A model generated the notes under the pieces. That model had not been told where the DNA came from. It ran no database searches and saw only the letters and a program-made list of their open reading frames with translations. DNA of 64,000 nucleotides from Mycobacterium saskatchewanense. Its GTDB lineage: Bacteria > Actinomycetota > Actinomycetes > Mycobacteriales > Mycobacteriaceae. Of the stretch, positions 1 to 64,000 are shown piece after piece. The stretch's first letter is position 1. Each line of letters starts with the position of its first letter. Both the position numbers and the translations under genes were made by a program. The stretch spans positions 868,001 through 932,000 of the forward strand of contig NZ_AP022573.1 in assembly GCF_010729105.1 (NCBI RefSeq), written 5' to 3'.

Positions 1-924
1 CGGGGCCTGCCCGGCCCCGGCGACGACATCGACCTGAGCAACGTGGTGATGATCATCGGGTCCGAGCCGGTCAGCATCGACGCGATCAATACGTTCACCC
101 GGGCGTTCGGCGGTTACGGGCTGCCGCGCACGGCGTTCAAGCCGTCGTACGGCATCGCGGAGGCCACGTTGTTCGTGGCGACCATCGACCCGGCCGCGGT
201 GCCGTCGGTCGTCCACCTCGACCGCGAGCAGTTGGGCGCCGGCCGCGCGGTGCCCGTCGCGGCCGAGGCCCCCAACGCAGTGGCGCAGGTGTCGTGCGGC
301 CGGGTCGCGCGCAGCCTCTGGGCGGTGATCGTCGACCCCGACACCGAGACGGAACTGCCCGACGGCCGTGTCGGTGAGATCTGGCTGCAGGGCGACAACG
401 TCGGCCGCGGCTACTGGGGCCTGCCGGAGGAGACGCAGCTGGCGTTCGGCGCGAAGCTGCAAGCGAGGCTCGAGCGGGGGAGCCACGCGGAGGGGTCGGC
501 CGTCGCGCGCACCTGGCTGCGGACCGGGGATCTGGGCTTCTATCTCGACGGTCAGCTCTACGTGGCCGGCCGCGTCGCGGACCTGGTGACGATCGAGGGC
601 CGCAACCACTACCCACAGGACATCGAGGCCACCGCGGCGCAGGCGTCACCGATGGTGCGGCGCGGCTACGTGACCGCGTTCACCGCGCCGACCGCCGCCG
701 GCGAGGGCCTGGTCGTCGTCGCCGAGCGCGCGGCGGGCACCAGTCGCGACGACCCGGCGCCTGCGATCGAGGCGATCCGTGCCGCGGTGGCGGGGCGCCA
801 CGGCGTGCCGGTCAGCGACGTCCTATTCCTGCCGGCCGGTGCCATCCCGCGCACCACCAGCGGCAAGCTCGCCCGACGGGCGTGCCGTGCCCAGTACCTC
901 GCCGGCACGCTGGGCGTGCACTGA
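1..924 (+). CDS. Fatty-acyl-AMP ligase (FadD/FAAL family), C-terminal part
   Basis: The reading frame is open from the first base of the window, so the N-terminus lies upstream and about 307 residues are visible. The visible part holds the end of the adenylating core (TGDLGFYLDGQLYVAGR, with the conserved Asp) and the small C-terminal domain (GRNHYPQDIE, then TTSGKLARR with the candidate catalytic Lys). GRNHYPQDIE is characteristic of mycobacterial FAALs that load acyl-adenylates onto polyketide synthases, rather than of CoA ligases. No pks gene follows, so the partner is unknown or upstream. It ends just before a long hairpin. Family assignment is firm; which FadD it is cannot be told. Confidence 0.85.
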   Translation, partial: RGLPGPGDDIDLSNVVMIIGSEPVSIDAINTFTRAFGGYGLPRTAFKPSYGIAEATLFVATIDPAAVPSVVHLDREQLGAGRAVPVAAEAPNAVAQVSCGRVARSLWAVIVDPDTETELPDGRVGEIWLQGDNVGRGYWGLPEETQLAFGAKLQARLERGSHAEGSAVARTWLRTGDLGFYLDGQLYVAGRVADLVTIEGRNHYPQDIEATAAQASPMVRRGYVTAFTAPTAAGEGLVVVAERAAGTSRDDPAPAIEAIRAAVAGRHGVPVSDVLFLPAGAIPRTTSGKLARRACRAQYLAGTLGVH

Positions 925-935
925 GCTCCCGGGGG

Positions 936-1001
936 GCGCCGAGCGTGGGCCCTGCGCACGCGATACGCCCGGCATTCCTACGCAGGCCCCACGCTCGGCG
1001 C
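936..1001. terminator. Long near-perfect inverted repeat downstream of the FadD gene
   Basis: Positions 936-956 and 981-1001 form 21-bp arms with one mismatch around a 24-nt loop. It starts 12 bp after the ligase stop codon and ends 35 bp before the next gene. A stem this long and GC-rich would be very stable in RNA. There is no T-tract, as is common for mycobacterial hairpins. It could be a terminator/mRNA 3' end or a dispersed palindromic repeat. Confidence 0.6.
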
Positions 1002-1036
1002 GGCGGATCTCGCGCCGGTGATGGCATCCTGGCCGT

Positions 1037-1702
1037 ATGGGCCTGGTGTTCCGCTTGCTCGAGCTACTGATCGTGCTCCTGCCGCTGGCGGGTGTGATCA
1101 TGGCAGCGGTGAAGGCGTTCGCCACTCACCGGCGGCGCGCCGACGAGCCGGACCGGCTCGATCCCCCGCAGGTTGCCGACACCCCGCGCCCCGCCAACAA
1201 CCAGGCGGCGCAATGGAGGTCGCTGCGGCGGGTCATCGAGGAGCACAGCCGCACCGACGCGCGGTGGCTCGACTACGAGCTCGATGTCGCCAAGCTGCTC
1301 GACTTTCCGCTCATGACCGACATGCGCGACCCCCTCACGATCGCCTTTCACAAGGCCAAGCTGCGAGCCGACTTCCTGCGTCCCGTCAAAGCCGAGGACC
1401 TCGTCGACGACCCGGAGTCCGCCGCGCAGTATCGGACGGCAGTGGAGGACTACGTGACCGCGTTCACCGTCGCCGAGTCCGAAGCGGTCCGCCGGCGCCG
1501 CAACGACTTCTCCCGGGCGGATCAGCAGCGGATTGCACGCGCCCAGAGCCTCTTGCGGGTGGCATCGGATTCCGCGGCGGCGCCCCAGGAACGTCAGAGT
1601 GCGTACGACCGGGCCCGCAAGGAACTCGAGGGGCTCGTCGTTCTGCCGGCCACCACCCAGGCCGGCATCGAGCGGGGGATCTTTGGCGAACTGGAAGGCT
1701 AG
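1037..1702 (+). CDS. Hypothetical membrane-anchored protein
   Basis: 221 residues. One hydrophobic segment at about residues 4-27 (LLELLIVLLPLAGVIMAAV) is followed by a basic stretch and a long charged, helix-prone cytoplasmic-type domain rich in Asp, Glu and Arg. This pattern suggests a single-pass, N-terminally anchored protein. I recognise no catalytic motif. It starts with ATG after the hairpin, and its stop codon is directly followed by the DUF2071-type gene, so the two may be co-transcribed. Confidence 0.7.
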   Translation: MGLVFRLLELLIVLLPLAGVIMAAVKAFATHRRRADEPDRLDPPQVADTPRPANNQAAQWRSLRRVIEEHSRTDARWLDYELDVAKLLDFPLMTDMRDPLTIAFHKAKLRADFLRPVKAEDLVDDPESAAQYRTAVEDYVTAFTVAESEAVRRRRNDFSRADQQRIARAQSLLRVASDSAAAPQERQSAYDRARKELEGLVVLPATTQAGIERGIFGELEG

Positions 1703-1735
1703 GTGTGCCGCCGGGTGAACTGCCACCATGAGCGG

Positions 1736-2497
1736 GTGACCGGCGCGGCACCCAGCGACCCCAGCGGGGAACCCCTGCTCGCGGGATACCCCGTCACCGC
1801 CCCGCCTCTTCCCGGTCCCACGACCTTCGACCAGCGCTGGTGCGACGTGACCTTCGTCCACTGGCCGGTGCGGCCCGAGAGCGTCGAGGACCTGTTCCCG
1901 CCGGGGACCCGGCCCGACGTCTTCGCCGGCGCCACGTATGTCGGGTTGGTCCCGTTCGCGATGAGGAGCACCAAAGTCGGCTCGGCGGTGGGGATTCCGT
2001 ACTTCGGCAGCTTCCTGGAGACGAACGTCCGCCTGTACTCGGTCGACGGCGCCGGCCGCCACGGCGTCCTGTTCCGGTCCCTGGAGACGGCCCGCCTGGC
2101 CGTCGTGCCGGTCATTCGGCTGACGGTGGGCGTCCCCTACACCTGGGCCAGGATGCGGATGGCCCGGGACGGCGACCGCCTCACGTACCACAGCGTGCGC
2201 CGCTGGCCACACCGTGGCCTGCGCAGCCACCTGACGGTCATGGTGGGCGATGTCGTCGCACCGACCGCACTGGAGGTGTGGCTCACCGCCCGGTGGGGCG
2301 CGCACACCCGCAAGGCCGGCCGCACGTGGTGGGTGCCGAACGAGCACGAGCCGTGGCCGTTGCGGGCCGCGGAGATCGTGGAGCTGAGCGACGATCTGGT
2401 CGGCGCCGCCGGGGCGCACCCGGCCGGCGAGCGGCTACGCGCGCTGCATTCACCGGAAATGCGGACCCGCTTCGGGCGACCCTGGGTCGTTCGCTGA
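1736..2497 (+). CDS. DUF2071/YqjF-like protein
   Basis: About 253 residues from GTG 1736; an in-frame GTG at 1703 would add 11 residues with an unlikely Cys/His-rich start. The segment FDQRWCDVTFVHWPV, the central YVGLVPFAM, PYFGSFLETNVRLYS and the later GVPYTW fit the DUF2071 (YqjF-like) family of uncharacterised, acetoacetate-decarboxylase-like fold proteins. The biochemical role is unknown. It converges on the SDR gene with only 9 bp between stop codons. Confidence 0.7.
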   Translation: MTGAAPSDPSGEPLLAGYPVTAPPLPGPTTFDQRWCDVTFVHWPVRPESVEDLFPPGTRPDVFAGATYVGLVPFAMRSTKVGSAVGIPYFGSFLETNVRLYSVDGAGRHGVLFRSLETARLAVVPVIRLTVGVPYTWARMRMARDGDRLTYHSVRRWPHRGLRSHLTVMVGDVVAPTALEVWLTARWGAHTRKAGRTWWVPNEHEPWPLRAAEIVELSDDLVGAAGAHPAGERLRALHSPEMRTRFGRPWVVR

Positions 2498-2506
2498 TCG
2501 GGCGCG

Positions 2507-3280
2507 TCAGACGCAGGTGTATCCGCCGTCGATGACGAGGTCCGACCCGGTCATGTAGCTGGACGCGTCACTCGCGAGATAGAGATACAGGCCGGCGAGC
2601 TCCTCGGGCGTTCCCAGCCGTCCCATCGGTATCTTCGGCTCCCACTGGACGTGGTACTCGACGAGCGGCTCGACGAGTTCGGTGAGGATGTAGCCCGGGC
2701 TGACACTGTTGACGCGGATCCGGTGCGGCGCGAATTCGACCGCCATCGCCTTGGTCAGCTGAATCACCGCCGCTTTCGAGGTGCAGTAGTGGCCGACGCG
2801 CTGTGGGACGTTGATGATGTGGCCGGACATCGAGGCGGTGTTGATGATCACCCCGCCCCGGCCCTGCCCGACCATCGCCCGGGCCGCCGCCTGGGCGGTG
2901 AGGAACACCCCGTAGACGTTGGTGCTCTGGATGCGCTGGAATTCCTCGGGCGACATGTCCAGCATCCCCTCGACCGCGATGATGCCGGCGTTGCAGACGG
3001 CGATGTCGAGGCCGCCGAGCTCGCCCGTCACCCGGTCCACCATGGCGGTGACCTCGTCCGGTTGCGTGACATCGCAGCGAATAGGCAGCACCCTGCCCGC
3101 ACCGGCGGCCGCCGTCAGCTCGTGCGCGACCCCCTCCAGCGTGTCGGAATGCCTTGCGGCAACGGCTACTTGGGCTCCGGCCTCCAGATACGCCCGTGCG
3201 ACCTTCTTGCCAATGCCGCTGGACGCCCCGGTCACCAGAGCCGTCTTCCCGCGCAAGTCGAACAACTCCATCACACTCAT
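2507..3280 (-). CDS. Short-chain dehydrogenase/reductase
   Basis: 257 residues from ATG 3280 (MSVMELF); a longer in-frame start at 3316 would add 12 unconserved residues. It is a classical SDR: TGASSGIG cofactor loop at residues 17-24, NAG in VCNAGI, a Ser in NTASMSGH, catalytic Tyr/Lys in GHYCTSKAA, then SPGYILTE and a C-terminal DLVIDGGYTCV. It probably carries out NAD(P)-dependent oxidation or reduction of a hydroxyl/carbonyl group. The substrate is not evident. It is divergent from the SnoaL-like gene at 3334, so the 53 bp between them must hold both promoters. Confidence 0.9.
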   Translation of the reverse strand: MSVMELFDLRGKTALVTGASSGIGKKVARAYLEAGAQVAVAARHSDTLEGVAHELTAAAGAGRVLPIRCDVTQPDEVTAMVDRVTGELGGLDIAVCNAGIIAVEGMLDMSPEEFQRIQSTNVYGVFLTAQAAARAMVGQGRGGVIINTASMSGHIINVPQRVGHYCTSKAAVIQLTKAMAVEFAPHRIRVNSVSPGYILTELVEPLVEYHVQWEPKIPMGRLGTPEELAGLYLYLASDASSYMTGSDLVIDGGYTCV

Positions 3281-3333
3281 TCGGTATCCCCATCCACGCG
3301 TACGGCTTGTCACCACGTTCTAGTCTGTCCGCC

Positions 3334-3810
3334 ATGGGCAAATTCAGCAGGGCCGAAATCGACGCAGCCGTCCGGAACTACACAACCGTCGTCGAGGGAT
3401 GCAGCGCGTCGGGGGACTGGCGACCTTTCGCTGACCTCTTCACCGAAGACGTCGTCTACACCGAGCACCACTACGGAGTCTTCCACGGGCGTGAGGCGGT
3501 GCGCGACTGGATCGTCGCCGTCATGGCTCCGTTCCCGCACATGCGATTTCCGTCCGACTGGATCGCCTACGACGACGAGAACGACGCCGTCGTCCTGATG
3601 ATCAAGAACTTGCTCGATCACCCGTCGGACCCGGAGGGTGAGCCGTTCTGGTTCCCGAACTGGACGCGGCTGGTCTACGCCGGCGACGGGTTGTTCTCCA
3701 GCGAGGAAGACATCTACAACCCCGACCGCGACGCGCCGCGGGTGGTGGGGGAGTGGCTGCAGGCGGGCGGCCAGCTCGCCTCGACCGAGATCCTGCAGCC
3801 GAACGGGTAG
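3334..3810 (+). CDS. SnoaL/NTF2-like domain protein
   Basis: 158 residues from ATG 3334. Features of the cone-shaped NTF2/SnoaL fold are visible: an N-terminal helix (FSRAEIDAAVRNYTTVVE), DLFTEDVVYTEHHYGVFHGREAVRDWI, and a strand-rich C-terminal half with FPNWTRLVYAGDG. Such domains act as small isomerases, hydrolases or ligand binders. No specific catalytic residue pattern can be assigned. It is divergent from the SDR gene and may share its pathway (inference). It converges on the DJ-1-family gene with a 4-bp gap. Confidence 0.75.
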   Translation: MGKFSRAEIDAAVRNYTTVVEGCSASGDWRPFADLFTEDVVYTEHHYGVFHGREAVRDWIVAVMAPFPHMRFPSDWIAYDDENDAVVLMIKNLLDHPSDPEGEPFWFPNWTRLVYAGDGLFSSEEDIYNPDRDAPRVVGEWLQAGGQLASTEILQPNG

Positions 3811-3814
3811 CCGC

Positions 3815-4570
3815 CTACTCTGCGGTGACGGGCTTGCCCCGCCGCTGCCGCCGCGAGCGCACCGCGCCTAGCGCCTGCTCCCAGGCGAGCAGTGTCGTCG
3901 CCTTCAGGTTGGCGGGGTTGACGCTGTCGCGCGAAAGCAGCGCGGTAGCAGCGGCTTTGGTGGCCGCCGACGCCTTCGACACGTGACCGGAGTCGAACGG
4001 CGGGTGCGGGTCGTATTCGATCACGAGCTGGATCGCCTTCGCGCGGGCCTCGCCGCCGATCTCGCCGGCCAGCCACAGCGCGAGGTCGATGCCGGCCGAC
4101 ACGCCGGCGCTCGTCACGACGTTGGCCTGGCGCACGATGCGCTCGTCACCGACGGGGATGGCGCCGAACGCCCTCAGGGCGGGGACGGTCACCCAGTGCG
4201 ACGTCGCGCGCCGGTTGGTCAGCAGGCCAGCGGCGGCCAGGATCACCGAACCCGAGCACACGGACGTCGTCCAGGCGGCCCTGCGGCTGGCCCCGCGCAG
4301 CCAGTCGAGGAGCGCCCCGTCGCGAGCGTGCACCGGGGTCGAGGGGCCGCCCGGCACGAGAATCACGTCCGGGCCGGGGGTTTCGGCCAGCGTGTGGGTG
4401 GCCCCAATGACCAGGACGCCCGAGTCGGCGGTGATCGGTCCCGTCCGGTGCCAGACGAACCGCACCTCCGCGCCGGGCAGGTTGCGCAGCACTTCATAGG
4501 GGCCGATCATGTCCAGCGCGGTGAACCCGGGATAGGCCACGAAGGCGATCTGAGTCATTGTCGTCCCCAT
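3815..4570 (-). CDS. DJ-1/PfpI family protein
   Basis: 251 residues; ATG 4558 (MTQIAFVAYPGF) is an alternative start. DJ-1/PfpI features are FTALDMIGPYEVL, VILVPGGPST and the nucleophile elbow TTSVCSGSVILAAAGLL with the reactive Cys. Unlike its neighbour it has no AraC-type DNA-binding tail, which resembles isonitrile-hydratase-like members. The C-terminal extension (about residues 195-251) is Ala/Lys-rich and basic. It starts 4 bp after the GlxA-type regulator, so the two should be co-transcribed. Confidence 0.85.
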   Translation of the reverse strand: MGTTMTQIAFVAYPGFTALDMIGPYEVLRNLPGAEVRFVWHRTGPITADSGVLVIGATHTLAETPGPDVILVPGGPSTPVHARDGALLDWLRGASRRAAWTTSVCSGSVILAAAGLLTNRRATSHWVTVPALRAFGAIPVGDERIVRQANVVTSAGVSAGIDLALWLAGEIGGEARAKAIQLVIEYDPHPPFDSGHVSKASAATKAAATALLSRDSVNPANLKATTLLAWEQALGAVRSRRQRRGKPVTAE

Positions 4571-4574
4571 CTGT

Positions 4575-5525
4575 CTAGGCGAAGGCTTTGCGGTACTGGT
4601 CGGGCGACAGCCCGACTCGGCGGATGAAGTTGCGCCGCATCGTTTCTGCGGTGCCGAAGCCGCACCGTGCGGCGATCGCGACGACGGTGTCGTCGGTCTC
4701 TTGCAATTGGCGGCGGGCGGCCTCGGTGCGAATCCGCTCGACGTAGTGACCGGGGGCCTCGCCGACCTCGTGGGTGAACACGCGGGTGAAGTGGCGCGGG
4801 CTCATCGCCACCCGGCGGGCCAGCTCACCGATGCTGTGCGGACCGCTCGGCTCCGCCTCGATGGCCTCCTGCACCTGCCGGATGGACGTGCGCTTGGCGC
4901 GCGGCATCCACACGGGCGCCGCGAACTGCGTCTGCCCACCGGAGCGGCGCAGGTGCAGGACGAGCCAGCGCGCGACCGTCTGCGCGACCTCGGTGCCGTG
5001 GTCGTCCTCGACCAGGGACAGCGAGAGGTCGATTCCCGCGGTGACGCCCGCGGCCGTCCACACCGACTCCGAGCTGCGGACGAAGATCGGGTCGGGATCG
5101 ACCTGCACGGACGGAAACTCACGGGCCAGCCGGCCGGCGAAGGCCCAGTGTGTGGTCACCCGGCAGCCGTCCAGCAGCCCCGCCTCGGCGGCGAGGAAGG
5201 CCCCGGTACAGACGGTGACGACCCGGCGTGCGGTTTCGGAGACCGCCTTGACCCAGGCCAGCAGCTCGGCGTCGCCTCGCGCGCCATCGATACCACCCCC
5301 GCCGGGCAGCACGACCGTGTCGATCGGCCCCTCCGGATCCGGCAGCGGCTCACCGACGAAGCTCAAGCCGGTCGCGGTCGACACCGGCCGACCGGCGGCC
5401 GAAGCCAACACGACGCGGTAGCCGCCTTCGGTGAGCAGCGCGGCGCCCGAGAACACCTCGTGCGGACCCACCACGTCGAGCGCCTGCACGCCGGGAAACC
5501 CGACGATGACCACGTTTCGGACCAT
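4575..5525 (-). CDS. GlxA-type transcriptional regulator (DJ-1/PfpI + AraC HTH)
   Basis: 316 residues. The N-terminal DJ-1/PfpI-like sensor domain (VQALDVVGPHEVFSG, VVLPGGGG, VTVCTGAFLAAEAGLL) is followed by an AraC/XylS double helix-turn-helix: SIGELARRVAMSPRHFTRVF, then AIAARCGFGTAETMRRNF and GLSPDQYRKAFA. This is the GlxA/FtrA/ArgR-type activator architecture. It lies just upstream of the stand-alone DJ-1 gene on the same strand, and is divergent from tpx with about 110 bp between. It probably controls its own operon (inference). The effector is unknown. Confidence 0.9.
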   Translation of the reverse strand: MVRNVVIVGFPGVQALDVVGPHEVFSGAALLTEGGYRVVLASAAGRPVSTATGLSFVGEPLPDPEGPIDTVVLPGGGGIDGARGDAELLAWVKAVSETARRVVTVCTGAFLAAEAGLLDGCRVTTHWAFAGRLAREFPSVQVDPDPIFVRSSESVWTAAGVTAGIDLSLSLVEDDHGTEVAQTVARWLVLHLRRSGGQTQFAAPVWMPRAKRTSIRQVQEAIEAEPSGPHSIGELARRVAMSPRHFTRVFTHEVGEAPGHYVERIRTEAARRQLQETDDTVVAIAARCGFGTAETMRRNFIRRVGLSPDQYRKAFA

Positions 5526-5634
5526 GCATTCAGTGTTGGCCAGCCGGCGGCATGTCGTCTACGCCGGGTAGCCCACGATTTAGGACACGGCACCTGGCCC
5601 GAGGCGCTCGCGCGGGCCTTGGCAGACTGTGCCC

Positions 5635-6129
5635 ATGGCACAGATAACCTTGCGTGGAAATCCGATCAAGACCGTCGGCGAACTCCCGTCCGTCGGCTCG
5701 ACGGCCCCCTCCTTCAACCTGACCGGCGGGGACCTCGGTCCGGTCAGCAGCGACCAGTTCAGCGGAAAGCCCGTGGTGCTGAATATCTTTCCGTCGGTGG
5801 ACACCCCGGTGTGCGCGACGAGCGTGCGCAAGTTCAACGAGCGCGCCGCCGGCGGCGGTGTCTCGGTGGTGTGCGTGTCGAAGGACCTGCCGTTCGCCTT
5901 CTCCCGGTTCTGCGGCGCCGAGGGCATCGAGAACGTGAAGACCGCGTCGGCCTTCCGGGACAGCTTCGGCGAGGACTACGGCGTCACCATCGCCGATGGC
6001 CCGATGGCGGGCCTGCTCGCCCGGGCGATCGTGGTGATCGGGGCCGACGGCAAGGTCACCTACACGGAGTTGGTGCCCGAGATCGCCCAGGAGCCCGACT
6101 ACGACGCGGCGCTGGCCGCGGTCGGCTGA
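5635..6129 (+). CDS. tpx: Thiol peroxidase Tpx
   Basis: 164 residues from ATG 5635; an in-frame GTG six bases upstream gives a less likely start. An atypical 2-Cys peroxiredoxin that reduces hydroperoxides in the cytosol using thioredoxin. SVDTPVCATSVRKFNE places the peroxidatic Cys at residue 60, the extra Cys lies at 80 and the resolving Cys at 93 (SRFCGAEG). These are the positions I know for the M. tuberculosis enzyme. Thr57 and Arg91 (SRF) complete the active site. It converges on the nitronate monooxygenase with 4 bp between stops. Confidence 0.96.
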   Translation: MAQITLRGNPIKTVGELPSVGSTAPSFNLTGGDLGPVSSDQFSGKPVVLNIFPSVDTPVCATSVRKFNERAAGGGVSVVCVSKDLPFAFSRFCGAEGIENVKTASAFRDSFGEDYGVTIADGPMAGLLARAIVVIGADGKVTYTELVPEIAQEPDYDAALAAVG

Positions 6130-6133
6130 CGGT

Positions 6134-7084
6134 TCAGTCGCCGCCGACCGGCGGGAGGCGCTGGGCCGCAGCGGCCAGCGCCTCCCGGCACCCGGCCCAC
6201 ATCGTCGCGACGATGTCGGCGGCGGGCGGGAGGTCGGCGATCCGGCCGGCGACCTGACCGGTGTTCGCGACGCTGGCGTCCAGGTCGCCGTCGAAGTAGA
6301 GCCGCCGCACCCGCTGCAGGGCCGCCGCACCTTCGCCGGAAGAGGTTGCCACCTGGAGCTTTTCGGCCGCCGGGGTGCGGATCACGCGCATCACGCGGTT
6401 GCCGTCCAGCGGCAGCAGGACGGTGGAGGTCTCGTCGGCGCGCAGCACGGCATCCTTGAGGTTGCCGTGCACGGGGGAGTCCGCCGAGGCGAGCAGCCGC
6501 GTGCCCATCTGCACCGCCTCGGCGCCGAGCACCAGCGCCGCCGCCATCGACCGCGCGTCGCAAATCCCGCCCGCGGCCACGATCGGGACGTCGACGTGGG
6601 CCGCCACGAGTGGCAGCAGCACCATGGTCGACGCGCCGAGCCGGTTCTTGAACCCGCCGCCCTCGACGCCCTCGACCACCAGCCCGTCCACCCCGGCGTC
6701 GACCGCCTTCCTGGCGGCGGCCAGGGTGCCCACCACGTGGAACACGGTGATGCCGGCGTCGTGCAGCCGGGCGGTGAACAGCGCCGGGTCGCCCGCCGAC
6801 GTGGTCACGAACCGAATACCGTTGTCGGTCAGAAGATCCACGACTGCGGGGTCGCGGTTGAACAGCAGCGCGATGTTCGCGCCCACCGGGCGGTCGGTGA
6901 GGTCGCGCACCCGCCGCAGGTCGGCGCGGCCCTGCTCGGAGGTGGTCTCGATGACACCGAGCGCGCCCGCGTTCGACACCGCCGCCGCCAGCCGGGCGCC
7001 GGCGATGTAGGTCATCGGCGCCTGAATGATCGGGACGTCGATCCGCGCGAGGGCGCAGACCCGGTTCGGCCCGAGCGCGCTCAT
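6134..7084 (-). CDS. Nitronate monooxygenase / NPD-like FMN enzyme
   Basis: 316 residues from ATG 7084. TIM-barrel FMN protein of the 2-nitropropane dioxygenase family: IDVPIIQAPMTYIAG at the start, AVSNAGALGVIETTSEQ, GANIALLFN, FHVVGT, DGLVVEGVEGGGFKNRLG, VPIVAAGGICDARSMAAALVLGAEAVQMGTR (the phosphate-binding loop). It probably oxidises alkyl nitronates such as propionate 3-nitronate using O2, although many mycobacterial members are of unknown substrate. Its start overlaps the stop of the NYN-domain gene by 4 bp, so the pair is translationally coupled. Confidence 0.85.
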   Translation of the reverse strand: MSALGPNRVCALARIDVPIIQAPMTYIAGARLAAAVSNAGALGVIETTSEQGRADLRRVRDLTDRPVGANIALLFNRDPAVVDLLTDNGIRFVTTSAGDPALFTARLHDAGITVFHVVGTLAAARKAVDAGVDGLVVEGVEGGGFKNRLGASTMVLLPLVAAHVDVPIVAAGGICDARSMAAALVLGAEAVQMGTRLLASADSPVHGNLKDAVLRADETSTVLLPLDGNRVMRVIRTPAAEKLQVATSSGEGAAALQRVRRLYFDGDLDASVANTGQVAGRIADLPPAADIVATMWAGCREALAAAAQRLPPVGGD

Positions 7085-7503
7085 CGGTCGCGGGGGTCGA
7101 CGAGGTTGCGGAAGCCGTCGGCCGAAAAGACGGCGGCACCCAGGCTCCGCACCCGCTCGATCAACGCCCGGTCGGACGTCACCACCCGCACCCCGCCGGG
7201 CCGGGCATCGGAGCGCACCAGGCGGACGATCTCGTCGTCGGCGGAGTTCGGCGCCGCCCGCGGCGCGTGCGCGACCTCGACGACCGAGATGGGGATCGGC
7301 GCCCGCGGCGGCCGCTCCAGCACCACGGTGACGTCCGCGGCTTCGGCGGCGGCCCACCGGTCGAGCTTCTCCACCAGCGCGGCGACGGCGCCGCCGCGGT
7401 CCCGCCACCACCCGTCGGGGCGGCTCCCGATGACATTCATGGCGTCGACGATCCAGCGGTGAAACTCCCCGGGCCTGCCCTTCGCCGCACCGGGGTCGGT
7501 CAC
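7081..7503 (-). CDS. NYN/PIN-like domain protein (putative ribonuclease)
   Basis: 140 residues from GTG 7503. The fold is suggested by WIVDAMNVIG (first acidic site, Asp20), WRDRGGAVAALVEKL, TVVLERPP, ADDEIVRLVR (acidic pair) and VVTSDRALIERVRSLG, which is the NYN/PIN-like nuclease pattern with conserved Asp residues for metal binding. It would be expected to cleave RNA. There is no obvious antitoxin beside it. It is first in a two-gene transcript with the nitronate monooxygenase, overlapping by ATGA. Confidence 0.8.
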   Translation of the reverse strand: MTDPGAAKGRPGEFHRWIVDAMNVIGSRPDGWWRDRGGAVAALVEKLDRWAAAEAADVTVVLERPPRAPIPISVVEVAHAPRAAPNSADDEIVRLVRSDARPGGVRVVTSDRALIERVRSLGAAVFSADGFRNLVDPRDR

Positions 7504-7636
7504 CCGCTTCTCCTTCGCCGTTCGGATACCAGCGCAAGCGTAGGGGGCGCGAGCGCCTGCGGGTAGTTTGCCCGGCCACCGATTACAGTTTTCTCGTCGC
7601 ACCCGATGATGGGCCGCCGATGATGGGAAGAAGACA

Positions 7637-8821
7637 ATGACGTCGATAGCCGACACGGGCAGCCGGGTTGTTTCGCTGGCGCGCGGCATGCGCGACCTGG
7701 TGCGGGCCGAGGCCGCGGCCTCCGAACGGGAGCGCACGCTTACCGCGAGGATCGTCGACGAGATGTGGTCCTGCGGGCTGATGTCCGCGTTCAACCCCGC
7801 GCCCGCCGGCGGTGTCGAACCGTCGTTCGCCGAGATGATCGAAACCTGGATCGAAATGGCTTGGCAGGACGGCTCATTCGGCTGGATCGGCATTGCCAAC
7901 CTGCCGTCGTCGTTCGCCGCCGCGGCGTACCTGCCCGACGAGGGCTTCGCCGAGGTGTTCGCGGCGCACGACAACCGCGTCACCCTGGGCGGTCAGTTCT
8001 TTCCCAATGGGCAGGGCATCGCCGACGATGGCGGCTACCTGCTGAACGGGGCGTGGAACTTCGGCTCCGGCGTGGGCCACTCGCAATACGTCGCGGCCGG
8101 GTTCCTTCCGCTGGACGGCGGGGAGATGCGCTGGATCAGCGAGGGTGTCCCGGAGATGCGGGTGGCCGTCGTCCCGCGCGAGCAGATCAGCTTCAACGAC
8201 GGCTGGCATGTGCAGGGCCTCAAGGGAACCGGTTCGTACGACTACAGCGCGCAGGACGTGTTCGTGCCGGCCTGCCGCACGTTCGAACTGTTCGTCCGGC
8301 AGCCACACCGGGGCACCTCGCCGGCGACGCGTATGGGGCTGATGCCGGTGACGGCCGCCGGCCACGCGTCGTGGGCGCTGGGGGTGGCCCAGAGCATGCT
8401 CGACGACGTCCAGGAACTGGCGGCGACGAAGTTTCGGATGAGCGACATGGCATCGTTGGCCAGCCGGCCCACTTTCCAGAAGGGGCTGGCCCACCACCGG
8501 GCGGCGTGGCGCGCGGCCCGCCTGCTGGTGCTCGACGCGTTCACCTCGGCGGAGGACGCCGTCGGCGCGGGCCAGGAGCTGACCCCGGCACTGCGGGCCG
8601 ACATGCGGGTCGCGGCCGTCTACGCCACCGACACGGCGCGGGCCTGCGCCGAGTGGGCCCATCTCGTCGCGGGCACGAGCTCCATTCGCGAGGGCACCCG
8701 CCTCGAGCGGGCCTTCCGGGACATCTACACCGGGACGCAGCACGCCTTCATCAGCGAGAAGGTCGCCATCGACGCCGCGCAGGTATGGCTGGGCATCGTC
8801 GAGGACCAGCCGGGGCTATAG
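7637..8821 (+). CDS. Acyl-CoA dehydrogenase-fold flavin oxygenase (HsaA-like)
   Basis: 394 residues. The layout matches acyl-CoA dehydrogenase-like group D flavin monooxygenases and oxygenase components: an N-terminal helical part, GSFGWIGIANLPSSFAAA, GGYLLNGAWNFGSGVGHSQYVAAG (middle beta domain), GTGSYDYSAQDVFVP, and a C-terminal helical bundle with HLVAGTSSIREGTRLERAFRDIYTGTQHAF. The catalytic Glu of true acyl-CoA dehydrogenases is not evident, so hydroxylation or a related flavin reaction is more likely. A flavin reductase partner is not adjacent. Its last 6 bp overlap the convergent PE-like gene. Confidence 0.8.
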   Translation: MTSIADTGSRVVSLARGMRDLVRAEAAASERERTLTARIVDEMWSCGLMSAFNPAPAGGVEPSFAEMIETWIEMAWQDGSFGWIGIANLPSSFAAAAYLPDEGFAEVFAAHDNRVTLGGQFFPNGQGIADDGGYLLNGAWNFGSGVGHSQYVAAGFLPLDGGEMRWISEGVPEMRVAVVPREQISFNDGWHVQGLKGTGSYDYSAQDVFVPACRTFELFVRQPHRGTSPATRMGLMPVTAAGHASWALGVAQSMLDDVQELAATKFRMSDMASLASRPTFQKGLAHHRAAWRAARLLVLDAFTSAEDAVGAGQELTPALRADMRVAAVYATDTARACAEWAHLVAGTSSIREGTRLERAFRDIYTGTQHAFISEKVAIDAAQVWLGIVEDQPGL

Positions 8822-9457
8822 GAGCTGCTCGCCGGGATCCTCGTCGCCGCGGTGGTCCCCGCCGTCCCGGTCATCCGACGACGCGAGGGTCGGCGCGGCG
8901 GACGAGGCCGCCGGGCCGGCGGTGGCGCCACCCATCGATGCCACCTGGCCGATCGAGTTCAGCGGGGCGGCCCCGGCGCCCAGCACAGTGGACGCGGCGC
9001 TGGCCGCCGCCGGCACCGCCGTCGAGGGGTTGGTCGCCGTGACGCCTTCGACCAGATTCCCGAGCAGTGGCGTGCGGGCGGCCGCCGCGGCGAGGGCCTC
9101 CGCGGACGTGGGTCCGGCGGCGAGGTTTGCGCCCGCCCCGAACGCCTGGCTTGCGATTCGGGTGGCGCCCACCGTCAGCGATCCGGCTGCCTCCCCGTCG
9201 ACCTGTGCGTACATCTGCGCGATCTCCGTCACCACCGCTCCCGCGCGGGCGAGTTCCTGCTGGGCCGCGGCGTTGAATGCCAGCATCGCCTCGGCCTCCG
9301 CCGCGAACGCGGTCGCCGCCTGCATCGACACTTCTTCGGCCCCGGCCGGCGCTAACGCGGTCAATGACGGCATCGCCGCGGCGCCGGAACCAAGTGCGCG
9401 GGTGGCGATTTCGAGCAACTGGGCACCGATCGCGGCGGCGGCGGGATCAATCGACAT
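8816..9457 (-). CDS. PE-like secreted protein
   Basis: 213 residues from ATG 9457; GTG 9466 is an alternative. The N-terminal about 95 residues look like a PE domain: two Ala-rich helices, APAGAEEVSMQAATAFAAEAEAMLAF, ending in a YAQVD segment that fits the YxxxD/E type VII secretion signal. The tail is Ala/Gly/Thr-rich low complexity and ends in an Asp-rich segment. No PPE partner is adjacent, so its chaperone and partner are not clear. Export by an ESX system is expected from the motif. It converges on the preceding oxygenase gene with a 6-bp overlap. Confidence 0.7.
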   Translation of the reverse strand: MSIDPAAAAIGAQLLEIATRALGSGAAAMPSLTALAPAGAEEVSMQAATAFAAEAEAMLAFNAAAQQELARAGAVVTEIAQMYAQVDGEAAGSLTVGATRIASQAFGAGANLAAGPTSAEALAAAAARTPLLGNLVEGVTATNPSTAVPAAASAASTVLGAGAAPLNSIGQVASMGGATAGPAASSAAPTLASSDDRDGGDHRGDEDPGEQLL

Positions 9458-9569
9458 CGGTTCCACGTGAGACCGCTCCTATGACGCCAGTGACGCCTAG
9501 CCATTCCGGCCGCGTTGGCCAGTACGACGATCTTAAAGCCCCGCGGACCGGCTCAGGCGCACTTTCCGG

Positions 9570-9896
9570 CTAAGGGCGTGGGTGGTTGGGGACCGTCGCC
9601 GGAGCCGGACCCATCATGCCGCCGGGCATCATCGGGTGCACCATCCCTCCGCCCATCATGGGACAGGTACCCATCCGCCCGCCGGCACCCATCGGGCCTG
9701 GGCGCCCGTCGCCATAGCCGTCCGACGAGCCGCCCAGGAAGAAGCCGGCGAAGAAGACCACCGCGACGACGAACAGGGTGCCCGCGACGATGCCGACGGC
9801 CGCGGCCACCTGGAACAGCCCGCTCGGCCGCTCGTCGTACGGGGGTTGTTCGCTCACGATCGCCGGATCGGCGGCGCGTTCGTCTGGTTGCGTCAT
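9570..9896 (-). CDS. Small membrane protein with Met-rich tail
   Basis: 108 residues from ATG 9896 (MTQPDERAAD). A short acidic N-terminus precedes one membrane segment at about residues 32-56 (VAAAVGIVAGTLFVVAVVFFAGFF). The rest, presumably outside, is Gly/Met/Pro-rich, with repeated MMGGG, HPMMPGG and a single Cys (GTCPMM). Met/His-rich tails of this kind are seen in copper-handling proteins, so soft-metal binding is a reasonable but untested guess. It is not clearly in an operon. Confidence 0.65.
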   Translation of the reverse strand: MTQPDERAADPAIVSEQPPYDERPSGLFQVAAAVGIVAGTLFVVAVVFFAGFFLGGSSDGYGDGRPGPMGAGGRMGTCPMMGGGMVHPMMPGGMMGPAPATVPNHPRP

Positions 9897-10078
9897 GTGT
9901 CGAATGATGTCGCACCCGCGCCGCCGGGAGTAGGGACCATCGACCCTAATCGGTCGGTGCCGCGTACGGCGTTGCGGGGCAACGTATGCGGGGACCACAT
10001 AGGATCAGGCCGGGCAACGGTCGTCGGGTTTGCCGGACCACGCGGACGAACCGCCGGGCGCTGGCCTAACATCAGCGC

Positions 10079-10984
10079 ATGCGCGGCTCCAAGATCCTGA
10101 TCACCGGCCCGACCGGCCAGATCGCCACTCCCGTAGCAAATTCGCTTGCCCGCGACAACGAGGTATGGGGCATCGCGCGGTTCACCAACCCCGACGCGCG
10201 CGACGCTCTCGAGAAGGCCGGGGTGCGGTGCCAGACCGTCAACCTGGCGGCTGGCGAATTCGGAGACCTACCAACTGATTTCGACTACGTCCTGAATCTC
10301 GCGGTCGCGAAGAGCGGGCACTGGGACAAGGACCTCGCGGCCAACGCGGAGTCGGTCGGCGCGCTGATGGCGCACTGCCGCGGCGCCAAGGCGTTCCTGC
10401 ACTGTTCGTCGGCGGCGGTCTACGATCCGCCGGGCGACGAACCCCGCGCCGAGGGTGCCGCCCTGGGGGACAACCACAAGCCCCTGTTCCCCACGTATTC
10501 CATCTCGAAGATCGCGGGCGAGGTCGTCGCCCGCTCGACGGCCCGGGTGCTCGGTGTTCCCACCACGATCGCCCGGCTCAACGTCCCGTACGGGAACAAC
10601 GGGGGATGGCCGTTCTACCACATGGAGATGATGCTGGCCGGCATTCCGATCCCGGTCCCGCCCGGCGGGCCCGCCCGGTACAACCCCATCCACGAGGACG
10701 ACATCATCGCGACGATCCCGAAGCTGCTCGCCGCGGCGTCGGTCCCGGCGACCACCGTCAACTGGTGTGGCGAGCAGACCGTCAGCATCCAAGAGTGGTG
10801 CGGCTACCTCGGCTCACTCGTCGGCAAGGAACCGGTCTTCGAGGAGAGCGCGCAGGCGCTGCGCGGCAACCCGACCGATGCCACCCGGATGCGCGAACTC
10901 GTCGGCGAGACGATGGTCGACTGGCGCGACGGTCTTCGGCGCATGGCAGCCAAGTTCCACCCGGAACTCGTCACTGCGGGATGA
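10079..10984 (+). CDS. NAD-dependent epimerase/dehydratase family protein
   Basis: 301 residues from ATG 10079. Extended SDR with a GPTGQIA dinucleotide loop (residues 10-16, in place of GxxGxxG), LHCSSAAVYD, and the catalytic pair in PTYSISKIAGE (YxxxK). RLNVPYGNNGGWP and NPIHEDDI match the sugar-epimerase/atypical extended SDR layout. The substrate is unknown; the family acts on nucleotide sugars or related carbonyls. It converges on the TetR gene, and the stop codon is followed after 8 bp by a 53-bp repeat element. Confidence 0.88.
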   Translation: MRGSKILITGPTGQIATPVANSLARDNEVWGIARFTNPDARDALEKAGVRCQTVNLAAGEFGDLPTDFDYVLNLAVAKSGHWDKDLAANAESVGALMAHCRGAKAFLHCSSAAVYDPPGDEPRAEGAALGDNHKPLFPTYSISKIAGEVVARSTARVLGVPTTIARLNVPYGNNGGWPFYHMEMMLAGIPIPVPPGGPARYNPIHEDDIIATIPKLLAAASVPATTVNWCGEQTVSIQEWCGYLGSLVGKEPVFEESAQALRGNPTDATRMRELVGETMVDWRDGLRRMAAKFHPELVTAG

Positions 10985-10994
10985 CAACCCGCCA

Positions 10995-11047
10995 GACATA
11001 ACGCGGCGCGCGCCCCGTCGGCGTGTCGTCGACGCTGGTTATGTGTC
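10995..11047. repeat. 53-bp palindromic-ended element, copy A
   Basis: The element begins GACATAA and ends TTATGTGTC, with a core GTCGGCGTGTCGTCG. The same 53-bp length and ends recur at 13398-13450, 13527-13579, 13656-13708 (opposite orientation) and 28773-28825. This copy lies between convergent genes and reaches into the TetR gene, supplying its TAA stop codon at 11039-11041 on the minus strand. The terminal inverted repeats could form a hairpin. Confidence 0.75.
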
Positions 11048-11629
11048 GCGCGGACGGGGCTCGACGATGCGGGCTGCCGCCTCGACGGCGGCCGCGCGGC
11101 GCCGGGCGATGACGTCCGGGTCGGTGGTCGCGGCAGCGGGGTCCGGCCAGTGAGCCCAGGCCAACCCGATGGCGAACAGGAACACCAGCAGCTGTTGGGG
11201 CTCCCACGCGGGATCGACGTGGCCGTCCGCCTGCGCCTGCTCTACGGCCGCGATGGCCCGCTCGGGCGGGTGTTCGCCGTCGAACTCGGGCTTGTCCAGC
11301 GGAAAGCCTTCCAACTTCGCCCAGGTGATCATCCGCAAATGCTCGGGCCGGCTCTGGGCCAGGTCGAAGACCCCGCCGACGAACTCGGGGACGGCGTCCG
11401 GGTGTAGCTCGACGGCGCGGAAGAACTCGGCGCCGTCTGTGCTCACCACGTCGCGGAACAACGTCTCCTTGTCGCCGAAATGCGCATACAGCCTTTCCTT
11501 GCTGGCGTTCGCCGCCCGGGCGATGCGGTCGATGCGCGCGCCGGCCAGGCCGTACTGCGCGAACTCCGCCCGAGCGGCCGCCAGGATCTCGCCGCGCAGC
11601 TCGGTTCGGGTTCTCACGAGGAACATCAT
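11039..11629 (-). CDS. TetR/AcrR family transcriptional regulator
   Basis: 196 residues. The N-terminal HTH (about residues 11-57) is clear: ILAAARAEFAQYGLAGARIDRIARAANASKERLYAHFGDKETLF. The C-terminal ligand domain contains PEHLRMITWAKLEGFP and a Trp-rich helix (LAWAHWPDP). It is divergent from the methyltransferase-acyltransferase pair, and the 71-bp gap holds an ACGAAC-TG-GTTCGT palindrome, so it very probably represses that pair and itself. The end of the gene runs into the 53-bp repeat, which provides its stop codon. Confidence 0.92.
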   Translation of the reverse strand: MMFLVRTRTELRGEILAAARAEFAQYGLAGARIDRIARAANASKERLYAHFGDKETLFRDVVSTDGAEFFRAVELHPDAVPEFVGGVFDLAQSRPEHLRMITWAKLEGFPLDKPEFDGEHPPERAIAAVEQAQADGHVDPAWEPQQLLVFLFAIGLAWAHWPDPAAATTDPDVIARRRAAAVEAAARIVEPRPRDT

Positions 11630-11633
11630 AATC

Positions 11634-11651
11634 AGACGAACTGGTTCGTTT
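11634..11651. promoter_or_regulatory. Probable TetR operator
   Basis: ACGAAC (11636-11641) and GTTCGT (11644-11649) are a perfect 6-bp inverted repeat around TG. It sits 5 bp from the TetR start codon and about 50 bp before the divergent methyltransferase, the usual position for an autorepressing TetR operator. Confidence 0.65.
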
Positions 11652-11700
11652 GTTATCGTGGTGGCGACGACGAAGTTCGCGAGAAGAGGGAGGCGCCCCG

Positions 11701-12513
11701 ATGGCTGCCAACGATGTACTGGATCAGGCGATTGCCAACATGCCGAGGGGCGGCCCCGACGCGTCGTGGCTCGATCGGCGATTCGAGACGGATGCGCTGG
11801 AGTACCTCGACCGCGACGACGTGCCGGACGAGGTGAAGCAACGGGTCATCGGCATGCTCGATCGCCTGGGCGCCCTGACCAGCCAGCACGAAAAGCACGC
11901 GCGCACCGCGCTCGAGGTGGTCGCGGACGTCCCCAACCCGCGGATCCTGGAGCTCGGCGCCGGCCACGGCAAACTGTCGGCGCAGATCCTCGAGCAGCAT
12001 CCGACGGCGACCGTCACGGTCAGCGACGTGGACCCCACCTCGGTGGCCAACATCGCCGGCGGAGAGCTCGGCGACCACCCGCGGGCCCGCGCGCAGGTGA
12101 TCGATGCCACGGCGATCGACGCCGCGGACAACAGCTACGACCTGGTCGTGTTCGCGCTGGCCTTTCACCATCTACCGCCGGCCGTCGCCTGCCGCGCCAT
12201 CGCCGAGGCCACCCGGGTGGGCAAGCGATTCCTGGTCATCGACCTCAGACGGCAGAATCCGTTCGCCACCATGCTGTTTCCCGTGTTGGCGCTGCCGGTC
12301 AACCTGATCCTGCTGCCGTGGTCGTGGGTGTGGCCCGGCCTGCACGACGGGTTCATCAGCGCGTTGCGCGCCTACAGCCCGTCGGCGCTGGAAGCCCTTG
12401 CGCGCGCCGCCGATCCGGCAATGCGGGTCGAGGTGCTGCCCTCGAAGACGCGGTTCGGCCCGCCCTCGATCACCGTCGTGTTCTCCCGATCGGACGCGGC
12501 CGACCGTGGTTGA
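11701..12513 (+). CDS. Class I SAM-dependent methyltransferase
   Basis: 270 residues from ATG 11701; an upstream in-frame ATG at 11650 would overlap the operator. Motif I is ILELGAGHGKLS (residues 82-93), with TVTVSDVDPTS (acidic residue binding the ribose), VIDATAIDAADNSYDLVVFALAFHHLP and a hydrophobic segment near residues 198-218 (TMLFPVLALPVNLILLPWSWVW) suggesting membrane association. It is co-transcribed with the acyltransferase, whose possible GTG start overlaps its stop codon. A lipid substrate is a reasonable inference from that pairing. Confidence 0.88.
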   Translation: MAANDVLDQAIANMPRGGPDASWLDRRFETDALEYLDRDDVPDEVKQRVIGMLDRLGALTSQHEKHARTALEVVADVPNPRILELGAGHGKLSAQILEQHPTATVTVSDVDPTSVANIAGGELGDHPRARAQVIDATAIDAADNSYDLVVFALAFHHLPPAVACRAIAEATRVGKRFLVIDLRRQNPFATMLFPVLALPVNLILLPWSWVWPGLHDGFISALRAYSPSALEALARAADPAMRVEVLPSKTRFGPPSITVVFSRSDAADRG

Positions 12514-12517
12514 GAGC

Positions 12518-13360
12518 ATGGACCTGACCGCGATCATGCGGCCGAACGTCCGGGTTCGGACGCTGCGCCGGGCGCTCGACTCGGTGACCGGCTGGCTGCG
12601 ACCGGTCTCCGGCCTGTCCCGGCCCTATGTCGACGGCGTCGAAAACCTGCCGCGTGACGGCCGATTTCTGTTGGTGGGCAACCACACTCAGTTCGGCTCG
12701 GAGATCTTCCTGATCTCCGACGCGGTGCGTCGGGAAATCGGGACCCGGGTGCGCCCCCTGGCGGACCGCGGGTTCGGCCGGATGCGTGGACTTCCCGCCG
12801 ACCTGCTGGCGGCGTTCGGTGGCGTGGTGGGCGCACCGGAGACGGCCCGCGAACTCATGCGCCACGACCAGACCATCCTCGTGTTTCCCGGCGGCGGCCG
12901 AGAAATCCCCAAGTTCAAGGGCGAGGAGTACACCCTGCGCTGGCAGGGCCGCGCCGGGTTCGCGCGGCTCTCGGTGGAGAACGGCTACCCGATCGTGCCG
13001 GCGGGTCTCGTCGGCGGCGACGACGTCTACCGCAGCCTGACCACTCGGGACAGCGTCTACGGCCGGTTCAGCGAGGCACTGGGCCGCCGGCTGAACGGCC
13101 GCCCCGACATGGCGATGCCGCTGCTGCGGGGGATCGGCCCCACCTGGATTCCGCGGCCACAGCGCATGTACCTGCGGTTCGGCGCGCCCATCGACACGAC
13201 GACGCCGTTGGGGGTGAGCGGCGAGCGGTGGGTGGACATCGTCAAGGGGCGCACGCAACGGGCGCTGGAGCAGATCCTGGCTGACCTGCAACGGGTGCGC
13301 ACCACCGACCCGTTTCGGGAACTCAACCCGCTGGCGTGGAGCGGCGCCGTCGTCCCATAA
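12518..13360 (+). CDS. PlsC-like acyltransferase
   Basis: 280 residues from ATG 12518; GTG 12506 overlaps the upstream stop and is an alternative. Lysophospholipid-acyltransferase fold: LLVGNHTQFGSEIF provides the His block, though in a variant spacing (HTQFGSE rather than HX4D), then GGVVGAPE, ILVFPGGGREIPKFKGEEYTL (block III-like, with the FPGG motif) and GYPIVPAGLVG. It probably acylates a lipid or glycolipid at the membrane. Its pairing with a methyltransferase under TetR control suggests a small lipid-modification operon. Confidence 0.85.
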   Translation: MDLTAIMRPNVRVRTLRRALDSVTGWLRPVSGLSRPYVDGVENLPRDGRFLLVGNHTQFGSEIFLISDAVRREIGTRVRPLADRGFGRMRGLPADLLAAFGGVVGAPETARELMRHDQTILVFPGGGREIPKFKGEEYTLRWQGRAGFARLSVENGYPIVPAGLVGGDDVYRSLTTRDSVYGRFSEALGRRLNGRPDMAMPLLRGIGPTWIPRPQRMYLRFGAPIDTTTPLGVSGERWVDIVKGRTQRALEQILADLQRVRTTDPFRELNPLAWSGAVVP

Positions 13361-13375
13361 GCGCCTGGCGCGCCC

Positions 13376-13726
13376 ACGTGGCAACACCCCGCGCGTCGAC
13401 ACATAACCCGTTGCGACGACACGCCGACAGGGCTCGCAATGGTTTATGTCTGGCGCGCCGGGGGATTGCCTCCCAGGCCCGCCGGGAACCGGCCCAGCAC
13501 CCGCACGTGGCAACACCCCGCGCGTCGACACATAACCCGTTGCGACGACACGCCGACAGGGCTCGCAATAGTTTATGTCTGGCGCGCCGGGGGATTGCCT
13601 CGCAGGCCCGCCGGGAACCGGCCCAGCGCCCGCACGTGGCAACACCCCGCGCGTCGACACATAACCCCTTGCGACGACACGCCGACAGGGCTCGCAATAG
13701 TTTATGTCTGGCGCGCCGGGGGATTG
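13376..13726. repeat. Tandem repeat, 129-bp period, 2.7 copies, carrying three 53-bp elements
   Basis: Units start at 13376, 13505 and 13634, each beginning ACGTGGCAACACCCC, with only a few substitutions between copies. Each contains one 53-bp element (13398-13450, 13527-13579, 13656-13708) that is the reverse complement of the element at 10995-11047. The third copy breaks off near 13726. Open frames cross the array on both strands only because the period is divisible by three; I see no real gene. It fills the gap between the acyltransferase and the convergent frameshifted membrane gene. Confidence 0.9.
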
Positions 13727-13746
13727 CCCCGCAACGCGGACGGGGC

Positions 13747-14002
13747 TCAAGACCCCTTGCTGTAGCGGGTGAGGAATCCGACGGCGGCGACGCCGGCCGC
13801 GGCGCCGACGACTCCCCACAGCACGAGCTGGAAGACCATCGCCCCCATGAACCAACCGAACGCCATCCCGATGTAGAAGGACCCAGAACAGGCGGAAGGC
13901 GCTCCACAGGGCGACCAGGCCGGCGCTGATCCCGATGTACAGGCTGCGCTGACGGTCGACGCGGTTGATCTGCTCTTCGATGCCGGTGGGCACGAGCTTC
14001 AT
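13747..14002 (-). pseudogene. Frameshifted small two-segment membrane protein
   Basis: From ATG 14002 the frame reads MKLVPTGIEEQINRVDRQR, then a membrane segment (LYIGISAGLVALWSAFRLFW). At about 13876-13885 the frame is lost and becomes Arg-rich nonsense. In the next frame the protein continues as SFYIGMAFGWFMGAMVF, a second hydrophobic helix (LVLWGVVGAAAGVAAVGF) and LTRYSKGS with a stop at 13747-13749. Dropping one base (or adding two) around GGGTCCTTC restores about 85 residues. The cause is either a real frameshift or a sequencing error. Function is unknown. Confidence 0.7.
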
Positions 14003-14195
14003 TTGCTGATTTCCTTTCGTGTGGCGCCGCCCCGTTGGCGTCGTCGTTGCGGTAAGTACAGCCCGCGCCGGTGGCTACCAATCCCAACGTTGGCGCCGCG
14101 ACCCGCGGTGCTTGCGGCGCCGGGACGCAGGTGGGTCAATGCAAGGGGACTCCGCGACGTAGGCGCCGGCCGCACCCGAACCGAGGAAGGGAACG

Positions 14196-14798
14196 ATGTC
14201 GATGATCAATCCGATGAGGCTCGCCGGGCAGGTCGCCGAGTCGGTGCTGGCGGTGGGCGGCATCCGCGTCGGCCTCGAGGAGCCGAAGTTCAAGCGCCAC
14301 CCGCTCACGGACACCGTGGAGATTCGCCGCTACGGGGCGCGCATCGCCGCCGAGACGACGGTCGTCGACGACGAGAACGGTGCGCGGAATGTCGGGTTCC
14401 GCCGGCTGGCGGGGTACATTTTCGGCGGAAACCACGGCGCCCAGTCGATTTCGATGACGGCGCCCGTCGTTCAGTCCGCGCGCGCCGAGAACGGCTGGAC
14501 CATCAGGTTTTTCATGCCGGCGAAGTGGACAATGCAAACCCTCCCGATGCCCAACGACGACCAGGTCCGGCTGGTCCCCGTGCCGGCCCAGACGGTGGCC
14601 GTCCTCGGATTCAGCGGTGATTGGAGCCCCAAAGGGGTGGCGCGCCGCACCAATGAGCTGTTGAAGACATTGCGGGACAAGGGCATCGAGCCGGTCGGAG
14701 GGCCCGAAACCTGGTTCTACGATCCGCCCTGGACGCTGCCGATGCGCCGCCGCAACGAGATCGCGGTCCCCGTCGACCCGGCGTCCACGCCGACCTAG
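14196..14798 (+). CDS. SOUL heme-binding family protein
   Basis: 200 residues, preceded by a GAGGAAGGGA ribosome site. SOUL/HBP fold: VEIRRYGARIAAETTV, FRRLAGYIFGGNHGAQSISMTAPV, WTIRFFMPAKW, LPMPNDDQVRLVPVPAQTVAVLGFSGDWS, a late ETWFYDPPWTLPMRRRNEIAVPV, which are the usual conserved blocks. Family members bind heme or tetrapyrroles weakly; in bacteria the role is not settled. No signal peptide is visible. A two-base gap separates it from the DUF2905 gene, indicating one transcript. Confidence 0.9.
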   Translation: MSMINPMRLAGQVAESVLAVGGIRVGLEEPKFKRHPLTDTVEIRRYGARIAAETTVVDDENGARNVGFRRLAGYIFGGNHGAQSISMTAPVVQSARAENGWTIRFFMPAKWTMQTLPMPNDDQVRLVPVPAQTVAVLGFSGDWSPKGVARRTNELLKTLRDKGIEPVGGPETWFYDPPWTLPMRRRNEIAVPVDPASTPT

Positions 14799-14800
14799 CC

Positions 14801-15025
14801 ATGGATAGGAACATCGGCCCACTCGTTGTCGCGGCGGGGATACTCGTCGTGCTGTTCGGCATACTGCTGTGGGCGGGTGGCCTGTCGTGGTTCGGCCGCC
14901 TCCCGGGTGACATCCGGGTCGAGCGCGGCAACGTGCGCATCTACGTTCCCGTGGTCTCCATGCTCCTGGTGTCGGTGGCCGCGACCCTCGTGGGATCGGT
15001 CGTGCACTATCTTTTCCGACGGTGA
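14801..15025 (+). CDS. DUF2905 family small membrane protein
   Basis: 74 residues with two hydrophobic helices (about 7-25 and 49-70) separated by LSWFGRLPGDIRVERGNVRIYVP, the hallmark of DUF2905, where the central LPGDI segment is conserved. Function of the family is unknown. It starts two bases after the SOUL gene, so co-transcription is likely. Confidence 0.88.
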   Translation: MDRNIGPLVVAAGILVVLFGILLWAGGLSWFGRLPGDIRVERGNVRIYVPVVSMLLVSVAATLVGSVVHYLFRR

Positions 15026-15062
15026 CCCGGCAGGCGCGGTCGGCCCGGCACGGATCGGCTTG

Positions 15063-15340
15063 ATGGACGGGAAGGTCAACCAATAGGGGGACGCCGGCCA
15101 GCTGACCGGCGTCGCCGAAACGGCGCTGCTGACCCTGCGCGGAAGGGCCCACCAGGCCGCCCGACCCGATCCGATCATCGATGACCCGATGGCCATCAAG
15201 CTCGTCGAATCCATAGCGTTCGACTTCGAGAAATTCGGACGCAAAGGTCCCTGCGACCGCTGGCCGTCGACCGGTGCGCCATCAGCTACCTCACCGCGCA
15301 CTCCAGGGCGACGGGTGGTCGGCTGCTCGAATTCGGTTGA
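15063..15340 (+). pseudogene. Remnant of a TcmP/LCM-type methyltransferase
   Basis: From about 15099 the plus-strand frame reads GQLTGVAETALLTLRGRAHQ, PDPIIDDPMAIKLVESI and FDFEKFG, which is the N-terminal part of class I methyltransferases of the TcmP/leucine-carboxyl methyltransferase type. An in-frame TAG at 15084-15086 separates it from an upstream ATG (15063). After about 15243 the frame shifts and continues as LRPLAVDRCAISYLTAHS for a short stretch. The SAM-binding core is absent. The gene is a decayed fragment; the intact TcmP-like gene at 17148 is a different family member. Confidence 0.7.
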
Positions 15341-15343
15341 GCC

Positions 15344-16354
15344 TCAGTCGCTTTTGACCACAAGCTTGCCGACGTTCTTGCCGTCGAACAGCATGTTGAT
15401 CGCGTCGGGCAGCTGCTCGAATCCCTCGACGACGGTCTCGAGCGGGGTGAGCTTACCCGCGGCGATGAGCCCGCCGATCTCGGTTGCCGCCTGCGACGCC
15501 CGCCCCAAGTGATCGAGGACGATGAAGCCCTGTACCGTTGCCCGCTGAATCAGCACGTTCCCGAACGCCCGCGGACCTGGTGGGGGATCGGCCGCGTTGT
15601 AGCCGGAGATCAGACCGCAGAGGGCAACGCGCGCACCGATATTGAGCCGCGCGAAGACCGCGTCCATGATGTCGCCGCCCACGTTCTCGAAGTCGACGTC
15701 GACGCCATCGCGTGTCGCCGCCGAGAGCTGGGCGGTCCAGTCGTCGGCGCGGTAGTCGACCGCCGCGTCGAAGCCCAGTTGCTCGGTGAGCAGTGCGCAC
15801 TTCTCAGGACCGCCGGCGATCCCGACGACCCGCGCACCGGCCACCTTGGCCAGCTGCCCGGCGACCGACCCGACCGCACCCGCCGCGGCGGACACCACGA
15901 CCGTCTGCCCGGGCTGCGGCTTGCCGATGTCGTGGATGCCAACCCACGCGGTCAGCCCCGTAGATCCCAACGCGCCCAGGTAGGTGCTCGGCGACATGCC
16001 GTCGGCGACGTCGACCGGCGTCAAGAACGACGCGTCGGTGATGACCGCGTACTCCTGCCAGCCGAGCAAGCCCTGCACCTTCTGGCCGACGGGGTAGCGG
16101 GAATTCTTCGAGGCAACGACCTCGCCGAGCGCGGCGGCCCGCATGACCTCGCCGATCGCGACCGGCGGCAGGTAGGTAGGCGTGTCGTTGATCCACATCC
16201 GATTCGTCGGGTCGAGCGAGATCCACTCGACCCGCACCAGCGCCTCGCCCTCGCCGAGGTCGGGGACCGTGTCCTCGCTCAATTCGAAGGTGTCCGGGCC
16301 GATCCGCCCGGTGGGTCGTTCGCGGAGCAGGAAGCGGCGGTTGCGTACGGCCAT
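15344..16354 (-). CDS. NADP-dependent MDR-family oxidoreductase
   Basis: 336 residues from ATG 16354; a longer in-frame start at 16429 is not supported. Zinc-independent medium-chain reductase of the prostaglandin/alkenal reductase type: FELSEDTVPDLGEGEALVRVEWISLDPTNRMWIN, GLTAWVGIHDIGKPQPGQTVVVSAAAGAVGSVAGQLAK (nucleotide-binding loop), GIAGGPEKC, DVDFENVGGDIMD, IQRATVQGFIVLD, VEGFEQLPDAINMLFDGKNVGKLVV. It would reduce an activated C=C bond with NADPH. It follows the methyltransferase relic tail to tail. The substrate is unknown. Confidence 0.9.
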   Translation of the reverse strand: MAVRNRRFLLRERPTGRIGPDTFELSEDTVPDLGEGEALVRVEWISLDPTNRMWINDTPTYLPPVAIGEVMRAAALGEVVASKNSRYPVGQKVQGLLGWQEYAVITDASFLTPVDVADGMSPSTYLGALGSTGLTAWVGIHDIGKPQPGQTVVVSAAAGAVGSVAGQLAKVAGARVVGIAGGPEKCALLTEQLGFDAAVDYRADDWTAQLSAATRDGVDVDFENVGGDIMDAVFARLNIGARVALCGLISGYNAADPPPGPRAFGNVLIQRATVQGFIVLDHLGRASQAATEIGGLIAAGKLTPLETVVEGFEQLPDAINMLFDGKNVGKLVVKSD

Positions 16355-16458
16355 CAGCGCACCGTACCAATCGGCGCGAGAAGGCAACCGCGGCGGCGTC
16401 GGCGCTCTAGTCTGCACGAAGGCTCGCAAGGGTTTTCTTCGGACGGGGAGGTCAGCTC

Positions 16459-17124
16459 ATGAATGTGGTGTCACGCATTGCCCTGGTATGGATCGCCGTC
16501 GCGGCGCTGGTGGCAACGCTGACGGCCGGATCGGCCGCCGCCGATCCGCCGCCCACCCAGGTGATCACGGCGGTGGCCGTCGGACCCGGCGGCCAGCCGA
16601 TCAACGGCTATCAAGAGGCGCCGCCGCAGGGCAACGTCGCCACCGTCAGCGACTGCACCACGTCGTCCCCCTCGGCGGTCGCCGACAACATCTACTCCTG
16701 CTCCCCGAGCGCGGCCGACGCCGCCACGTGCTGGCCCTCGACGCCCGGGTCGCTGCTCTGCGTCGACAACCCCTGGGACATGCGACTCCATCGGGTGAAC
16801 TACACGGGCCCGCTGCCACCCGTGCAGCACCCCTCCGAGCCGACCCCGTTCGCGCTGACGCTCGACGACGGCACGCGCTGCCTGGCACGCAACGGCGGCG
16901 CCTGGGGTGGACGGACCGACGGGTACGTCGGCTTCTACGGGTGCGGCGCCGACGTCACCAGCGTCGCCGTCCTGTGCCTCCCCGACCAGCCACCCGGGAC
17001 CTGCATCGACAGGTCGGGTCCGGTGTGGTCGGTCAAGGTCGGCCCGCTGGGCGCGCCCGGCAACGACCGCTTTCCACCGCCGCAGACGCGGACGATAACC
17101 ACCGCCTGGTTCGCCGGCACCTGA
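16459..17124 (+). CDS. Secreted Cys-rich hypothetical protein
   Basis: 221 residues with a clear Sec signal peptide (MNVVSRIALVWIAVAALVAT, small residues then GSAAADPPP, cleavage near residue 30). The mature part contains about eight Cys (DCTTSS, YSCSPS, ATCWPS, LLCVDN, RCLARN, YGCGAD, LCLPDQ, TCIDRS), which would form disulfides outside the cell. I do not recognise the family. It lies just before the TcmP-type methyltransferase with a 23-bp gap, so they may share a transcript. Confidence 0.75.
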   Translation: MNVVSRIALVWIAVAALVATLTAGSAAADPPPTQVITAVAVGPGGQPINGYQEAPPQGNVATVSDCTTSSPSAVADNIYSCSPSAADAATCWPSTPGSLLCVDNPWDMRLHRVNYTGPLPPVQHPSEPTPFALTLDDGTRCLARNGGAWGGRTDGYVGFYGCGADVTSVAVLCLPDQPPGTCIDRSGPVWSVKVGPLGAPGNDRFPPPQTRTITTAWFAGT

Positions 17125-17147
17125 ACGGCGGTGCTATAACGCACCGT

Positions 17148-17993
17148 ATGTCAGGCCCAGGGCACTCCATCACCCATGTCTCCGACACGGCACGGTGGAC
17201 GGCACTGCACCGGGCGACCGAATCGGCCCGCCCCGACGCCCTGTTTCGCGACCCGCTCGCCGAACGCCTCGCCGGCGAACACGGCCGGGCGATCGTCGCC
17301 GCGGTTCCACGGAGCACCCGCAACGGCTGGTGGCTCGTCGCCCGGACGAAGCTCATCGATGACGCCATCGCCGCCGCGATCGCCGACGGCTGCGACAGGG
17401 TGCTGAACCTGGCCGCCGGGCTGGACACCCGCCCCTACCGTCTGGACCTTCCGCCGGACTTCACCTGGGTGGAGGCGGATCTGCCCAAGCTGCTCGCCGA
17501 GAAGACGCAGCTCTTAGCCGACCAGGTGCCACGCTGCCGGTTGACCCGGGCGGCCGTCGACCTCGCCGACCCGCAGGCCCGCGACGCCTTCCTCGACGAG
17601 GCGCTGACCGGAGCGACCAGAGCGCTGGTGCTGACCGAGGGCCTGCTGATGTACCTGGAAGAACGCGACGTGGCCGCGCTCTCGGGCGCGATCCGAAGGC
17701 CGGAGGTCGCCTGGTGGATGCTGGACTTCGCCGGGCCCGGCCTCAAGAAGATGATGAACAAGAAGATGGCCGGCATGCTGCAGAACGCGCCGTTCAAGTT
17801 TGCGCCCGAGAACGGGCTGGCCTACTTCGAAAGCCTCGGCTGGCGGACAGTCGAAGTGGAGGCGCTGTACCTGGCCGCCCGGCGATTTCATCGCCTGCCG
17901 CTGGCGATGCGCCCGTTGGCCTGGCTGCCCCAACCGGATCCGCGCCACCCGGGCACTCGGCCGTGGAGCGCCACCGCCCTGCTGACGCACTGA
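17148..17993 (+). CDS. TcmP-like SAM-dependent methyltransferase
   Basis: 281 residues from ATG 17148. Layout of the TcmP/LCM family: SDTARWTALHRATESARPDALFRDPLAERLAG at the N-terminus, VLNLAAGLDTRPYRLDLP (motif I, AAGLDTR), FTWVEADLPKLLAEKTQLL, RALVLTEGLLMYLEERDVAAL, WWMLDFAGPGLKKMM. Such enzymes methylate carboxyl or hydroxyl groups of small molecules; mycobacteria carry many paralogues of unknown substrate. It converges on the GH16 gene with a 4-bp gap. Confidence 0.88.
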   Translation: MSGPGHSITHVSDTARWTALHRATESARPDALFRDPLAERLAGEHGRAIVAAVPRSTRNGWWLVARTKLIDDAIAAAIADGCDRVLNLAAGLDTRPYRLDLPPDFTWVEADLPKLLAEKTQLLADQVPRCRLTRAAVDLADPQARDAFLDEALTGATRALVLTEGLLMYLEERDVAALSGAIRRPEVAWWMLDFAGPGLKKMMNKKMAGMLQNAPFKFAPENGLAYFESLGWRTVEVEALYLAARRFHRLPLAMRPLAWLPQPDPRHPGTRPWSATALLTH

Positions 17994-17997
17994 GCGA

Positions 17998-18831
17998 TTA
18001 CCAGACGCGGATGTAATCGACGAGCATCTGCGCCGGGTAGGTTCCCGAGGTCGGGTCGCCACCACCCGATCCCGCGACGGCGAGGTTGAAGACGGGGTAC
18101 ACGGTGTACCCGGGTCCGTTGAACGGCCAGTCCGGCAGCGAACTGGCCGGGACGTCGAAATAGGGCTGGGCCCCGTCGGCGTAGTCCTTCCAGAACCGGA
18201 TGCCGGCCTCGTCCCACTGGCATCGCCAGGTGTGCCAGGCGCTGTCGAGCGCGATGTTGTGGGTCTTCCACTCGCCGCCGTTCGCCTTGGCGTGGACGGT
18301 GGTCGCTGCCGGCCAGTTGCCGTTGCCGTACCACTCCATCGTGTCGATTTCGCCCTCGCCCTCGTTGCCCATCCAGAAGGCGGGCCAGCAGCCAGCGGTC
18401 AGGCAGTCCAGCTTGATCCGGGCCTCCCAGGTGTGCCCGACGCCCCCGCGCCACAGGCTTTGCACCTTGCCGCTGTAGTAGGTGGGCCCATCTTTGGCGG
18501 CGCGCAGGACCAGGTTCGACTTACCGTCGAGGAAGACGTTCTGGCGGTCGTCCCGGTATTGGCCGATGTGCTCGGGCTGCTCCCAGTAGGTCGGGTCCTT
18601 GATCTGTTCGCGCGCCCGCGCGATCGCCCACTTCGAGCCGTCGGGGGCCGAGCCGGCGGGACCGTCGAACTCGTCCTGGAAGACGTACGTCCCGGTCTGG
18701 CCGCTGGGAGCGGCGGGCGGTCGCGCGGGACCCGGCATGGCCTGGGCTTTCGTGACGGGCAGCGCGGCCGCCAGCACACCGATCCCTGTCGTCAAGATCA
18801 TGCGGCGACGATCCATCTCCGGCATAAGCAA
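17998..18831 (-). CDS. Secreted GH16 glycoside hydrolase (beta-glucanase-like)
   Basis: 277 residues. A Tat-like signal (MDRRRMILTTGIGVLAAALP) precedes a GH16 jelly-roll domain: FQDEFDGPAGSAPDGSKW, the catalytic EGEIDTMEW (ExDxxE: nucleophile, assisting Asp, acid/base Glu), WHTWRCQWDEAGIRFWKDY and a C-terminal YPAQMLVDYIRVW. The whole sequence strongly resembles M. tuberculosis Rv0315, a secreted GH16 protein, from memory. It probably cleaves beta-1,3-type glucans or a related surface glycan outside the membrane. Confidence 0.92.
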   Translation of the reverse strand: MLMPEMDRRRMILTTGIGVLAAALPVTKAQAMPGPARPPAAPSGQTGTYVFQDEFDGPAGSAPDGSKWAIARAREQIKDPTYWEQPEHIGQYRDDRQNVFLDGKSNLVLRAAKDGPTYYSGKVQSLWRGGVGHTWEARIKLDCLTAGCWPAFWMGNEGEGEIDTMEWYGNGNWPAATTVHAKANGGEWKTHNIALDSAWHTWRCQWDEAGIRFWKDYADGAQPYFDVPASSLPDWPFNGPGYTVYPVFNLAVAGSGGGDPTSGTYPAQMLVDYIRVW

Positions 18832-19081
18832 GGGACGATAGCAGCCGCCGCCCCGCGCAGCCGAACCCGCAATTCGTGTCAGTGGTCGCCGTTATGGTTT
18901 GGACCGCGGCCCGACCGGAACCGACGGTGCCGCGGAAGTCGCCGAGGGATTGCGGGAAAATTCATGGCCAATTCTCATCTTGCGAGGTGGTTTGGTCTCA
19001 GGATGCCCCGGGCATTCTTGATTACAGGCCGATAACTACCGCTGGTAGCCTTGGCAGTTGCTCTGAGGGGAGTTGACAATC

Positions 19082-19288
19082 GTGGCGAATGAATCCGAAG
19101 CGACGGTTATTTTCCTCGAATCCCATCCGCGTTGGCTCGCGGCCCAGCGCGCGCGGCGAGAACGCGTCGAGGCCATCGGCCGGCACCCGTCGGTCGTCGC
19201 CCGTCGGCGGGCGCACGCCCGGGATCGTGATATCGCCGTCGGAATGCGCGCCATGAGGTCGTACTCCAGCGGCGACACCCCCGCGTAA
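19082..19288 (+). CDS. Small basic hypothetical protein
   Basis: 68 residues from GTG 19082 with a GAGGGGAG ribosome site upstream (TTG 19073 also in frame). It reads VANESEATVIFLESHPRW followed by an Arg-rich region with RRERVEAIGRHPSVVARRRAHARDR. I recognise no family. Codon use is ordinary for this genome, and it precedes a poorly organised stretch before the P-type ATPase. It may be real, but only the ribosome site and the codon use support it. Confidence 0.4.
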   Translation: MANESEATVIFLESHPRWLAAQRARRERVEAIGRHPSVVARRRAHARDRDIAVGMRAMRSYSSGDTPA

Positions 19289-19828
19289 ACGGGTGCCGGC
19301 GTGACGTCCGCCCTGCCGGTGGCGGCCTGTCTGCCGATTCCCCTTCAACTGTGCAATAACGGCCTCAACTTCAACTGTGCAATAACAAAACGCCGAACTT
19401 GCATCGCTAAGCGAGCTTTGCGGGATGCCGAACACGGCGAATCTATGACGAAATGTAGTAGTTCCCCGCTGCACGGCCACCGTATTCTCGCGGCGAATCC
19501 CGCCCCGCCCCGCTACGCGCTCCTGCCCGAATTCGAGCGCCACATCGCGGCCCACAATCTGACCGACGTCAGCATCCTCAGCGCGACCGACACGGGCCAG
19601 ACCGCTCGGCCCGCTGTTCGCCATCGTTTGAGACATCGGCGGTGCTTCTCGCGCTCAGTGGTCGGCATCCGTCGGCTCTGAACACCCGTTCGGGTAGCGA
19701 TCAAGGCTTCGTCCGTCGAACTAGGTTCGTCGAAATAAGGGCATTGGGCCCTATGAGCACCGCGGGCGCAGCTGCGAACGTTGGCACCGACGAGCATCGC
19801 CGCGAGGCGAGCCCAAGGGGAGGCGGGG
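19289..19828. other. Degenerate stretch without a convincing gene
   Basis: About 540 bp with lower GC in places. The plus frame 19301-19681 has fragments such as LPEFERHIAAHNLTDVSIL that look like decayed coding sequence but match nothing I know. An 18-bp direct repeat lies at 19343-19386. The stretch sits directly before an internally deleted ATPase gene, so this looks like a site of past rearrangement. Confidence 0.5.
19343..19386. repeat. 18-bp direct repeat pair
   Basis: CTTCAACTGTGCAATAAC occurs at 19343-19360 and 19369-19386, period 26 bp. Closely spaced direct repeats of this size are found near the ends of some insertion sequences (IS21-type ends carry multiple transposase-binding repeats), but no transposase is present. 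A relic of an IS end is one possibility. Confidence 0.55.
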
Positions 19829-21334
19829 TTGACGGAGACCACCGACAAGCTGATCGAATTGCCGCTGCCGCAGCTCTTGAACGAATTGGACAGCTCCGGG
19901 GCGGGTTTGACGACCAACGAGGCCACGCACAGGCTCGAGCGCCACGGGCTCAACGAGATCGCCGAACGGCGCCGCAATCCGGTGCTGGAGTTTCTGGGCT
20001 TCGTTCCGTTCGATCCGGTGAGTAAACGCACCGAGGCTCTGGTGCGTGGCGTGGAGGGTGAGACCTTCCGTGTCAGCAAGGGCGCGCCACAGGTCATCGC
20101 CGCCCTCTGCGACGGTGACGGCGCGTGCGCGGAGGTGGGCGACGTCGTCGAACGGTTCGCCGCCCGCGGGTACCGTTCCCTCGGCGTGGCCAAGACGGAC
20201 CGTGAGGACACCTGGCGGTTGATGGGCGTGCTGGCCTTGGCAGACCCGCCCCGCGAGGACTCCGCCGCGACCATCGCCGCTGCGAAGAAACTCGGCATCG
20301 ACGTCAAGATGGTCACCGGCGATCAGGTCCCCATCGGCCGCGAGATCGCCCGGCAGGTCGGCCTGGGCGACCAGATCCTCGACGCCGCCATTCTCGACGG
20401 CTCCGCTGACGACGACGAGTTGGGCGCCCGGGTGGAAGCGACCGACGGCTTCGCGCAGGTGTTCCCCGAACACAAGTACCGCATCGTGCGGCTGCTGCAG
20501 GCCCGTGGGCACATCGTCGGTATGACTGGCGATGGTGTCAACGACGCCCCCGCCCTCAGGCAGGCCGACGCCGGGATCGCGGTGTCCGGGGCGACCGACG
20601 CGGCCCGCGCGGCCGCCGACGTGGTCCTGCTGGCGCCCGGGTTGTCGGTGATCGTGTCGGCGGTCGGGCTGGCCCGCGAAATCTTCGCTCGGCTGACCAG
20701 TTACGCCACCTACCGCATCGCCGAAACCATCCGGGTGCTGCTCCTGATCACCCTGGCCGTGGTGTTCATGAACTTCTTCCCGGTCACCGCCGCCATGATC
20801 GTGTTTCTGGCACTGCTCAACGACGGCGCGATTCTGACCATCGCCTACGATCACGTGCGCGGCTCACCCAAGCCCGTCAAGTGGGACATGCGCGCCGTGC
20901 TGACCATCGCGACCGTGCTGGGCGTCGTCGGCGTCGTCGCGACCTTCACGCTGTTCTTCATCGCCGACAAGGCGTTTGGCCTCAGCCATGGCGTGATCCG
21001 CACCATGATCTACCTGAAATTGTCGGTCGCCGGCCAGCTGACCATCTTCCTGACGCGCTCCCGCGGACCCTTCTGGTCGCGGCCCGCACCGGCGCGGCTG
21101 CTGCTGGGTGCGGTCGTCACGGCGCAATCCATCGCCACCCTGATCGCCGTGTACGGCGTGGCGATGACCCCGCTCGGGTGGCGCTGGGCCGGCTTCGTGT
21201 GGGCCTACGCGGTGGCGTGCTTCCTCTTCAACGACCGGATCAAACTCGCCGCCTACCATTGGCTCGACCACCATCCGCGCCGCGAACGGCAAAATAGGTT
21301 GCACGTCGGCAATATTCAGCGACGACTCCAATGA
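19829..21334 (+). CDS. P-type (P3A, H+-ATPase-like) ATPase with internal deletion of the catalytic core
   Basis: 501 residues from TTG 19829, which has an AAGGGGAGG ribosome site. Residues 1-56 are the cation-ATPase N-terminal domain (LTTNEATHRLERHGLNEIAE, RRNPVLEFL). At residues 56-59 the sequence jumps to VPFDPVSKRTEALVRG, part of the nucleotide-binding domain; then KGAPQ, MVTGDQ, MTGDGVNDAPALRQAD and six C-terminal membrane helices follow. Missing are TM1-4, the actuator domain (TGES) and the phosphorylated Asp (DKTGT), about 300 residues relative to the family. It cannot pump by the normal cycle. The frame is intact. Its stop overlaps the next start (ATGA). Confidence 0.85.
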   Translation: MTETTDKLIELPLPQLLNELDSSGAGLTTNEATHRLERHGLNEIAERRRNPVLEFLGFVPFDPVSKRTEALVRGVEGETFRVSKGAPQVIAALCDGDGACAEVGDVVERFAARGYRSLGVAKTDREDTWRLMGVLALADPPREDSAATIAAAKKLGIDVKMVTGDQVPIGREIARQVGLGDQILDAAILDGSADDDELGARVEATDGFAQVFPEHKYRIVRLLQARGHIVGMTGDGVNDAPALRQADAGIAVSGATDAARAAADVVLLAPGLSVIVSAVGLAREIFARLTSYATYRIAETIRVLLLITLAVVFMNFFPVTAAMIVFLALLNDGAILTIAYDHVRGSPKPVKWDMRAVLTIATVLGVVGVVATFTLFFIADKAFGLSHGVIRTMIYLKLSVAGQLTIFLTRSRGPFWSRPAPARLLLGAVVTAQSIATLIAVYGVAMTPLGWRWAGFVWAYAVACFLFNDRIKLAAYHWLDHHPRRERQNRLHVGNIQRRLQ

Positions 21335-22131
21335 GCACGGACCACCCTGTGGAACCGGCGTCGGAAGCCTTCCGTCACAACCGCGAATCCTATGAACGCC
21401 TCTATCGCGGAGCGTCGGCGTTTCCGGGCGCCCCCGCCCCCGCCGGAATCCCGTGGGATGTGGGGCAGGCGCAGCCGCGACTCATGGAACTCGTGGCGCT
21501 CGGTGCGATCCGGGGAGAAGTACTTGACGCGGGCTGCGGCCTGGGTGACAACGCGATCTACCTTGCCCGCCAAGGTTATTCCGTGACCGGCCTCGACAGT
21601 TCGCCGACGGGGATCGAACGGGCCCGCGTACGCGCCGCCGCCACCGGCGTGCGGGTACGCTTCGAGGTCGCCGACATCACCGAATTGACCGGTTACGACG
21701 GGAAGTTCGACACCGTAGTCGACAGCGCGATGTACCACTGCCTGGACCGAGACGGCAGGCGGGCTTACGCAGCCGCGCTGCACCGCTCGACAAAGCCAGG
21801 CGCCCGCTGGTTTCTCTACTGCTTCTCCGGTGACGACGTCAACGGTGTCATCGCGCCGATGGAGGCGGTATCCGAACTCGATATCCGCGACACCCTGGAA
21901 AATGCCGGCTGGCGCATCGACTTCCTCGGCCCCACCACGTTTCTCGGAAACGCCGCGGGTTTCTCCGGCAGCTTCGGGAAACTCCCGGACGCAGTCCTCC
22001 GACAAATGTCACCTGCGCAAGCCCGACAAATGCGCGACATGGCTGAGCGGATGGCCACCATCCTGCCGCTCATCGACGGCGGACGCGTTCACCTGCCGTG
22101 CACTGTCGTCCACTCGACCAGGTCGAGCTGA
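21331..22131 (+). CDS. Class I SAM-dependent methyltransferase
   Basis: 266 residues, starting at ATG 21331 inside the end of the ATPase gene (4-bp overlap), so translation is coupled. GEVLDAGCGLGDNAIYLARQ is motif I (about residues 62-81), then SVTGLDSSPTGIERAR, FEVADITELTGYDGKFDTVVDSAMYHCL. This resembles thiopurine/tellurite-type small-molecule methyltransferases. The C-terminal part is less conserved. Coupling to a dead ATPase may be accidental after rearrangement. The substrate is unknown. Confidence 0.87.
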   Translation: MSTDHPVEPASEAFRHNRESYERLYRGASAFPGAPAPAGIPWDVGQAQPRLMELVALGAIRGEVLDAGCGLGDNAIYLARQGYSVTGLDSSPTGIERARVRAAATGVRVRFEVADITELTGYDGKFDTVVDSAMYHCLDRDGRRAYAAALHRSTKPGARWFLYCFSGDDVNGVIAPMEAVSELDIRDTLENAGWRIDFLGPTTFLGNAAGFSGSFGKLPDAVLRQMSPAQARQMRDMAERMATILPLIDGGRVHLPCTVVHSTRSS

Positions 22132-22264
22132 GCCGATACTGGCTGCACGCTTACCGACGAAAAGGACTTGTGGGACACCCGCCGCGGCAATCGAAGCAAC
22201 ACAGCAGGATGGCAAGACGATGCCGGGGAGGCCACGTCGTCGGCGCTACCGGGCAGGCCTATAG

Positions 22265-24047
<1,783 letters not shown>

Positions 24048-24755
24048 CGGCGCGCCGCTTGGTGAAATACATCGCCACGCTCTTGCCCACGAGCGGATTG
24101 AGCAGCGACTCGGCCAGCTTGGTCACCTTCGGTCGCCGCATCAGGTCCCACACCAGCAGCTTGTGGTACGCGGCCACCGCCGGGTGTTCCGGATTCGACA
24201 CTCCCACAGCACATTTGAGCCACCAAAACGGCGAGTGCAGGGCGTGCGCGTGATGGGTGTGCGTCAACTCCATGCCGCCGCTGCGGATCTTGTCGCGCAG
24301 TTCGCTGGCGCGGTAGATGCGCACGTGGCCACCCTCGTTGGCGTGGTACTCGTCGGACAGCAGCCAGCACACCCGCTCGGGCAGCCATCGCGGCACGCTG
24401 ACCGCCAGAGTGCCACCAACTTTGAGCACCCTGAGCAGTTCGGCGATGGCAGCGTCGTCCTGGGGGATGTGCTCGAGGATTTCGGACGCGATGACGCAGT
24501 CGAACGTCTCGTCGGCGTAGGGCAGCCGCAGCGCGTCGCCGAGCACGGCCGTCGCCGACGCCCCGGGGGGCGCCTCGCCGGCCTCGGCCATGGCCTGCAG
24601 GATCGTCTCCACCGAGCGCAGCTCTGAGGCGTTCTGGTCGAAGGCAACGACGTCTGCCCCGCGCCGATACGCTTCGAAGGCATGCCGGCCCGCCCCGCAA
24701 CCGACGTCGATGACCTTGACGGACGGACCGACGCCGAGCCGATCGAAATCGACCG

Positions 24756-26012
24756 TCAGCATAGGCTTTGGCCTTCGGCGCCGTCCCCGCGCGCGATAGC
24801 CCGCTCGTAGACACGGACGGTTTGCGCGGCCACGGCCTCCCAGCTGAAGACGTTGACCGCGCGCGCCCGCCCCGCCCCGCCCAGTCTCCGCCGCTTCTCC
24901 GGCGAGTCGAGGAGATTACCGAGCGCTTGGGTGAGCGCGTCGACGTCGGCGGGCGGCACCAGCTCGGCGCATGCGCCGTCGGATCCGACGACTTCCGGCA
25001 GCGCGCCCACCCGGCTCGCGACGATCGGAGTGCCGCTCGCCATGGCTTCCACGGCCGGCAGCGAAAAGCCTTCGTAGAGCGAAGGAATGCAGGCGACCTC
25101 GGCCGAGGCGAACAGCGCGGCCAGGTCGGCGTCGGAGACCCCGCTGGTGATGTGGACGATATCGGAAATCCCCAGCTCGGCGATGAGCTTGTGGGTGGGG
25201 CCGTTCGGCTCCACCTTCGCCACCAACCGCAGCTCGAGGTCGCGGCTGGTGCGCAGCCGGGCGACCGCGTGCAGCAGGGTGCGGACACCCTTCAGCGGGG
25301 TGTCGGCGCTGGCGATCGCGATGACCCTCCCGCGCCGCCGCGGCTCGGTTCCGGGCTTGAACAGTTCGGTGTTCACGCCCAGCGGCACGGTGTGCAGCTG
25401 GGCGGGGGAGACGCCGAAATCGGTAACGATGTCCGCGGCGGACGACGACGACACCGTCAACAGGTCCGGAATCCGCCGCGCCACCTGCTTTTGCATCTTG
25501 GAGAACCCATACCACCTGTGCACGAATGGTTTTCGCCACCACGGCGCGGCGGCGACGTCGAGCACCCGGTCGCGGGTGATCGGGTGGTGCACGGTGGCCA
25601 CCACCGGCAACCCCGCGCCGGCGATGGTCAGCAGCCCCGAGCCCAGGCTCTGATTGTCGTGGACGACATCGAAGTCGCCCGCGCGCCGGGCCAGCAACCG
25701 GGCAACCCGCAGCGTGAACGTCCGCGGTTCGGGGAAGCCCGCGGTCCACACCGTGAGCAGTTCCAGCAGATCGATCGAGTCGCGGATCTCGCTTGGCCGC
25801 GGCACACGGAACGGGTCGGGCTCGCGATACAGGTCCAGGCTGGGCACCTTGGTCAGGCGCACACGCGGATCCAGCAGGTCCGGGTACGGCTGCCCGGAGA
25901 ACACCTCGACGTCGTGACCGAGCTCCACCAGCCCGTGGCTGAGATGTCGCACGTAGACGCCCTGTCCGCCGCAATGGGTCTTACTACGGTAGGACAGCAA
26001 GGCAATTCGCAT
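24756..26012 (-). CDS. GT4-family glycosyltransferase
   Basis: 418 residues from ATG 26012 (MRIALLSYRSKTHCGGQGVY). GT-B fold of family 4: GGQGVYVRHLSHGLVELGHDVEVFSG at the N-terminus, DVVHDNQSLG, VATVHHPITRD, TVPLGVNTELFKPG, IASADTPLKGVRTLLHAVARL, and the C-terminal donor site in IPSLYEGFSLPAVEAMASGTPIVAS (EGFSLP..E, the ExxxxxxxE motif). It transfers a sugar from a nucleotide-sugar donor at the cytosolic face. First gene of a three-gene operon, behind a promoter with an overlapping palindrome at 26099-26114. Confidence 0.92.
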   Translation of the reverse strand: MRIALLSYRSKTHCGGQGVYVRHLSHGLVELGHDVEVFSGQPYPDLLDPRVRLTKVPSLDLYREPDPFRVPRPSEIRDSIDLLELLTVWTAGFPEPRTFTLRVARLLARRAGDFDVVHDNQSLGSGLLTIAGAGLPVVATVHHPITRDRVLDVAAAPWWRKPFVHRWYGFSKMQKQVARRIPDLLTVSSSSAADIVTDFGVSPAQLHTVPLGVNTELFKPGTEPRRRGRVIAIASADTPLKGVRTLLHAVARLRTSRDLELRLVAKVEPNGPTHKLIAELGISDIVHITSGVSDADLAALFASAEVACIPSLYEGFSLPAVEAMASGTPIVASRVGALPEVVGSDGACAELVPPADVDALTQALGNLLDSPEKRRRLGGAGRARAVNVFSWEAVAAQTVRVYERAIARGDGAEGQSLC

Positions 26013-26098
26013 ACTCAACTCTTCTGTGCTGGTGAACGGTGGCGGAATGGCGCCGAATCCAACGCCGTCAACGGACTCCCGAACTCCGTGACAGCAAA

Positions 26099-26144
26099 CT
26101 GGACATGTGTCCAGACTATAGTTCGCCTGCCTAAGCGAGCGCAA
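26099..26144 (-). promoter_or_regulatory. Promoter and operator palindrome of the glycosyltransferase operon
   Basis: On the minus strand, TTGCGC (26144-26139), an 18-nt spacer and TATAGT (26120-26115) make a good sigma-A-type promoter. Immediately downstream is the perfect palindrome CTGGACATGTGTCCAG (26099-26114), which covers the expected start site. This layout implies repression by a dimeric regulator, TetR-like in symmetry. No regulator gene is adjacent. Confidence 0.65.
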
Positions 26145-26284
26145 CGACCTCGAACATCGCCGCGCCGCGCGCGGGTCGTACCGGAAATGTCCCCCACGCG
26201 AAGATCATGCCACTCGGGCGTTCACAGCGACGTGCGGACCACTTGGCGGAACCGTTGAACCGTTCGGGCCGCGGCCCCGTCGCC

Positions 26285-26296
26285 TAGGTATACCTA
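26285..26296. promoter_or_regulatory. 12-bp perfect palindrome upstream of the GMC oxidoreductase
   Basis: TAGGTATACCTA reads the same on both strands and ends 27 bp before the GTG start. The half-site TAGG resembles metal-regulator (DtxR/IdeR-like) half-sites, but the site is shorter than a normal iron box. The rest of the 310-bp gap 26013-26322 holds only this and the glycosyltransferase promoter. Confidence 0.4.
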
Positions 26297-26322
26297 AGAA
26301 TACCCAGCAGAAGGAGCCTTCG

Positions 26323-27876
26323 GTGGATGCTGTGCTGCAGCCGGGCTATGACGTCATCGTGTGCGGGGCCGGGTCGTCGGGGTCGGTGATCGCCCGCAGG
26401 CTCGCCGAGAATGCCGACGTGCGGGTCTTGCTTCTGGAAGCCGGCGGCAGCGATGACGTCCCCGGCGTAACCGAGGCGGGGCAGTGGCCGACGAATCTCG
26501 GGAGCGAGCGAGACTGGGCGTTCGTGTCCGAACCAGACCCCCGGCTGCACGGGCGTTCGATCCCGTTCTCGATGGGAAAGGCCCTCGGCGGTGGCTCCAG
26601 CATCAATCTCATGGTGTGGGCACGCGGGCACCGCAACGACTGGGACCACTTCGCGGACGAATCCGGCGAACCGGCGTGGGACTACGAGCACGTCCTCGGC
26701 CTCTACCGGCAGATCGAGGACTGGCACGGCGTCGGCGAGCCCCACCATCGCGGCAGGGGCGGCCTGGTGTTCGTCGAGCCGGCGCGCGACACGCATCCGA
26801 TCGCGGCAGCCACGCTGGACGCGGCCCGGGCCCACGGCATCCCCACCTTCCAAAGCCCCAACGGTCGCATGATGGAGAGCGCCCGCGGCGCGGCCTTCAT
26901 CGACCTGAGGGTCCGCGAGGGGAAGCGCCAGTCGGTCTTCCGCACCTATACCGCGCCCTACCTGGACCGGCCGAACCTGACCGTGGTGCCGCACGCGCTG
27001 GTCACGCGGGTGACCTTCGACGGCAACCGCGCCACCGGCGTCGAGGTCCGCCACGGCGGAGAGACCCACCACGTCGCCGCCGAGGCCGAGGTCGTGCTGT
27101 CCCTTGGCGCGATCCACACCCCGAAGGTCCTCATGCAATCCGGCGTCGGAGACTCCGACGAGTTACGCGGCGCCGGGGTGACAGCCCGCCACCACCTGCC
27201 CGGAGTGGGGCGCAACTTCCAGGACCACTTCGGGTTCGACGTCGTCTGGGAATTCCCCGAGGGTGTACAGCCCGCCGCTCTGGCGGGGGCGGCGTTGTTC
27301 TGGGACTCGGGAGCGGCGGGCGTCGACGGACCGGACCTGTTCGCCTGCCTGGGGCCGTTTCCCAAGTCGACCCCCGAGAACGTCGCCAAATTTGGTCTGC
27401 CCCTGAATAGTTGGATCCTGTTCGGCTCACCGACCCACCCCGCCAGCCGCGGCCGGTTGCGGTTGTCGGGACCGGGCCCGGACGATCCCATCCGGATCGA
27501 GGCGAACGCCTTGTCGGAACCCGAGGACCTCAAGACGGCCATCGCCTGCATCGAGACCCTCCGGGAGATCGGCAACTCCCCCGAACTGCGACCCTTCGTC
27601 GCGCGCGAGGTCATGCCGGGCGACCTGTCGGGCGCCGAACTGGACGCCTACCTTCGTGACGCCGTCAGCACCTACTGGCACGAGTCGGGGACCGCGAAGA
27701 TGGGCCGCGACGAGATGTCCGTGGTGGACGGGCGCCTGAAGGTCTATGGCCTCGAGAATCTGCGCGTCGCCGACGCATCGATCATGCCGCGCATCACCAG
27801 CGGCAACACGATGGCGCCGTGCGTGGTGATCGGGGAGCGCGCCGCCGAGTTCATCAAGGCCGAGCATCGTTTCTGA
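26323..27876 (+). CDS. GMC-family FAD oxidoreductase (choline/alcohol dehydrogenase-like)
   Basis: 517 residues from GTG 26323, with an AAGGAG ribosome site. VIVCGAGSSGSVIARRLAEN (residues about 11-30) is the FAD-binding Rossmann loop, LLLEAGGSD binds the ribose, GKALGGGSSINLMVW is GMC signature 1, GAIHTPKVLMQSGVG is signature 2. The C-terminal catalytic His is in YWHESGTAKMG, and ITSGNTMAPCVVIGERAAEFI closes the FAD domain with the partner Asn. It oxidises an alcohol or polyol; the electron acceptor is not evident. No signal peptide. Its regulation may involve the palindrome at 26285. Confidence 0.92.
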   Translation: MDAVLQPGYDVIVCGAGSSGSVIARRLAENADVRVLLLEAGGSDDVPGVTEAGQWPTNLGSERDWAFVSEPDPRLHGRSIPFSMGKALGGGSSINLMVWARGHRNDWDHFADESGEPAWDYEHVLGLYRQIEDWHGVGEPHHRGRGGLVFVEPARDTHPIAAATLDAARAHGIPTFQSPNGRMMESARGAAFIDLRVREGKRQSVFRTYTAPYLDRPNLTVVPHALVTRVTFDGNRATGVEVRHGGETHHVAAEAEVVLSLGAIHTPKVLMQSGVGDSDELRGAGVTARHHLPGVGRNFQDHFGFDVVWEFPEGVQPAALAGAALFWDSGAAGVDGPDLFACLGPFPKSTPENVAKFGLPLNSWILFGSPTHPASRGRLRLSGPGPDDPIRIEANALSEPEDLKTAIACIETLREIGNSPELRPFVAREVMPGDLSGAELDAYLRDAVSTYWHESGTAKMGRDEMSVVDGRLKVYGLENLRVADASIMPRITSGNTMAPCVVIGERAAEFIKAEHRF

Positions 27877-27905
27877 GCCGGGCGCCGAGTTGTTACCATC
27901 GCGCG

Positions 27906-28694
27906 GTGCCCGACTCGGCTGCACCACCCGGACCGCCCCCGGTCACCCGGCGCGACCTCCTCAAATACGCGCTGGCGCCCGTCCTGCTGGGCGCGGCCGC
28001 CGGCCTGGCCGCGCCGGTGGCATCGGCCGCCGCCACCCGGCTGATCGATTTCGCCGAGCGGCGGATCTCACCGGACGAGATCAAGGCCGCCGGCTACGAC
28101 GGGGTGGTCAATTACGTATCGGCGTCGCGGCCGGGCGCGAATTTCGAGGCCAAGCCCATCACCCGCGAGTACGCCGACGCGTTGCGCGCGGCGGGCCTGC
28201 AGATCGTCAGCAACTTCCAGTACGGCAAGCCCGGCTGGCCCGACCCGTCGGACTACACCCGCGGCTACGACGGCGGAGTGGCCGACGCCCACACCGCCAT
28301 GGGGCTGCACTCAGCCGCCGGTGGGCCTCCCTCTGCCCCAATCTTTTTCAGCGTCGACGACGACATCGACGAGAACACCTGGAACGGCCCGGCCGTCGAC
28401 TGGTTCCGGGGGATCAACTCCGCCCTGGGCGTCGGCCGCACCGGCATCTACGGGCATGCCAAGGCCTGCGGCTGGGCGATCAGGGATGGGGTGATCGGCC
28501 ACTCGAGCACGCCGGGGCACCGGTGGGCGTGGCAGACCAGCTCGTGGTCGCATGGCGACCGCGAGCCCGCGGCGGTGCTCTACCAAGCGGTGGTCAACAG
28601 CCCGTCGAATCCCAGTCCGCTGCTGGGCGGGATCAACGTCGACATCGACGACGTCCTCGCCGCCGACTATGGCCAGTGGGATTTCGCCCGCTGA
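27906..28694 (+). CDS. Tat-secreted DUF1906 (glycoside hydrolase-like) protein, Rv2525c-like
   Basis: 262 residues from GTG 27906. A twin-arginine signal is clear (TRRDLLKYALAPVLLGAAAG, then LAAPVASAAA). The mature domain has the DUF1906 pattern: LIDFAERRISPDEIKAAGYDGVVNYVS, LQIVSNFQYGK, APIFFSVDDDIDENTWN (the acidic site), GVGRTGIYGHAKACGWA, YGQWDF at the end. It resembles M. tuberculosis Rv2525c, a Tat substrate implicated in cell-wall processes. A glycan-hydrolysing role outside the membrane is probable but unproven. Confidence 0.9.
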   Translation: MPDSAAPPGPPPVTRRDLLKYALAPVLLGAAAGLAAPVASAAATRLIDFAERRISPDEIKAAGYDGVVNYVSASRPGANFEAKPITREYADALRAAGLQIVSNFQYGKPGWPDPSDYTRGYDGGVADAHTAMGLHSAAGGPPSAPIFFSVDDDIDENTWNGPAVDWFRGINSALGVGRTGIYGHAKACGWAIRDGVIGHSSTPGHRWAWQTSSWSHGDREPAAVLYQAVVNSPSNPSPLLGGINVDIDDVLAADYGQWDFAR

Positions 28695-28772
28695 TCCATT
28701 CTCGGGTGTCCGGGTGCTCGCCATTCGACGGCTCGTCCGCGTCCGCGTCCCCGTCCGCGTCCCCGACCGCGA

Positions 28773-28825
28773 GACATAATCCAGCGCGACCCCAACCGGC
28801 GAGTCGTGTGCGTCGTTTATATGTC
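28773..28825. repeat. 53-bp palindromic-ended element, copy C
   Basis: Begins GACATAA and ends TTATATGTC, with a core containing CGGCGAGTCGT. It is more diverged than the other copies, but its length is identical (53 bp) and it again sits between convergent genes (DUF1906 and katG). Orientation is the same as copy A. Confidence 0.65.
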
Positions 28826-28888
28826 GCGGGCGCCCGCGACGGGCGCCCGTGACGGGCAACCGCGCGACGCCAACGCCCACCAACGCGA

Positions 28889-28923
28889 CGACGCCCCGGG
28901 TGCGGGTGGCTCCCGGGGCGTCG
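28889..28923 (-). terminator. Hairpin downstream of katG
   Basis: CGACGCCCCGGG (28889-28900) and CCCGGGGCGTCG (28912-28923) form a perfect 12-bp stem with an 11-nt loop, 14 bp after the katG stop codon on the minus strand. There is no T-tract, but position and stability make it a likely end of the furA-katG transcript. Confidence 0.75.
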
Positions 28924-28937
28924 CAGTGTTGAGCTGA

Positions 28938-31211
<2,274 letters not shown>

Positions 31212-31652
31212 CTAGGAACCGGCTGTTGCACATTCGGGGCAGACGCCCCAGTAGATGACCTCGGCCTCGTGGAGGACGAAGCCGTCGAGAACGTTGTCGA
31301 CGTCCGCCGGGGTCAGGCATGGGGCCTCACCGACCGCGCAGTCGACGTCGGTGATGATGCCGCAGCACCGGCACACGACGTGGTGGTGGTTGTCGCCGAC
31401 CCGCGACTCGTAGCGGGCGACGGACCCCGACGGTTGGATGCGCCGAACCAAACCCGCGGCGGTCAGCGCGTTGAGCACGTCGTAGACAGCCTGTCGAGAC
31501 ACCTCGGGCAGGGCGCCGCGCACCACCGAGAAGATCGTCTCGGTGTCGGCGTGGGGATGGGCGTCCACGGCCTGCAACACCGCGATCCGGGGACGGGTCA
31601 CCCGCAGATCGGCCATTCGCAGCAGCTCCGCGTGATCGCCCGTCGCTGACAC
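31212..31652 (-). CDS. furA: Ferric-uptake-type regulator FurA
   Basis: 146 residues from GTG 31652. I chose this start rather than GTG 31670 because the -10 box (31659-31664) ends 6 bp before it, giving a leaderless transcript as known for mycobacterial furA. The winged-helix part (ADLRVTRPRIAVLQAVDAHPHADTETI, SRQAVYDVLNALTAAGLVRRI) precedes the metal-binding dimer domain (SRVGDNHHHVVCRCCG, with CxxC, and WGVCPECATAG). It represses the furA-katG operon in response to metal and peroxide. The katG gene is directly downstream. Confidence 0.95.
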   Translation of the reverse strand: MSATGDHAELLRMADLRVTRPRIAVLQAVDAHPHADTETIFSVVRGALPEVSRQAVYDVLNALTAAGLVRRIQPSGSVARYESRVGDNHHHVVCRCCGIITDVDCAVGEAPCLTPADVDNVLDGFVLHEAEVIYWGVCPECATAGS

Positions 31653-31658
31653 CGCATC

Positions 31659-31688
31659 AATATGACGCACTTATCTGGAATGAGTCAA
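31659..31688 (-). promoter_or_regulatory. furA promoter (leaderless)
   Basis: On the minus strand, TTGACT (31688-31683), an 18-nt spacer and CATATT (31664-31659) precede the GTG start by 6 nt. The flanking AT-rich sequence (31665-31700) is where FurA would bind for autorepression. Confidence 0.75.
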
Positions 31689-31743
31689 GACTTTATTGTG
31701 AAGCCGCGCACATCTCACAGTCGATGAGACACAGGCCATACCA

Positions 31744-33030
31744 TCACGCCGGCTTCAAAGCGCTGCCCTGACGCCACTGGTCCCAGCTGAGCGTCCAGTC
31801 GCCGTTCTGCGCCAGCTTCAGCGGGGGGCCGCCGCTGTTGCGGACCTCCACCACGTCGCCCGGAACCGAAAAGTTGTAGAACCATTTCGCGTTGTCGGCG
31901 TTGAGGTTCAGGCATCCGTGTGAGGTGTCCTGGTGCCCTTGGGCCCACACCGTGGCGTCGAGCTCGTGAAGGTAGATGCCGTCGGTGCTGATCTTGGTGG
32001 CCCAGTTGATGGTCTCGCGGTATCCGAGGCGGGAGTTCTTGGGCAACCCGAACGTCGAGGAGTCCATGATGACCGGATTGCCCTTGTCCAGCACGGTGTA
32101 GACGCCCGGCGGGGTCCACAGCGAAATGGTCTGCTCGCCGACCTTTTCGGTGCCGCCCATTCCCATCGAAGTGGGCATGGTGCGGACCAGGGCGCCATTG
32201 TCGAAGACGCTGACCTGGTGGGTGGCATCGTCGGCGATGGAGACGTGCGCGTCCCCGATCTTGAAGGAAACCCGGGTGTCATCCTGCCCGAACAGTCCGT
32301 CGCCCAGGCCGATTCCGTAGATCTTGGCTTCCGCCGTGACCGTCGTGCCCGGCGAGTAGTAGTGCTCGGGTCGCCAGTGGGCGCTCTGGCCGTCGACCCA
32401 GAACCACGAGCCCTCGACCTTGGGGCTGGCGGTCACGCTCAGCTGCCGCTCGGCCGCCGCCCGGTCGGCGATCTGCTCGTCGAAGTGGGCGACGACCACG
32501 GTGCCCACCCCGTAGGTGCCGCCGTCCTTCAGCGCCGCCTCCGACGTCGTGGTGAAGGAGACCTTGGTCTGGTTGGAGGGCTGCAACGTCGAAAAGGACG
32601 ACACTTGGGTCGACGCAACGCCATTCGGGCCGCGGCTGCTCACGGTCAACGTGTAGGTGCGTCCGTACCCGAGCGGGACGGTCGGCTTCCAGACGGTGTT
32701 GTCCGGAGTCATCACGCCTTCGACCGATTTGCCGCTCTCGTTGACCATATGGACGTCGGTCAGCGTGCCGGCGTCGGCTTTGACCGTGACGTGGGCGAGC
32801 GGGTCGACGTCGCGCGCGTTGGCGCCGGGCGTGATCGAGACCTGGGCCGGTCCAGAAGTTTTCGAGGCGGCGGTGTGGTTTCCGCAGCTTCCGCCGGCGC
32901 ATTGCGGGGTCACCACCGCGTACACCACGCCGGCGACCGCGATGAGCACCAGCGCGGCCAGCAACACTCGGCGGGGCCGCTTGACGTTAAGGATCCGCCG
33001 GACGAGCTGATCGCTGTTTTCTGACGTCAT
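31744..33030 (-). CDS. L,D-transpeptidase (LdtMt2-like), membrane anchored
   Basis: 428 residues from ATG 33030 (MTSENSDQL). A basic stretch and membrane segment (residues 18-40, RPRRVLLAALVLIAVAGVVY) anchor the protein. Two Ig-like domains follow (YTLTVSSRGPNGVAST; EQIADRAAAERQLSVTASPKVEG, WRPEHYYSPGTTV), then the YkuD catalytic domain with SMGMGG, IMDSSTFGLP and HQDTSHGCLNLNADNA (catalytic Cys in SHGCLN). It makes 3-3 cross-links in peptidoglycan and is a carbapenem target class. Its domain order is like LdtMt2, though it has a TM anchor and a Cys pair (CAGGSC) rather than an evident lipobox. Confidence 0.92.
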   Translation of the reverse strand: MTSENSDQLVRRILNVKRPRRVLLAALVLIAVAGVVYAVVTPQCAGGSCGNHTAASKTSGPAQVSITPGANARDVDPLAHVTVKADAGTLTDVHMVNESGKSVEGVMTPDNTVWKPTVPLGYGRTYTLTVSSRGPNGVASTQVSSFSTLQPSNQTKVSFTTTSEAALKDGGTYGVGTVVVAHFDEQIADRAAAERQLSVTASPKVEGSWFWVDGQSAHWRPEHYYSPGTTVTAEAKIYGIGLGDGLFGQDDTRVSFKIGDAHVSIADDATHQVSVFDNGALVRTMPTSMGMGGTEKVGEQTISLWTPPGVYTVLDKGNPVIMDSSTFGLPKNSRLGYRETINWATKISTDGIYLHELDATVWAQGHQDTSHGCLNLNADNAKWFYNFSVPGDVVEVRNSGGPPLKLAQNGDWTLSWDQWRQGSALKPA

Positions 33031-33145
33031 TGGGTGCCGGATCCTTGATTCGTGTGGGCTGAAAGTTATAGATGAGGTAGCCCGGGGGACACGATCCGAA
33101 ACAGACGGGTGCCTCACAGCCTTGGCTTCGGGGGATCATGGCGTC

Positions 33146-33952
33146 ATGGCCGACGACGAACTCGACGCTCTCTACCGGGAGCGACCCGAGGCGTTCACCG
33201 CGGAACGCGCCAAGTTGGCGGCCGCGGCAAGGAAGCGCGGCGACACCGCCGCCGCGAAGCGAATCTCCGCGTCTCGCAAGCCCACAACGTCCGCGTGGAT
33301 CGTGAATCGGCTGGCCCTCGAGCACCAGGACACCGCGCGGCGGCTGGGCGACCTGGGGGACCGGCTCCGCGACGCGCACGCGGCGATGGACGGCGACCGG
33401 ATCCGCGAGCTGTCGGCCGAGCAGCACAAACTCATCGGTCAGCTCGCGCGCACCGCGTTCGAGACGGCCCGGATTCGGACGCCGTCGCCGACCGCGCGCG
33501 ACGACGTGACCAGCACGCTGCAGGCCGCGATCGCCGACCCCGACGTCCGCGCGCGCCTCGGGCGCCTGACGGGTCCCGAGCAGTGGTCGGGTTTCGGCGC
33601 GTCCGCCGACCTTCCCCCGGAGCCCGGGCCCCCGCCGAAGAGGGGCCGGAAAGCCAAACGATCGGGTCCGCCCGCGCAACGGCCCGACGACGGGGCGGCG
33701 CGCCGGCGGGAGGAGTTGACCGCGGTCGTCATGGGCGCCGAACGCAACCTGGCGGAGGCCGACGAGGCGTTGTCCGCGCGGCAAGCCGACCGCGCCGCCG
33801 CTCAACACCGCCGCGACGAAGCGCTCGCGGGTCTGCGCGCCGCCGAGCGCGAACTCGATGCCGCCGACGGGGAATACCAGAAGGCCAAGCGGGCCAGCCG
33901 CACCGCCGCGCAAGTCGTCAGGGGGGCGAAAGCGCAGCTCGAACGCGGGTGA
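33146..33952 (+). CDS. Coiled-coil hypothetical protein
   Basis: 268 residues from ATG 33146 (MADDELDALYRERPEAF). Charged helices throughout: FTAERAKLAAAARKRGDTAAAKRISASRKPTTSAWIVNRLA, a Pro/Lys-rich linker (PPPKRGRKAKRSGPP, about residues 162-180), then a long coiled coil with EELTAVVMGAERNLAEADEAL. The N-terminal KRISASRKPTTSAWIVN is a pattern shared by a family of uncharacterised actinobacterial proteins. No enzyme motif. It is divergent from the L,D-transpeptidase gene, and its start lies 115 bp away. Confidence 0.8.
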   Translation: MADDELDALYRERPEAFTAERAKLAAAARKRGDTAAAKRISASRKPTTSAWIVNRLALEHQDTARRLGDLGDRLRDAHAAMDGDRIRELSAEQHKLIGQLARTAFETARIRTPSPTARDDVTSTLQAAIADPDVRARLGRLTGPEQWSGFGASADLPPEPGPPPKRGRKAKRSGPPAQRPDDGAARRREELTAVVMGAERNLAEADEALSARQADRAAAQHRRDEALAGLRAAERELDAADGEYQKAKRASRTAAQVVRGAKAQLERG

Positions 33953-33998
33953 CCCGCTTGGCGGTTACCCCCGGGGCTGCCGGGGTATCAGTGCAGTC

Positions 33999-35510
33999 GT
34001 GACCTCGCTATGGCTGTCCGACCGCGTCGAACCCCCCTGGTCCGCAAGCCGGCTTGAGGACGGACCTCGTTCCGCCGACATCATCGTCGTCGGGGCCGGG
34101 ATCACCGGCCTGATGACCGCGGTGCTGCTCGCCCGCGCCGGTAAGGAGGTGCTGGTGCTGGAGGCGCGCACAGTCGGCGCCGGCACCACCGGCAACACCA
34201 CCGCCAAGATCAGCCTGCTGCAGGGCACCCACATGACCAAGATCCTGGCCAAGCACGGCAAGGACCTGGCCCGCGCCTACGTCGAGGGCAACCGCGAGGG
34301 CCAGGACTGGGTGATCAACCACTGCGAGACGCACGGGGTCGCGGTCCAGCGGGAGGACGCCTATACCTACGCCCAGTCCGCGAAGGGCGTCCCGTCGGCG
34401 AAGGCCGAGCTGAAGGCGTGCCAGGCGGTCGGCCTGCCGGTCGAGTGGAGCGACGACGCGGGCGTGCCCTTCCCGTACCACGGCGGCGTGCGGCTGCCGG
34501 AGCAGGCGCAATTCGACCCGATGCCGTTCCTGGACACACTCGCCGAGGAATTCACCGACCGCGGGGGACGGCTCGTCGAACACGCCCGGGTCCGCCGGGT
34601 GTCGTGGCGCGGCGACAAGCTGCGCGTCTACGTCAACGACGCGGCCCAACGCGAGGTCGAACTCGAGACCGGCAGACTGGTGCTCGCGACCGGCATCCCG
34701 ATCCTGGACCGCGGCGGGTTCTTCGCGCGGCTGCAGCCGAGCCGCTCGTACTGCCTGGCCTACCGGGTGCCGGGCGAGATCACGCGGCCGATGATGATCT
34801 CCACCGACTCGCCCACGCGCTCGGTCCGTTATGCGCCCGCCGCGGACGGCGAACGGCTGATCGTGGGCGGAGCCAGCCACACCGTCGGCCGCAGCCGCAG
34901 CCCCTCCAAGGACCTCGAAGAACTGTCGTCCTGGACCCGGCAGCACTACCCCGGCGCCGAGCAGACCCATTTCTGGTCCGCACAGGACTACACGCCCATC
35001 GACGACCTGCCGTACGTCGGCCCCATCCTGCCGAACAACGAAAGTATCTTCGTCGCAACGGGTTTCAACAAGTGGGGGATGACGAACGGGGCCGCCGCGG
35101 CGCTGGCGCTGTCGAGCCGCATCCTGGGCGGGCGGATGGACTGGTCGCGCGCGTTCGCCAGCTGGAGCGCGCACGAGCTCTCCGGGGTATTCACCGCCAT
35201 GCAGTTCAACGCGGAGGTGGGTTTCGACCTGGCCAAGGGCTGGGTGACCCCCGCGACGCGTATCGGCCGGCGCGGCCCGGGCCCGGACGAGGGCGGCGTG
35301 GTCAGCGGACCGCCGTGGCACCTGCAAGCCCGCTGCCGCGTGGACGGCACTGAGCACCGCGTCTCGCCGGTCTGCACGCACCTGGGCGGGATCGTCAACT
35401 GGAACGACGCCGATAAGGCGTGGGAATGCCCATTGCACGGGTCGCGGTTCGCGCCCGACGGCACGCTCCTGGAGGGGCCGGCCACCCGCGATCTGACCAA
35501 GTCGAGCTGA
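33999..35510 (+). CDS. FAD-dependent oxidoreductase fused to a Rieske [2Fe-2S] domain
   Basis: 503 residues from GTG 33999. Domain 1 (about 1-380) is a DAO-type flavoprotein: DIIVVGAGITGLMTAVLLARAGKEVLVLEAR, GTTGNTTAKISLLQG, YTPIDDLPYVGPILPNNESIFVATGFNKWGMTNG. Domain 2 is a Rieske centre: Cys459/His461 (VCTHLGG) and Cys477/His480 (ECPLHGSRF). The Rieske cluster probably passes electrons to or from the flavin; the substrate is unknown. It converges on the cupin gene with a 2-bp gap. Confidence 0.92.
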   Translation: MTSLWLSDRVEPPWSASRLEDGPRSADIIVVGAGITGLMTAVLLARAGKEVLVLEARTVGAGTTGNTTAKISLLQGTHMTKILAKHGKDLARAYVEGNREGQDWVINHCETHGVAVQREDAYTYAQSAKGVPSAKAELKACQAVGLPVEWSDDAGVPFPYHGGVRLPEQAQFDPMPFLDTLAEEFTDRGGRLVEHARVRRVSWRGDKLRVYVNDAAQREVELETGRLVLATGIPILDRGGFFARLQPSRSYCLAYRVPGEITRPMMISTDSPTRSVRYAPAADGERLIVGGASHTVGRSRSPSKDLEELSSWTRQHYPGAEQTHFWSAQDYTPIDDLPYVGPILPNNESIFVATGFNKWGMTNGAAAALALSSRILGGRMDWSRAFASWSAHELSGVFTAMQFNAEVGFDLAKGWVTPATRIGRRGPGPDEGGVVSGPPWHLQARCRVDGTEHRVSPVCTHLGGIVNWNDADKAWECPLHGSRFAPDGTLLEGPATRDLTKSS

Positions 35511-35512
35511 AT

Positions 35513-36067
35513 TCAGACCTGACGCCAGGACGGCTGCGTCGGGTCTGCCAGGCGCATGTCGACCGGGCCGACCCCGAACACGGCGATGACCGCCGGGTCG
35601 GGCTGGCTGGCCGGCACCCCGTCGTAGTGTGGGGTTCGCGCGGCCCGTTTCACGTAGCCCCCGGCGCCGACGGGCACGGCGTCCTCGGGCCGGAAGTCGT
35701 TGCCGCTGTTGACGAACCACGTGCCCGACACCACCACCTGGATGCGGTCGGTCGCATACGTGTGCGGTGCGCTGAACCACCCGGGATTCCATCTCATCAT
35801 CACCAGGTACGGCCCGGGCTTGTCGAAGTCGCCGTACAGCTTCGCCATTTCGCCGCTGTGGGCCGGCAGATTGCCCCAGGATTCGAACGCAATCCGGTCG
35901 AAGGGTAGGACGAATGTCTCGGCGGGATCCGGCCCGTTTTCGGGCGGCGGCGACAACGCGACGTCGGCTTTCGCCGCCGTGTCGGCCCCCGTGGCGGCCT
36001 CGGTAGCGGCCAGCGCCGCCAGCATCAGCGGCGCCGCCATGAGCAGTGCTCTCCGGTTCGATTCCAT
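35513..36067 (-). CDS. Secreted cupin-like protein
   Basis: 184 residues from ATG 36067 (MESNRRALLMAAPLM). A signal peptide with RR at the start (Tat-like) ends near residue 27. The mature domain has beta-barrel features of cupins: PYLVMMRWNPGWFSAPHTYATDRIQVVVSGTWFVNSG, VPVGAGGYVKRAARTPHYDG, with His and other candidate metal ligands. Likely binds a small ligand or metal outside the cytosol. It lies on the minus strand after the methyltransferase at 36121, 53 bp away. Confidence 0.75.
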   Translation of the reverse strand: MESNRRALLMAAPLMLAALAATEAATGADTAAKADVALSPPPENGPDPAETFVLPFDRIAFESWGNLPAHSGEMAKLYGDFDKPGPYLVMMRWNPGWFSAPHTYATDRIQVVVSGTWFVNSGNDFRPEDAVPVGAGGYVKRAARTPHYDGVPASQPDPAVIAVFGVGPVDMRLADPTQPSWRQV

Positions 36068-36120
36068 GGTTCCCCCGCCTCTCTTCAATCATATTCTGCC
36101 ACAATATGATTCGTCTGGCA

Positions 36121-37161
36121 TCAGCCCTTGCGGTAGACGAGCCAGCGCAACTCGACCGGGGACTGCTCCCGCTCGACGTCGAACACGTCGAGGCCGCCGG
36201 CCCACCCGTCGAACCAGCCTGTGGGCGGCCATGCCCCCTCGGGCAGGTGCGCCTTTTCGTAGTCGTACGCCGAATCGTCGCCGACCAGCTCGAGCGGCAG
36301 CCCCGCCGCGGATGCCGCTACCTCGTCGCGGGTGAAGAGCATCGTGTTGCACTGCTGGCCGAACTCGCGGGCGGCGGCGTCGGGGGTGTAACCGGGACGC
36401 GCTACGAAGGTGTTGAACACCAGCACTCCGCCGGGAGCCAGGCAGTCCGCGGCGAGTTCGAACACGCCCCGCAGCTCGTTTGTCGTGCGGAAGTCGGACA
36501 CCACCTCGGAGAGCAACATCAGCTGGTACTGACCGTGGACTCCCTCCAGGGCCGTGAAGACATCGCTCTGAATGACGCGCACGCAGAGCGATTCGACCTC
36601 GGCCGCCGACCGGATCTCCTCGGCGAACTTCGGCGTCATCTCGACCGCGTCCACCGGGTGGCCGCGCCGGGCCAGGGCCAGGGCGTTGCGTCCGGTCCCC
36701 GCCCCAATGTCCAGCACCCGGTACGCCGCCGGGTCCCGCACGTCGGCGGCCAGGGCCATCACCCGCGCGTCCGGTTCGGTGCCGAACAGCGGCGGTGCGC
36801 GGAAGCCCACCCACTGCTCGTAGTCGGCCTCGATGCTGCGCCATTGGGCCTTGACGCGGTAGTTCAGCCCGGTGCCGAAGGGGACGCTGAACGAGATGAC
36901 GATGTCGGAGCGAGGGGAGGCCTTGAACGCCTTCGCCAGCTCCGCCTCCAGCACCACCCTGAGTTGGACGGACTGTTCGTCCGTGTAGGCGACGCCCAGG
37001 CTGGCGCAGAGGTTGGCGCACAGCTGCACGTACTCGTCGATCAGGCCCGGGACCGCGGGAACGGTGATCTGGCCCTCGGCCGTTGAGCGGCGGTACAACC
37101 GCCGGACCATCGCCTCGCGCAGCACCGACGGGTCGAAGGATCTGGGTGGGCCGTCTTCCAC
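36121..37161 (-). CDS. SAM-dependent methyltransferase
   Basis: 346 residues. The first 115 residues form a helical domain without known motif. The catalytic part starts with YRVLDIGAGTGRNALALARRGHPVDAVEMTPKFAEEI (motif I about residues 146-160), VIQSDVFTALEGVHGQYQLMLLSEVVSDF, LAPGGVLVFNTFVARPGYTPD. The C-terminal end has AWPPTGWFDGWAGGLDVFD. Possibly acts on a small molecule or lipid. It is the gene before the cupin on the same strand, so an operon is possible. Confidence 0.85.
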   Translation of the reverse strand: MEDGPPRSFDPSVLREAMVRRLYRRSTAEGQITVPAVPGLIDEYVQLCANLCASLGVAYTDEQSVQLRVVLEAELAKAFKASPRSDIVISFSVPFGTGLNYRVKAQWRSIEADYEQWVGFRAPPLFGTEPDARVMALAADVRDPAAYRVLDIGAGTGRNALALARRGHPVDAVEMTPKFAEEIRSAAEVESLCVRVIQSDVFTALEGVHGQYQLMLLSEVVSDFRTTNELRGVFELAADCLAPGGVLVFNTFVARPGYTPDAAAREFGQQCNTMLFTRDEVAASAAGLPLELVGDDSAYDYEKAHLPEGAWPPTGWFDGWAGGLDVFDVEREQSPVELRWLVYRKG

Positions 37162-37243
37162 CAGACCCTTCTACAGGACCGTCCGGCCCGACACCAACGC
37201 TGGCGGCGCGCGGTCGGCTCGCCCCGGCTAGAACGGTCGCGGC

Positions 37244-38671
37244 TCAGCGCCCGAGCAGTTGATTTTTCAGCCGGTCGTATTCGTCGTCGGTCAGCTGCCC
37301 CCCGTCGCGCAGCTTGGTGATCTCGCGGATCCTGGCCGCGACTCCGGTGACCACGACCCGCGGTTCGGCGCGGGTGGGTTCGGCATCGCGGTCGGGCGCC
37401 GCGTCGCCGAACCGGGCGACGACCCGTTGCCCGGTGACCGTGCCGCCGTCCGCACCGCCGCCCGGCGGCCCGGCCATGGCGCGCCCGGTCATGCCCGCCA
37501 GTCCCATGTCGCTGAGCGTGGCGCTGGAGTCGATTTCCAACGGGGCGGCCGCCGCGGAGTCGGCGCCGGTGAGCGGTGACGTCAGCGCCAGCGGGTGCAC
37601 GTCTGGAGCCTCGACGGTCCAGCCCTGCGGCACGGACAACGCCCCCACCGCCTTGGCCTCAGCCAGCCCGGCCGACACCGTGCCCGGGTTCAGATTCCAC
37701 CCCGCGTTCAAATTCCACCCCGCGTTCAAATTCCACCCCGCGTTCAAATTCCACAAGGTCGCCGGAAAATCGGTGACGGGCGCGGGTCGGATCCCCGGCC
37801 AAGCCTCGACCCCGTCCCAGCCGCTGACGATGACGTCGGTGTGGTAGCCCAGCAGGCCGCTGGCGACGGCGTAGGGGAAGTCAATCGCCCCGTCAAGGAT
37901 CGAGATGGGGAAGAGCACACCCAGGGTGGATGCGCCGCTCGGCGCGCTGATCAACAAGGTGATCAGGTCGGTCAGCGGGGTCAGGGGGTCGGACGAGGCC
38001 CCCGGCGCAGCGGTCGCGAGGCCTTGAAGCGCCCCAGGCACCGAGGACAGCAGCTGCGGGACCGCGGACACCACCCTCTGCGCATCGCCGGCGGGTGCGC
38101 CGACCGCTCGACTCACCGCGGCTGCCTGACCGGCCGGGCCGCCCGGGGTGGTGTTCTGTGGCGGTGGGCTCAACGCCGTCAGCGCCGTCGAGGACGCCGA
38201 CGAGGCCGCGTAGCTGTACATCGCCGCGGCGTCCTGGGCCCACATCTCGGCGTATTCCGCCTCGGCGGCCGCGATCGCCGGCGTGTTCTGTCCGAAGAAG
38301 TTGGTCGCCACCAACACCGCAAGCAGGCTGCGGTTGGCCGCGACGACCGGTGGTGGCACCGTGGTGGCGAACGCCGTCTCGAAGGCGGCGACCGCGGAGG
38401 TCGCTCGGTCGGCGGTTTCCTCCGCGATCGCCGCGGTGCCGCTGAGCCATTCCACGTAGGGTGCGGCAGCCGCCGTCATCGACGCCGACGCGGGGCCCGC
38501 CCACGGTCCATTGGTCAGCTCGACCAATACCGCTTGGTACGCGCCGGCCGTCGCGTACAGCTCGTCGGCCAGTTGCGCCCAGGCCTGCGCTGCGCCCAGC
38601 AGCGTCGCCGAGCCGGGACCGGCATACATCCGGCCGGAGTTGATCTCCGGTGGAAGCATCCCGAAATCCAT
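37244..38671 (-). CDS. PPE-SVP family protein with C-terminal SHOCT domain
   Basis: 475 residues. PPE domain: MDFGMLPPEINSGRMYAGPG, NGPWAGPASASM (WxG-type turn), [27 protein letters not shown]. The variable region carries the SVP motif (ALSVPQGW) and a repeat of GWNLNA hexapeptides. The last about 30 residues are a SHOCT domain (IREITKLRDGGQLTDDEYDRLKNQLLGR). PPE proteins are exported by type VII systems, usually with a PE partner. No PE gene is beside it. It is transcribed after the next PPE gene on the same strand. Confidence 0.9.
   Translation of the reverse strand: MDFGMLPPEINSGRMYAGPGSATLLGAAQAWAQLADELYATAGAYQAVLVELTNGPWAGPASASMTAAAAPYVEWLSGTAAIAEETADRATSAVAAFETAFATTVPPPVVAANRSLLAVLVATNFFGQNTPAIAAAEAEYAEMWAQDAAAMYSYAASSASSTALTALSPPPQNTTPGGPAGQAAAVSRAVGAPAGDAQRVVSAVPQLLSSVPGALQGLATAAPGASSDPLTPLTDLITLLISAPSGASTLGVLFPISILDGAIDFPYAVASGLLGYHTDVIVSGWDGVEAWPGIRPAPVTDFPATLWNLNAGWNLNAGWNLNAGWNLNPGTVSAGLAEAKAVGALSVPQGWTVEAPDVHPLALTSPLTGADSAAAAPLEIDSSATLSDMGLAGMTGRAMAGPPGGGADGGTVTGQRVVARFGDAAPDRDAEPTRAEPRVVVTGVAARIREITKLRDGGQLTDDEYDRLKNQLLGR
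37691..37753. repeat. 18-bp coding repeat, about 3.5 units
   Basis: The 18-mer CAAATTCCACCCCGCGTT recurs at 37691, 37709, 37727 and partly at 37745. It is in frame on the minus strand, encoding repeats of GWNLNA in the PPE protein. Such repeats expand and contract easily, so it may vary between strains. Confidence 0.85.
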
Positions 38672-38717
38672 TGCAGCGCATTCCTTTTCGAAAAGTCGCA
38701 GTATCCCGAAGGGCGGT

Positions 38718-40136
38718 TCACCGACCGAGCAGTCGGTTCTTCTGCTCGGCGTACTCTTCCTCGGTCAGGATTCCCTCGTCGCGAAGCTTGGCGAATTCGC
38801 GCAGCTCGGCCGCCACTCCTGTGACGACCGCGCGCGGCGGCGGGATCTCCGGGGCTCCCGCTTCACCGTCGGCCGCCGACCCCGGCGCGGTGTCGGCCTC
38901 ACCCGCGGCGGCCTGCACGCGGTCGGCTGCGGGCGCCCCGCCGCCGCCGGCACCGGTCCCCAGGGTGCCGCCGATGGCCCGCCCGGCCAGCGCCGCCAAC
39001 GCCATCTGCCCGAAGGTGCTCGACCCCGCAGCCGCGCCCTCGACCGCGCCGGTAGTGGCGGCGGGCAGTGCGGGCAGGGCGTAGGAGACGGGGCGTACCG
39101 CGGGCGTGGCGATCGTCCACGTCGCGGGCACCGACAGACAGCCCGCCGTGTGGGCTTCGCCCAGCGCGGCCGAGACCCTCGGGGCGGGCGGCACCGTGCC
39201 CGGGGGCAGGTTGAGCAGGGTCGCCGGGAACTCCTTGACCGGCGCCGGTCCCGTTCCGGGCCAACTCTGTTCGCCGTTCCAGCCGCTGACGATGTCGTCG
39301 GTGTGCACGCCGATGTAGTAGCTGACGATGTCGATGGGGAGGGCCACGGCACCCACTGTGCTCAGCGGGATGTCGCCGAAGATGCCCACCAGGCCCGCCG
39401 GCAGATCCACGAACACGGTGATCAGGTCGGACAATGTCGCCAGCGAGTCCGTCGGTGCGGCGGACACCGGGGACGCCGTCGCGAGGCTCTGCAACGCGCT
39501 GGGTACCGCGCTGAATGTTTGCTGAACTGAGGAAACGGCGCTCTGCGCCTGGCCGGCCGAGGTGCCGGTGGCCTGACCGACGGCCGCCGCCTGGGTGGAC
39601 CCGCCGGTGGGGTTGGTGTTCTGCTGCGGGGCGGTGAAGGGTGTCAGCGTCGTCGCGGACGCCGACGACGCCGCGTATCGGTACATCGCTGCGGCGTCCT
39701 GGGCCCACATCTCGACGTACTGGGCCTCGGTGTTCGCGATCGCAGAGGTGTTCTGCCCGAAGAGATTGGTCGCCACCAGCCGCGTGAACAGTGCGCGGTT
39801 GCCGGCCACCAGTTGCGGCGGCACGGTCGAGGCGAACGCCTCTTCGTAAGCCGCGGCGGCGGCCCTGGCCTGTACGGCGGCCTCCTCGGCCTGCGTCGCT
39901 ACGTTGCTGAGCCAGTTGACGAACGACGCGGCCGCGTCCACCATCGACGCCGACGAGGGACCCTGCCAGGGGCCGGCCGCAAGTCCGGACACCACCGCCC
40001 GATACGCGTTGGCGGTCGCGTGCAGCTCGGCCGCCAAACCCTCCCAGGCCTCGGCCGCGGCCGCCATCGATTCAGCACCGCGGCCGAGATACATTCGGCC
40101 GGAGTTGACCTCCGGCGGGAAGATCGAGTAGTCCAC
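38718..40136 (-). CDS. PPE-SVP family protein with C-terminal SHOCT domain
   Basis: 472 residues. PPE domain: MDYSIFPPEVNSGRMYLGRG, AGPWQGPSSASM, ATNLFGQNTSAIANTEAQYVEMWAQDA. SVP motif GCLSVPATW is present. The last residues form a SHOCT domain (LREFAKLRDEGILTEEEYAEQKNRLLGR). It is a close paralogue of the downstream PPE protein but lacks the GWNLNA repeat. It lies 46 bp upstream of it, so they probably share a transcript. An 830-bp gene-free region lies upstream. Confidence 0.9.
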   Translation of the reverse strand: MDYSIFPPEVNSGRMYLGRGAESMAAAAEAWEGLAAELHATANAYRAVVSGLAAGPWQGPSSASMVDAAASFVNWLSNVATQAEEAAVQARAAAAAYEEAFASTVPPQLVAGNRALFTRLVATNLFGQNTSAIANTEAQYVEMWAQDAAAMYRYAASSASATTLTPFTAPQQNTNPTGGSTQAAAVGQATGTSAGQAQSAVSSVQQTFSAVPSALQSLATASPVSAAPTDSLATLSDLITVFVDLPAGLVGIFGDIPLSTVGAVALPIDIVSYYIGVHTDDIVSGWNGEQSWPGTGPAPVKEFPATLLNLPPGTVPPAPRVSAALGEAHTAGCLSVPATWTIATPAVRPVSYALPALPAATTGAVEGAAAGSSTFGQMALAALAGRAIGGTLGTGAGGGGAPAADRVQAAAGEADTAPGSAADGEAGAPEIPPPRAVVTGVAAELREFAKLRDEGILTEEEYAEQKNRLLGR

Positions 40137-40968
40137 GCCGGCCCCTAACCGCAGCCGATTCGGCAGGCCGCCGCGGTGGTCGCGTCGAGGTCGCCGGACG
40201 GTCGGTGCTGGCCTCCGGCGTCAGGGAGCAACCGCACCCGGCCTACGGATTTGCTGGCAGCACCGCGCGACGAGCCCATTCCCATTGCTGCCACTCCCGT
40301 CCGCGGTGCGCAGATTGTCCACCGAAAGCGTTGCGGGGCATCCCTTGCCGTGTGCTCGACGCGCCCGCCCGGTTTCGGACGGTATGCCGGAATAGGCTGT
40401 CCACCAGCGCAAATCCTCGCCCCCTACTCAGCCTGGATATGCGCTGTCGAGCAGCTCCCGGCGATTCGCATTGACTTCCCAACGGTGCTGATATTAGTTG
40501 ACGCGGCGGCTTGCTCGAAGCGAAGTCGCCGGTCACCCGGGTTCCCGATTGGGAAACTCGTGGCGGGGGACTCGGTTGCTGGCTTCCGTCGCGCGCCCCG
40601 CCGGCGGTCGCCGGCGTTCACCGAGTCGTTGCCACGACGTTACCGACGGCACAGCGCCGCGCGTTCCGGGTCGCGCTCACCCCCGGGGGTGGTCGGGCCG
40701 CGGAGCGGTCAGTGCGCCGCCCGCAGGAATTTCGCACCGGAAATCGGTGAACCTTCCGAATTCGTCCGAACCCCGCCGGCATGCCTACGCAATGCGGTGA
40801 CCGAAGATAAGATCCATTAGATGCCCTCGGCAATTGTTGTCATATCACCGTCTACACCTCGCGTAATGACGGTGTTGAATCGTCGCCCACCACTCCGGGC
40901 AAATTGAAACGGGGTCGATCACCGTCTTCGGAGTTGAGCGCCGCGAGCGGATCGGGTATTGACAGAGC
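40137..40968. other. Gene-free region upstream of the PPE pair
   Basis: 832 bp between the minus-strand PPE operon and the plus-strand PPOX gene. The open frame 40176-40820 has an unlikely composition (Pro/Arg/Cys-rich) and no ribosome site or family likeness. It is lower in GC than its flanks near 40440-40520 and 40790-40870. It must hold the promoters for both sides; I see no clear repeat or hairpin in it. Confidence 0.5.
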
Positions 40969-41376
40969 ATGGCCGGAAACGAGATAGCGCGACTCGGAGA
41001 CGCGAAGTTCGTTTCCTTGACGACGTTCAAGCGCGACGGGAACCCCGTCGCCTCGCCGATGTGGGCCGTGCGCGACGGCGACCTGCTGTGGTTCTGGACG
41101 CCGGCGGAGGCGGTGAAGGTCAAGCGAATTCGACGCGACGCGCGGGTCTCCCTGGCTCCCTGCGGCCGGACGGGCAAGGTGCCCGGCGGTCAAGCCGTCG
41201 CCGACGGCACGGCCGAGGTCATCACCGAACCCGGGGAAGTCGCCCGCATCGAATCGCTCGTCAAGCGCAAGTACGGGCTCGAATACCGGCTTGTCACGCT
41301 CATCGAAACTATTGCGGCCCGCGGCCGCAAACCGCGGGTGGTCCTGCGGGTCACGTTGGCGGGAACCACCGCGTAG
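40969..41376 (+). CDS. PPOX-class F420-dependent oxidoreductase-like protein
   Basis: 135 residues. Split-barrel flavin/deazaflavin fold: FVSLTTFKRDGNPVASPMWAVRDGDLLWFWTP, then AVKVKRIRRDARVSLAPCGRTGKVPGGQAVADGTAEVI, and RKYGLEYRLVTLIE. This follows the mycobacterial PPOX-class family whose members bind F420 and reduce diverse substrates. No membrane or export signal. The role is not specified. Confidence 0.87.
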   Translation: MAGNEIARLGDAKFVSLTTFKRDGNPVASPMWAVRDGDLLWFWTPAEAVKVKRIRRDARVSLAPCGRTGKVPGGQAVADGTAEVITEPGEVARIESLVKRKYGLEYRLVTLIETIAARGRKPRVVLRVTLAGTTA

Positions 41377-41504
41377 GGCCGCCGTCACCGAATACGCGGC
41401 ACTTTACCAGCGATTCAGGGTTTCCCTATTTTTAATATTCGGTCCGATCAAGCGCTCATATACTGACCGCACCGCGAAGCACGACAAGAAAAGAGGGTCG
41501 CCAA

Positions 41505-41828
41505 ATGTTCCCACCCCGTTGGCTTGCCAAACTCGCTGTCCCCGTGATGATAGGGGCCGCCTTGTCGGCGAGCACGGCGATTGCGCTCGCCGATGCCACC
41601 GACGACGCGTTCATCGCGCAAATGCAAAAGCTCGGATTCACCTGGCCCGCAGGGGACGACTCAGACATCATCGCGATGGGCCACCAGATCTGCGCCGACC
41701 GCAATGGCGGCAAGACGCCGGACCAGATCGCGACCGACATTCACAGCACGTTGGGCCCCAAGGGCATCACTTTCGCCGACGTCACCTCGATGGTGAGCGC
41801 CGCGGAATCCAACTACTGCCCGGGTTAA
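41505..41828 (+). CDS. DUF732 secreted protein
   Basis: 107 residues. A signal peptide (LAKLAVPVMIGAALSASTAIALA, cleavage near residue 30) precedes a compact domain DATDDAFIAQMQKLGFTWPAGDDSDIIAMGHQICADRNGGKTPDQIATDIHSTLGPKG, with a Cys in QICADR and one in NYCPG that probably form a disulfide. This is the DUF732 pattern common to mycobacterial secreted proteins. Function is unknown. A GAAAAGAGGGT ribosome site precedes the ATG. Confidence 0.9.
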   Translation: MFPPRWLAKLAVPVMIGAALSASTAIALADATDDAFIAQMQKLGFTWPAGDDSDIIAMGHQICADRNGGKTPDQIATDIHSTLGPKGITFADVTSMVSAAESNYCPG

Positions 41829-41964
41829 TCGGCCGCCGGTCCGCGCGGATGCCGTAGGTGGGGCGGCATTCGCGCGGGCCTCCTCGATACCGCCCCCGAG
41901 CGGGCGTCATACTGTTCGGAGTCAGGCAGAGTGGTCAGCCGGAAACAGGGGTGGGTTACGGGCG

Positions 41965-42801
41965 ATGCGGGAGCCGACGCCAGCTGAAGATTCGGCAGAG
42001 CTGCGGGTGCAAAGCCTGCTCCGATATCCGGTGAAGTCGATGCTCGGCGAGACCGTGGGCAGCCTGCTGATGGACGAGGGCGGCGCGGCGGGCGACCGCC
42101 GGCTCGCGCTCGTCGACGCCGTGACCGGACACATCGCGAGCGCCAAGCAGGCCCGGCTGTGGCGCGGGTTGCTGAAGTGCACCGCCAACGGTGACACCGG
42201 GCAGGTGAGTATCGCTTTGCCCGACGGGACGAGCGTTAAGGCCGACGACCCCGCCGTCGACGAACTGCTGTCGCGCCTCACGGGCCGGACGGTGCGCCTG
42301 GTGCGCCAGCGGCCGGACGGCGCAACGCTGGAACGCCCCGATCCGGAGCAGCTACTGGACCTCGGGCTGGACGCCGAGGTGGGCGGCCGCATCCTCGAGA
42401 TCGCACAGAAGACGCCGGGCGACTCGTTCACCGATGAGGCGCCCCTGCACGCCATCACGACGGCCACCCTGGACCACATCGGCGTCGAAGCGCTGCGGTA
42501 TCGGCCGAATCTGGTGATCGCCACGCCGCCCGGCTACCCGCCTTACGGTGAAAATGATTGGGCTGGAAGGGAAATTACCGTCGGCGAGGCGCGGCTGCGG
42601 GTGCTGACGGCCACATCGCGATGTGTGGTGCCCACCCTGGAGCACGGACCGCTGCCGCGGGCCCCTCAGGCGCTGCGCACCCCGGCGGCCGAGAATCGGA
42701 TCGACACGGGCGGCCACGGGGCGCAACCCTGCGCGGGCACATACCTCGAGGTGCTGACGACGGGCGTCGTTCGCGTCGGCGACGGCGTCACCGTCGAGTA
42801 G
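41965..42801 (+). CDS. MOSC domain-containing protein
   Basis: 278 residues. MOSC N-terminal beta-barrel: ELRVQSLLRYPVKSMLGETVGSL, AAGDRRLALVDAVTGHIASAKQARLW. MOSC domain: DEAPLHAITTATLDHIG, RYRPNLVIATPPGYPPYGENDWAGREITVGEARLRVLTATSRCVVPTLEHG, containing the conserved Cys that binds the molybdenum cofactor or sulfur. It may insert or transfer sulfur/Mo cofactor, or act as a N-hydroxylated-substrate reductase. It converges on the P450 gene. Confidence 0.88.
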   Translation: MREPTPAEDSAELRVQSLLRYPVKSMLGETVGSLLMDEGGAAGDRRLALVDAVTGHIASAKQARLWRGLLKCTANGDTGQVSIALPDGTSVKADDPAVDELLSRLTGRTVRLVRQRPDGATLERPDPEQLLDLGLDAEVGGRILEIAQKTPGDSFTDEAPLHAITTATLDHIGVEALRYRPNLVIATPPGYPPYGENDWAGREITVGEARLRVLTATSRCVVPTLEHGPLPRAPQALRTPAAENRIDTGGHGAQPCAGTYLEVLTTGVVRVGDGVTVE

Positions 42802-42813
42802 GAGTCGGGCCGC

Positions 42814-44070
42814 TCAACCGGCGACCGCGGCCCAGTCGACCCACAGGTGCCGCGGACCGCGGAACACCTGATTGTGGCGATACGGCGGCGGGTCGACCAC
42901 CAGCTTCGGCGATTCGACGCGACGCAAAAGGGCCTCCAGCGCCAGGTTGACCTCCAGGCGCGCCAGCGGCCCACCCATGCACGTATGTATGCCACTGCCC
43001 CAACCGAAGTGCTCGTTGTCCGCACGGAGCGGGTCGAACCGGTCGGGATTGTCGAACCGGCGCGGATCCCGATTGGCCGCCGCGTAGACCAGGTGCACCG
43101 CCGACCCCGCCGGGATCACGGTGCCGGCGATCTCGATGTCGGCGGTGGCGCTGCGGCTCGGGAAGAACTGAACCGCGGACTGCAGCCGCTGGACCTCCTC
43201 GATGGTCCGGGGGATCAGCTCCGGGCGCTGCCGCACCAGGTCCCAGGAGCCGGGATTGCGCAGCAGCGTCAGCACGCAATTGGTGATCGTGTTGACCGTG
43301 GAATCGTGGCCCGCGACCAGCAGCAACATAGCGTTGGACGTCGTCTCCCTGGCCGGCATCGGGCCGTCGGGCCCGTCGTCGTGCAGCAGCTTGGACAGCA
43401 ACCCCTCGCCCGGTGTCCGGGCGTACCTCTGCACCAAACACCCCAGATAATCCAGCAATTCGGCGGTGCTGGCGCGGCCCTTCTCGGCCAGGGCGCGGCC
43501 TTCCTCGGTGGCGCCCTCCGGGCCGAGGTCGCTGCCCATCATGAAGTCGAAGATCCACGAGTGGAACGTCGGCTCGTCTTCGACGGGCACGCCCAGGATC
43601 TTGCAGATGACCGCGACGGGGATTGGGTAGGCGAAGTCCTCGACGACGTCCAGGCGGGTGGCGCCGCGTTCCTTGACCCTGTCCAGCAGGTCGTCGGCCA
43701 GCCGCACTACGAACGGTTCCATGCCGGGGATCAGGTCGGGGGAGTGCGGCGGGCCGAAGTGGCGCATGACCTGCCGCCGGGCGCGGTCGTGATCCGGGGG
43801 GTCGGACACGATGATGCTGGCCTCGCGGCCGTAGGCGGGCAGCTGCTCACCGGCGGGCTTCTCACCGCCGAAACCCGCCGGGCTTCGGCTGATGTCCGAG
43901 CTGATCCGCGGATCGTGGGCCAAGGCGAGCAGCTCGCCGTAACCGGTGACGACGAAAGTCTTCTCGCCGACCTTGGCCACCGGGGCCTTGCGCAGTTCCT
44001 CGAAGTACGGGTACGGGTTCGGGCGGTTCTCGAACTTCATCGCCTCGGCCCAGGCGGTGGCGGCGTCCAT
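42814..44070 (-). CDS. Cytochrome P450
   Basis: 418 residues. Heme ligand Cys364 in FGWGSGIHTCMGG; the I-helix oxygen-binding segment LLLVAGHDSTVNTIT; ExxR in the K helix and AANRDPRRFDNPDRFDP before the meander. It is a soluble monooxygenase of unknown substrate. It is last in the order ferredoxin, ferredoxin reductase, P450 on one transcript, so it has its own dedicated electron supply. Confidence 0.95.
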   Translation of the reverse strand: MDAATAWAEAMKFENRPNPYPYFEELRKAPVAKVGEKTFVVTGYGELLALAHDPRISSDISRSPAGFGGEKPAGEQLPAYGREASIIVSDPPDHDRARRQVMRHFGPPHSPDLIPGMEPFVVRLADDLLDRVKERGATRLDVVEDFAYPIPVAVICKILGVPVEDEPTFHSWIFDFMMGSDLGPEGATEEGRALAEKGRASTAELLDYLGCLVQRYARTPGEGLLSKLLHDDGPDGPMPARETTSNAMLLLVAGHDSTVNTITNCVLTLLRNPGSWDLVRQRPELIPRTIEEVQRLQSAVQFFPSRSATADIEIAGTVIPAGSAVHLVYAAANRDPRRFDNPDRFDPLRADNEHFGWGSGIHTCMGGPLARLEVNLALEALLRRVESPKLVVDPPPYRHNQVFRGPRHLWVDWAAVAG

Positions 44071-44084
44071 CGGGTCTCCCAGGT

Positions 44085-45488
44085 TCAGCGTTTGCGCGGG
44101 CGGAATTCGGCCCCGCGCGACGTCGGGTCGTGTCCGGTCAGCACCACGTCGGGCATGGCGGTCGGCTCGCGGGGGTCGGGGAAGCGGGCCGGCATCGGCT
44201 CGAAGATGGCGGGCCGGTCATACCCCGGCGGGGGCGGCGGGAAGGCGGCGGACCGCTCGATGAGCGAGGCGTAGTACGGCAGCCACTTGCCGTGGTTGAA
44301 CGTCACCGCCCCCACGATTCGGCCACGGTATCCGTAGGCGGCGGCGAAGCGCCGCTGCTCGGGCGAGCCCTGGGTGAAGACGATCTCGTCGCCGAACGAG
44401 CAGACCCCGACGCTCTTGATGTTGACGCCGAACTGGCCGGACCAGAACGACGGCAGCGGCAGGTGCGGGCGCCGCCCCAGTTCCAGGCTGATCATGTTGT
44501 TGGCCGCCACCTCGGCGCCGAAAACCGCGTTGTCCCAGTGCTCTTGGGACATGAACTGGTATTCGTAGAGCACGTGCGGGGCGCGCGCGACGTCACCGGC
44601 GACGAAGATGTTGTCGGTCACCACGCCGTTGATGTCGAACGCCCGGCAGCCGGCGTCGCACGCCACTCCCCAGAAGCCGCTGGCCAGCTGCGCACCGTCG
44701 AGCCACTCCACGTTGCGGATCGACCCCAGCGACGCCACCACCACGTCGACGTCGAGCGCCGTGCCGTCCGAGAGGTGCGCGGCGCGAACGTGGCCGTCGG
44801 CGTCTCCGTCGAGGCCTTGCACGGCCACGCCGGTCCGCAGGTCCACCCCGGCATCGAGCTGCATCTGCGCGGCGATGTCCCCGATGACGCCCCCCAGCGC
44901 GCCCACCAACGGCGCCTTGCCGCGCTCGGCGACCGTCACCGCGAGCCCCAATTCGCGGCACACCGAGGCGATCTCGGAACCGACGAAACCGGAACCGACC
45001 ACCAGCACCCGCCGCGGCCGGTCCTTGAGCGCGGCCGCCAGCTTCGCGGCGTCGCCGCACGTGCGCACCGTGAACAGCCCCGCCAGCGCGGCCTCCTCGG
45101 GGTTGAACCAGGGGCGCGCGCGGGTGCCGGTGGCGATCAGCAACCGGTCGTAGGCGACCCGGTCGCCGTTGGCGAGCAGCACCTGGCGGTTGGACCGATC
45201 CAGTGCCACGGCCGCCACACCCAGACGCCAGTCCGCGTCGACGGGGCGCAGCCGGGGCAGCTTCGTGTGGTCGGCCGGCACCCAGCCCTTCAGCACCTGC
45301 TTGGACAGCGGAGGACGGTCGTAGGGTTCGTACGGTTCGTCGCCGATGATGGTAAGCGATCCTCGAAAACCATTCTGCCGCAACGCCTCTGCGCCGCGTA
45401 AGCCGGCCAGTGAGGCACCCACGATGACGATCCGGCCGTCCGCCTTGAAGCTGTCGACGAGCTGACCGACCAGGGAGGCCGTGCTCAC
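44085..45488 (-). CDS. Ferredoxin reductase-type FAD oxidoreductase
   Basis: 467 residues from GTG 45488. NAD(P)/FAD pyridine nucleotide-disulfide-type reductase: IVIVGASLAGLRGAEALRQ (FAD loop), YEPYDRPPLSKQVL, YDRLLIATGTRARPWF, RRVLVVGSGFVGSEIASVCRELG (NAD loop), DNIFVAGDVA. It passes electrons from NAD(P)H to the ferredoxin. It overlaps the ferredoxin stop codon by 4 bp (GTGA) and lies 14 bp before the P450. The C-terminal end is Pro/Arg-rich. Confidence 0.93.
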   Translation of the reverse strand: MSTASLVGQLVDSFKADGRIVIVGASLAGLRGAEALRQNGFRGSLTIIGDEPYEPYDRPPLSKQVLKGWVPADHTKLPRLRPVDADWRLGVAAVALDRSNRQVLLANGDRVAYDRLLIATGTRARPWFNPEEAALAGLFTVRTCGDAAKLAAALKDRPRRVLVVGSGFVGSEIASVCRELGLAVTVAERGKAPLVGALGGVIGDIAAQMQLDAGVDLRTGVAVQGLDGDADGHVRAAHLSDGTALDVDVVVASLGSIRNVEWLDGAQLASGFWGVACDAGCRAFDINGVVTDNIFVAGDVARAPHVLYEYQFMSQEHWDNAVFGAEVAANNMISLELGRRPHLPLPSFWSGQFGVNIKSVGVCSFGDEIVFTQGSPEQRRFAAAYGYRGRIVGAVTFNHGKWLPYYASLIERSAAFPPPPPGYDRPAIFEPMPARFPDPREPTAMPDVVLTGHDPTSRGAEFRPRKR

Positions 45489-45700
45489 TTGGCGGCCCGG
45501 TCCGCGGGCGGGTCCGCCTCGACGATGATCGCCTGCACCGGGCAGGACGCCGCGGCCCGCATTACCCGCTGCCGCTGGGCGTCGTCCGGGTTCGGGTCGT
45601 ATGCGAGCGCCTCCTCCCCGACGAGCCGCAGCACCTCGGGCGCCAGTGGGACGCACTGGGCATAGCCCTGGCACTTGTTGAGGTCAACCACCAACCGCAT
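45485..45700 (-). CDS. 3Fe-4S ferredoxin
   Basis: 71 residues: MRLVVDLNKCQGYAQC has Cys10 and Cys16 with a Tyr where a third cluster Cys would sit, and SCPVQAI holds the last ligand, a pattern typical of [3Fe-4S] P450 ferredoxins. It carries electrons from the reductase to the P450. First gene of the operon, with 340 bp of upstream sequence for control. Confidence 0.93.
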   Translation of the reverse strand: MRLVVDLNKCQGYAQCVPLAPEVLRLVGEEALAYDPNPDDAQRQRVMRAAASCPVQAIIVEADPPADRAAK

Positions 45701-46041
45701 TACCCGACCCTTCCGCCGGCGACGTGACCCCCGCGGGCCGAGAGTACTTCGGTCGGGTTCGCGTCGCGTCCGGGTTGGCGATTTAGCCCGCCTGTTCGCG
45801 GTACGCCCATGTCCGCGGCAGCCAGCCGCTCCTTGATCAGGAGCCGCGCCCGCGGCCAATCGCTCGCAGGTCTGCTGCCCGGGGTGCTGGTCCGGCGGTT
45901 CAGCCGCCGAGGTTGTGCACTGCGCTGTCGAGGTCCTCGGCGGCGAGCAGTCGCCCGACATCGTCGGCACCAACCGCCATGCCAGACCCCTTCCCGAGCA
46001 CCTATGCCCGGTATCGCACGCAGGTAATCCGTGCTGACGCG
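45701..46041. other. Intergenic region upstream of the P450 operon
   Basis: 340 bp with no convincing gene. A 26-codon minus-strand open frame (45900-45980, MAVGADDVGRLLAAEDLDS...) exists but is too short to call. The region must contain the promoter of the ferredoxin-reductase-P450 operon; I see no strong palindrome. Confidence 0.45.
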
Positions 46042-46290
46042 CTAACCTGCGGCGCCGACCATCTTCATCGCGAGAAGCACCGCGACCGCCACGAAGATGA
46101 CGACGAAGACGCACACGCCGACGACCGCGACGACTCCCGTCGGCGTGAAATGCCCGCGCCCGGGCGGGTGCGGGTTGGCCACCCCGGGTGTCTGGCCCGC
46201 TGCCGGTGGGGTGGCGCCGGGGCTGACCCCACCGCCCGCCTCCAGGTCCGGGGTATTCGCCGGGTCAGGATTGGGTGGCTGCGAGGTCAT
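46042..46290 (-). CDS. Small membrane protein, Pro-rich N-terminus
   Basis: 82 residues from ATG 46290 (MTSQPPNPDPANTPD). A Pro/Gly-rich N-terminal part of about 50 residues precedes one hydrophobic helix (VVAVVGVCVFVVIFVAVAVLLAM). It matches the layout of short actinobacterial membrane proteins of unknown function (DUF6480-like). Its neighbours are transcribed in the same direction but are unrelated. Confidence 0.7.
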   Translation of the reverse strand: MTSQPPNPDPANTPDLEAGGGVSPGATPPAAGQTPGVANPHPPGRGHFTPTGVVAVVGVCVFVVIFVAVAVLLAMKMVGAAG

Positions 46291-46478
46291 GGCTCTCACT
46301 GGTCCTTTCACCGCCGGGCTGGCCGGCCCGGCTGGGCGTCGACCACTTCTTGACCACCCCGAGCACCTGACTTTTCGCCAACTCCCAATGGCTCACGCCG
46401 CGCTCCCTCCATTGGGCAGGCGATACCCCTCTCCGTGCCGCGCAAACACCCAGCGGCAAACGCCTTCCGGGAACGGCC

Positions 46479-47093
46479 CTAGACGGTCAACACTTCCGGC
46501 TCGCGGGGCACCTGGGCCGTCGCGAGGTCGACAGCCGCCTGCAGCTCGCCGTTCGCCTGCCGGATGTACGTCGCCGCCTGGGCCATGTCCCGAGCATCAC
46601 GGTTCTGCGCGCCGGCGGTGCAATACTGCAGCCCGACACCGTACCTGTTGATCGCCTGTTGGAATGCGTTGTTCAGCCGGGCATCCGGGCTCGGCAGGGC
46701 ATGCTGCAGGGCACCCACGGCGTCCTTGGCGCTCTCGCACGTCGCCCCGGTGCGGGCGATGTCGTTGTTGGCCGCGGCCGACGCGATCGACTGGCGCGCG
46801 GTCAGCAGCGCATCAATGGACGGCTCGGCCTGGGAGAGCCAGGTGCGCAGCGGAACGCGCATGGGCGAGGGCGCCGCCGGCACCATAGTGTCCGCGGGAG
46901 CCGCCGGGGCGGTGGTCGCCGCGACCGGCCGCGCGCTGGTGAGGCTGTGGTTGGCCCAGCCCGAAAACAGGCCGACAACCGCCAGCACTGTGGCCCCGCC
47001 GGCCGCAGCGATCAGTTCACCGCGCCGGTTCGGCGGGTTGGCGCCGTCCCTCGATCGAGACTGCGCTGCGCGGTGCCGGCCAGAGTCGGCCAT
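46479..47093 (-). CDS. Membrane-anchored hypothetical protein
   Basis: 204 residues. Arg-rich N-terminus, a membrane segment at about residues 28-47 (IAAAGGATVLAVVGLFSGWA), then an external helical domain with Ala-rich stretches and two Cys (TCESAKDAV, LQYCTAGAQ). I do not recognise the family. It lies 147 bp from the kinase gene on the same strand and might belong to the envelope-sensing block (inference). Confidence 0.7.
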   Translation of the reverse strand: MADSGRHRAAQSRSRDGANPPNRRGELIAAAGGATVLAVVGLFSGWANHSLTSARPVAATTAPAAPADTMVPAAPSPMRVPLRTWLSQAEPSIDALLTARQSIASAAANNDIARTGATCESAKDAVGALQHALPSPDARLNNAFQQAINRYGVGLQYCTAGAQNRDARDMAQAATYIRQANGELQAAVDLATAQVPREPEVLTV

Positions 47094-47240
47094 GGGGAAC
47101 TCCCGTGTCGATCGGATTGGTTAATACACAAGCTGTTTCCGATCCTGCAATTTCCAAACCCCCTCCGGGGAGGGTCCAACGAAACCGCTTGGGTGCACCG
47201 GAGGGATCGCCGGCCGGGGCCGAACGGCCCTTGCGCCGGG

Positions 47241-49250
47241 TCAGTGGATCTGGTTGGCGAGTTTGTTGACCAGGGCGGTGTTGAGGTACGCCGTGGCGGC
47301 GGGGCCGCCCGTGTTCAGCGCGGAGATGGTCGCCGGGTCGTCGACGATGACCAAAATTCCGTGGTACCCGACGAACGGGGTGGGCAGGCCGGCGTAACCC
47401 CCGCCGCCGGCGGCGCTGTCAGTGCGCAGCAGGACCATCACGTCGGTGTTTTCCACCCAGAAGAAGGACGTGTCGACGTTCAGCGGGAACGCTGGCGGGT
47501 CACCCGGGCCGGCGCGCCGGTAGTGCTGGTTGTAGGTGAAGCCAAGGCCTTCGATGTAGTTGGTGGGCGGCGACACGCGCTGCGCCACGGTGGCGGCGCT
47601 GTCGGAGATGTCGACGACGGCGATGGACTTGCCGGAGAACGCCGGGTGCTGCGACCTGATCGCCGTCTGCTGCGACGTCGCGTCGGCCAGCACCGTCTTG
47701 GCGGCATCGGTGCGGCCCAGCGCCGTGGCGATCCACGTCAGTTGCGTCTGCCAGACCCAGTTCTGGGTGATGTCGGCCGGGCGGGTCAGCGTGGGCGCGA
47801 CGGCGGCCAACTTGTCATACGTGGGCTTGTCGATGTCACCGGTGTCGATGATCAGGTCGGGCTTGGCCGCGGCGACGGCGCCCGGATCCGGGAGGGCGAG
47901 CACCGGGGTCGACGAATGCACCTGGGGCTGCAGCCAGCTCGGCATTCCGCCCTGGATTCCGCTGATTGCCACCGGCTGCACGCCGAGTGACAGCACCGCG
48001 TCGGAATCGCCGGGCCCCAGGGCGGCGACCGCCATCGGCCGGTGCTGCAGTTGCACATTTCCGAGCTGGGCGTTCAGCGTTTGTGGCTGATACGGCGGCA
48101 ACTCGCCGGTGTGGTGCCGGCCGGCGAGGTATACGCCCGCGGCCACCGCGACGGCGACGACCACACCCAGTGCGCCCAGGATCAGTGCCGCTTTGCGCCG
48201 ACGACGCCGCGGCGCAACGACCCCACCGGAGGGTCCGACCGGGAAGTGTTGCGGCGCAGGCAGTCCCGGTGCGGGCGGGCCGCCGAACGGTCCATACCAC
48301 CCGGCCCCCGGCTGCGGCACGCCAGGGGGCGGCGTGGAGGGATACGACAGCGGCAGATTTGTCCAGTTCGCGGTTCGCGACCCGCCGGCGCGCAACTGTT
48401 CCGACGGGAGGCCGGTGAGCGCCGCCGCCGCCGCCTCGGCCATCTCGCCCGCGGTGGAGAACCGGTCGGCGGGGTTCTTGGCCATCGCGCGGGCGACCAC
48501 GTCGTCGACCGCCGGGGATAGACCGGGCACGAACTGGCTCGGCCGCGGGATCGGCTGCATGACGTGGGCCATCAGCATGGCCGGCAAGCCGTGAAAATCC
48601 TCGTAGGGGGTGCGTCCGGTCAGCAGCCGGAACAGCGAGCAACCCAACGAGTAGATGTCGGCGCGGTGGTCGACCGCCCGGCCCTCGATCGCCTCGGGCG
48701 AGGCGTACGCGGCGGTGAACACCAGGGATCCCGTCGCGGTCAGGGTGGTGGCGTCGTCGAGGGCGCGGGCGATCCCGAAATCGGCCAGCAGCACGCGCTC
48801 CTGGTCACCGGCCCCGGGCCGCGAGACCAGGAAGTTGCCGGGTTTGACGTCGCGGTGCAGCACTCGGCGGGAATGGGCGTAGTCGAGCGCCTTGCCCACG
48901 TCGGTGACGATGCGGACGATCCGCGTCGGGGTGAGGTTGGCCGCGCCCAGGTCGTTGGCCGCGGTGCCCTCGATGTACTGCATGGCGATCCACAGCTGAC
49001 CGTCCTCGGTCTCGCCGCGGTTGAAGACCGTGACGATGTTGGGGTGACTGAGGGTGGCGGCCAGGTCGGCCTCGCGGGTGAATCGGTGCCGGAACTGGTC
49101 GTCGTGCGAGAGTTCGGACGACAGTACCTTCAGCGCGTCGCTGCGCGGCAGAGTCGGATGGCGGGCGAGGTAGACGGTGCCCATCCCGCCGGCGCCCAGC
49201 ACCCCCTCGATCCGGTAGCCGGCCACCACGGACCCGATAGACAACGCCAC
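47241..49250 (-). CDS. Ser/Thr protein kinase with extracytoplasmic substrate-binding-protein-like sensor
   Basis: 669 residues. Kinase domain 1-280: GAGGMGTVY loop (20-26), Lys41 (DALKVL), HRDVKPGN (132-139; Asp134), DFG (157-159), SPEA in place of APE. A Pro-rich linker, a membrane helix at about 353-377 ([24 protein letters not shown]), and an external part of about 290 residues with features of Fe-siderophore/cobalamin-type binding proteins ([50 protein letters not shown]). It would sense a ligand outside and phosphorylate targets inside. It is followed by lipoproteins and sensor proteins, so it is probably their signalling partner. Confidence 0.9.
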
Positions 49251-49255
49251 AGGCC

Positions 49256-50482
49256 CTACTTGCCGCTCAGGATGCGGTATTGCGCCGCGATCATCTGGTG
49301 GACGGCGCCGAGCTGCTCGTTCTGGGCGGTAAACGCGTATCGGTCAAAGCGCGCCACGCAATAGAACCCGAGGGACGCGGCGAAGCACTTGGCGTTCGGC
49401 ATGCCGGTGATGCTGCCCGCCGGGCGCAGCTTGTCGAAGTCGGTGGCCACGGCGGCGAAGTCGGCGACGACGCGGTCCGCCGAGCCGGCGTCCGGTGTCT
49501 GGTAGACGGCGCTGGTCAACGTGAATGAAGCCTGCTGCAGGCCAACGGAATTGAACAGCGCTTCCTCGTGAGCGGCATCATCTTGGAAGTGTAAGTCCCC
49601 GTGTGGCTCATAGACGCCGTCATCCGTCGATTCGTCAGCGCCCTTCGGGGGCAGGGTGCGGGCCAGGAGCCCGGTGGGGTCGAGGGGCAACTGCGGGAGC
49701 TGGTCGACCGGCGTGGGGGTGAACTTGTCGATCAGCGCCTGCTGCAAATCCAGTGTGGTGGCGACCATTTGGGCGGCGTTGTCGGGGCCGGCCGCGGAGT
49801 CGGCCGCCTGTGCCAGGACGTAGCTGCCGTGCGCGGTCAGGGCGATCACCGCCGATCGTGGCGGTTCGGTGCTGCCTTCCGACGGCGTCCAGCTGTAGCC
49901 GACCGCGGCGGTGCCCGGGTAGCGGGGGATCGAGGTCGGTCGAGTGGGGGTTGGGGCTTCGGAGAACGGCAAGCTGAGGGACCCGCTCTTGGCGGCCATG
50001 TCCGTCGCGGCGGCCGACGCGTCGGCCGGAGTCGCCAGCCGCAACACGACGTTGATCAGGCCTTTGTAGGGACCGGCCGTCGTGTGGCGGGCGCTGGAGA
50101 ACCCGGCGACGAAGTTGTGGCCGGCGAGACCGTCGCCGATCGGCGCGCCGAGCAGCGCGTTGACCGAGTCTCCACCCTTCATCACCCCGGTGTTGAACTG
50201 CTCGAACTTGACCAGGGCGGGGTCGGTCTGCCAGGGGCCGACCACGAAGCCGGCCATCCGGCGGCCCTCGGCCAGGCCGCCCCGCTTCGGGTTCCCGGCG
50301 ACTCCGAGGGGCGCCCGCGGCTTGATCGGGTAATTGCCTGTGGTCAGCTGCGCGACGTCGACGCCGTCCCCGCCGCTGTCGCCGGGCGCCTTGACGGCCA
50401 CGCCGGTGACCGTCGATGCGCAGCCGGCCACCAGCGCGACCACCCCGACGGCCGCGGCGCGCGTCCACATCCGGCCGGTCAT
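49256..50482 (-). CDS. Lipoprotein, DUF7373-like (paralogue 1)
   Basis: 408 residues from ATG 50482. Lipobox LVAGC with Cys21, so lipid-anchored outside. Contains [42 protein letters not shown], a repeat of segments found in the neighbouring gene, and [15 protein letters not shown]. Belongs to the mycobacterial family of duplicated lipoproteins often called DUF7373. It overlaps the next gene by 4 bp and ends 5 bp from the kinase start, so the three are co-translated. Function unknown. Confidence 0.88.
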
Positions 50483-51774
50483 GACGCCGTCAACATCAGG
50501 TATTGGGCTGCCATCACCTGGTGCAGGTCCAGTTCCTGGGTGGCGGTGGCCTTGAACGCGTAGTGATCGACCGTGGCGACGCACATGAACCGCGGCAAGA
50601 GCTGACCCCCGGGACCCCGATCGAAGCAGCGCGCCGACGGCAGGCCGCTGATGCCGGCGGTCGGCTTGTAACTGCCCCACGAGGCATTGATGCGGACCAG
50701 CCCGTCGGCGCCCCGCTGCGCGCCCGGTGCGTCGACGGCGTCGTACACAGACGTCAGGTCGGCCGACATGCGCTGGACGCCGGCGTCGTTGAACACCCCC
50801 TGCGCCGCGGGCGGATCGGGGCTGAAGTGCAGCGCGGCGTGCGGCTGGTAGACCGCGGCGTGGTTGGGGTCGGGCTTGGTGGAGGGCACCGTGCGTGCGA
50901 GCAATCCGGTGGGGTCGGCGGGCAGGGCGGCGAGTTGATCGGCCGGTGTGGCCTGGAAATGGTCGATCGCCGGGCCCTGCAGGTCCAGCGACTTGGCGAT
51001 CAGGTCGGCAACCGCGTCGGCGCTTTCCTTCGAGCCGGCGTACTCGTGGAACACGTAGGTCCCGTGCGCGGTGAACGACTCGGCCTCGAAGCCCTGGTGG
51101 ACGGCCGCCATGTTCGCCACCGTGGTGGGGTAGCGGGGGATCTTGAGCTCGGTCGCGGGCACGCCGTCGCGGGGGATGCCGCGGTTGGTGGCGGCCATCT
51201 CGCCGGCGGCCGCGGCGGCGTCCTCAGGGGTCGCGAAGCGCAGCACCATGTTGACCAGAATTTTGGCTTTGACGCCCGCGGATTGGCCGGGCGCCGGGGC
51301 CGGTGTCGCCCGCCCGCTGACGAACCCGAGCAGAAAGTGGTGCGCCCTTGCCTGGGCAATCATGCCCGGGGCGAGGTCACCGGCCAGTGAATCCAGGGTC
51401 GGCAGTACGCCGATGGAAGCGTGTTCGACCTGACCGGTGACCAGCGTGCGGTCCACTTCCCACGGGCCTACGACGGCGTCGGCCATACGCTGCGCCTCCA
51501 CCACCCGGCCCGCGTCCTCGTTCGGCACCGCGCCCAGCGGCGGGCGGGCGCGGCGGGGGTAGTTGCCGGGATCCAGCAGCGCGGGGTCGGCCGCGGCGGG
51601 CGCCGGGCCGCCTGCTTTGACCGCGCTGCCGCCCACCACCGCGCCGCAGCCGGCGGCCAGCGCGATCACCGCACCTGTCGCCGCCATGACCCGGGCGGTC
51701 GCAGAGATCCGACTCGGCTTCACCGGCCGACCCCCGGCCCCCAGTCCCGACCGCGGCAGCGCAAGGTCGGTCAA
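50479..51774 (-). CDS. Lipoprotein, DUF7373-like (paralogue 2)
   Basis: 431 residues; M30 is an alternative start. Lipobox ALAAGC with Cys43. NYPRRARPPLGAVPNEDAGRVVEAQRMADAVVGPWEVDRTLV aligns with the same region of the neighbour, as does [15 protein letters not shown], so the pair arose by duplication. It begins the lipoprotein-kinase transcript (or follows the PknH_C genes). External, lipid-anchored; ligand unknown. Confidence 0.88.
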   Translation of the reverse strand: MTDLALPRSGLGAGGRPVKPSRISATARVMAATGAVIALAAGCGAVVGGSAVKAGGPAPAAADPALLDPGNYPRRARPPLGAVPNEDAGRVVEAQRMADAVVGPWEVDRTLVTGQVEHASIGVLPTLDSLAGDLAPGMIAQARAHHFLLGFVSGRATPAPAPGQSAGVKAKILVNMVLRFATPEDAAAAAGEMAATNRGIPRDGVPATELKIPRYPTTVANMAAVHQGFEAESFTAHGTYVFHEYAGSKESADAVADLIAKSLDLQGPAIDHFQATPADQLAALPADPTGLLARTVPSTKPDPNHAAVYQPHAALHFSPDPPAAQGVFNDAGVQRMSADLTSVYDAVDAPGAQRGADGLVRINASWGSYKPTAGISGLPSARCFDRGPGGQLLPRFMCVATVDHYAFKATATQELDLHQVMAAQYLMLTAS

Positions 51775-51967
51775 GCCAAGCCCCTTTCGTGCGCGCGCCC
51801 CCCGGATGTGATGACGGCCTACCCCGACGCAAAACGGTAGTCAATGTTAACAACGAGTCCGGTTGGTTTCGGCTCGCTTACCTGGTCCGTTGGCACCGAG
51901 CTTGCCCCGGTGGTCGTGATCAAGCGGCAAAGCACGACCCTCACGGCGACCCCGGCGGCCGGTATAG

Positions 51968-52963
51968 CTAGCTGGGGACGTGGACCCGGTCTGCGATCTT
52001 GGTGGCGATCGCGACGGCCTGGTCGGTGCGGTTGAAGCCGCAGCTGCGGGTGTCGATGACAACGTTGTTGCGCACGGTCATGGCCCGCTGGCATCCCCAG
52101 CCGGCGGCGCCCTCCTGCGCCAGCAGGACGCTCACGGTGCCGTCGCGGTCGCTGGTGGGGCCGACCGTCCAGGTGACGGGTGCTTCGCCAATTGCGTTGC
52201 TGGTCAAGGGCTTTCCAGCGCATCTCGCCCAAGCCTGGGCCTGTCCGGCCGCATAGTCGCTGGCCAGTTGGGCGGTGGGGATGTTGACGACGGCGTTACT
52301 GACCAGGTGCTTCCAGTCCTCGACGGGTTCGCGCAACACCTGGGTCTGCGCCGAGATCCAGCCGCTGCCCTGTAGGGCTGCGACCATTGCGGGGTGCTGG
52401 ATGCCCTGGCATTCGGGGCGGTCGGTCTTGATGTCGGAGAATCCCGAACCGGACCCGGCGTGGGGATCGGGACGGATCTCCATCCCGGTTGTGCCCTCGA
52501 TCGCGTTGACGACAGCCGGCTCCAGCAGCAGCCCGGGCAGGGCGTCGATCGGCACGACCGGGGCCTGGGTCGGCGTCGGGGTCTGCATCGTCGGCGCGGC
52601 CGGCACAGGGGTGGGCGACTCGCTGACGGTCGTGGTCCCGGCGGGTGCGCTCGACTTGTCAGCGACGGCGATCAGCAGGCCCGCGCCCGCCATTACCGCC
52701 GCCGCGGCGGCCACGCTGCCCGCGAGCACCCACTTGCTCGGGGACTTGCCACGCGGCGCCGCCATGGCGGGGTACCCGGGGGTCGGGAAGGGCATGCCGG
52801 GCGGCGGCAGCACCGCCGGTGGGGGGCCGCTCGGCGGGCCCCCGGCCGGGCGCACCCAGGTCTGCGCCCAGGGATCGACCTGTGATCCCTGTGGATAAGG
52901 CTGCGGCGCAACGTGATTGGGCCAAGTCCCACCAATGGCCGGGGCGTTCGGGTGGCTCCACAT
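51968..52963 (-). CDS. Membrane-anchored PknH_C-type sensor protein
   Basis: 331 residues. Pro-rich N-terminal region of about 80 residues, a membrane helix (LAGSVAAAAAVMAGAGLLIAVA, about 81-103), then a Cys-containing external domain like the sensor of PknH: PIDALPGLLLEPAVVNAIEG, DRPECQGIQHPAMVAALQGSGWISAQTQVLREP, WARCAGKPL, GWGCQRAMTVRNNVVIDTRSCGF. It lacks a kinase domain, so it is a free-standing sensor. Paralogous to the protein encoded upstream at 52998-53981. Confidence 0.88.
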   Translation of the reverse strand: MWSHPNAPAIGGTWPNHVAPQPYPQGSQVDPWAQTWVRPAGGPPSGPPPAVLPPPGMPFPTPGYPAMAAPRGKSPSKWVLAGSVAAAAAVMAGAGLLIAVADKSSAPAGTTTVSESPTPVPAAPTMQTPTPTQAPVVPIDALPGLLLEPAVVNAIEGTTGMEIRPDPHAGSGSGFSDIKTDRPECQGIQHPAMVAALQGSGWISAQTQVLREPVEDWKHLVSNAVVNIPTAQLASDYAAGQAQAWARCAGKPLTSNAIGEAPVTWTVGPTSDRDGTVSVLLAQEGAAGWGCQRAMTVRNNVVIDTRSCGFNRTDQAVAIATKIADRVHVPS

Positions 52964-52997
52964 CTCGTGTCCTTTACTTTCGTAGCTGCGGCTCGGG

Positions 52998-53981
52998 CTA
53001 GCGGATTCCCGCGGCGACTTTGGTGGCGATTGCCGAACCCTGCTGCATGACGGAGAAGCCGCACGCTTCGACGTCGACCACCACGTTGTTGCGCGCGATC
53101 AGGGCGTGCTGGCAGCCCCATCCCCGGGCGCCCTCCCGGGTCGTGAAGGACGCGAGCATGCCGTCCTGACGCCCGACGGTGGCCACCCACCAGGTTTGGG
53201 GCTTCTGGTTCGGGGTGGTGGTCGTGATCGACCTGCCGTTGCATAGCGGCCAGGCCTTCGCCTCCTTGGCGACGAAGTCCGCGGCCCCGGCGGCGGTGGG
53301 GAAGCTGATCACCGACTGGAACACCTCGTGGCTGGCGTCGGCCGGTTCGCGCAGGTATTGCGTTTGCACCGACACCCACCCGCTGCCGGCATACACTTCG
53401 CGGTTGGCGTTCGCCCACACCCCGCCGCACTCGGGCTTGTCGGTGGTGTCGATGTATAAGCGCGTCGTCGTGAGGGTGGGGTTCACCAGCAGGTCGTGGG
53501 TGCCCATGATGTTGTTGACCGCGCCCACGTCCAGCAGCAGCCCCGGCAGGTCTTCCGCCGCCACCGGCCTGGCCGGCGCCGGGGTCGCCGTCGCCGACGG
53601 CGGACCCGACGGCTGGGAAGCGGACGGCCGGTGGGCGCCCGGCGCGGCGGGCCGGTCAGAATGGCCGGCGGTGGCGATCAGCCCAACGAGCGCGACCACG
53701 ATCACCACGAGCACCGCCACCCCCAGCAGGACCCACGTCCGGGAGGACGCCCCGCCGGGCGGGGCCGGGGGATAAGCCGGCGAAGGGGCCGGGCCGAACC
53801 CCGGCGGCGGGGGCAGTGGCGCCCAGCCGGCCGGCGCCCCCTGCCGCGAGGCGGCGCCCATCGGGGACCACGTCGAGGCCGGGCCAGCGGCGTAACCCCG
53901 AGGATTCCCCGGCGGCGGCGTCGGGGCGGCACCCCCACGCCACGCGTGACCGGGCATTGTCGGGGCGGTTTTGACGGACAT
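52998..53981 (-). CDS. Membrane-anchored PknH_C-type sensor protein
   Basis: 327 residues. Pro-rich N-terminus, membrane helix at about 83-105 (VLLGVAVLVVIVVALVGLIATA), external PknH_C-like domain with the same Cys pattern as its neighbour: DTTDKPECGGVWANANREVYAGSGWVSVQTQYLREP, WPLCNGRSI, GWGCQHALIARNNVVVDVEACGF. It starts the run of minus-strand genes that leads to the kinase. A 34-bp gap separates it from the paralogue, consistent with one transcript. Confidence 0.88.
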   Translation of the reverse strand: MSVKTAPTMPGHAWRGGAAPTPPPGNPRGYAAGPASTWSPMGAASRQGAPAGWAPLPPPPGFGPAPSPAYPPAPPGGASSRTWVLLGVAVLVVIVVALVGLIATAGHSDRPAAPGAHRPSASQPSGPPSATATPAPARPVAAEDLPGLLLDVGAVNNIMGTHDLLVNPTLTTTRLYIDTTDKPECGGVWANANREVYAGSGWVSVQTQYLREPADASHEVFQSVISFPTAAGAADFVAKEAKAWPLCNGRSITTTTPNQKPQTWWVATVGRQDGMLASFTTREGARGWGCQHALIARNNVVVDVEACGFSVMQQGSAIATKVAAGIR

Positions 53982-54254
53982 CCTGGACCATCCTTCGGGG
54001 CGAAGCTGAGCAATACGCTACGAAGCTAATCACAAATACACGTAGCACTGCAACATCTAATACGTAGCATCGCGGGGGGACGGACCGCCTCGCAGGCACT
54101 CAGCTGTGCTGCGACAAGCGAGTTTTGCGCGATGGGACGGCCCGGCCAGGACAAATGAAAGACGTAGCGGTGCGTGCTTAAAGGTCGGCATGCGCGCCAA
54201 CCGGGGGACGCAACAGATGAAAGCGCGCCGGGATACCCCGGGCTTAGTCGGGTG

Positions 54255-54494
54255 TCAGTCGGCGTGCGGGGTGGGACTCTGCGACGACTCCCACTTCGAC
54301 TCGAGCGACCTCGTCACCGTCGTGCCGGCGGGCAGGTCGAGCTGGAATGTCTCGCCGCGGTCGGCCTCGATCGTGACCGTGTAGCCGCCGTCGGTGGAGT
54401 CGACGAACACCACCCTGCCGGACCGCTCCCCGACCGTGATGATGTCGCCGGGGCTGACGTCGTCGATTCGATCGTTACCGGTCGCTTTGGACAT
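54255..54494 (-). CDS. Small beta-rich hypothetical protein
   Basis: 79 residues. SPGDIITVGERSGRVVFVDSTDGGYTVTIEADRGETFQLDLPAGTTVTR reads as a small SH3-like or KOW-like barrel, of the kind found in DUF1918 and related families. The N- and C-termini are polar. No catalytic residues. It is isolated between the PknH_C genes and the coiled-coil gene. Confidence 0.6.
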   Translation of the reverse strand: MSKATGNDRIDDVSPGDIITVGERSGRVVFVDSTDGGYTVTIEADRGETFQLDLPAGTTVTRSLESKWESSQSPTPHAD

Positions 54495-54653
54495 ACCGAC
54501 GACCGTAGCCGATCACACGACGCCGTCCGCGAGGCGGCGCTTCGCAGAGTGACGCAGGCCACACCAGGGTTTGACTGCCTTCGCCCGTGGAACCACCTTC
54601 AGCATCCACGGGAAATCACGCGCGGTTCTTGGTAAGAGCCTCAAGGAGTTTCG

Positions 54654-55910
54654 ATGAGTGAGCACGGCAAGGCAGGCGAGGCCCGTAGGGGACTGATCGA
54701 TTCGGTGAAGGGCAAGGCCAAAGAGGTCATCGGGGCGATCACGGGCAACGATTCGTTGACGGCCGAGGGCCAGCTCGACCAGACCCAGGCCCACCAACGC
54801 AAGGAAGCCAACGCGGCGGAGGCGGTCGCCGAGTCCAAGGCGAAGCACGCGCGTGAAGAGGCGGCCGAAGCCAAGGTCGACGGTGCCCGACAGCGGCTCG
54901 CGGCGAACGCTCAAGCCGTGGCGGCCGAGAACTCGATCGAAGCGCAGTCAGCCGCCCAGAAGCGGGCCGCCGAGGTCGCCGCCGAGCGGCAGGCCGCGAC
55001 GCAAAGGACCCAGGCAGAAGTCGACGCGCAACGCGAGGCGGCCCAGGCGAAAGCCGAGGAGCGGCAAGAACTTCGCGACGCGACGGAGGACGTCGTCGAC
55101 GCCGTTGCCGAACATCAGAGCGACGTACAGGTCGCCAAGAGCCAAGAGTCGGAGGCCGACCGCCTTCGGCGTCAGGCCGAGAACGTGACCAACGAGGCCG
55201 ACCCTGCCCTGAAACCGGGCCGGATACAGGAGCAGACGATGAAGATTTCCGACGTCCCCACCGCGATTTTGCGATTCAACTACCAGCTGGCCCGGTTCCC
55301 CCTACAGGTGATCGAGGACCGGCTCATCACCCGGATCCCCGCGGAAATGCCCGCGCGGCTGATCTACGAGCGATCGCTGGGCATGCTCGACGCCACCGTC
55401 GGCAACGCCCTCGGCGACACGGACCTCGTCGAGCGCGGGACGGCGCTGGTCGAGCGCAGCGACGCCCTGGGCCGGGCGGCGAGCCTCGACGCGCAGGCGG
55501 CGGCCCGCAAGGAGCAGGCGAACGTCAAGCTGAAGAACGCCCGTGACCAGGCGATCGAGGACCAGCAGGAGGCTCGGGCGGCCACCGAGCAGGAGATCAA
55601 GGAAGCGCACGAGGCGGCCGACGAGCGCAAGCGAGACGCGACGCAATCGGCCCAGGAGCGCAGTGCCGCGGCAAAGCAGGACGCCGACGAGATCGCCGCC
55701 AAGCGAAAGGAAGCGGTCGAAACGGCCAAGCGCCAAACCGAGCAGAGGACCGCGGCTGCCGAGAAGGCCGCTACCAAGGCGGCCGAGAACATGCTCGACG
55801 AGGCCGAGGACAAGCTTGATGAGGCCGCCGACACGCGCGCCGAGGCGGACCGGGTCGCGGAACTGGCCGACGCCGAGAAGGAGAAACGCCAGGAGGAGTC
55901 CGCCGACTAG
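54654..55910 (+). CDS. Fused CsbD-like/coiled-coil protein (probably two ancestral genes)
   Basis: 418 residues, almost all charged helix. Part 1 (1-195) begins EARRGLIDSVKGKAKEVIGAITGNDSLTAEGQ, a CsbD-like stress motif. Part 2 starts at Met196 (ATG 55239): MKISDVPTAILRFNYQLARFPLQVIEDRL, then RSLGMLDATVGNALGDTDLVERG, as in the mycobacterial protein often labelled IF-2-like. The internal ATG has an AGGAG ribosome site 7 bases before it. At 55200-55212 removal of one C would create D-L-P-stop, so a single-base change seems to have fused two genes. Confidence 0.8.
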   Translation: MSEHGKAGEARRGLIDSVKGKAKEVIGAITGNDSLTAEGQLDQTQAHQRKEANAAEAVAESKAKHAREEAAEAKVDGARQRLAANAQAVAAENSIEAQSAAQKRAAEVAAERQAATQRTQAEVDAQREAAQAKAEERQELRDATEDVVDAVAEHQSDVQVAKSQESEADRLRRQAENVTNEADPALKPGRIQEQTMKISDVPTAILRFNYQLARFPLQVIEDRLITRIPAEMPARLIYERSLGMLDATVGNALGDTDLVERGTALVERSDALGRAASLDAQAAARKEQANVKLKNARDQAIEDQQEARAATEQEIKEAHEAADERKRDATQSAQERSAAAKQDADEIAAKRKEAVETAKRQTEQRTAAAEKAATKAAENMLDEAEDKLDEAADTRAEADRVAELADAEKEKRQEESAD

Positions 55911-56044
55911 CGCGTTCGCCTGGCGCGCCAACCGCCGCGGCTATCTCGGCGGCCACAACCGCCGACATTGCCGCGGGGGTCGTGATTTGCCTGCGGATCA
56001 CCACCACTGCGGCTATCTCGACGCCAGTTGCGACAGCTAGCCCC

Positions 56045-56695
56045 TCACACTTTGCTGCTCAGTCCGGCGATCAGGTTGATGGTGACCGCCAGGACGACCG
56101 CGCCGAGCAGGTAGGACAATAACGCGTGGCGGAGCACGGCCGCCCTGATGGGCGTCAGGCAAATCTCGGTATCGGAGACCTGATAGGTCATGCCGACGGT
56201 GAACGCCACGTATGCGAAGTCGCGGAAGCGGGGCGGCTCCGGATCGTGGAAGTTGATACCACCTGGATCGCCCGAGTAATACAGCCGGGCGTAGTGCACC
56301 GTGTAGAGGGTGTGCACCGCGAACCAGGACGCTGCGACGGTCAGGACGCCGAGAAGGGCGGCAATGATGGGCCCCACCCCCGAGCGCGATCCGGCAGCCA
56401 CCACGTAGCCGACGCCCGCCAGGCTCGCGACGCTCGCGGACAGGACGACCACGTCGGCGACCAGGCGGGTGGGGTCTTCCCGGGTCACGTAGCGGCGGGT
56501 CTCCTCGGCGTCCATCCCACCGAGCAGTAGGCGGGTCCACACCACATACACGCCGGCGGTCACGACCCAGCCGAGCAGTGCAAACCGCCAGCCGATCGTC
56601 TCGCCGACCGACACCGCGACTGCCACGCCCAGCACAACGGCAATCAATATCCGGACCGCGACGGTGTCGCGGAACGACGTCACCAGGGATCTCAC
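56045..56695 (-). CDS. DUF1345 membrane protein
   Basis: 216 residues with about five hydrophobic helices ([96 protein letters not shown]). [29 protein letters not shown] is the DUF1345 signature. Function unknown. It lies convergent with the fused coiled-coil gene. Confidence 0.9.
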
Positions 56696-56747
56696 ACGCC
56701 GAGCTAAGCACCACCTGCCGGTGGCGGCCGGTGTGACGCGCCGCGGC

Positions 56748-57410
56748 CTAGGTGCGGTCGGACGGGGGGCCGAGCTTGCTGACCGCGAACGTCGCGGCCT
56801 GGTTGGTCATCCCGGACTGGATGTAGGACACGTGGGCCATGATGTTGCCGCCGGCCGAGCAGATCGGGTCGTCGGGCGCGCACAGGCTGATGGTCTTGGA
56901 CGCGTAGATCGGGTTGATCGTGGGCAGCGGCTGGCCGCCGTACAGCATGCTCGAGAACCCGCTCGATGGCTCGCCGAACAGCGCGACGGCGGCGACGTGG
57001 TCGGCCACCGGCGCTGGCATCTGGTTGGTGGCCAAGTCGATCACCGTCGAGCCCTGCGAATAGCCGCCGAGGACCAGCTTGGTGTTGGGGCAGCTGGCGA
57101 CGGTGTCCTGAATGTTGGCGCTGGCGTCGTCCGCGCCGGCCGATGAGCTGCCGTGGTAGTCGTCGTTGGCGGGGTAGTTGACCGCGTAGACCGCGACGGA
57201 ACGGCCGTTGGCCTGCGAGGTCAGCGAGTCGACGAACGCCTGGCCGACGTCGCCGAGGCCCGGGGCCTGGTGGGTGCCACGGGCGAAGACGACCGCGACA
57301 TCGGAGCAGGCGTCGGCGGACGCGGCGGGGACGGCGACCGCCGGGGTCAGCAGCGCCCACGTCGTCACTGCCGAGGCACCGGCGATGCGGGCGAGGATGC
57401 GTGAAGTCAT
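56748..57410 (-). CDS. Cutinase-family secreted esterase
   Basis: 220 residues. Signal peptide ([20 protein letters not shown], cleavage near residue 33). Alpha/beta-hydrolase catalytic triad: Ser in [13 protein letters not shown], Asp in LCAPDDPIC, His in [10 protein letters not shown]; Cys in ACSDVAVV and SCPNTKL for the fold. Mycobacterial members (CulP) act as lipases or esterases on the cell envelope or host lipids. Stand-alone, divergent from the small hydrolase remnant. Confidence 0.94.
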
Positions 57411-57569
57411 TGCCGAATGCTGTCATACGGGCGGCGGCGGCGCCGCGGGCGGCGTCTCCAAACGCCGGCAAAGCCACGCGTGAACGGGCCTCGCGGCAGT
57501 GGATCCCGTTGCCGGCGAACGCCAGGTGTCCTATTGCTTCGGCCCGCGCCGGGGACCTAGCCTCGCCCC

Positions 57570-57833
57570 GTGGACGACCGCTTTTCGCCGACCGAGCGCG
57601 GTTTCGACGACGGGCGCCGCACGGCGAAGCTTCCGGGCATCACCGCCCCCACGTTGGTGATCGTCGGCGCCGACGACGCCGGCACCCCGCCCGCCAGGAG
57701 CCGCCGCATCGTCGAGCTCATCGATGGCGCGCGGCTGGTGCAGATCCCGGATTGCGGGCACAGCAGCAGCGTGAAGCAGCCCGACGTCGTGTCCGGGTTG
57801 CTCACGGATTTCCTTGGCGGCCAGGCTGATTAG
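57570..57833 (+). pseudogene. C-terminal remnant of an alpha/beta hydrolase
   Basis: 87 codons. ITAPTLVIVGADDAGTPPARSRRIVELIDGARLVQIPDCGHSSSVKQPDVVS is the end of an alpha/beta hydrolase of the 3-oxoadipate-lactonase type, with the catalytic Asp (GADD) and His (CGHSS) but no oxyanion or nucleophile part. The GTG/ATG start is weak, and the body of the gene is absent, so it is a truncated relic. Confidence 0.65.
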
Positions 57834-57845
57834 GCGCCTAAGCGC

Positions 57846-58394
57846 TCACCGCCATTTGATGCCGCAGCCGATCGACGGCCGCTGATCCGGGTCGACCGGC
57901 CCGCCCGCGAGCACGGCGCCGACCGCGGCGCGGACGTCGGCACCCGTCACGGGCAGGTCGTTGCGGGGACGCGAGTCGTCGAGCTGGCCCCGGTACACGA
58001 GCCGCCGATCGCCGTCGAAGACGAAGGTGTCCGGCGTGCAGGCCGCGGAGTAGGCGCGGGCGACGTCCTGGCTTTCGTCGTAGAGGTACGGGAACGTCCA
58101 GCCATGGCGGCGGGCCTCGGCGACCATCTGGTCCGGGCCGTCCTGCGGGTAGGTGGCGACGTCGTTGCTGGAGATGCCGACCATCGGGACACCCAGTTCG
58201 GCGAGGTCGCGGCCGAGCGTGGCGAGACCGGCGGCGACGTGCTGCACGTATGGGCAGTGGTTGCAGATGAAGGTGACGACGAGGGCGGGACCCGTGAGGT
58301 CGTCGAGGCTGACCGTGCCGCCGGTGGCGGGCTCGGGCAGCGTGAACGGCGGGGCGGGGGTGCCCAGGGCAAGCATCGTGGACTCGGTGGCCAT
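57846..58394 (-). CDS. Thioredoxin-fold (AhpC/TSA) protein
   Basis: 182 residues from ATG 58394. LGTPAPPFTLPEPATGGTVSLDDLTGPALVVTFICNHCPYVQHVAAGLATLGRDL shows a CxxC-like NHCPYV active-site region, then MVGISSNDVATYPQDGPDQMVAEARRHGWTFPYLYDESQDVARAYSAACTPDTFVFDGDRRLVYRG. This is the peroxiredoxin-like family with a single reactive Cys pair (Cys in ICNHC). It likely handles disulfide or peroxide chemistry in the cytosol. Faces the hydrolase relic tail to tail. Confidence 0.87.
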   Translation of the reverse strand: MATESTMLALGTPAPPFTLPEPATGGTVSLDDLTGPALVVTFICNHCPYVQHVAAGLATLGRDLAELGVPMVGISSNDVATYPQDGPDQMVAEARRHGWTFPYLYDESQDVARAYSAACTPDTFVFDGDRRLVYRGQLDDSRPRNDLPVTGADVRAAVGAVLAGGPVDPDQRPSIGCGIKWR

Positions 58395-58693
58395 GCCGCC
58401 AGGGTAGCGCCGCAGCGGCCGCCCCCTTTCCCGCGTCGCACGGCCTTTGAGCCGAACAATCGCGGAGCCCCGCCACGGCATGACACCCAAGGGGTGCCCG
58501 CTCGTGTGCCGGTCTGACAACGTCACATGTGCAGGGAGCGTCCGTTTGGTTAAAAGCCGAGATTTTCAGGCGCCGATTTCCTAGAGTCAAGAACTGCCGG
58601 GGCCCTGTGACGCGCCCGAACGCGTGGGGGTTAGGGTCCGTTCCCGGTTGAGGGTGCGGTATTGGCTAGGGGCTAGGGGAAGGAACTCGGGGG

Positions 58694-60271
58694 ATGAGTT
58701 TTTTGGTGTGGCCGCCAGAGGTCAATTCGTCGCTGATGTTTTCCGGCGCCGGGTCCGCCCCGATGCTCGCCGCGGCGGAGTCGTGGAACGGCCTGGCCAC
58801 CGAACTGAACGCGGCGGCGCAATCGTTCACCTCGGTGACCTCGGGGCTGGCCGAGCAGGCCTGGCAGGGTCCGGCCGCGGCGGCCATGCTGCAGACGGCG
58901 ACGCGCTACGCGGGCTTCCTCAACGCGGCGACGGCCCAGGCCCAGACGGCCGCCGCCCAGGCCCAGGCCGTGGTCAGCGCCTTCGAATCGGCCCAGGCCG
59001 CCACCGTGCACCCGTTCTTCGTCGCGGCGAACCGCAACGAGCTGGTGCAGCTGGTGGTCTCCAACCTGTTCGGGCAGAACGCGCCCGCGATCGCCGCCGC
59101 CGAGGCCGACTACGAGGAGATGTGGGCCCGGGACGTGGGCGCGATGCTCGGCTACCACGGCGGTGCGTCGGCCGCGGCGGCCGCACTGCCGTCGTGGTCG
59201 ACGGCGGTGCAGGGGCTCTCATCTGAGCTTTCCGCCGTGGTGTCCGGCAACCCGCTGGGCGCCGCGCTGACGTCGGCGGCGACCAGCAACCCCATCGGGG
59301 ACTTCGTCACCACCGTGCAGCAAGACGTCATCGGCGCCATCAACGCGCCCACCGAGTTCCTGTTCGGCGCTCAGCTGATCCCGACGAGTCCCGCGGTGGC
59401 GCTGGGCGGCAACGGAGCGACGGGCAACGTTCCACTCACGATGTTCGGCGGCACCGAGGCCCTGGTGAACGCCTCGGTCGGCACCGGGGCCCCGGTGCCC
59501 CTGCTGGTCGACACCGGGTCGCAGGGTCTGGTGATCCCGTTCCAGAAGGTCGGTGGCGTCTTCGGGATGCTGCAGATGGGCCTGCCCACCGGGTTCGGCA
59601 TCAGCGGGTACAGCGGTGGACTGGACTACGCCTACCTCACGTTCAATGCGCCGGTGAACTTCGGCGGCGGGCTGGTGACCGGGTCGACGCCGGTCAACGT
59701 CGAACTCTTCGCCTGGCCGACGTCGATCCAGTCGGCCCTCACCAACGGCTTCACGTTCCAGCAGTTCTTTGCGAACGACGGTGCCAGCGGCGTGCTGGGC
59801 ATCGGCCCGAACGCGACCGGCCCCGGCCCGAGCATCCCCACCCAGCACTTCGCGAACCCGACGTTCAACCAGGGCGTGCTGATCAACGAGCTGGGGAACA
59901 ACCCCTCGCTCACGTTCGGCGGGGCACCGACGAATCTAGGGAACCCCATTGCCACCCTCAGCGGGGCGCCGATCACCAACCTCAACGTGTCAGTAACGCA
60001 CAATGGCGCCACGACTGACTTCAGCGGCGTGCCCTCGATCGTCGACAACGGTGGCGTGTTCGGCACCATCCCGGCCGGCTTGAACGCGTCGCCCGGAGAT
60101 GTGATCACCGTGGAAGCGCCCAACGGGACGCCGCTGTACTCGTACACCTACAACGGGAATTATTTCCCGACACCCATCTCGAGCGGCCTGATGAACACCG
60201 GTGCTCTGCCCTTCCTGGAGCACCCGGCGTACATCAGCAACGCCAACAACACGCTGGCCTTCTACAGCTGA
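58694..60271 (+). CDS. PPE protein with PecA-type aspartic protease domain
   Basis: 525 residues. Residues 1-170 are a PPE domain ([57 protein letters not shown]). From about residue 235 a retropepsin-like domain follows: [16 protein letters not shown] with Asp273 (DTGS), and a second site, [14 protein letters not shown], with Asp451 (DNGG in place of a DSG-type motif). Between these are hydrophobic strands rich in Gly/Asn. The family resembles PecA, a protease that cleaves PE/PPE leader domains at the cell surface. A PPE leader instead of a PE leader is unusual. It may process type VII-exported proteins. Confidence 0.92.
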
Positions 60272-60405
60272 CCGGAAGCGGCTTCTGAACCAAGCCGCTG
60301 ACGGGGCGATTGCCCTGCGTGCAGCCGGTATCGGGCGGGTGAACTCTGGCCCCGGCGCGGCCCCGCCCGTTTTGCCCCGCCGAGATATCGGGTATTGATG
60401 GGGGC

Positions 60406-61326
60406 ATGGGGTGGGTCACCGGGCACGCGGTCGCGATTTTGTCCGCACTGCTGGCCGCGTTCTGGGCCGCGGTGGGCATCGTCGTCCGGCAGCGGGTGGC
60501 TCAGGCCGTGCCCGCGGAGAAGGCCATGTCGTCGGGGGTGGCGACGACGGTCGTCCGCAAGCCGCTGTGGTGGGCGGGCATGATCGCGGCCATCGCCGGC
60601 TACGTCTTCCAGGCCCTGGCGCTGGCCAACGGCTCCCTGCTGCTGGTGCAGCCGCTGCTGGTCTCGTCGCTGCTCTTCGCGCTGCCGCTCGGCGCTCGGC
60701 TCTGCGGCCAGCACATCACCTGGGCCGAGTGGGGATGGGCGACGCTGCTGACGGCGGCCCTCACGGTCTTCGTGCTCGTCGGGCAGCCCCGCGACAGCCA
60801 TGTCCGCGCGGCCATACCGGCCTGGACGCTGGCCCTGGTCATCACGGTGCCGCTAATGGTCGTCTGTGTGGTCGCCGCCAACCGCGCCATCGGCCACGCG
60901 CGGGCGATGCTGCTTGCGGTCGCCGTCGCGGTGCAGTTGGGCATGATCGCCGTGCTGACCAAGATCTGCACGCACCGCTTCGCCGTCGCCGGATGGCACG
61001 GCCTGCTGACCGTTCCCGCCCTGTACGTGCTGATCGCGCTGGCGGTCACGCTAACCGTGCTGCAGCAGGCGGCTTTTCACGCCGGAGCCCTGCAGGCGTC
61101 GGTGCCGATCATGTTGGTGGGGGAGCCGATCGTCGCCGTCGTGCTCGGCATGATCGTGCTCGGTGAGCAGCTCGACGTCCACGGTCCCGGCGCGGTGGCG
61201 CTGGGCCTGGCGGGCGTGGCGATGGTGGCGTCCACCATCGCCCTGGGCCGTAGCCAGGTGCCCGCGACCAACGATTCGTCGCCGCAACGGCGTTCGAAGG
61301 CAGACGCGCTGATCGGTTGCCCCTGA
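60406..61326 (+). CDS. DMT/EamA-type transporter
   Basis: 306 residues. About nine hydrophobic helices (AVAILSALLAAFWAAVGIVV; MIAAIAGYVFQALALANGSLLLVQPLLVSSLLFALPLG; TLLTAALTVFVLVG; WTLALVITVPLMVVCVVAANR; MLLAVAVAVQLGMIAVL; ALYVLIALAVTLTVLQQAAFHAGALQASVPIMLVGEPIVAVVLGMIVLGEQL). The end of the last stretch (LGEQL) is typical for the DMT family. Transports a small metabolite or drug across the membrane; substrate unknown. It lies 48 bp before the amidohydrolase. Confidence 0.88.
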   Translation: MGWVTGHAVAILSALLAAFWAAVGIVVRQRVAQAVPAEKAMSSGVATTVVRKPLWWAGMIAAIAGYVFQALALANGSLLLVQPLLVSSLLFALPLGARLCGQHITWAEWGWATLLTAALTVFVLVGQPRDSHVRAAIPAWTLALVITVPLMVVCVVAANRAIGHARAMLLAVAVAVQLGMIAVLTKICTHRFAVAGWHGLLTVPALYVLIALAVTLTVLQQAAFHAGALQASVPIMLVGEPIVAVVLGMIVLGEQLDVHGPGAVALGLAGVAMVASTIALGRSQVPATNDSSPQRRSKADALIGCP

Positions 61327-61373
61327 AGGATGCCAGGGTATCCGTCGGGAAGAACCACTGTGGGAGCTCGGTC

Positions 61374-62360
61374 GTGAGAACGGTTGGCCTGGAAGAGCAT
61401 TTCGTCACCGCCGCCGTGGTCGAGGCGTGGGGCCGCCTGGAGCCGCAGTGGCAGAACCCGCCGGAGCCGGTGGGGGGCGACGATCTCCAGCGCCGCCTCG
61501 GCGACCTCCACGGTGAGCGTTTCGCCGCGATGGACGACACCGGGCTGGACGTTCAAGTTCTTTCGCTGACGAGCCCCGGAGTCCAGAACGTGCCGGCCGG
61601 CGACGCGGTGGCGCTGCAGACCGCCTCCAACGATCTGGTGGCGGACGCCGTGCGCGCGCACCCGGACCGCCTGCAGGGCTTCGCGACGCTGGCCGCCACG
61701 GACCCGGGCGCGGCCGCGCGCGAACTGGAAAGAGCCGTAACAACTCTGGGGCTCAACGGCGCCATGATCTTCCCGCGGAGCCGTGGGCGCGCGCTCGATC
61801 ACCGCGACTTCTGGCCGATCTTCGAGACCGCCGCCACCCTCGGGGCGCCGCTCTACCTGCACCCGCAGGTTCCGCCGGCGCCGGTGCAGGACGTCTACTA
61901 TGGCGGGTTCGACGCCGCCGTCAACGCCGGGTTCGCGACCTACGGCATCGGCTGGCACTACGAGGTGGGCGTCGCGCTGATCCGCTTGATCCTCGCCGGG
62001 GTCTTTGACCAATTCCCCGATCTGCAAGTAATAGCTGGCCATTGGGGGGAGGTGGTGCTGTTCTATCTCGAGCGGGTCGACAACCTCGCCGCCGCCGCTT
62101 CGCTGAAGCAGCCGGTTTCGGAATACTTCCGCAGCAACGTCTTCGTCACACCCAGCGGCATCTTCAGTCAGCGGTATCTGCGCTGGGCGCTCGAAGTGAT
62201 GGGCCCCGATCGCATCCTGTTCTCCACCGACTACCCCTACCGGTTCGTGCCCGACGGCGGAGCGCGCCGCTTCCTGCAAGACGCAGACCTCAGCGAGGCC
62301 GACCGGGAGAAGGTCGCGTCGGGCAATTGGGAGCGGATCTGCGCCGCCATACGCCGCTGA
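61374..62360 (+). CDS. Amidohydrolase_2 family protein
   Basis: 328 residues from GTG 61374. TIM-barrel metal enzyme: VGLEEHFVTAAVVEAW, MDDTGLDVQVLSLTSPGVQN, GFATLAATDPGAAARELERAV, APLYLHPQVPPAPVQ (His ligand), VIAGHWGEVVLFYLERVD, FSTDYPYRFVPDGG (Asp ligand). Similar to gamma-resorcylate/ACMS decarboxylase-type hydrolases of aromatic compound degradation. Substrate unknown. It may be co-transcribed with the transporter. Confidence 0.9.
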   Translation: MRTVGLEEHFVTAAVVEAWGRLEPQWQNPPEPVGGDDLQRRLGDLHGERFAAMDDTGLDVQVLSLTSPGVQNVPAGDAVALQTASNDLVADAVRAHPDRLQGFATLAATDPGAAARELERAVTTLGLNGAMIFPRSRGRALDHRDFWPIFETAATLGAPLYLHPQVPPAPVQDVYYGGFDAAVNAGFATYGIGWHYEVGVALIRLILAGVFDQFPDLQVIAGHWGEVVLFYLERVDNLAAAASLKQPVSEYFRSNVFVTPSGIFSQRYLRWALEVMGPDRILFSTDYPYRFVPDGGARRFLQDADLSEADREKVASGNWERICAAIRR

Positions 62361-62386
62361 GCGCCGGCAGCAAGTGTCGAACGCGC

Positions 62387-62866
62387 TCAGGCTGAACCCC
62401 TTTCGGTGAGCCGGACCCGTGTCACATCGGCGGGGTCCACCCGCTCACCGCAGACGTCGCAGGTATGGCCGATCGACAGCGCGTGGTCGTGGTGCCGCAC
62501 CGCGACGGGGGGTTGCTCCACGGCCCACCGGTCGCCCCATTGGCGCAGCACTTGCAGCACGGGGACCAGTTCGCGCCCCGCCTCGGTCAGGTAGTACGCG
62601 GAGCGTGACGGCGACTCCTGGTACTCCCGTCGCTCGAGGACGCCTGCGGCGACCAGTTCCTTGAGCCGGGCCGCCAGGCGATCCCGCGGGGCGGCGGTGT
62701 TCTGGGCGATCTCGCCGAATCGGTGGTGACCCAGGTTGACCTCGCGGACGATCAAGAGGCTCCACCGGTCGCCGACGATCTCCAGGGCGGCCGCGATCGA
62801 ACACGGGTTGCCCCGGACGACGGGGGTCTGCAACGGCCCCGGCGTTTTCACGACGCGCTCTGACAT
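62387..62866 (-). CDS. HxlR-type transcriptional regulator
   Basis: 159 residues. CSIAAALEIVGDRWSLLIVREVNLGHHRFGEIAQNTAAPRDRLAARLKELVAAGVLERREYQESPSRSAYYLTEAGRELVPVLQVLRQWGDRW is a typical winged-helix HxlR sequence. A Cys in NPCSIA could sense redox or electrophiles, and the C-terminal CDVCGERVD has a CxxC pair that may bind a metal. It converges on the amidohydrolase gene with 26 bp between and may control it or the permease that follows (inference). Confidence 0.92.
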   Translation of the reverse strand: MSERVVKTPGPLQTPVVRGNPCSIAAALEIVGDRWSLLIVREVNLGHHRFGEIAQNTAAPRDRLAARLKELVAAGVLERREYQESPSRSAYYLTEAGRELVPVLQVLRQWGDRWAVEQPPVAVRHHDHALSIGHTCDVCGERVDPADVTRVRLTERGSA

Positions 62867-62884
62867 AACCCCTAGGTTCGCATA

Positions 62885-63157
62885 TCAAACCGGTAGTTGA
62901 ACCAATGGGCGGCCGGTCTCTCGCCACGCCTCATCCGACAGCAGCACATCCAGGTCTACGTGACTGCTCGCGTGCGCGATGTGCTCGACGATCCTTTGGC
63001 GCCGCGTCGTCGTGGACTCGTCACCGTGGGCCACCAGTTGACGCAGGGCGCGCTCGACCTTAGCCCGCAAGGTTTCTCCGGCGATTGGCCTGTGCGGCTT
63101 CCCCCCGCTGCAATCGCCGCCCAGGCCGCGATTAAATACGCCGTCAAGCTGGCGCAC
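62885..63157 (-). CDS. Possible small hypothetical protein
   Basis: 90 residues from GTG 63157. The C-terminal half (LRAKVERALRQLVAHGDES, RQRIVEHIAHASSHVDLDV, SDEAWRETGRPLVQLPV) has the codon bias of genuine genes, whereas the N-terminal part does not and the start is doubtful. I do not recognise it. It could be the decayed end of a larger gene. It sits just before HxlR on the same strand. Confidence 0.3.
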   Translation of the reverse strand: MRQLDGVFNRGLGGDCSGGKPHRPIAGETLRAKVERALRQLVAHGDESTTTRRQRIVEHIAHASSHVDLDVLLSDEAWRETGRPLVQLPV

Positions 63158-63709
63158 CGGCGGTCAGAGTGGCATGCCACTTGTAACGGTTCTAGCGACT
63201 TCCGCCTCAGCTAGGGGCATCACCTGTCCGTCCCCAGTAACACCCCCGGCCCGAGACGAACGGCTGGAAGGAATTAAAACTGCTCTTCAGAAGGCCTTCG
63301 TGTCGCGGAGACCGGGTGCGAAGTCGCATCAAGGAACGCGCACTGCCCGGCGTCTACGCGAAACGAAGCCGAAATATGACCGCCAACCCCTAAACCTACT
63401 AGAAACGTTACGAGTATTTGGGGGTGACATCTGGATCATAGCTTCAAAGGCGCAGTCAGATACCATACCCCGCTTCAGCAGACTCGATAGAAACGGTACG
63501 ACCACATCTCGGCGGCGCTGCTACCGGCTGCCACGCTCAACGGGATGCCGCCGCGCTTGCCGGCCCGCAACTACGGCAACGTGTCGGGTCTGCTGCGCAG
63601 CCTCTGCGGGCGCCGGGGTGTCTGTAGTTTCGAGCGCCCAGCGGCGGGCGGCCTTTCGGGGCGCTTTTGTGGCCCTGCTACCGATCTAGCGAACTAAGGG
63701 CAAAGCACA
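63158..63709. other. Low-GC, gene-poor stretch
   Basis: About 550 bp with AT-rich parts around 63270-63480 and no complete frame that looks coding. A plus frame at 63174-63689 is open but has a foreign, Arg/Ser-rich composition without family likeness. Fragments near 63510-63600 may be decayed coding sequence. It lies between HxlR and the permease gene and looks like a rearrangement or transfer boundary. Confidence 0.45.
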
Positions 63710-64000
63710 GTGAAGACACTTGAAGTCGAGCATCGGACGACCGCCAGAGTGCCGCAGGACGAGCGCTTCGGTCGAGCACGGGACCTGCTCGGGATCTGGT
63801 TCGCGTTCAACATGGGCCCGCTGGGCCTCGTGGAAGGGGCCGTCGGAGTCACCCTCGGCCTGTCTACGGTGTGGGTAATCGTGGGACTCTTGCTTGGCAA
63901 CATGCTCGGCGGGCTGACGATGGCCTTCCATGCGGCACAAGGGCCTGCGCTGGGAGTACCGCAGATGTTGCAGGCTCGGGGGCAGTTCGGCATGCGCGGC
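63710..64000 (+). CDS. NCS1-family permease (cytosine/purine/allantoin type), N-terminal part
   Basis: 97 residues visible from GTG 63710; the gene runs off the window end. ERFGRARDLLGIWFAFNMG, LTMAFHAAQGPALGVPQMLQ and ARGQFGMRG match the first two helices and signature loop (QxxxRGQFG) of nucleobase-cation symporters. AAGGG at 63696-63700 is a possible ribosome site. It imports a nucleobase or related compound. It is next to, and may be controlled by, HxlR. Confidence 0.8.
   Translation, partial: MKTLEVEHRTTARVPQDERFGRARDLLGIWFAFNMGPLGLVEGAVGVTLGLSTVWVIVGLLLGNMLGGLTMAFHAAQGPALGVPQMLQARGQFGMRG

What the first reader, a model, noticed from the sequence alone, without database searches (positions are those of the whole stretch)
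10995..28825. A 53-bp palindromic-ended element of constant length at three loci, always between convergent genes
Copies at 10995-11047, 28773-28825 and (reverse-oriented) 13398-13450, 13527-13579, 13656-13708 all measure exactly 53 bp. All begin GACATAA and end TTATGTGTC or TTATATGTC, with a central CGGCG(T/A)GTCGT, while the rest varies. Each locus lies where two genes converge (epimerase/TetR; acyltransferase/membrane protein; DUF1906/katG). One copy supplies the TetR stop codon. Fixed length with conserved ends and core suggests a mobile or maintained genomic element (REP/MITE-like) or a bidirectional transcription end, not chance. I know of no named mycobacterial repeat with these ends.
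Basis: seen in the sequence. Interest (0 to 1): 0.85.

Follow-up and report, generated by a model that had tools for sequence, protein, structure and literature searches.

The report
Repeat hairpins tied to a nuclease
A 53-letter DNA hairpin scattered through the genomes of slow-growing mycobacteria also frames, on both sides, one lineage of a DNA-cutting enzyme gene, which suggests that bacteria have a second way, with an unrelated enzyme, of spreading and keeping such repeats.

Summary
The five window copies are real; the 6.01-Mb genome holds 17 exact-ended copies, all 53 bp, and 35 full-length copies by profile. In the collections searched the family was seen only in Mycobacterium. "Always convergent" is wrong: 13 of 30 classified copies are, though that is enriched.

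The unexpected result is a partner gene. Copies frame a ~281-aa gene; the model of a homologue has the AbiEi-antitoxin fold at residues 1-173 and a Vsr/I-Bth0305I-type nuclease fold at 178-279. Of 32 homologues at least 67% identical to the own protein, 30 carry the hairpin upstream (always reversed), 29 downstream, 28 both; of 52 more distant ones, 1 does. Distant paralogues often carry other palindromes: 39 of 57 genes upstream, against 15 of 220 random genes.

Best reading: REP-like repeats served by an AbiEi/Vsr-type nuclease, working like REP-RAYT with an unrelated enzyme. Association, inheritance and turnover are shown; binding, cutting and copying are inferred. Operator and terminator readings remain possible.

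The parts
10995..11047 (+). element copy 1 (53 bp; symmetric unit 10990-11050) between epimerase (10079-10984 +) and TetR (11039-11629 -)
   Evidence: no copy at the same site in G017, G157 and G058
13398..13450 (-). element copy 2, first unit of the tandem triple (symmetric unit 13395-13455)
   Evidence: a single copy, same orientation, in G157
13527..13579 (-). element copy 3, second unit of the tandem triple
13656..13708 (-). element copy 4, third unit of the tandem triple
13363..13749 (.). 129-bp tandem repeat, 3 units, each holding one element
28773..28825 (+). element copy 5 (symmetric unit 28768-28828) between the Rv2525c-like gene (27906-28694 +) and katG (28938-31178 -)
   Evidence: of 13 relatives with both genes close together, 4 have a copy there (G062, G080, G036, G058) and 9 do not
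28881..28931 (.). separate GC-rich hairpin next to katG, present with or without the element; probable ordinary terminator

Best explanation
The 53-bp element is a REP-like palindromic repeat whose partner is a ~281-aa nuclease gene elsewhere in the genome (own genome 5,952,919-5,953,761). SHOWN: the same hairpin sits about 32-53 bp upstream of that gene (65 in one homologue), reversed, and mostly at or close to its stop codon; the rule holds for nearly the whole of this nuclease lineage, and other lineages often carry other hairpins. SHOWN BY MODEL ONLY: the protein joins an AbiEi-antitoxin fold to a Vsr/I-Bth0305I-type nuclease domain with an invariant acidic motif. INFERRED: the AbiEi-like part reads the conserved ends and centre (CGCGAGACATAAAC, CGGCGTGTCG, GTTTATGTGTCGCG); the kept purine-G mismatch tells the strands apart when the palindrome is extruded; the nuclease nicks or cuts at the hairpin, and repair or replication copies the short hairpin to new places, mostly 3' ends of genes where damage is least. 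Repeated recognition keeps ends, centre and length constant. Copies are then inherited vertically and lost now and then. It works like REP-RAYT but with an unrelated enzyme.
Against: No binding, cutting or movement was observed. Four genomes keep copies with no nuclease at E 1e-90: G036 (14 profile hits), G080 (12), G226 and the 3.4-Mb MAG G225. G001's nuclease flanks are TTAA-type while 14 of its 17 fetched dispersed copies are of the A-T (ATAA/TTAT) type. About half of foreign copies (46 of 96) sit at sites that also hold an own copy, so many look inherited, not freshly moved. Inner arms are not kept paired: 22 differences paired in both copies against 526 paired in one copy only; a stem counted on 16 own copies shows no excess over shuffles. 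Outside the genus the upstream hairpin beat the shuffles in 2 of 20 loci (downstream 11 of 20). No insertion was dated and no target duplication established.
Confidence: 0.58

Rival explanations
1. The palindromes are binding sites only. The AbiEi-like part binds the upstream copy as its own operator, and the dispersed copies are regulatory, protective or decoy sites that the nuclease recognises (for example as self marks), with no role in their own spread.
For: The AbiEi fold is known to bind inverted repeats at its own promoter (recalled). The narrow upstream distance, 28-44 nt in 31 of 33, fits an operator. Ends and centre are conserved as sequence.
Against: Most copies lie at 3' ends, not promoters: 3 of 30 divergent. 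The second hairpin at the stop codon is not needed for an operator. A fixed-length family of 35 copies still needs a way of spreading.
Confidence: 0.22
2. The element is a transcription terminator, like the TRIT hairpins of M. tuberculosis, kept at gene ends by selection and spread without the nuclease.
For: Enriched between convergent genes (13 of 30 copies against 13.6% of sampled intergenic bases; p=6e-5; copies are not all independent). A TRIT-like hairpin in the own genome shares the centre CGACACGCCG (TRIT letters recalled). A TRIT model is cited in PMC3526491 (passages).
Against: Inner arms are not kept paired; I see no T-run in the flanks listed; the katG site has a separate hairpin in element-free relatives too. 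It does not explain the upstream reversed copy or the lineage-specific pairing with nucleases.
Confidence: 0.13
3. Ordinary REP/MITE moved by a Y1 (RAYT, IS200/IS605) or other known transposase.
For: REP-like anatomy and placement.
Against: No Y1_Tnp in the own genome, while 5 of 14 control genomes ring. The repeat's consistent partner is another enzyme. Other transposase families were not searched for.
Confidence: 0.04

Closest known systems
REP / REPIN with RAYT (TnpA-REP)
   Same: Short dispersed palindromes, some with a stem irregularity, a preference for tandem or convergent gene ends, tandem clusters including flanks, repeats framing a single-copy enzyme gene, and long persistence (PMC3116915 passages, PMC8266576 and PMC8049555 abstracts, PMC3733652 abstract and passages)
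   Different: The enzyme is an AbiEi-fold plus Vsr-like nuclease, not an HUH Y1 transposase; the unit is ~61 bp with a conserved centre and no GTAG foot
CGTC REPs
   Same: Palindromes mostly between tandem or convergent genes; described as apparently lacking a dedicated transposase (PMC3733652 abstract)
   Different: Reported predominantly from Alphaproteobacteria; 20-40 bp; the paper's text has no 'mycobacteri'
TRIT (terminator model for M. tuberculosis, Gardner 2011)
   Same: Mycobacterial hairpin at gene ends; a TRIT-like hairpin in the own genome shares the centre (TRIT letters are recalled)
   Different: Other outer arms; the original paper was not held, so no direct comparison
AbiEi antitoxins / Rv2827c
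   Different: Here fused to a nuclease domain; adjacent AbiEii partners were not searched for
Vsr and the homing endonuclease I-Bth0305I
   Different: Those are mismatch-repair or homing enzymes without palindromic repeats (recalled)
MIRU of M. tuberculosis
   Same: Some MIRU units are also 53 bp (recalled)
   Different: Not compared here by sequence

Membership tests
REP-RAYT | dispersed short palindromes, mainly extragenic, many copies | tested here: met
   35 copies; of 30 classified none lies wholly inside a called gene, a few overlap gene ends
REP-RAYT | repeats frame the gene of a dedicated enzyme, one lineage per family | tested here: met
   28 of 32 versus 1 of 52 on both sides
REP-RAYT | enzyme is a Y1 HUH transposase | tested here: not met
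   no PF01797 in the own genome; partner is AbiEi/Vsr-like
REP-RAYT | GTAG (or CGTC) tag at the hairpin foot | tested here: not met
   consensus foot is CGCGA...TCGCG, read by eye
REP-RAYT | enzyme cuts the folded single-stranded repeat | not testable with these tools
   needs biochemistry
Vsr/DUF559/MTES_1575 nucleases | fold and acidic catalytic residues | tested here: met
AbiE toxin-antitoxin | AbiEi fold | tested here: met
AbiE toxin-antitoxin | adjacent AbiEii toxin gene | not tested
   neighbours of the nuclease genes were not scanned for AbiEii
intrinsic terminator / TRIT | stem kept by compensatory change | tested here: inconclusive
   outer pair 12-56 yes; inner arms 22 versus 526, no; 16 own copies alone no excess over shuffles
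intrinsic terminator / TRIT | RNA 3' ends map to the copies | not testable with these tools
   no RNA data
curated Rfam family | match at gathering score | tested here: not met
   0 matches in the window

The most novel reading that the evidence does not exclude
Mycobacteria carry a general class of genomic repeat systems: each lineage of an AbiEi-fold/Vsr-like nuclease owns, is framed by and disperses its own ~60-bp palindrome. It is a REP system invented independently of HUH transposases, in which a nuclease built from an antitoxin-like regulator and a homing-type domain keeps a population of hairpins at gene ends. Many mycobacterial 'terminator' hairpins would be its products.
Probability: 0.45. 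Interest if true: 0.93.

Novelty: new variant of a known kind. Interest (0 to 1): 0.84.

Why it matters
The REP repeats of the papers seen here have one class of partner enzyme (RAYT), and CGTC REPs are said there to lack one (PMC3733652 abstract). A second, unrelated partner class would show that 'short palindrome plus single-copy enzyme' evolved more than once. It would suggest a function for a nuclease family found in 98 of 98 sampled genus genomes, named in the listings only hypothetical, endonuclease domain-containing, DUF559 or the like. It could also explain where families of mycobacterial gene-end hairpins come from. It is directly testable with one protein and one oligonucleotide.

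Tried and rejected
RAYT/IS200: no Y1_Tnp in the own genome. Phage or plasmid origin: no exact pattern match in viral contigs; blastn of the 387-bp window array found nothing in phages or plasmids. Known RNA family: none in the window. Structured RNA with a fully kept stem: the inner arms fail. 'Always convergent': fails. Integron attC: considered from recalled R'/R'' motifs, which do not fit; not otherwise tested. Generality outside Mycobacterium: weak (of the 20 out-of-genus loci I saw matching hairpins on both sides only in L297). PDB by sequence: no match; Foldseek alone gave no match below E 0.001. A de novo scan of 464 kb for strong hairpins gave 26, many apparently chance palindromes, and no clear match to the nuclease-flank library, so the share of genomic hairpins owed to these nucleases is unknown. 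Two scripts failed in part and were redone or left: missing file after its first 17 loci; a pattern of mine that caught only one copy; its result is not used.

Length constancy versus nuclease, a count made after seeing the lengths: of the 95 copies, 84 of 88 are 53 bp in genomes counted as having the nuclease, against 3 of 7 in G036, G080, G225 and G226 (p=0.0007). Suggestive only: the M. szulgai and 852014-52450 copies stayed in the first group with nuclease status unknown, M. europaeum has the nuclease yet copies of 45 and 56 bp, and G001 counts as having it with a TTAA-type nuclease.

In one search the matches were taken down to E 0.002; weaker partial matches at L240, L270 and L241 (E 0.003-0.007) were left out, and L343's upstream match was missed because its aligned start is late.

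Literature: ten searches showed no paper linking these nucleases to repeats, of which aimed at that link; the library lacks most subscription papers, and Gardner 2011 was not held. Seen of papers: PMC3526491, PMC5379054, PMC3733652, PMC2267715 and PMC3116915 by passages; PMC3733652, PMC8266576 and PMC8049555 by abstract; the rest by listing only.
Full report
THE ELEMENT. The genome (6,008,916 bp, one contig) has 17 exact-ended copies, all 53 bp, with 0 for the control pattern. A sequence-only profile from 16 copies finds 35 full-length copies at 29 places. The symmetric unit is 61 bp, CGCGA-GACATAAAC...CGGCGTGTCG...GTTTATGTGTC-GCG, about an axis where columns i+j=68. In 123 non-redundant ungapped copies, columns 9 and 59 are G and G in 115. 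In a wider set of 192, scored without columns 11-13 and 55-57, they are G-G 169 and A-G 18, and only 4 form a pair. Outer pair 12-56 changes on both sides together: A-T 144, T-A 22, G-C 6, in all 172 of 192 paired; 1000 shuffles reached at most 136. Much of this set was fetched by an exact pattern that fixes the A-T type, so the T-A and G-C cases come from the rest. The inner arms covary weakly; between copies at the same site, differences that are paired in one copy only outnumber those paired in both, 526 to 22. A stem counted on the 16 own copies shows no excess over shuffles.

DISTRIBUTION. A scan of one genome per species (84,980 species) with exact ends plus centre gave 94 stretches; all 94 (L074-L167) have Mycobacterium or Mycolicibacterium titles. 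Of 95 distinct copies 87 are 53 bp, the rest 45-56. The same pattern gave none in viral contigs; blastn of the window array gave none in phages or plasmids. With exact ends, 10 of 148 relatives match, all of the genus, one of them (G049) with a different inside. With the profile, 27 of 98 genus genomes have at least one match at 1e-6 (G000 37, G058 24, G001 23, G062 19, G157 19, G076 16, G036 14, G080 12, G038 11); such counts include some copies matched on both strands.

SITES. With a simple gene finder of my own, 13 of 30 copies are convergent, 14 tandem, 3 divergent, none wholly inside a called gene. In 464 kb of own sequence, intergenic bases are 13.6% convergent, 51% tandem, 35% divergent; the excess of convergent has p=6e-5 and the lack of divergent p=0.003, copies in clusters not being independent. 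The three tandem-array copies were counted apart, as tandem, because the small minus-strand membrane reading next to them is split over two frames and was not called. At the katG site, of 29 relatives fetched, 10 lacked the left gene and 6 had it 800 bp or more away; of the 13 with both genes close, 4 have the element (G062, G080, G036, G058) and 9 do not (G038, G046, G048, G017, G061, G059, G007, G010, G045); all 13 show, by eye, a separate GC-rich hairpin next to katG. At the epimerase/TetR site G017, G157 and G058 have no copy; at site 2 G157 has one copy in the same orientation (for most of the 30 loci one or both flanks were missing). Of 96 foreign copies 46 lie at a site where the own genome also has a copy, both flanks matching and same orientation. 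At 149 same-site pairs the inner part is 68.5% identical (random pairs 50.8%) and the adjoining 70 bp 64.4% (52.0%), against 96.5% for ends and 96.6% for the centre; the last two are inflated because foreign copies were found through them. So many copies are old and inherited, while others have come or gone.

THE LINK. All 98 genus genomes examined have 1-12 homologues at 1e-40. Of 84 distinct genes in fetched loci, 32 are at least 67% identical to the own one: 30 have the element upstream (32-65 bp from the aligned start), 29 near the stop codon, 28 both. Of 52 others one gene (L252) has both (matches down to E 0.002, three weaker partial ones left out). The upstream element is reversed relative to the gene in 31 of 31; the downstream one is forward in 17 and reversed in 13. 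By flank comparison these genes lie in five genomic contexts, and the label needs 4 changes on the tree (at least 3 forced), shuffled 25.8. More distant paralogues carry other palindromes. For the 57 genes of L228-L284 (30 best loci plus the remaining homologues in five genomes), 39 upstream and 34 downstream palindromes beat all 30 shuffles; in-gene controls 2 of 57. Random own genes gave 15 and 17 of 220, and 9 of 91 upstream where the upstream gap is at least 90 bp. Fisher against the 220: 1.5e-21 and 3e-16; orthologues are not independent, controls are from the own genome only, and the start codon is an estimate. Hairpins of one gene resemble each other (best 16-mer 14.1, n=29) more than those of different genes (10.1). 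A second own paralogue at 243.3 kb is framed by a 56-bp CGAGCGTAAC family with copies at 233188, 455107, 2355314, 4452399 and 4519722 (the pattern gave 20 places against 1 for the control, several of other families). Of the other three own paralogues, two (3056.8 and 2731.5 kb) have an upstream palindrome above the shuffles and one (4232.8 kb) only a downstream one. At one locus, species differ in both nuclease lineage and hairpin family while the flanks stay 76-82% identical (L348's hairpin is a weak profile match, E 3e-5, L252's a strong one). In 20 loci outside the genus the upstream palindrome beat the shuffles in 2 and the downstream one in 11.

CO-OCCURRENCE AND ITS LIMITS. All 12 genus genomes with a >=70% nuclease (one a partial gene, G059) have profile matches, against 15 of 86 others; shared ancestry inflates this. 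Of 25 genomes with copies, 21 have a nuclease at 1e-90. G036, G080, G225 (3.4-Mb MAG) and G226 have copies and none, so copies can outlive or outrun the gene. In G084 and G051 the end type of the one fetched dispersed copy looked at agrees with the gene's flanks; in G076 three of four fetched copies are T-type at the 5' end like the gene's flanks but mixed at the 3' end; in G001 14 of 17 do not agree.

MECHANISM. What is shown is a lineage-specific pairing of hairpin and gene, conservation of ends and centre, symmetry of the outer arm with one kept mismatch, and long inheritance with turnover. From the folds I infer recognition by the AbiEi-like part and cutting by the Vsr-like part. That the cut drives copying is the least certain step. 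The main rivals are an operator or marker role for the same binding, and a terminator role.

NOVELTY. The anatomy is that of REP-RAYT as described in PMC3116915 (passages), PMC3733652 (abstract, passages) and PMC8266576 (abstract): repeats framing a single-copy gene, preference for tandem or convergent gene ends, tandem clusters with flanks. The enzyme is unrelated and there is no GTAG/CGTC foot, so it is not filed as a REP-RAYT member. My ten literature searches found no report of this pairing (calls named under Tried and rejected).

Noticed in passing
window 936-1001: Another ~60-bp hairpin (arms GCGCCGAGCGTGGG / CCCACGCTCGGCGC), just after the gene ending at 924; belongs to the wider CGAGCGT group.
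   Followed up: partly
L317:7952-8011 (own genome about 2,807,952): TRIT-like hairpin GCGAGCAGACGC...GCGTCTGCTCGC with the centre CGACACGCCG shared with the 53-bp element.
   Followed up: no
L049 and L058 (G049): A 46-bp family with the same ends GACATAA...TTATGTGTC but a different inside and CGCGAGCA/TGCTCGCG feet.
   Followed up: no
window 13700-14195, minus strand: A small membrane-protein-like reading split over two frames beside the tandem array; described only.
   Followed up: partly
own genome 334374, 429970, 1258538, 1941422, 3278617: A CGAGCGTGCG family, 58 bp in 4 of 5 copies and 54 bp in the fifth, two of the five with an exact CGGCGTGTCG centre; no nuclease assigned to it.
   Followed up: no
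L297 (G184): Outside the genus, this nuclease gene has the same ACCACCAAAATGGCCATTTTGGTGGT palindrome on both sides.
   Followed up: no
L126:2860-4795: Two elements 1.9 kb apart in Mycobacterium sp. 4858 frame a PE/PPE-like reading instead of the nuclease (the label is by eye).
   Followed up: no
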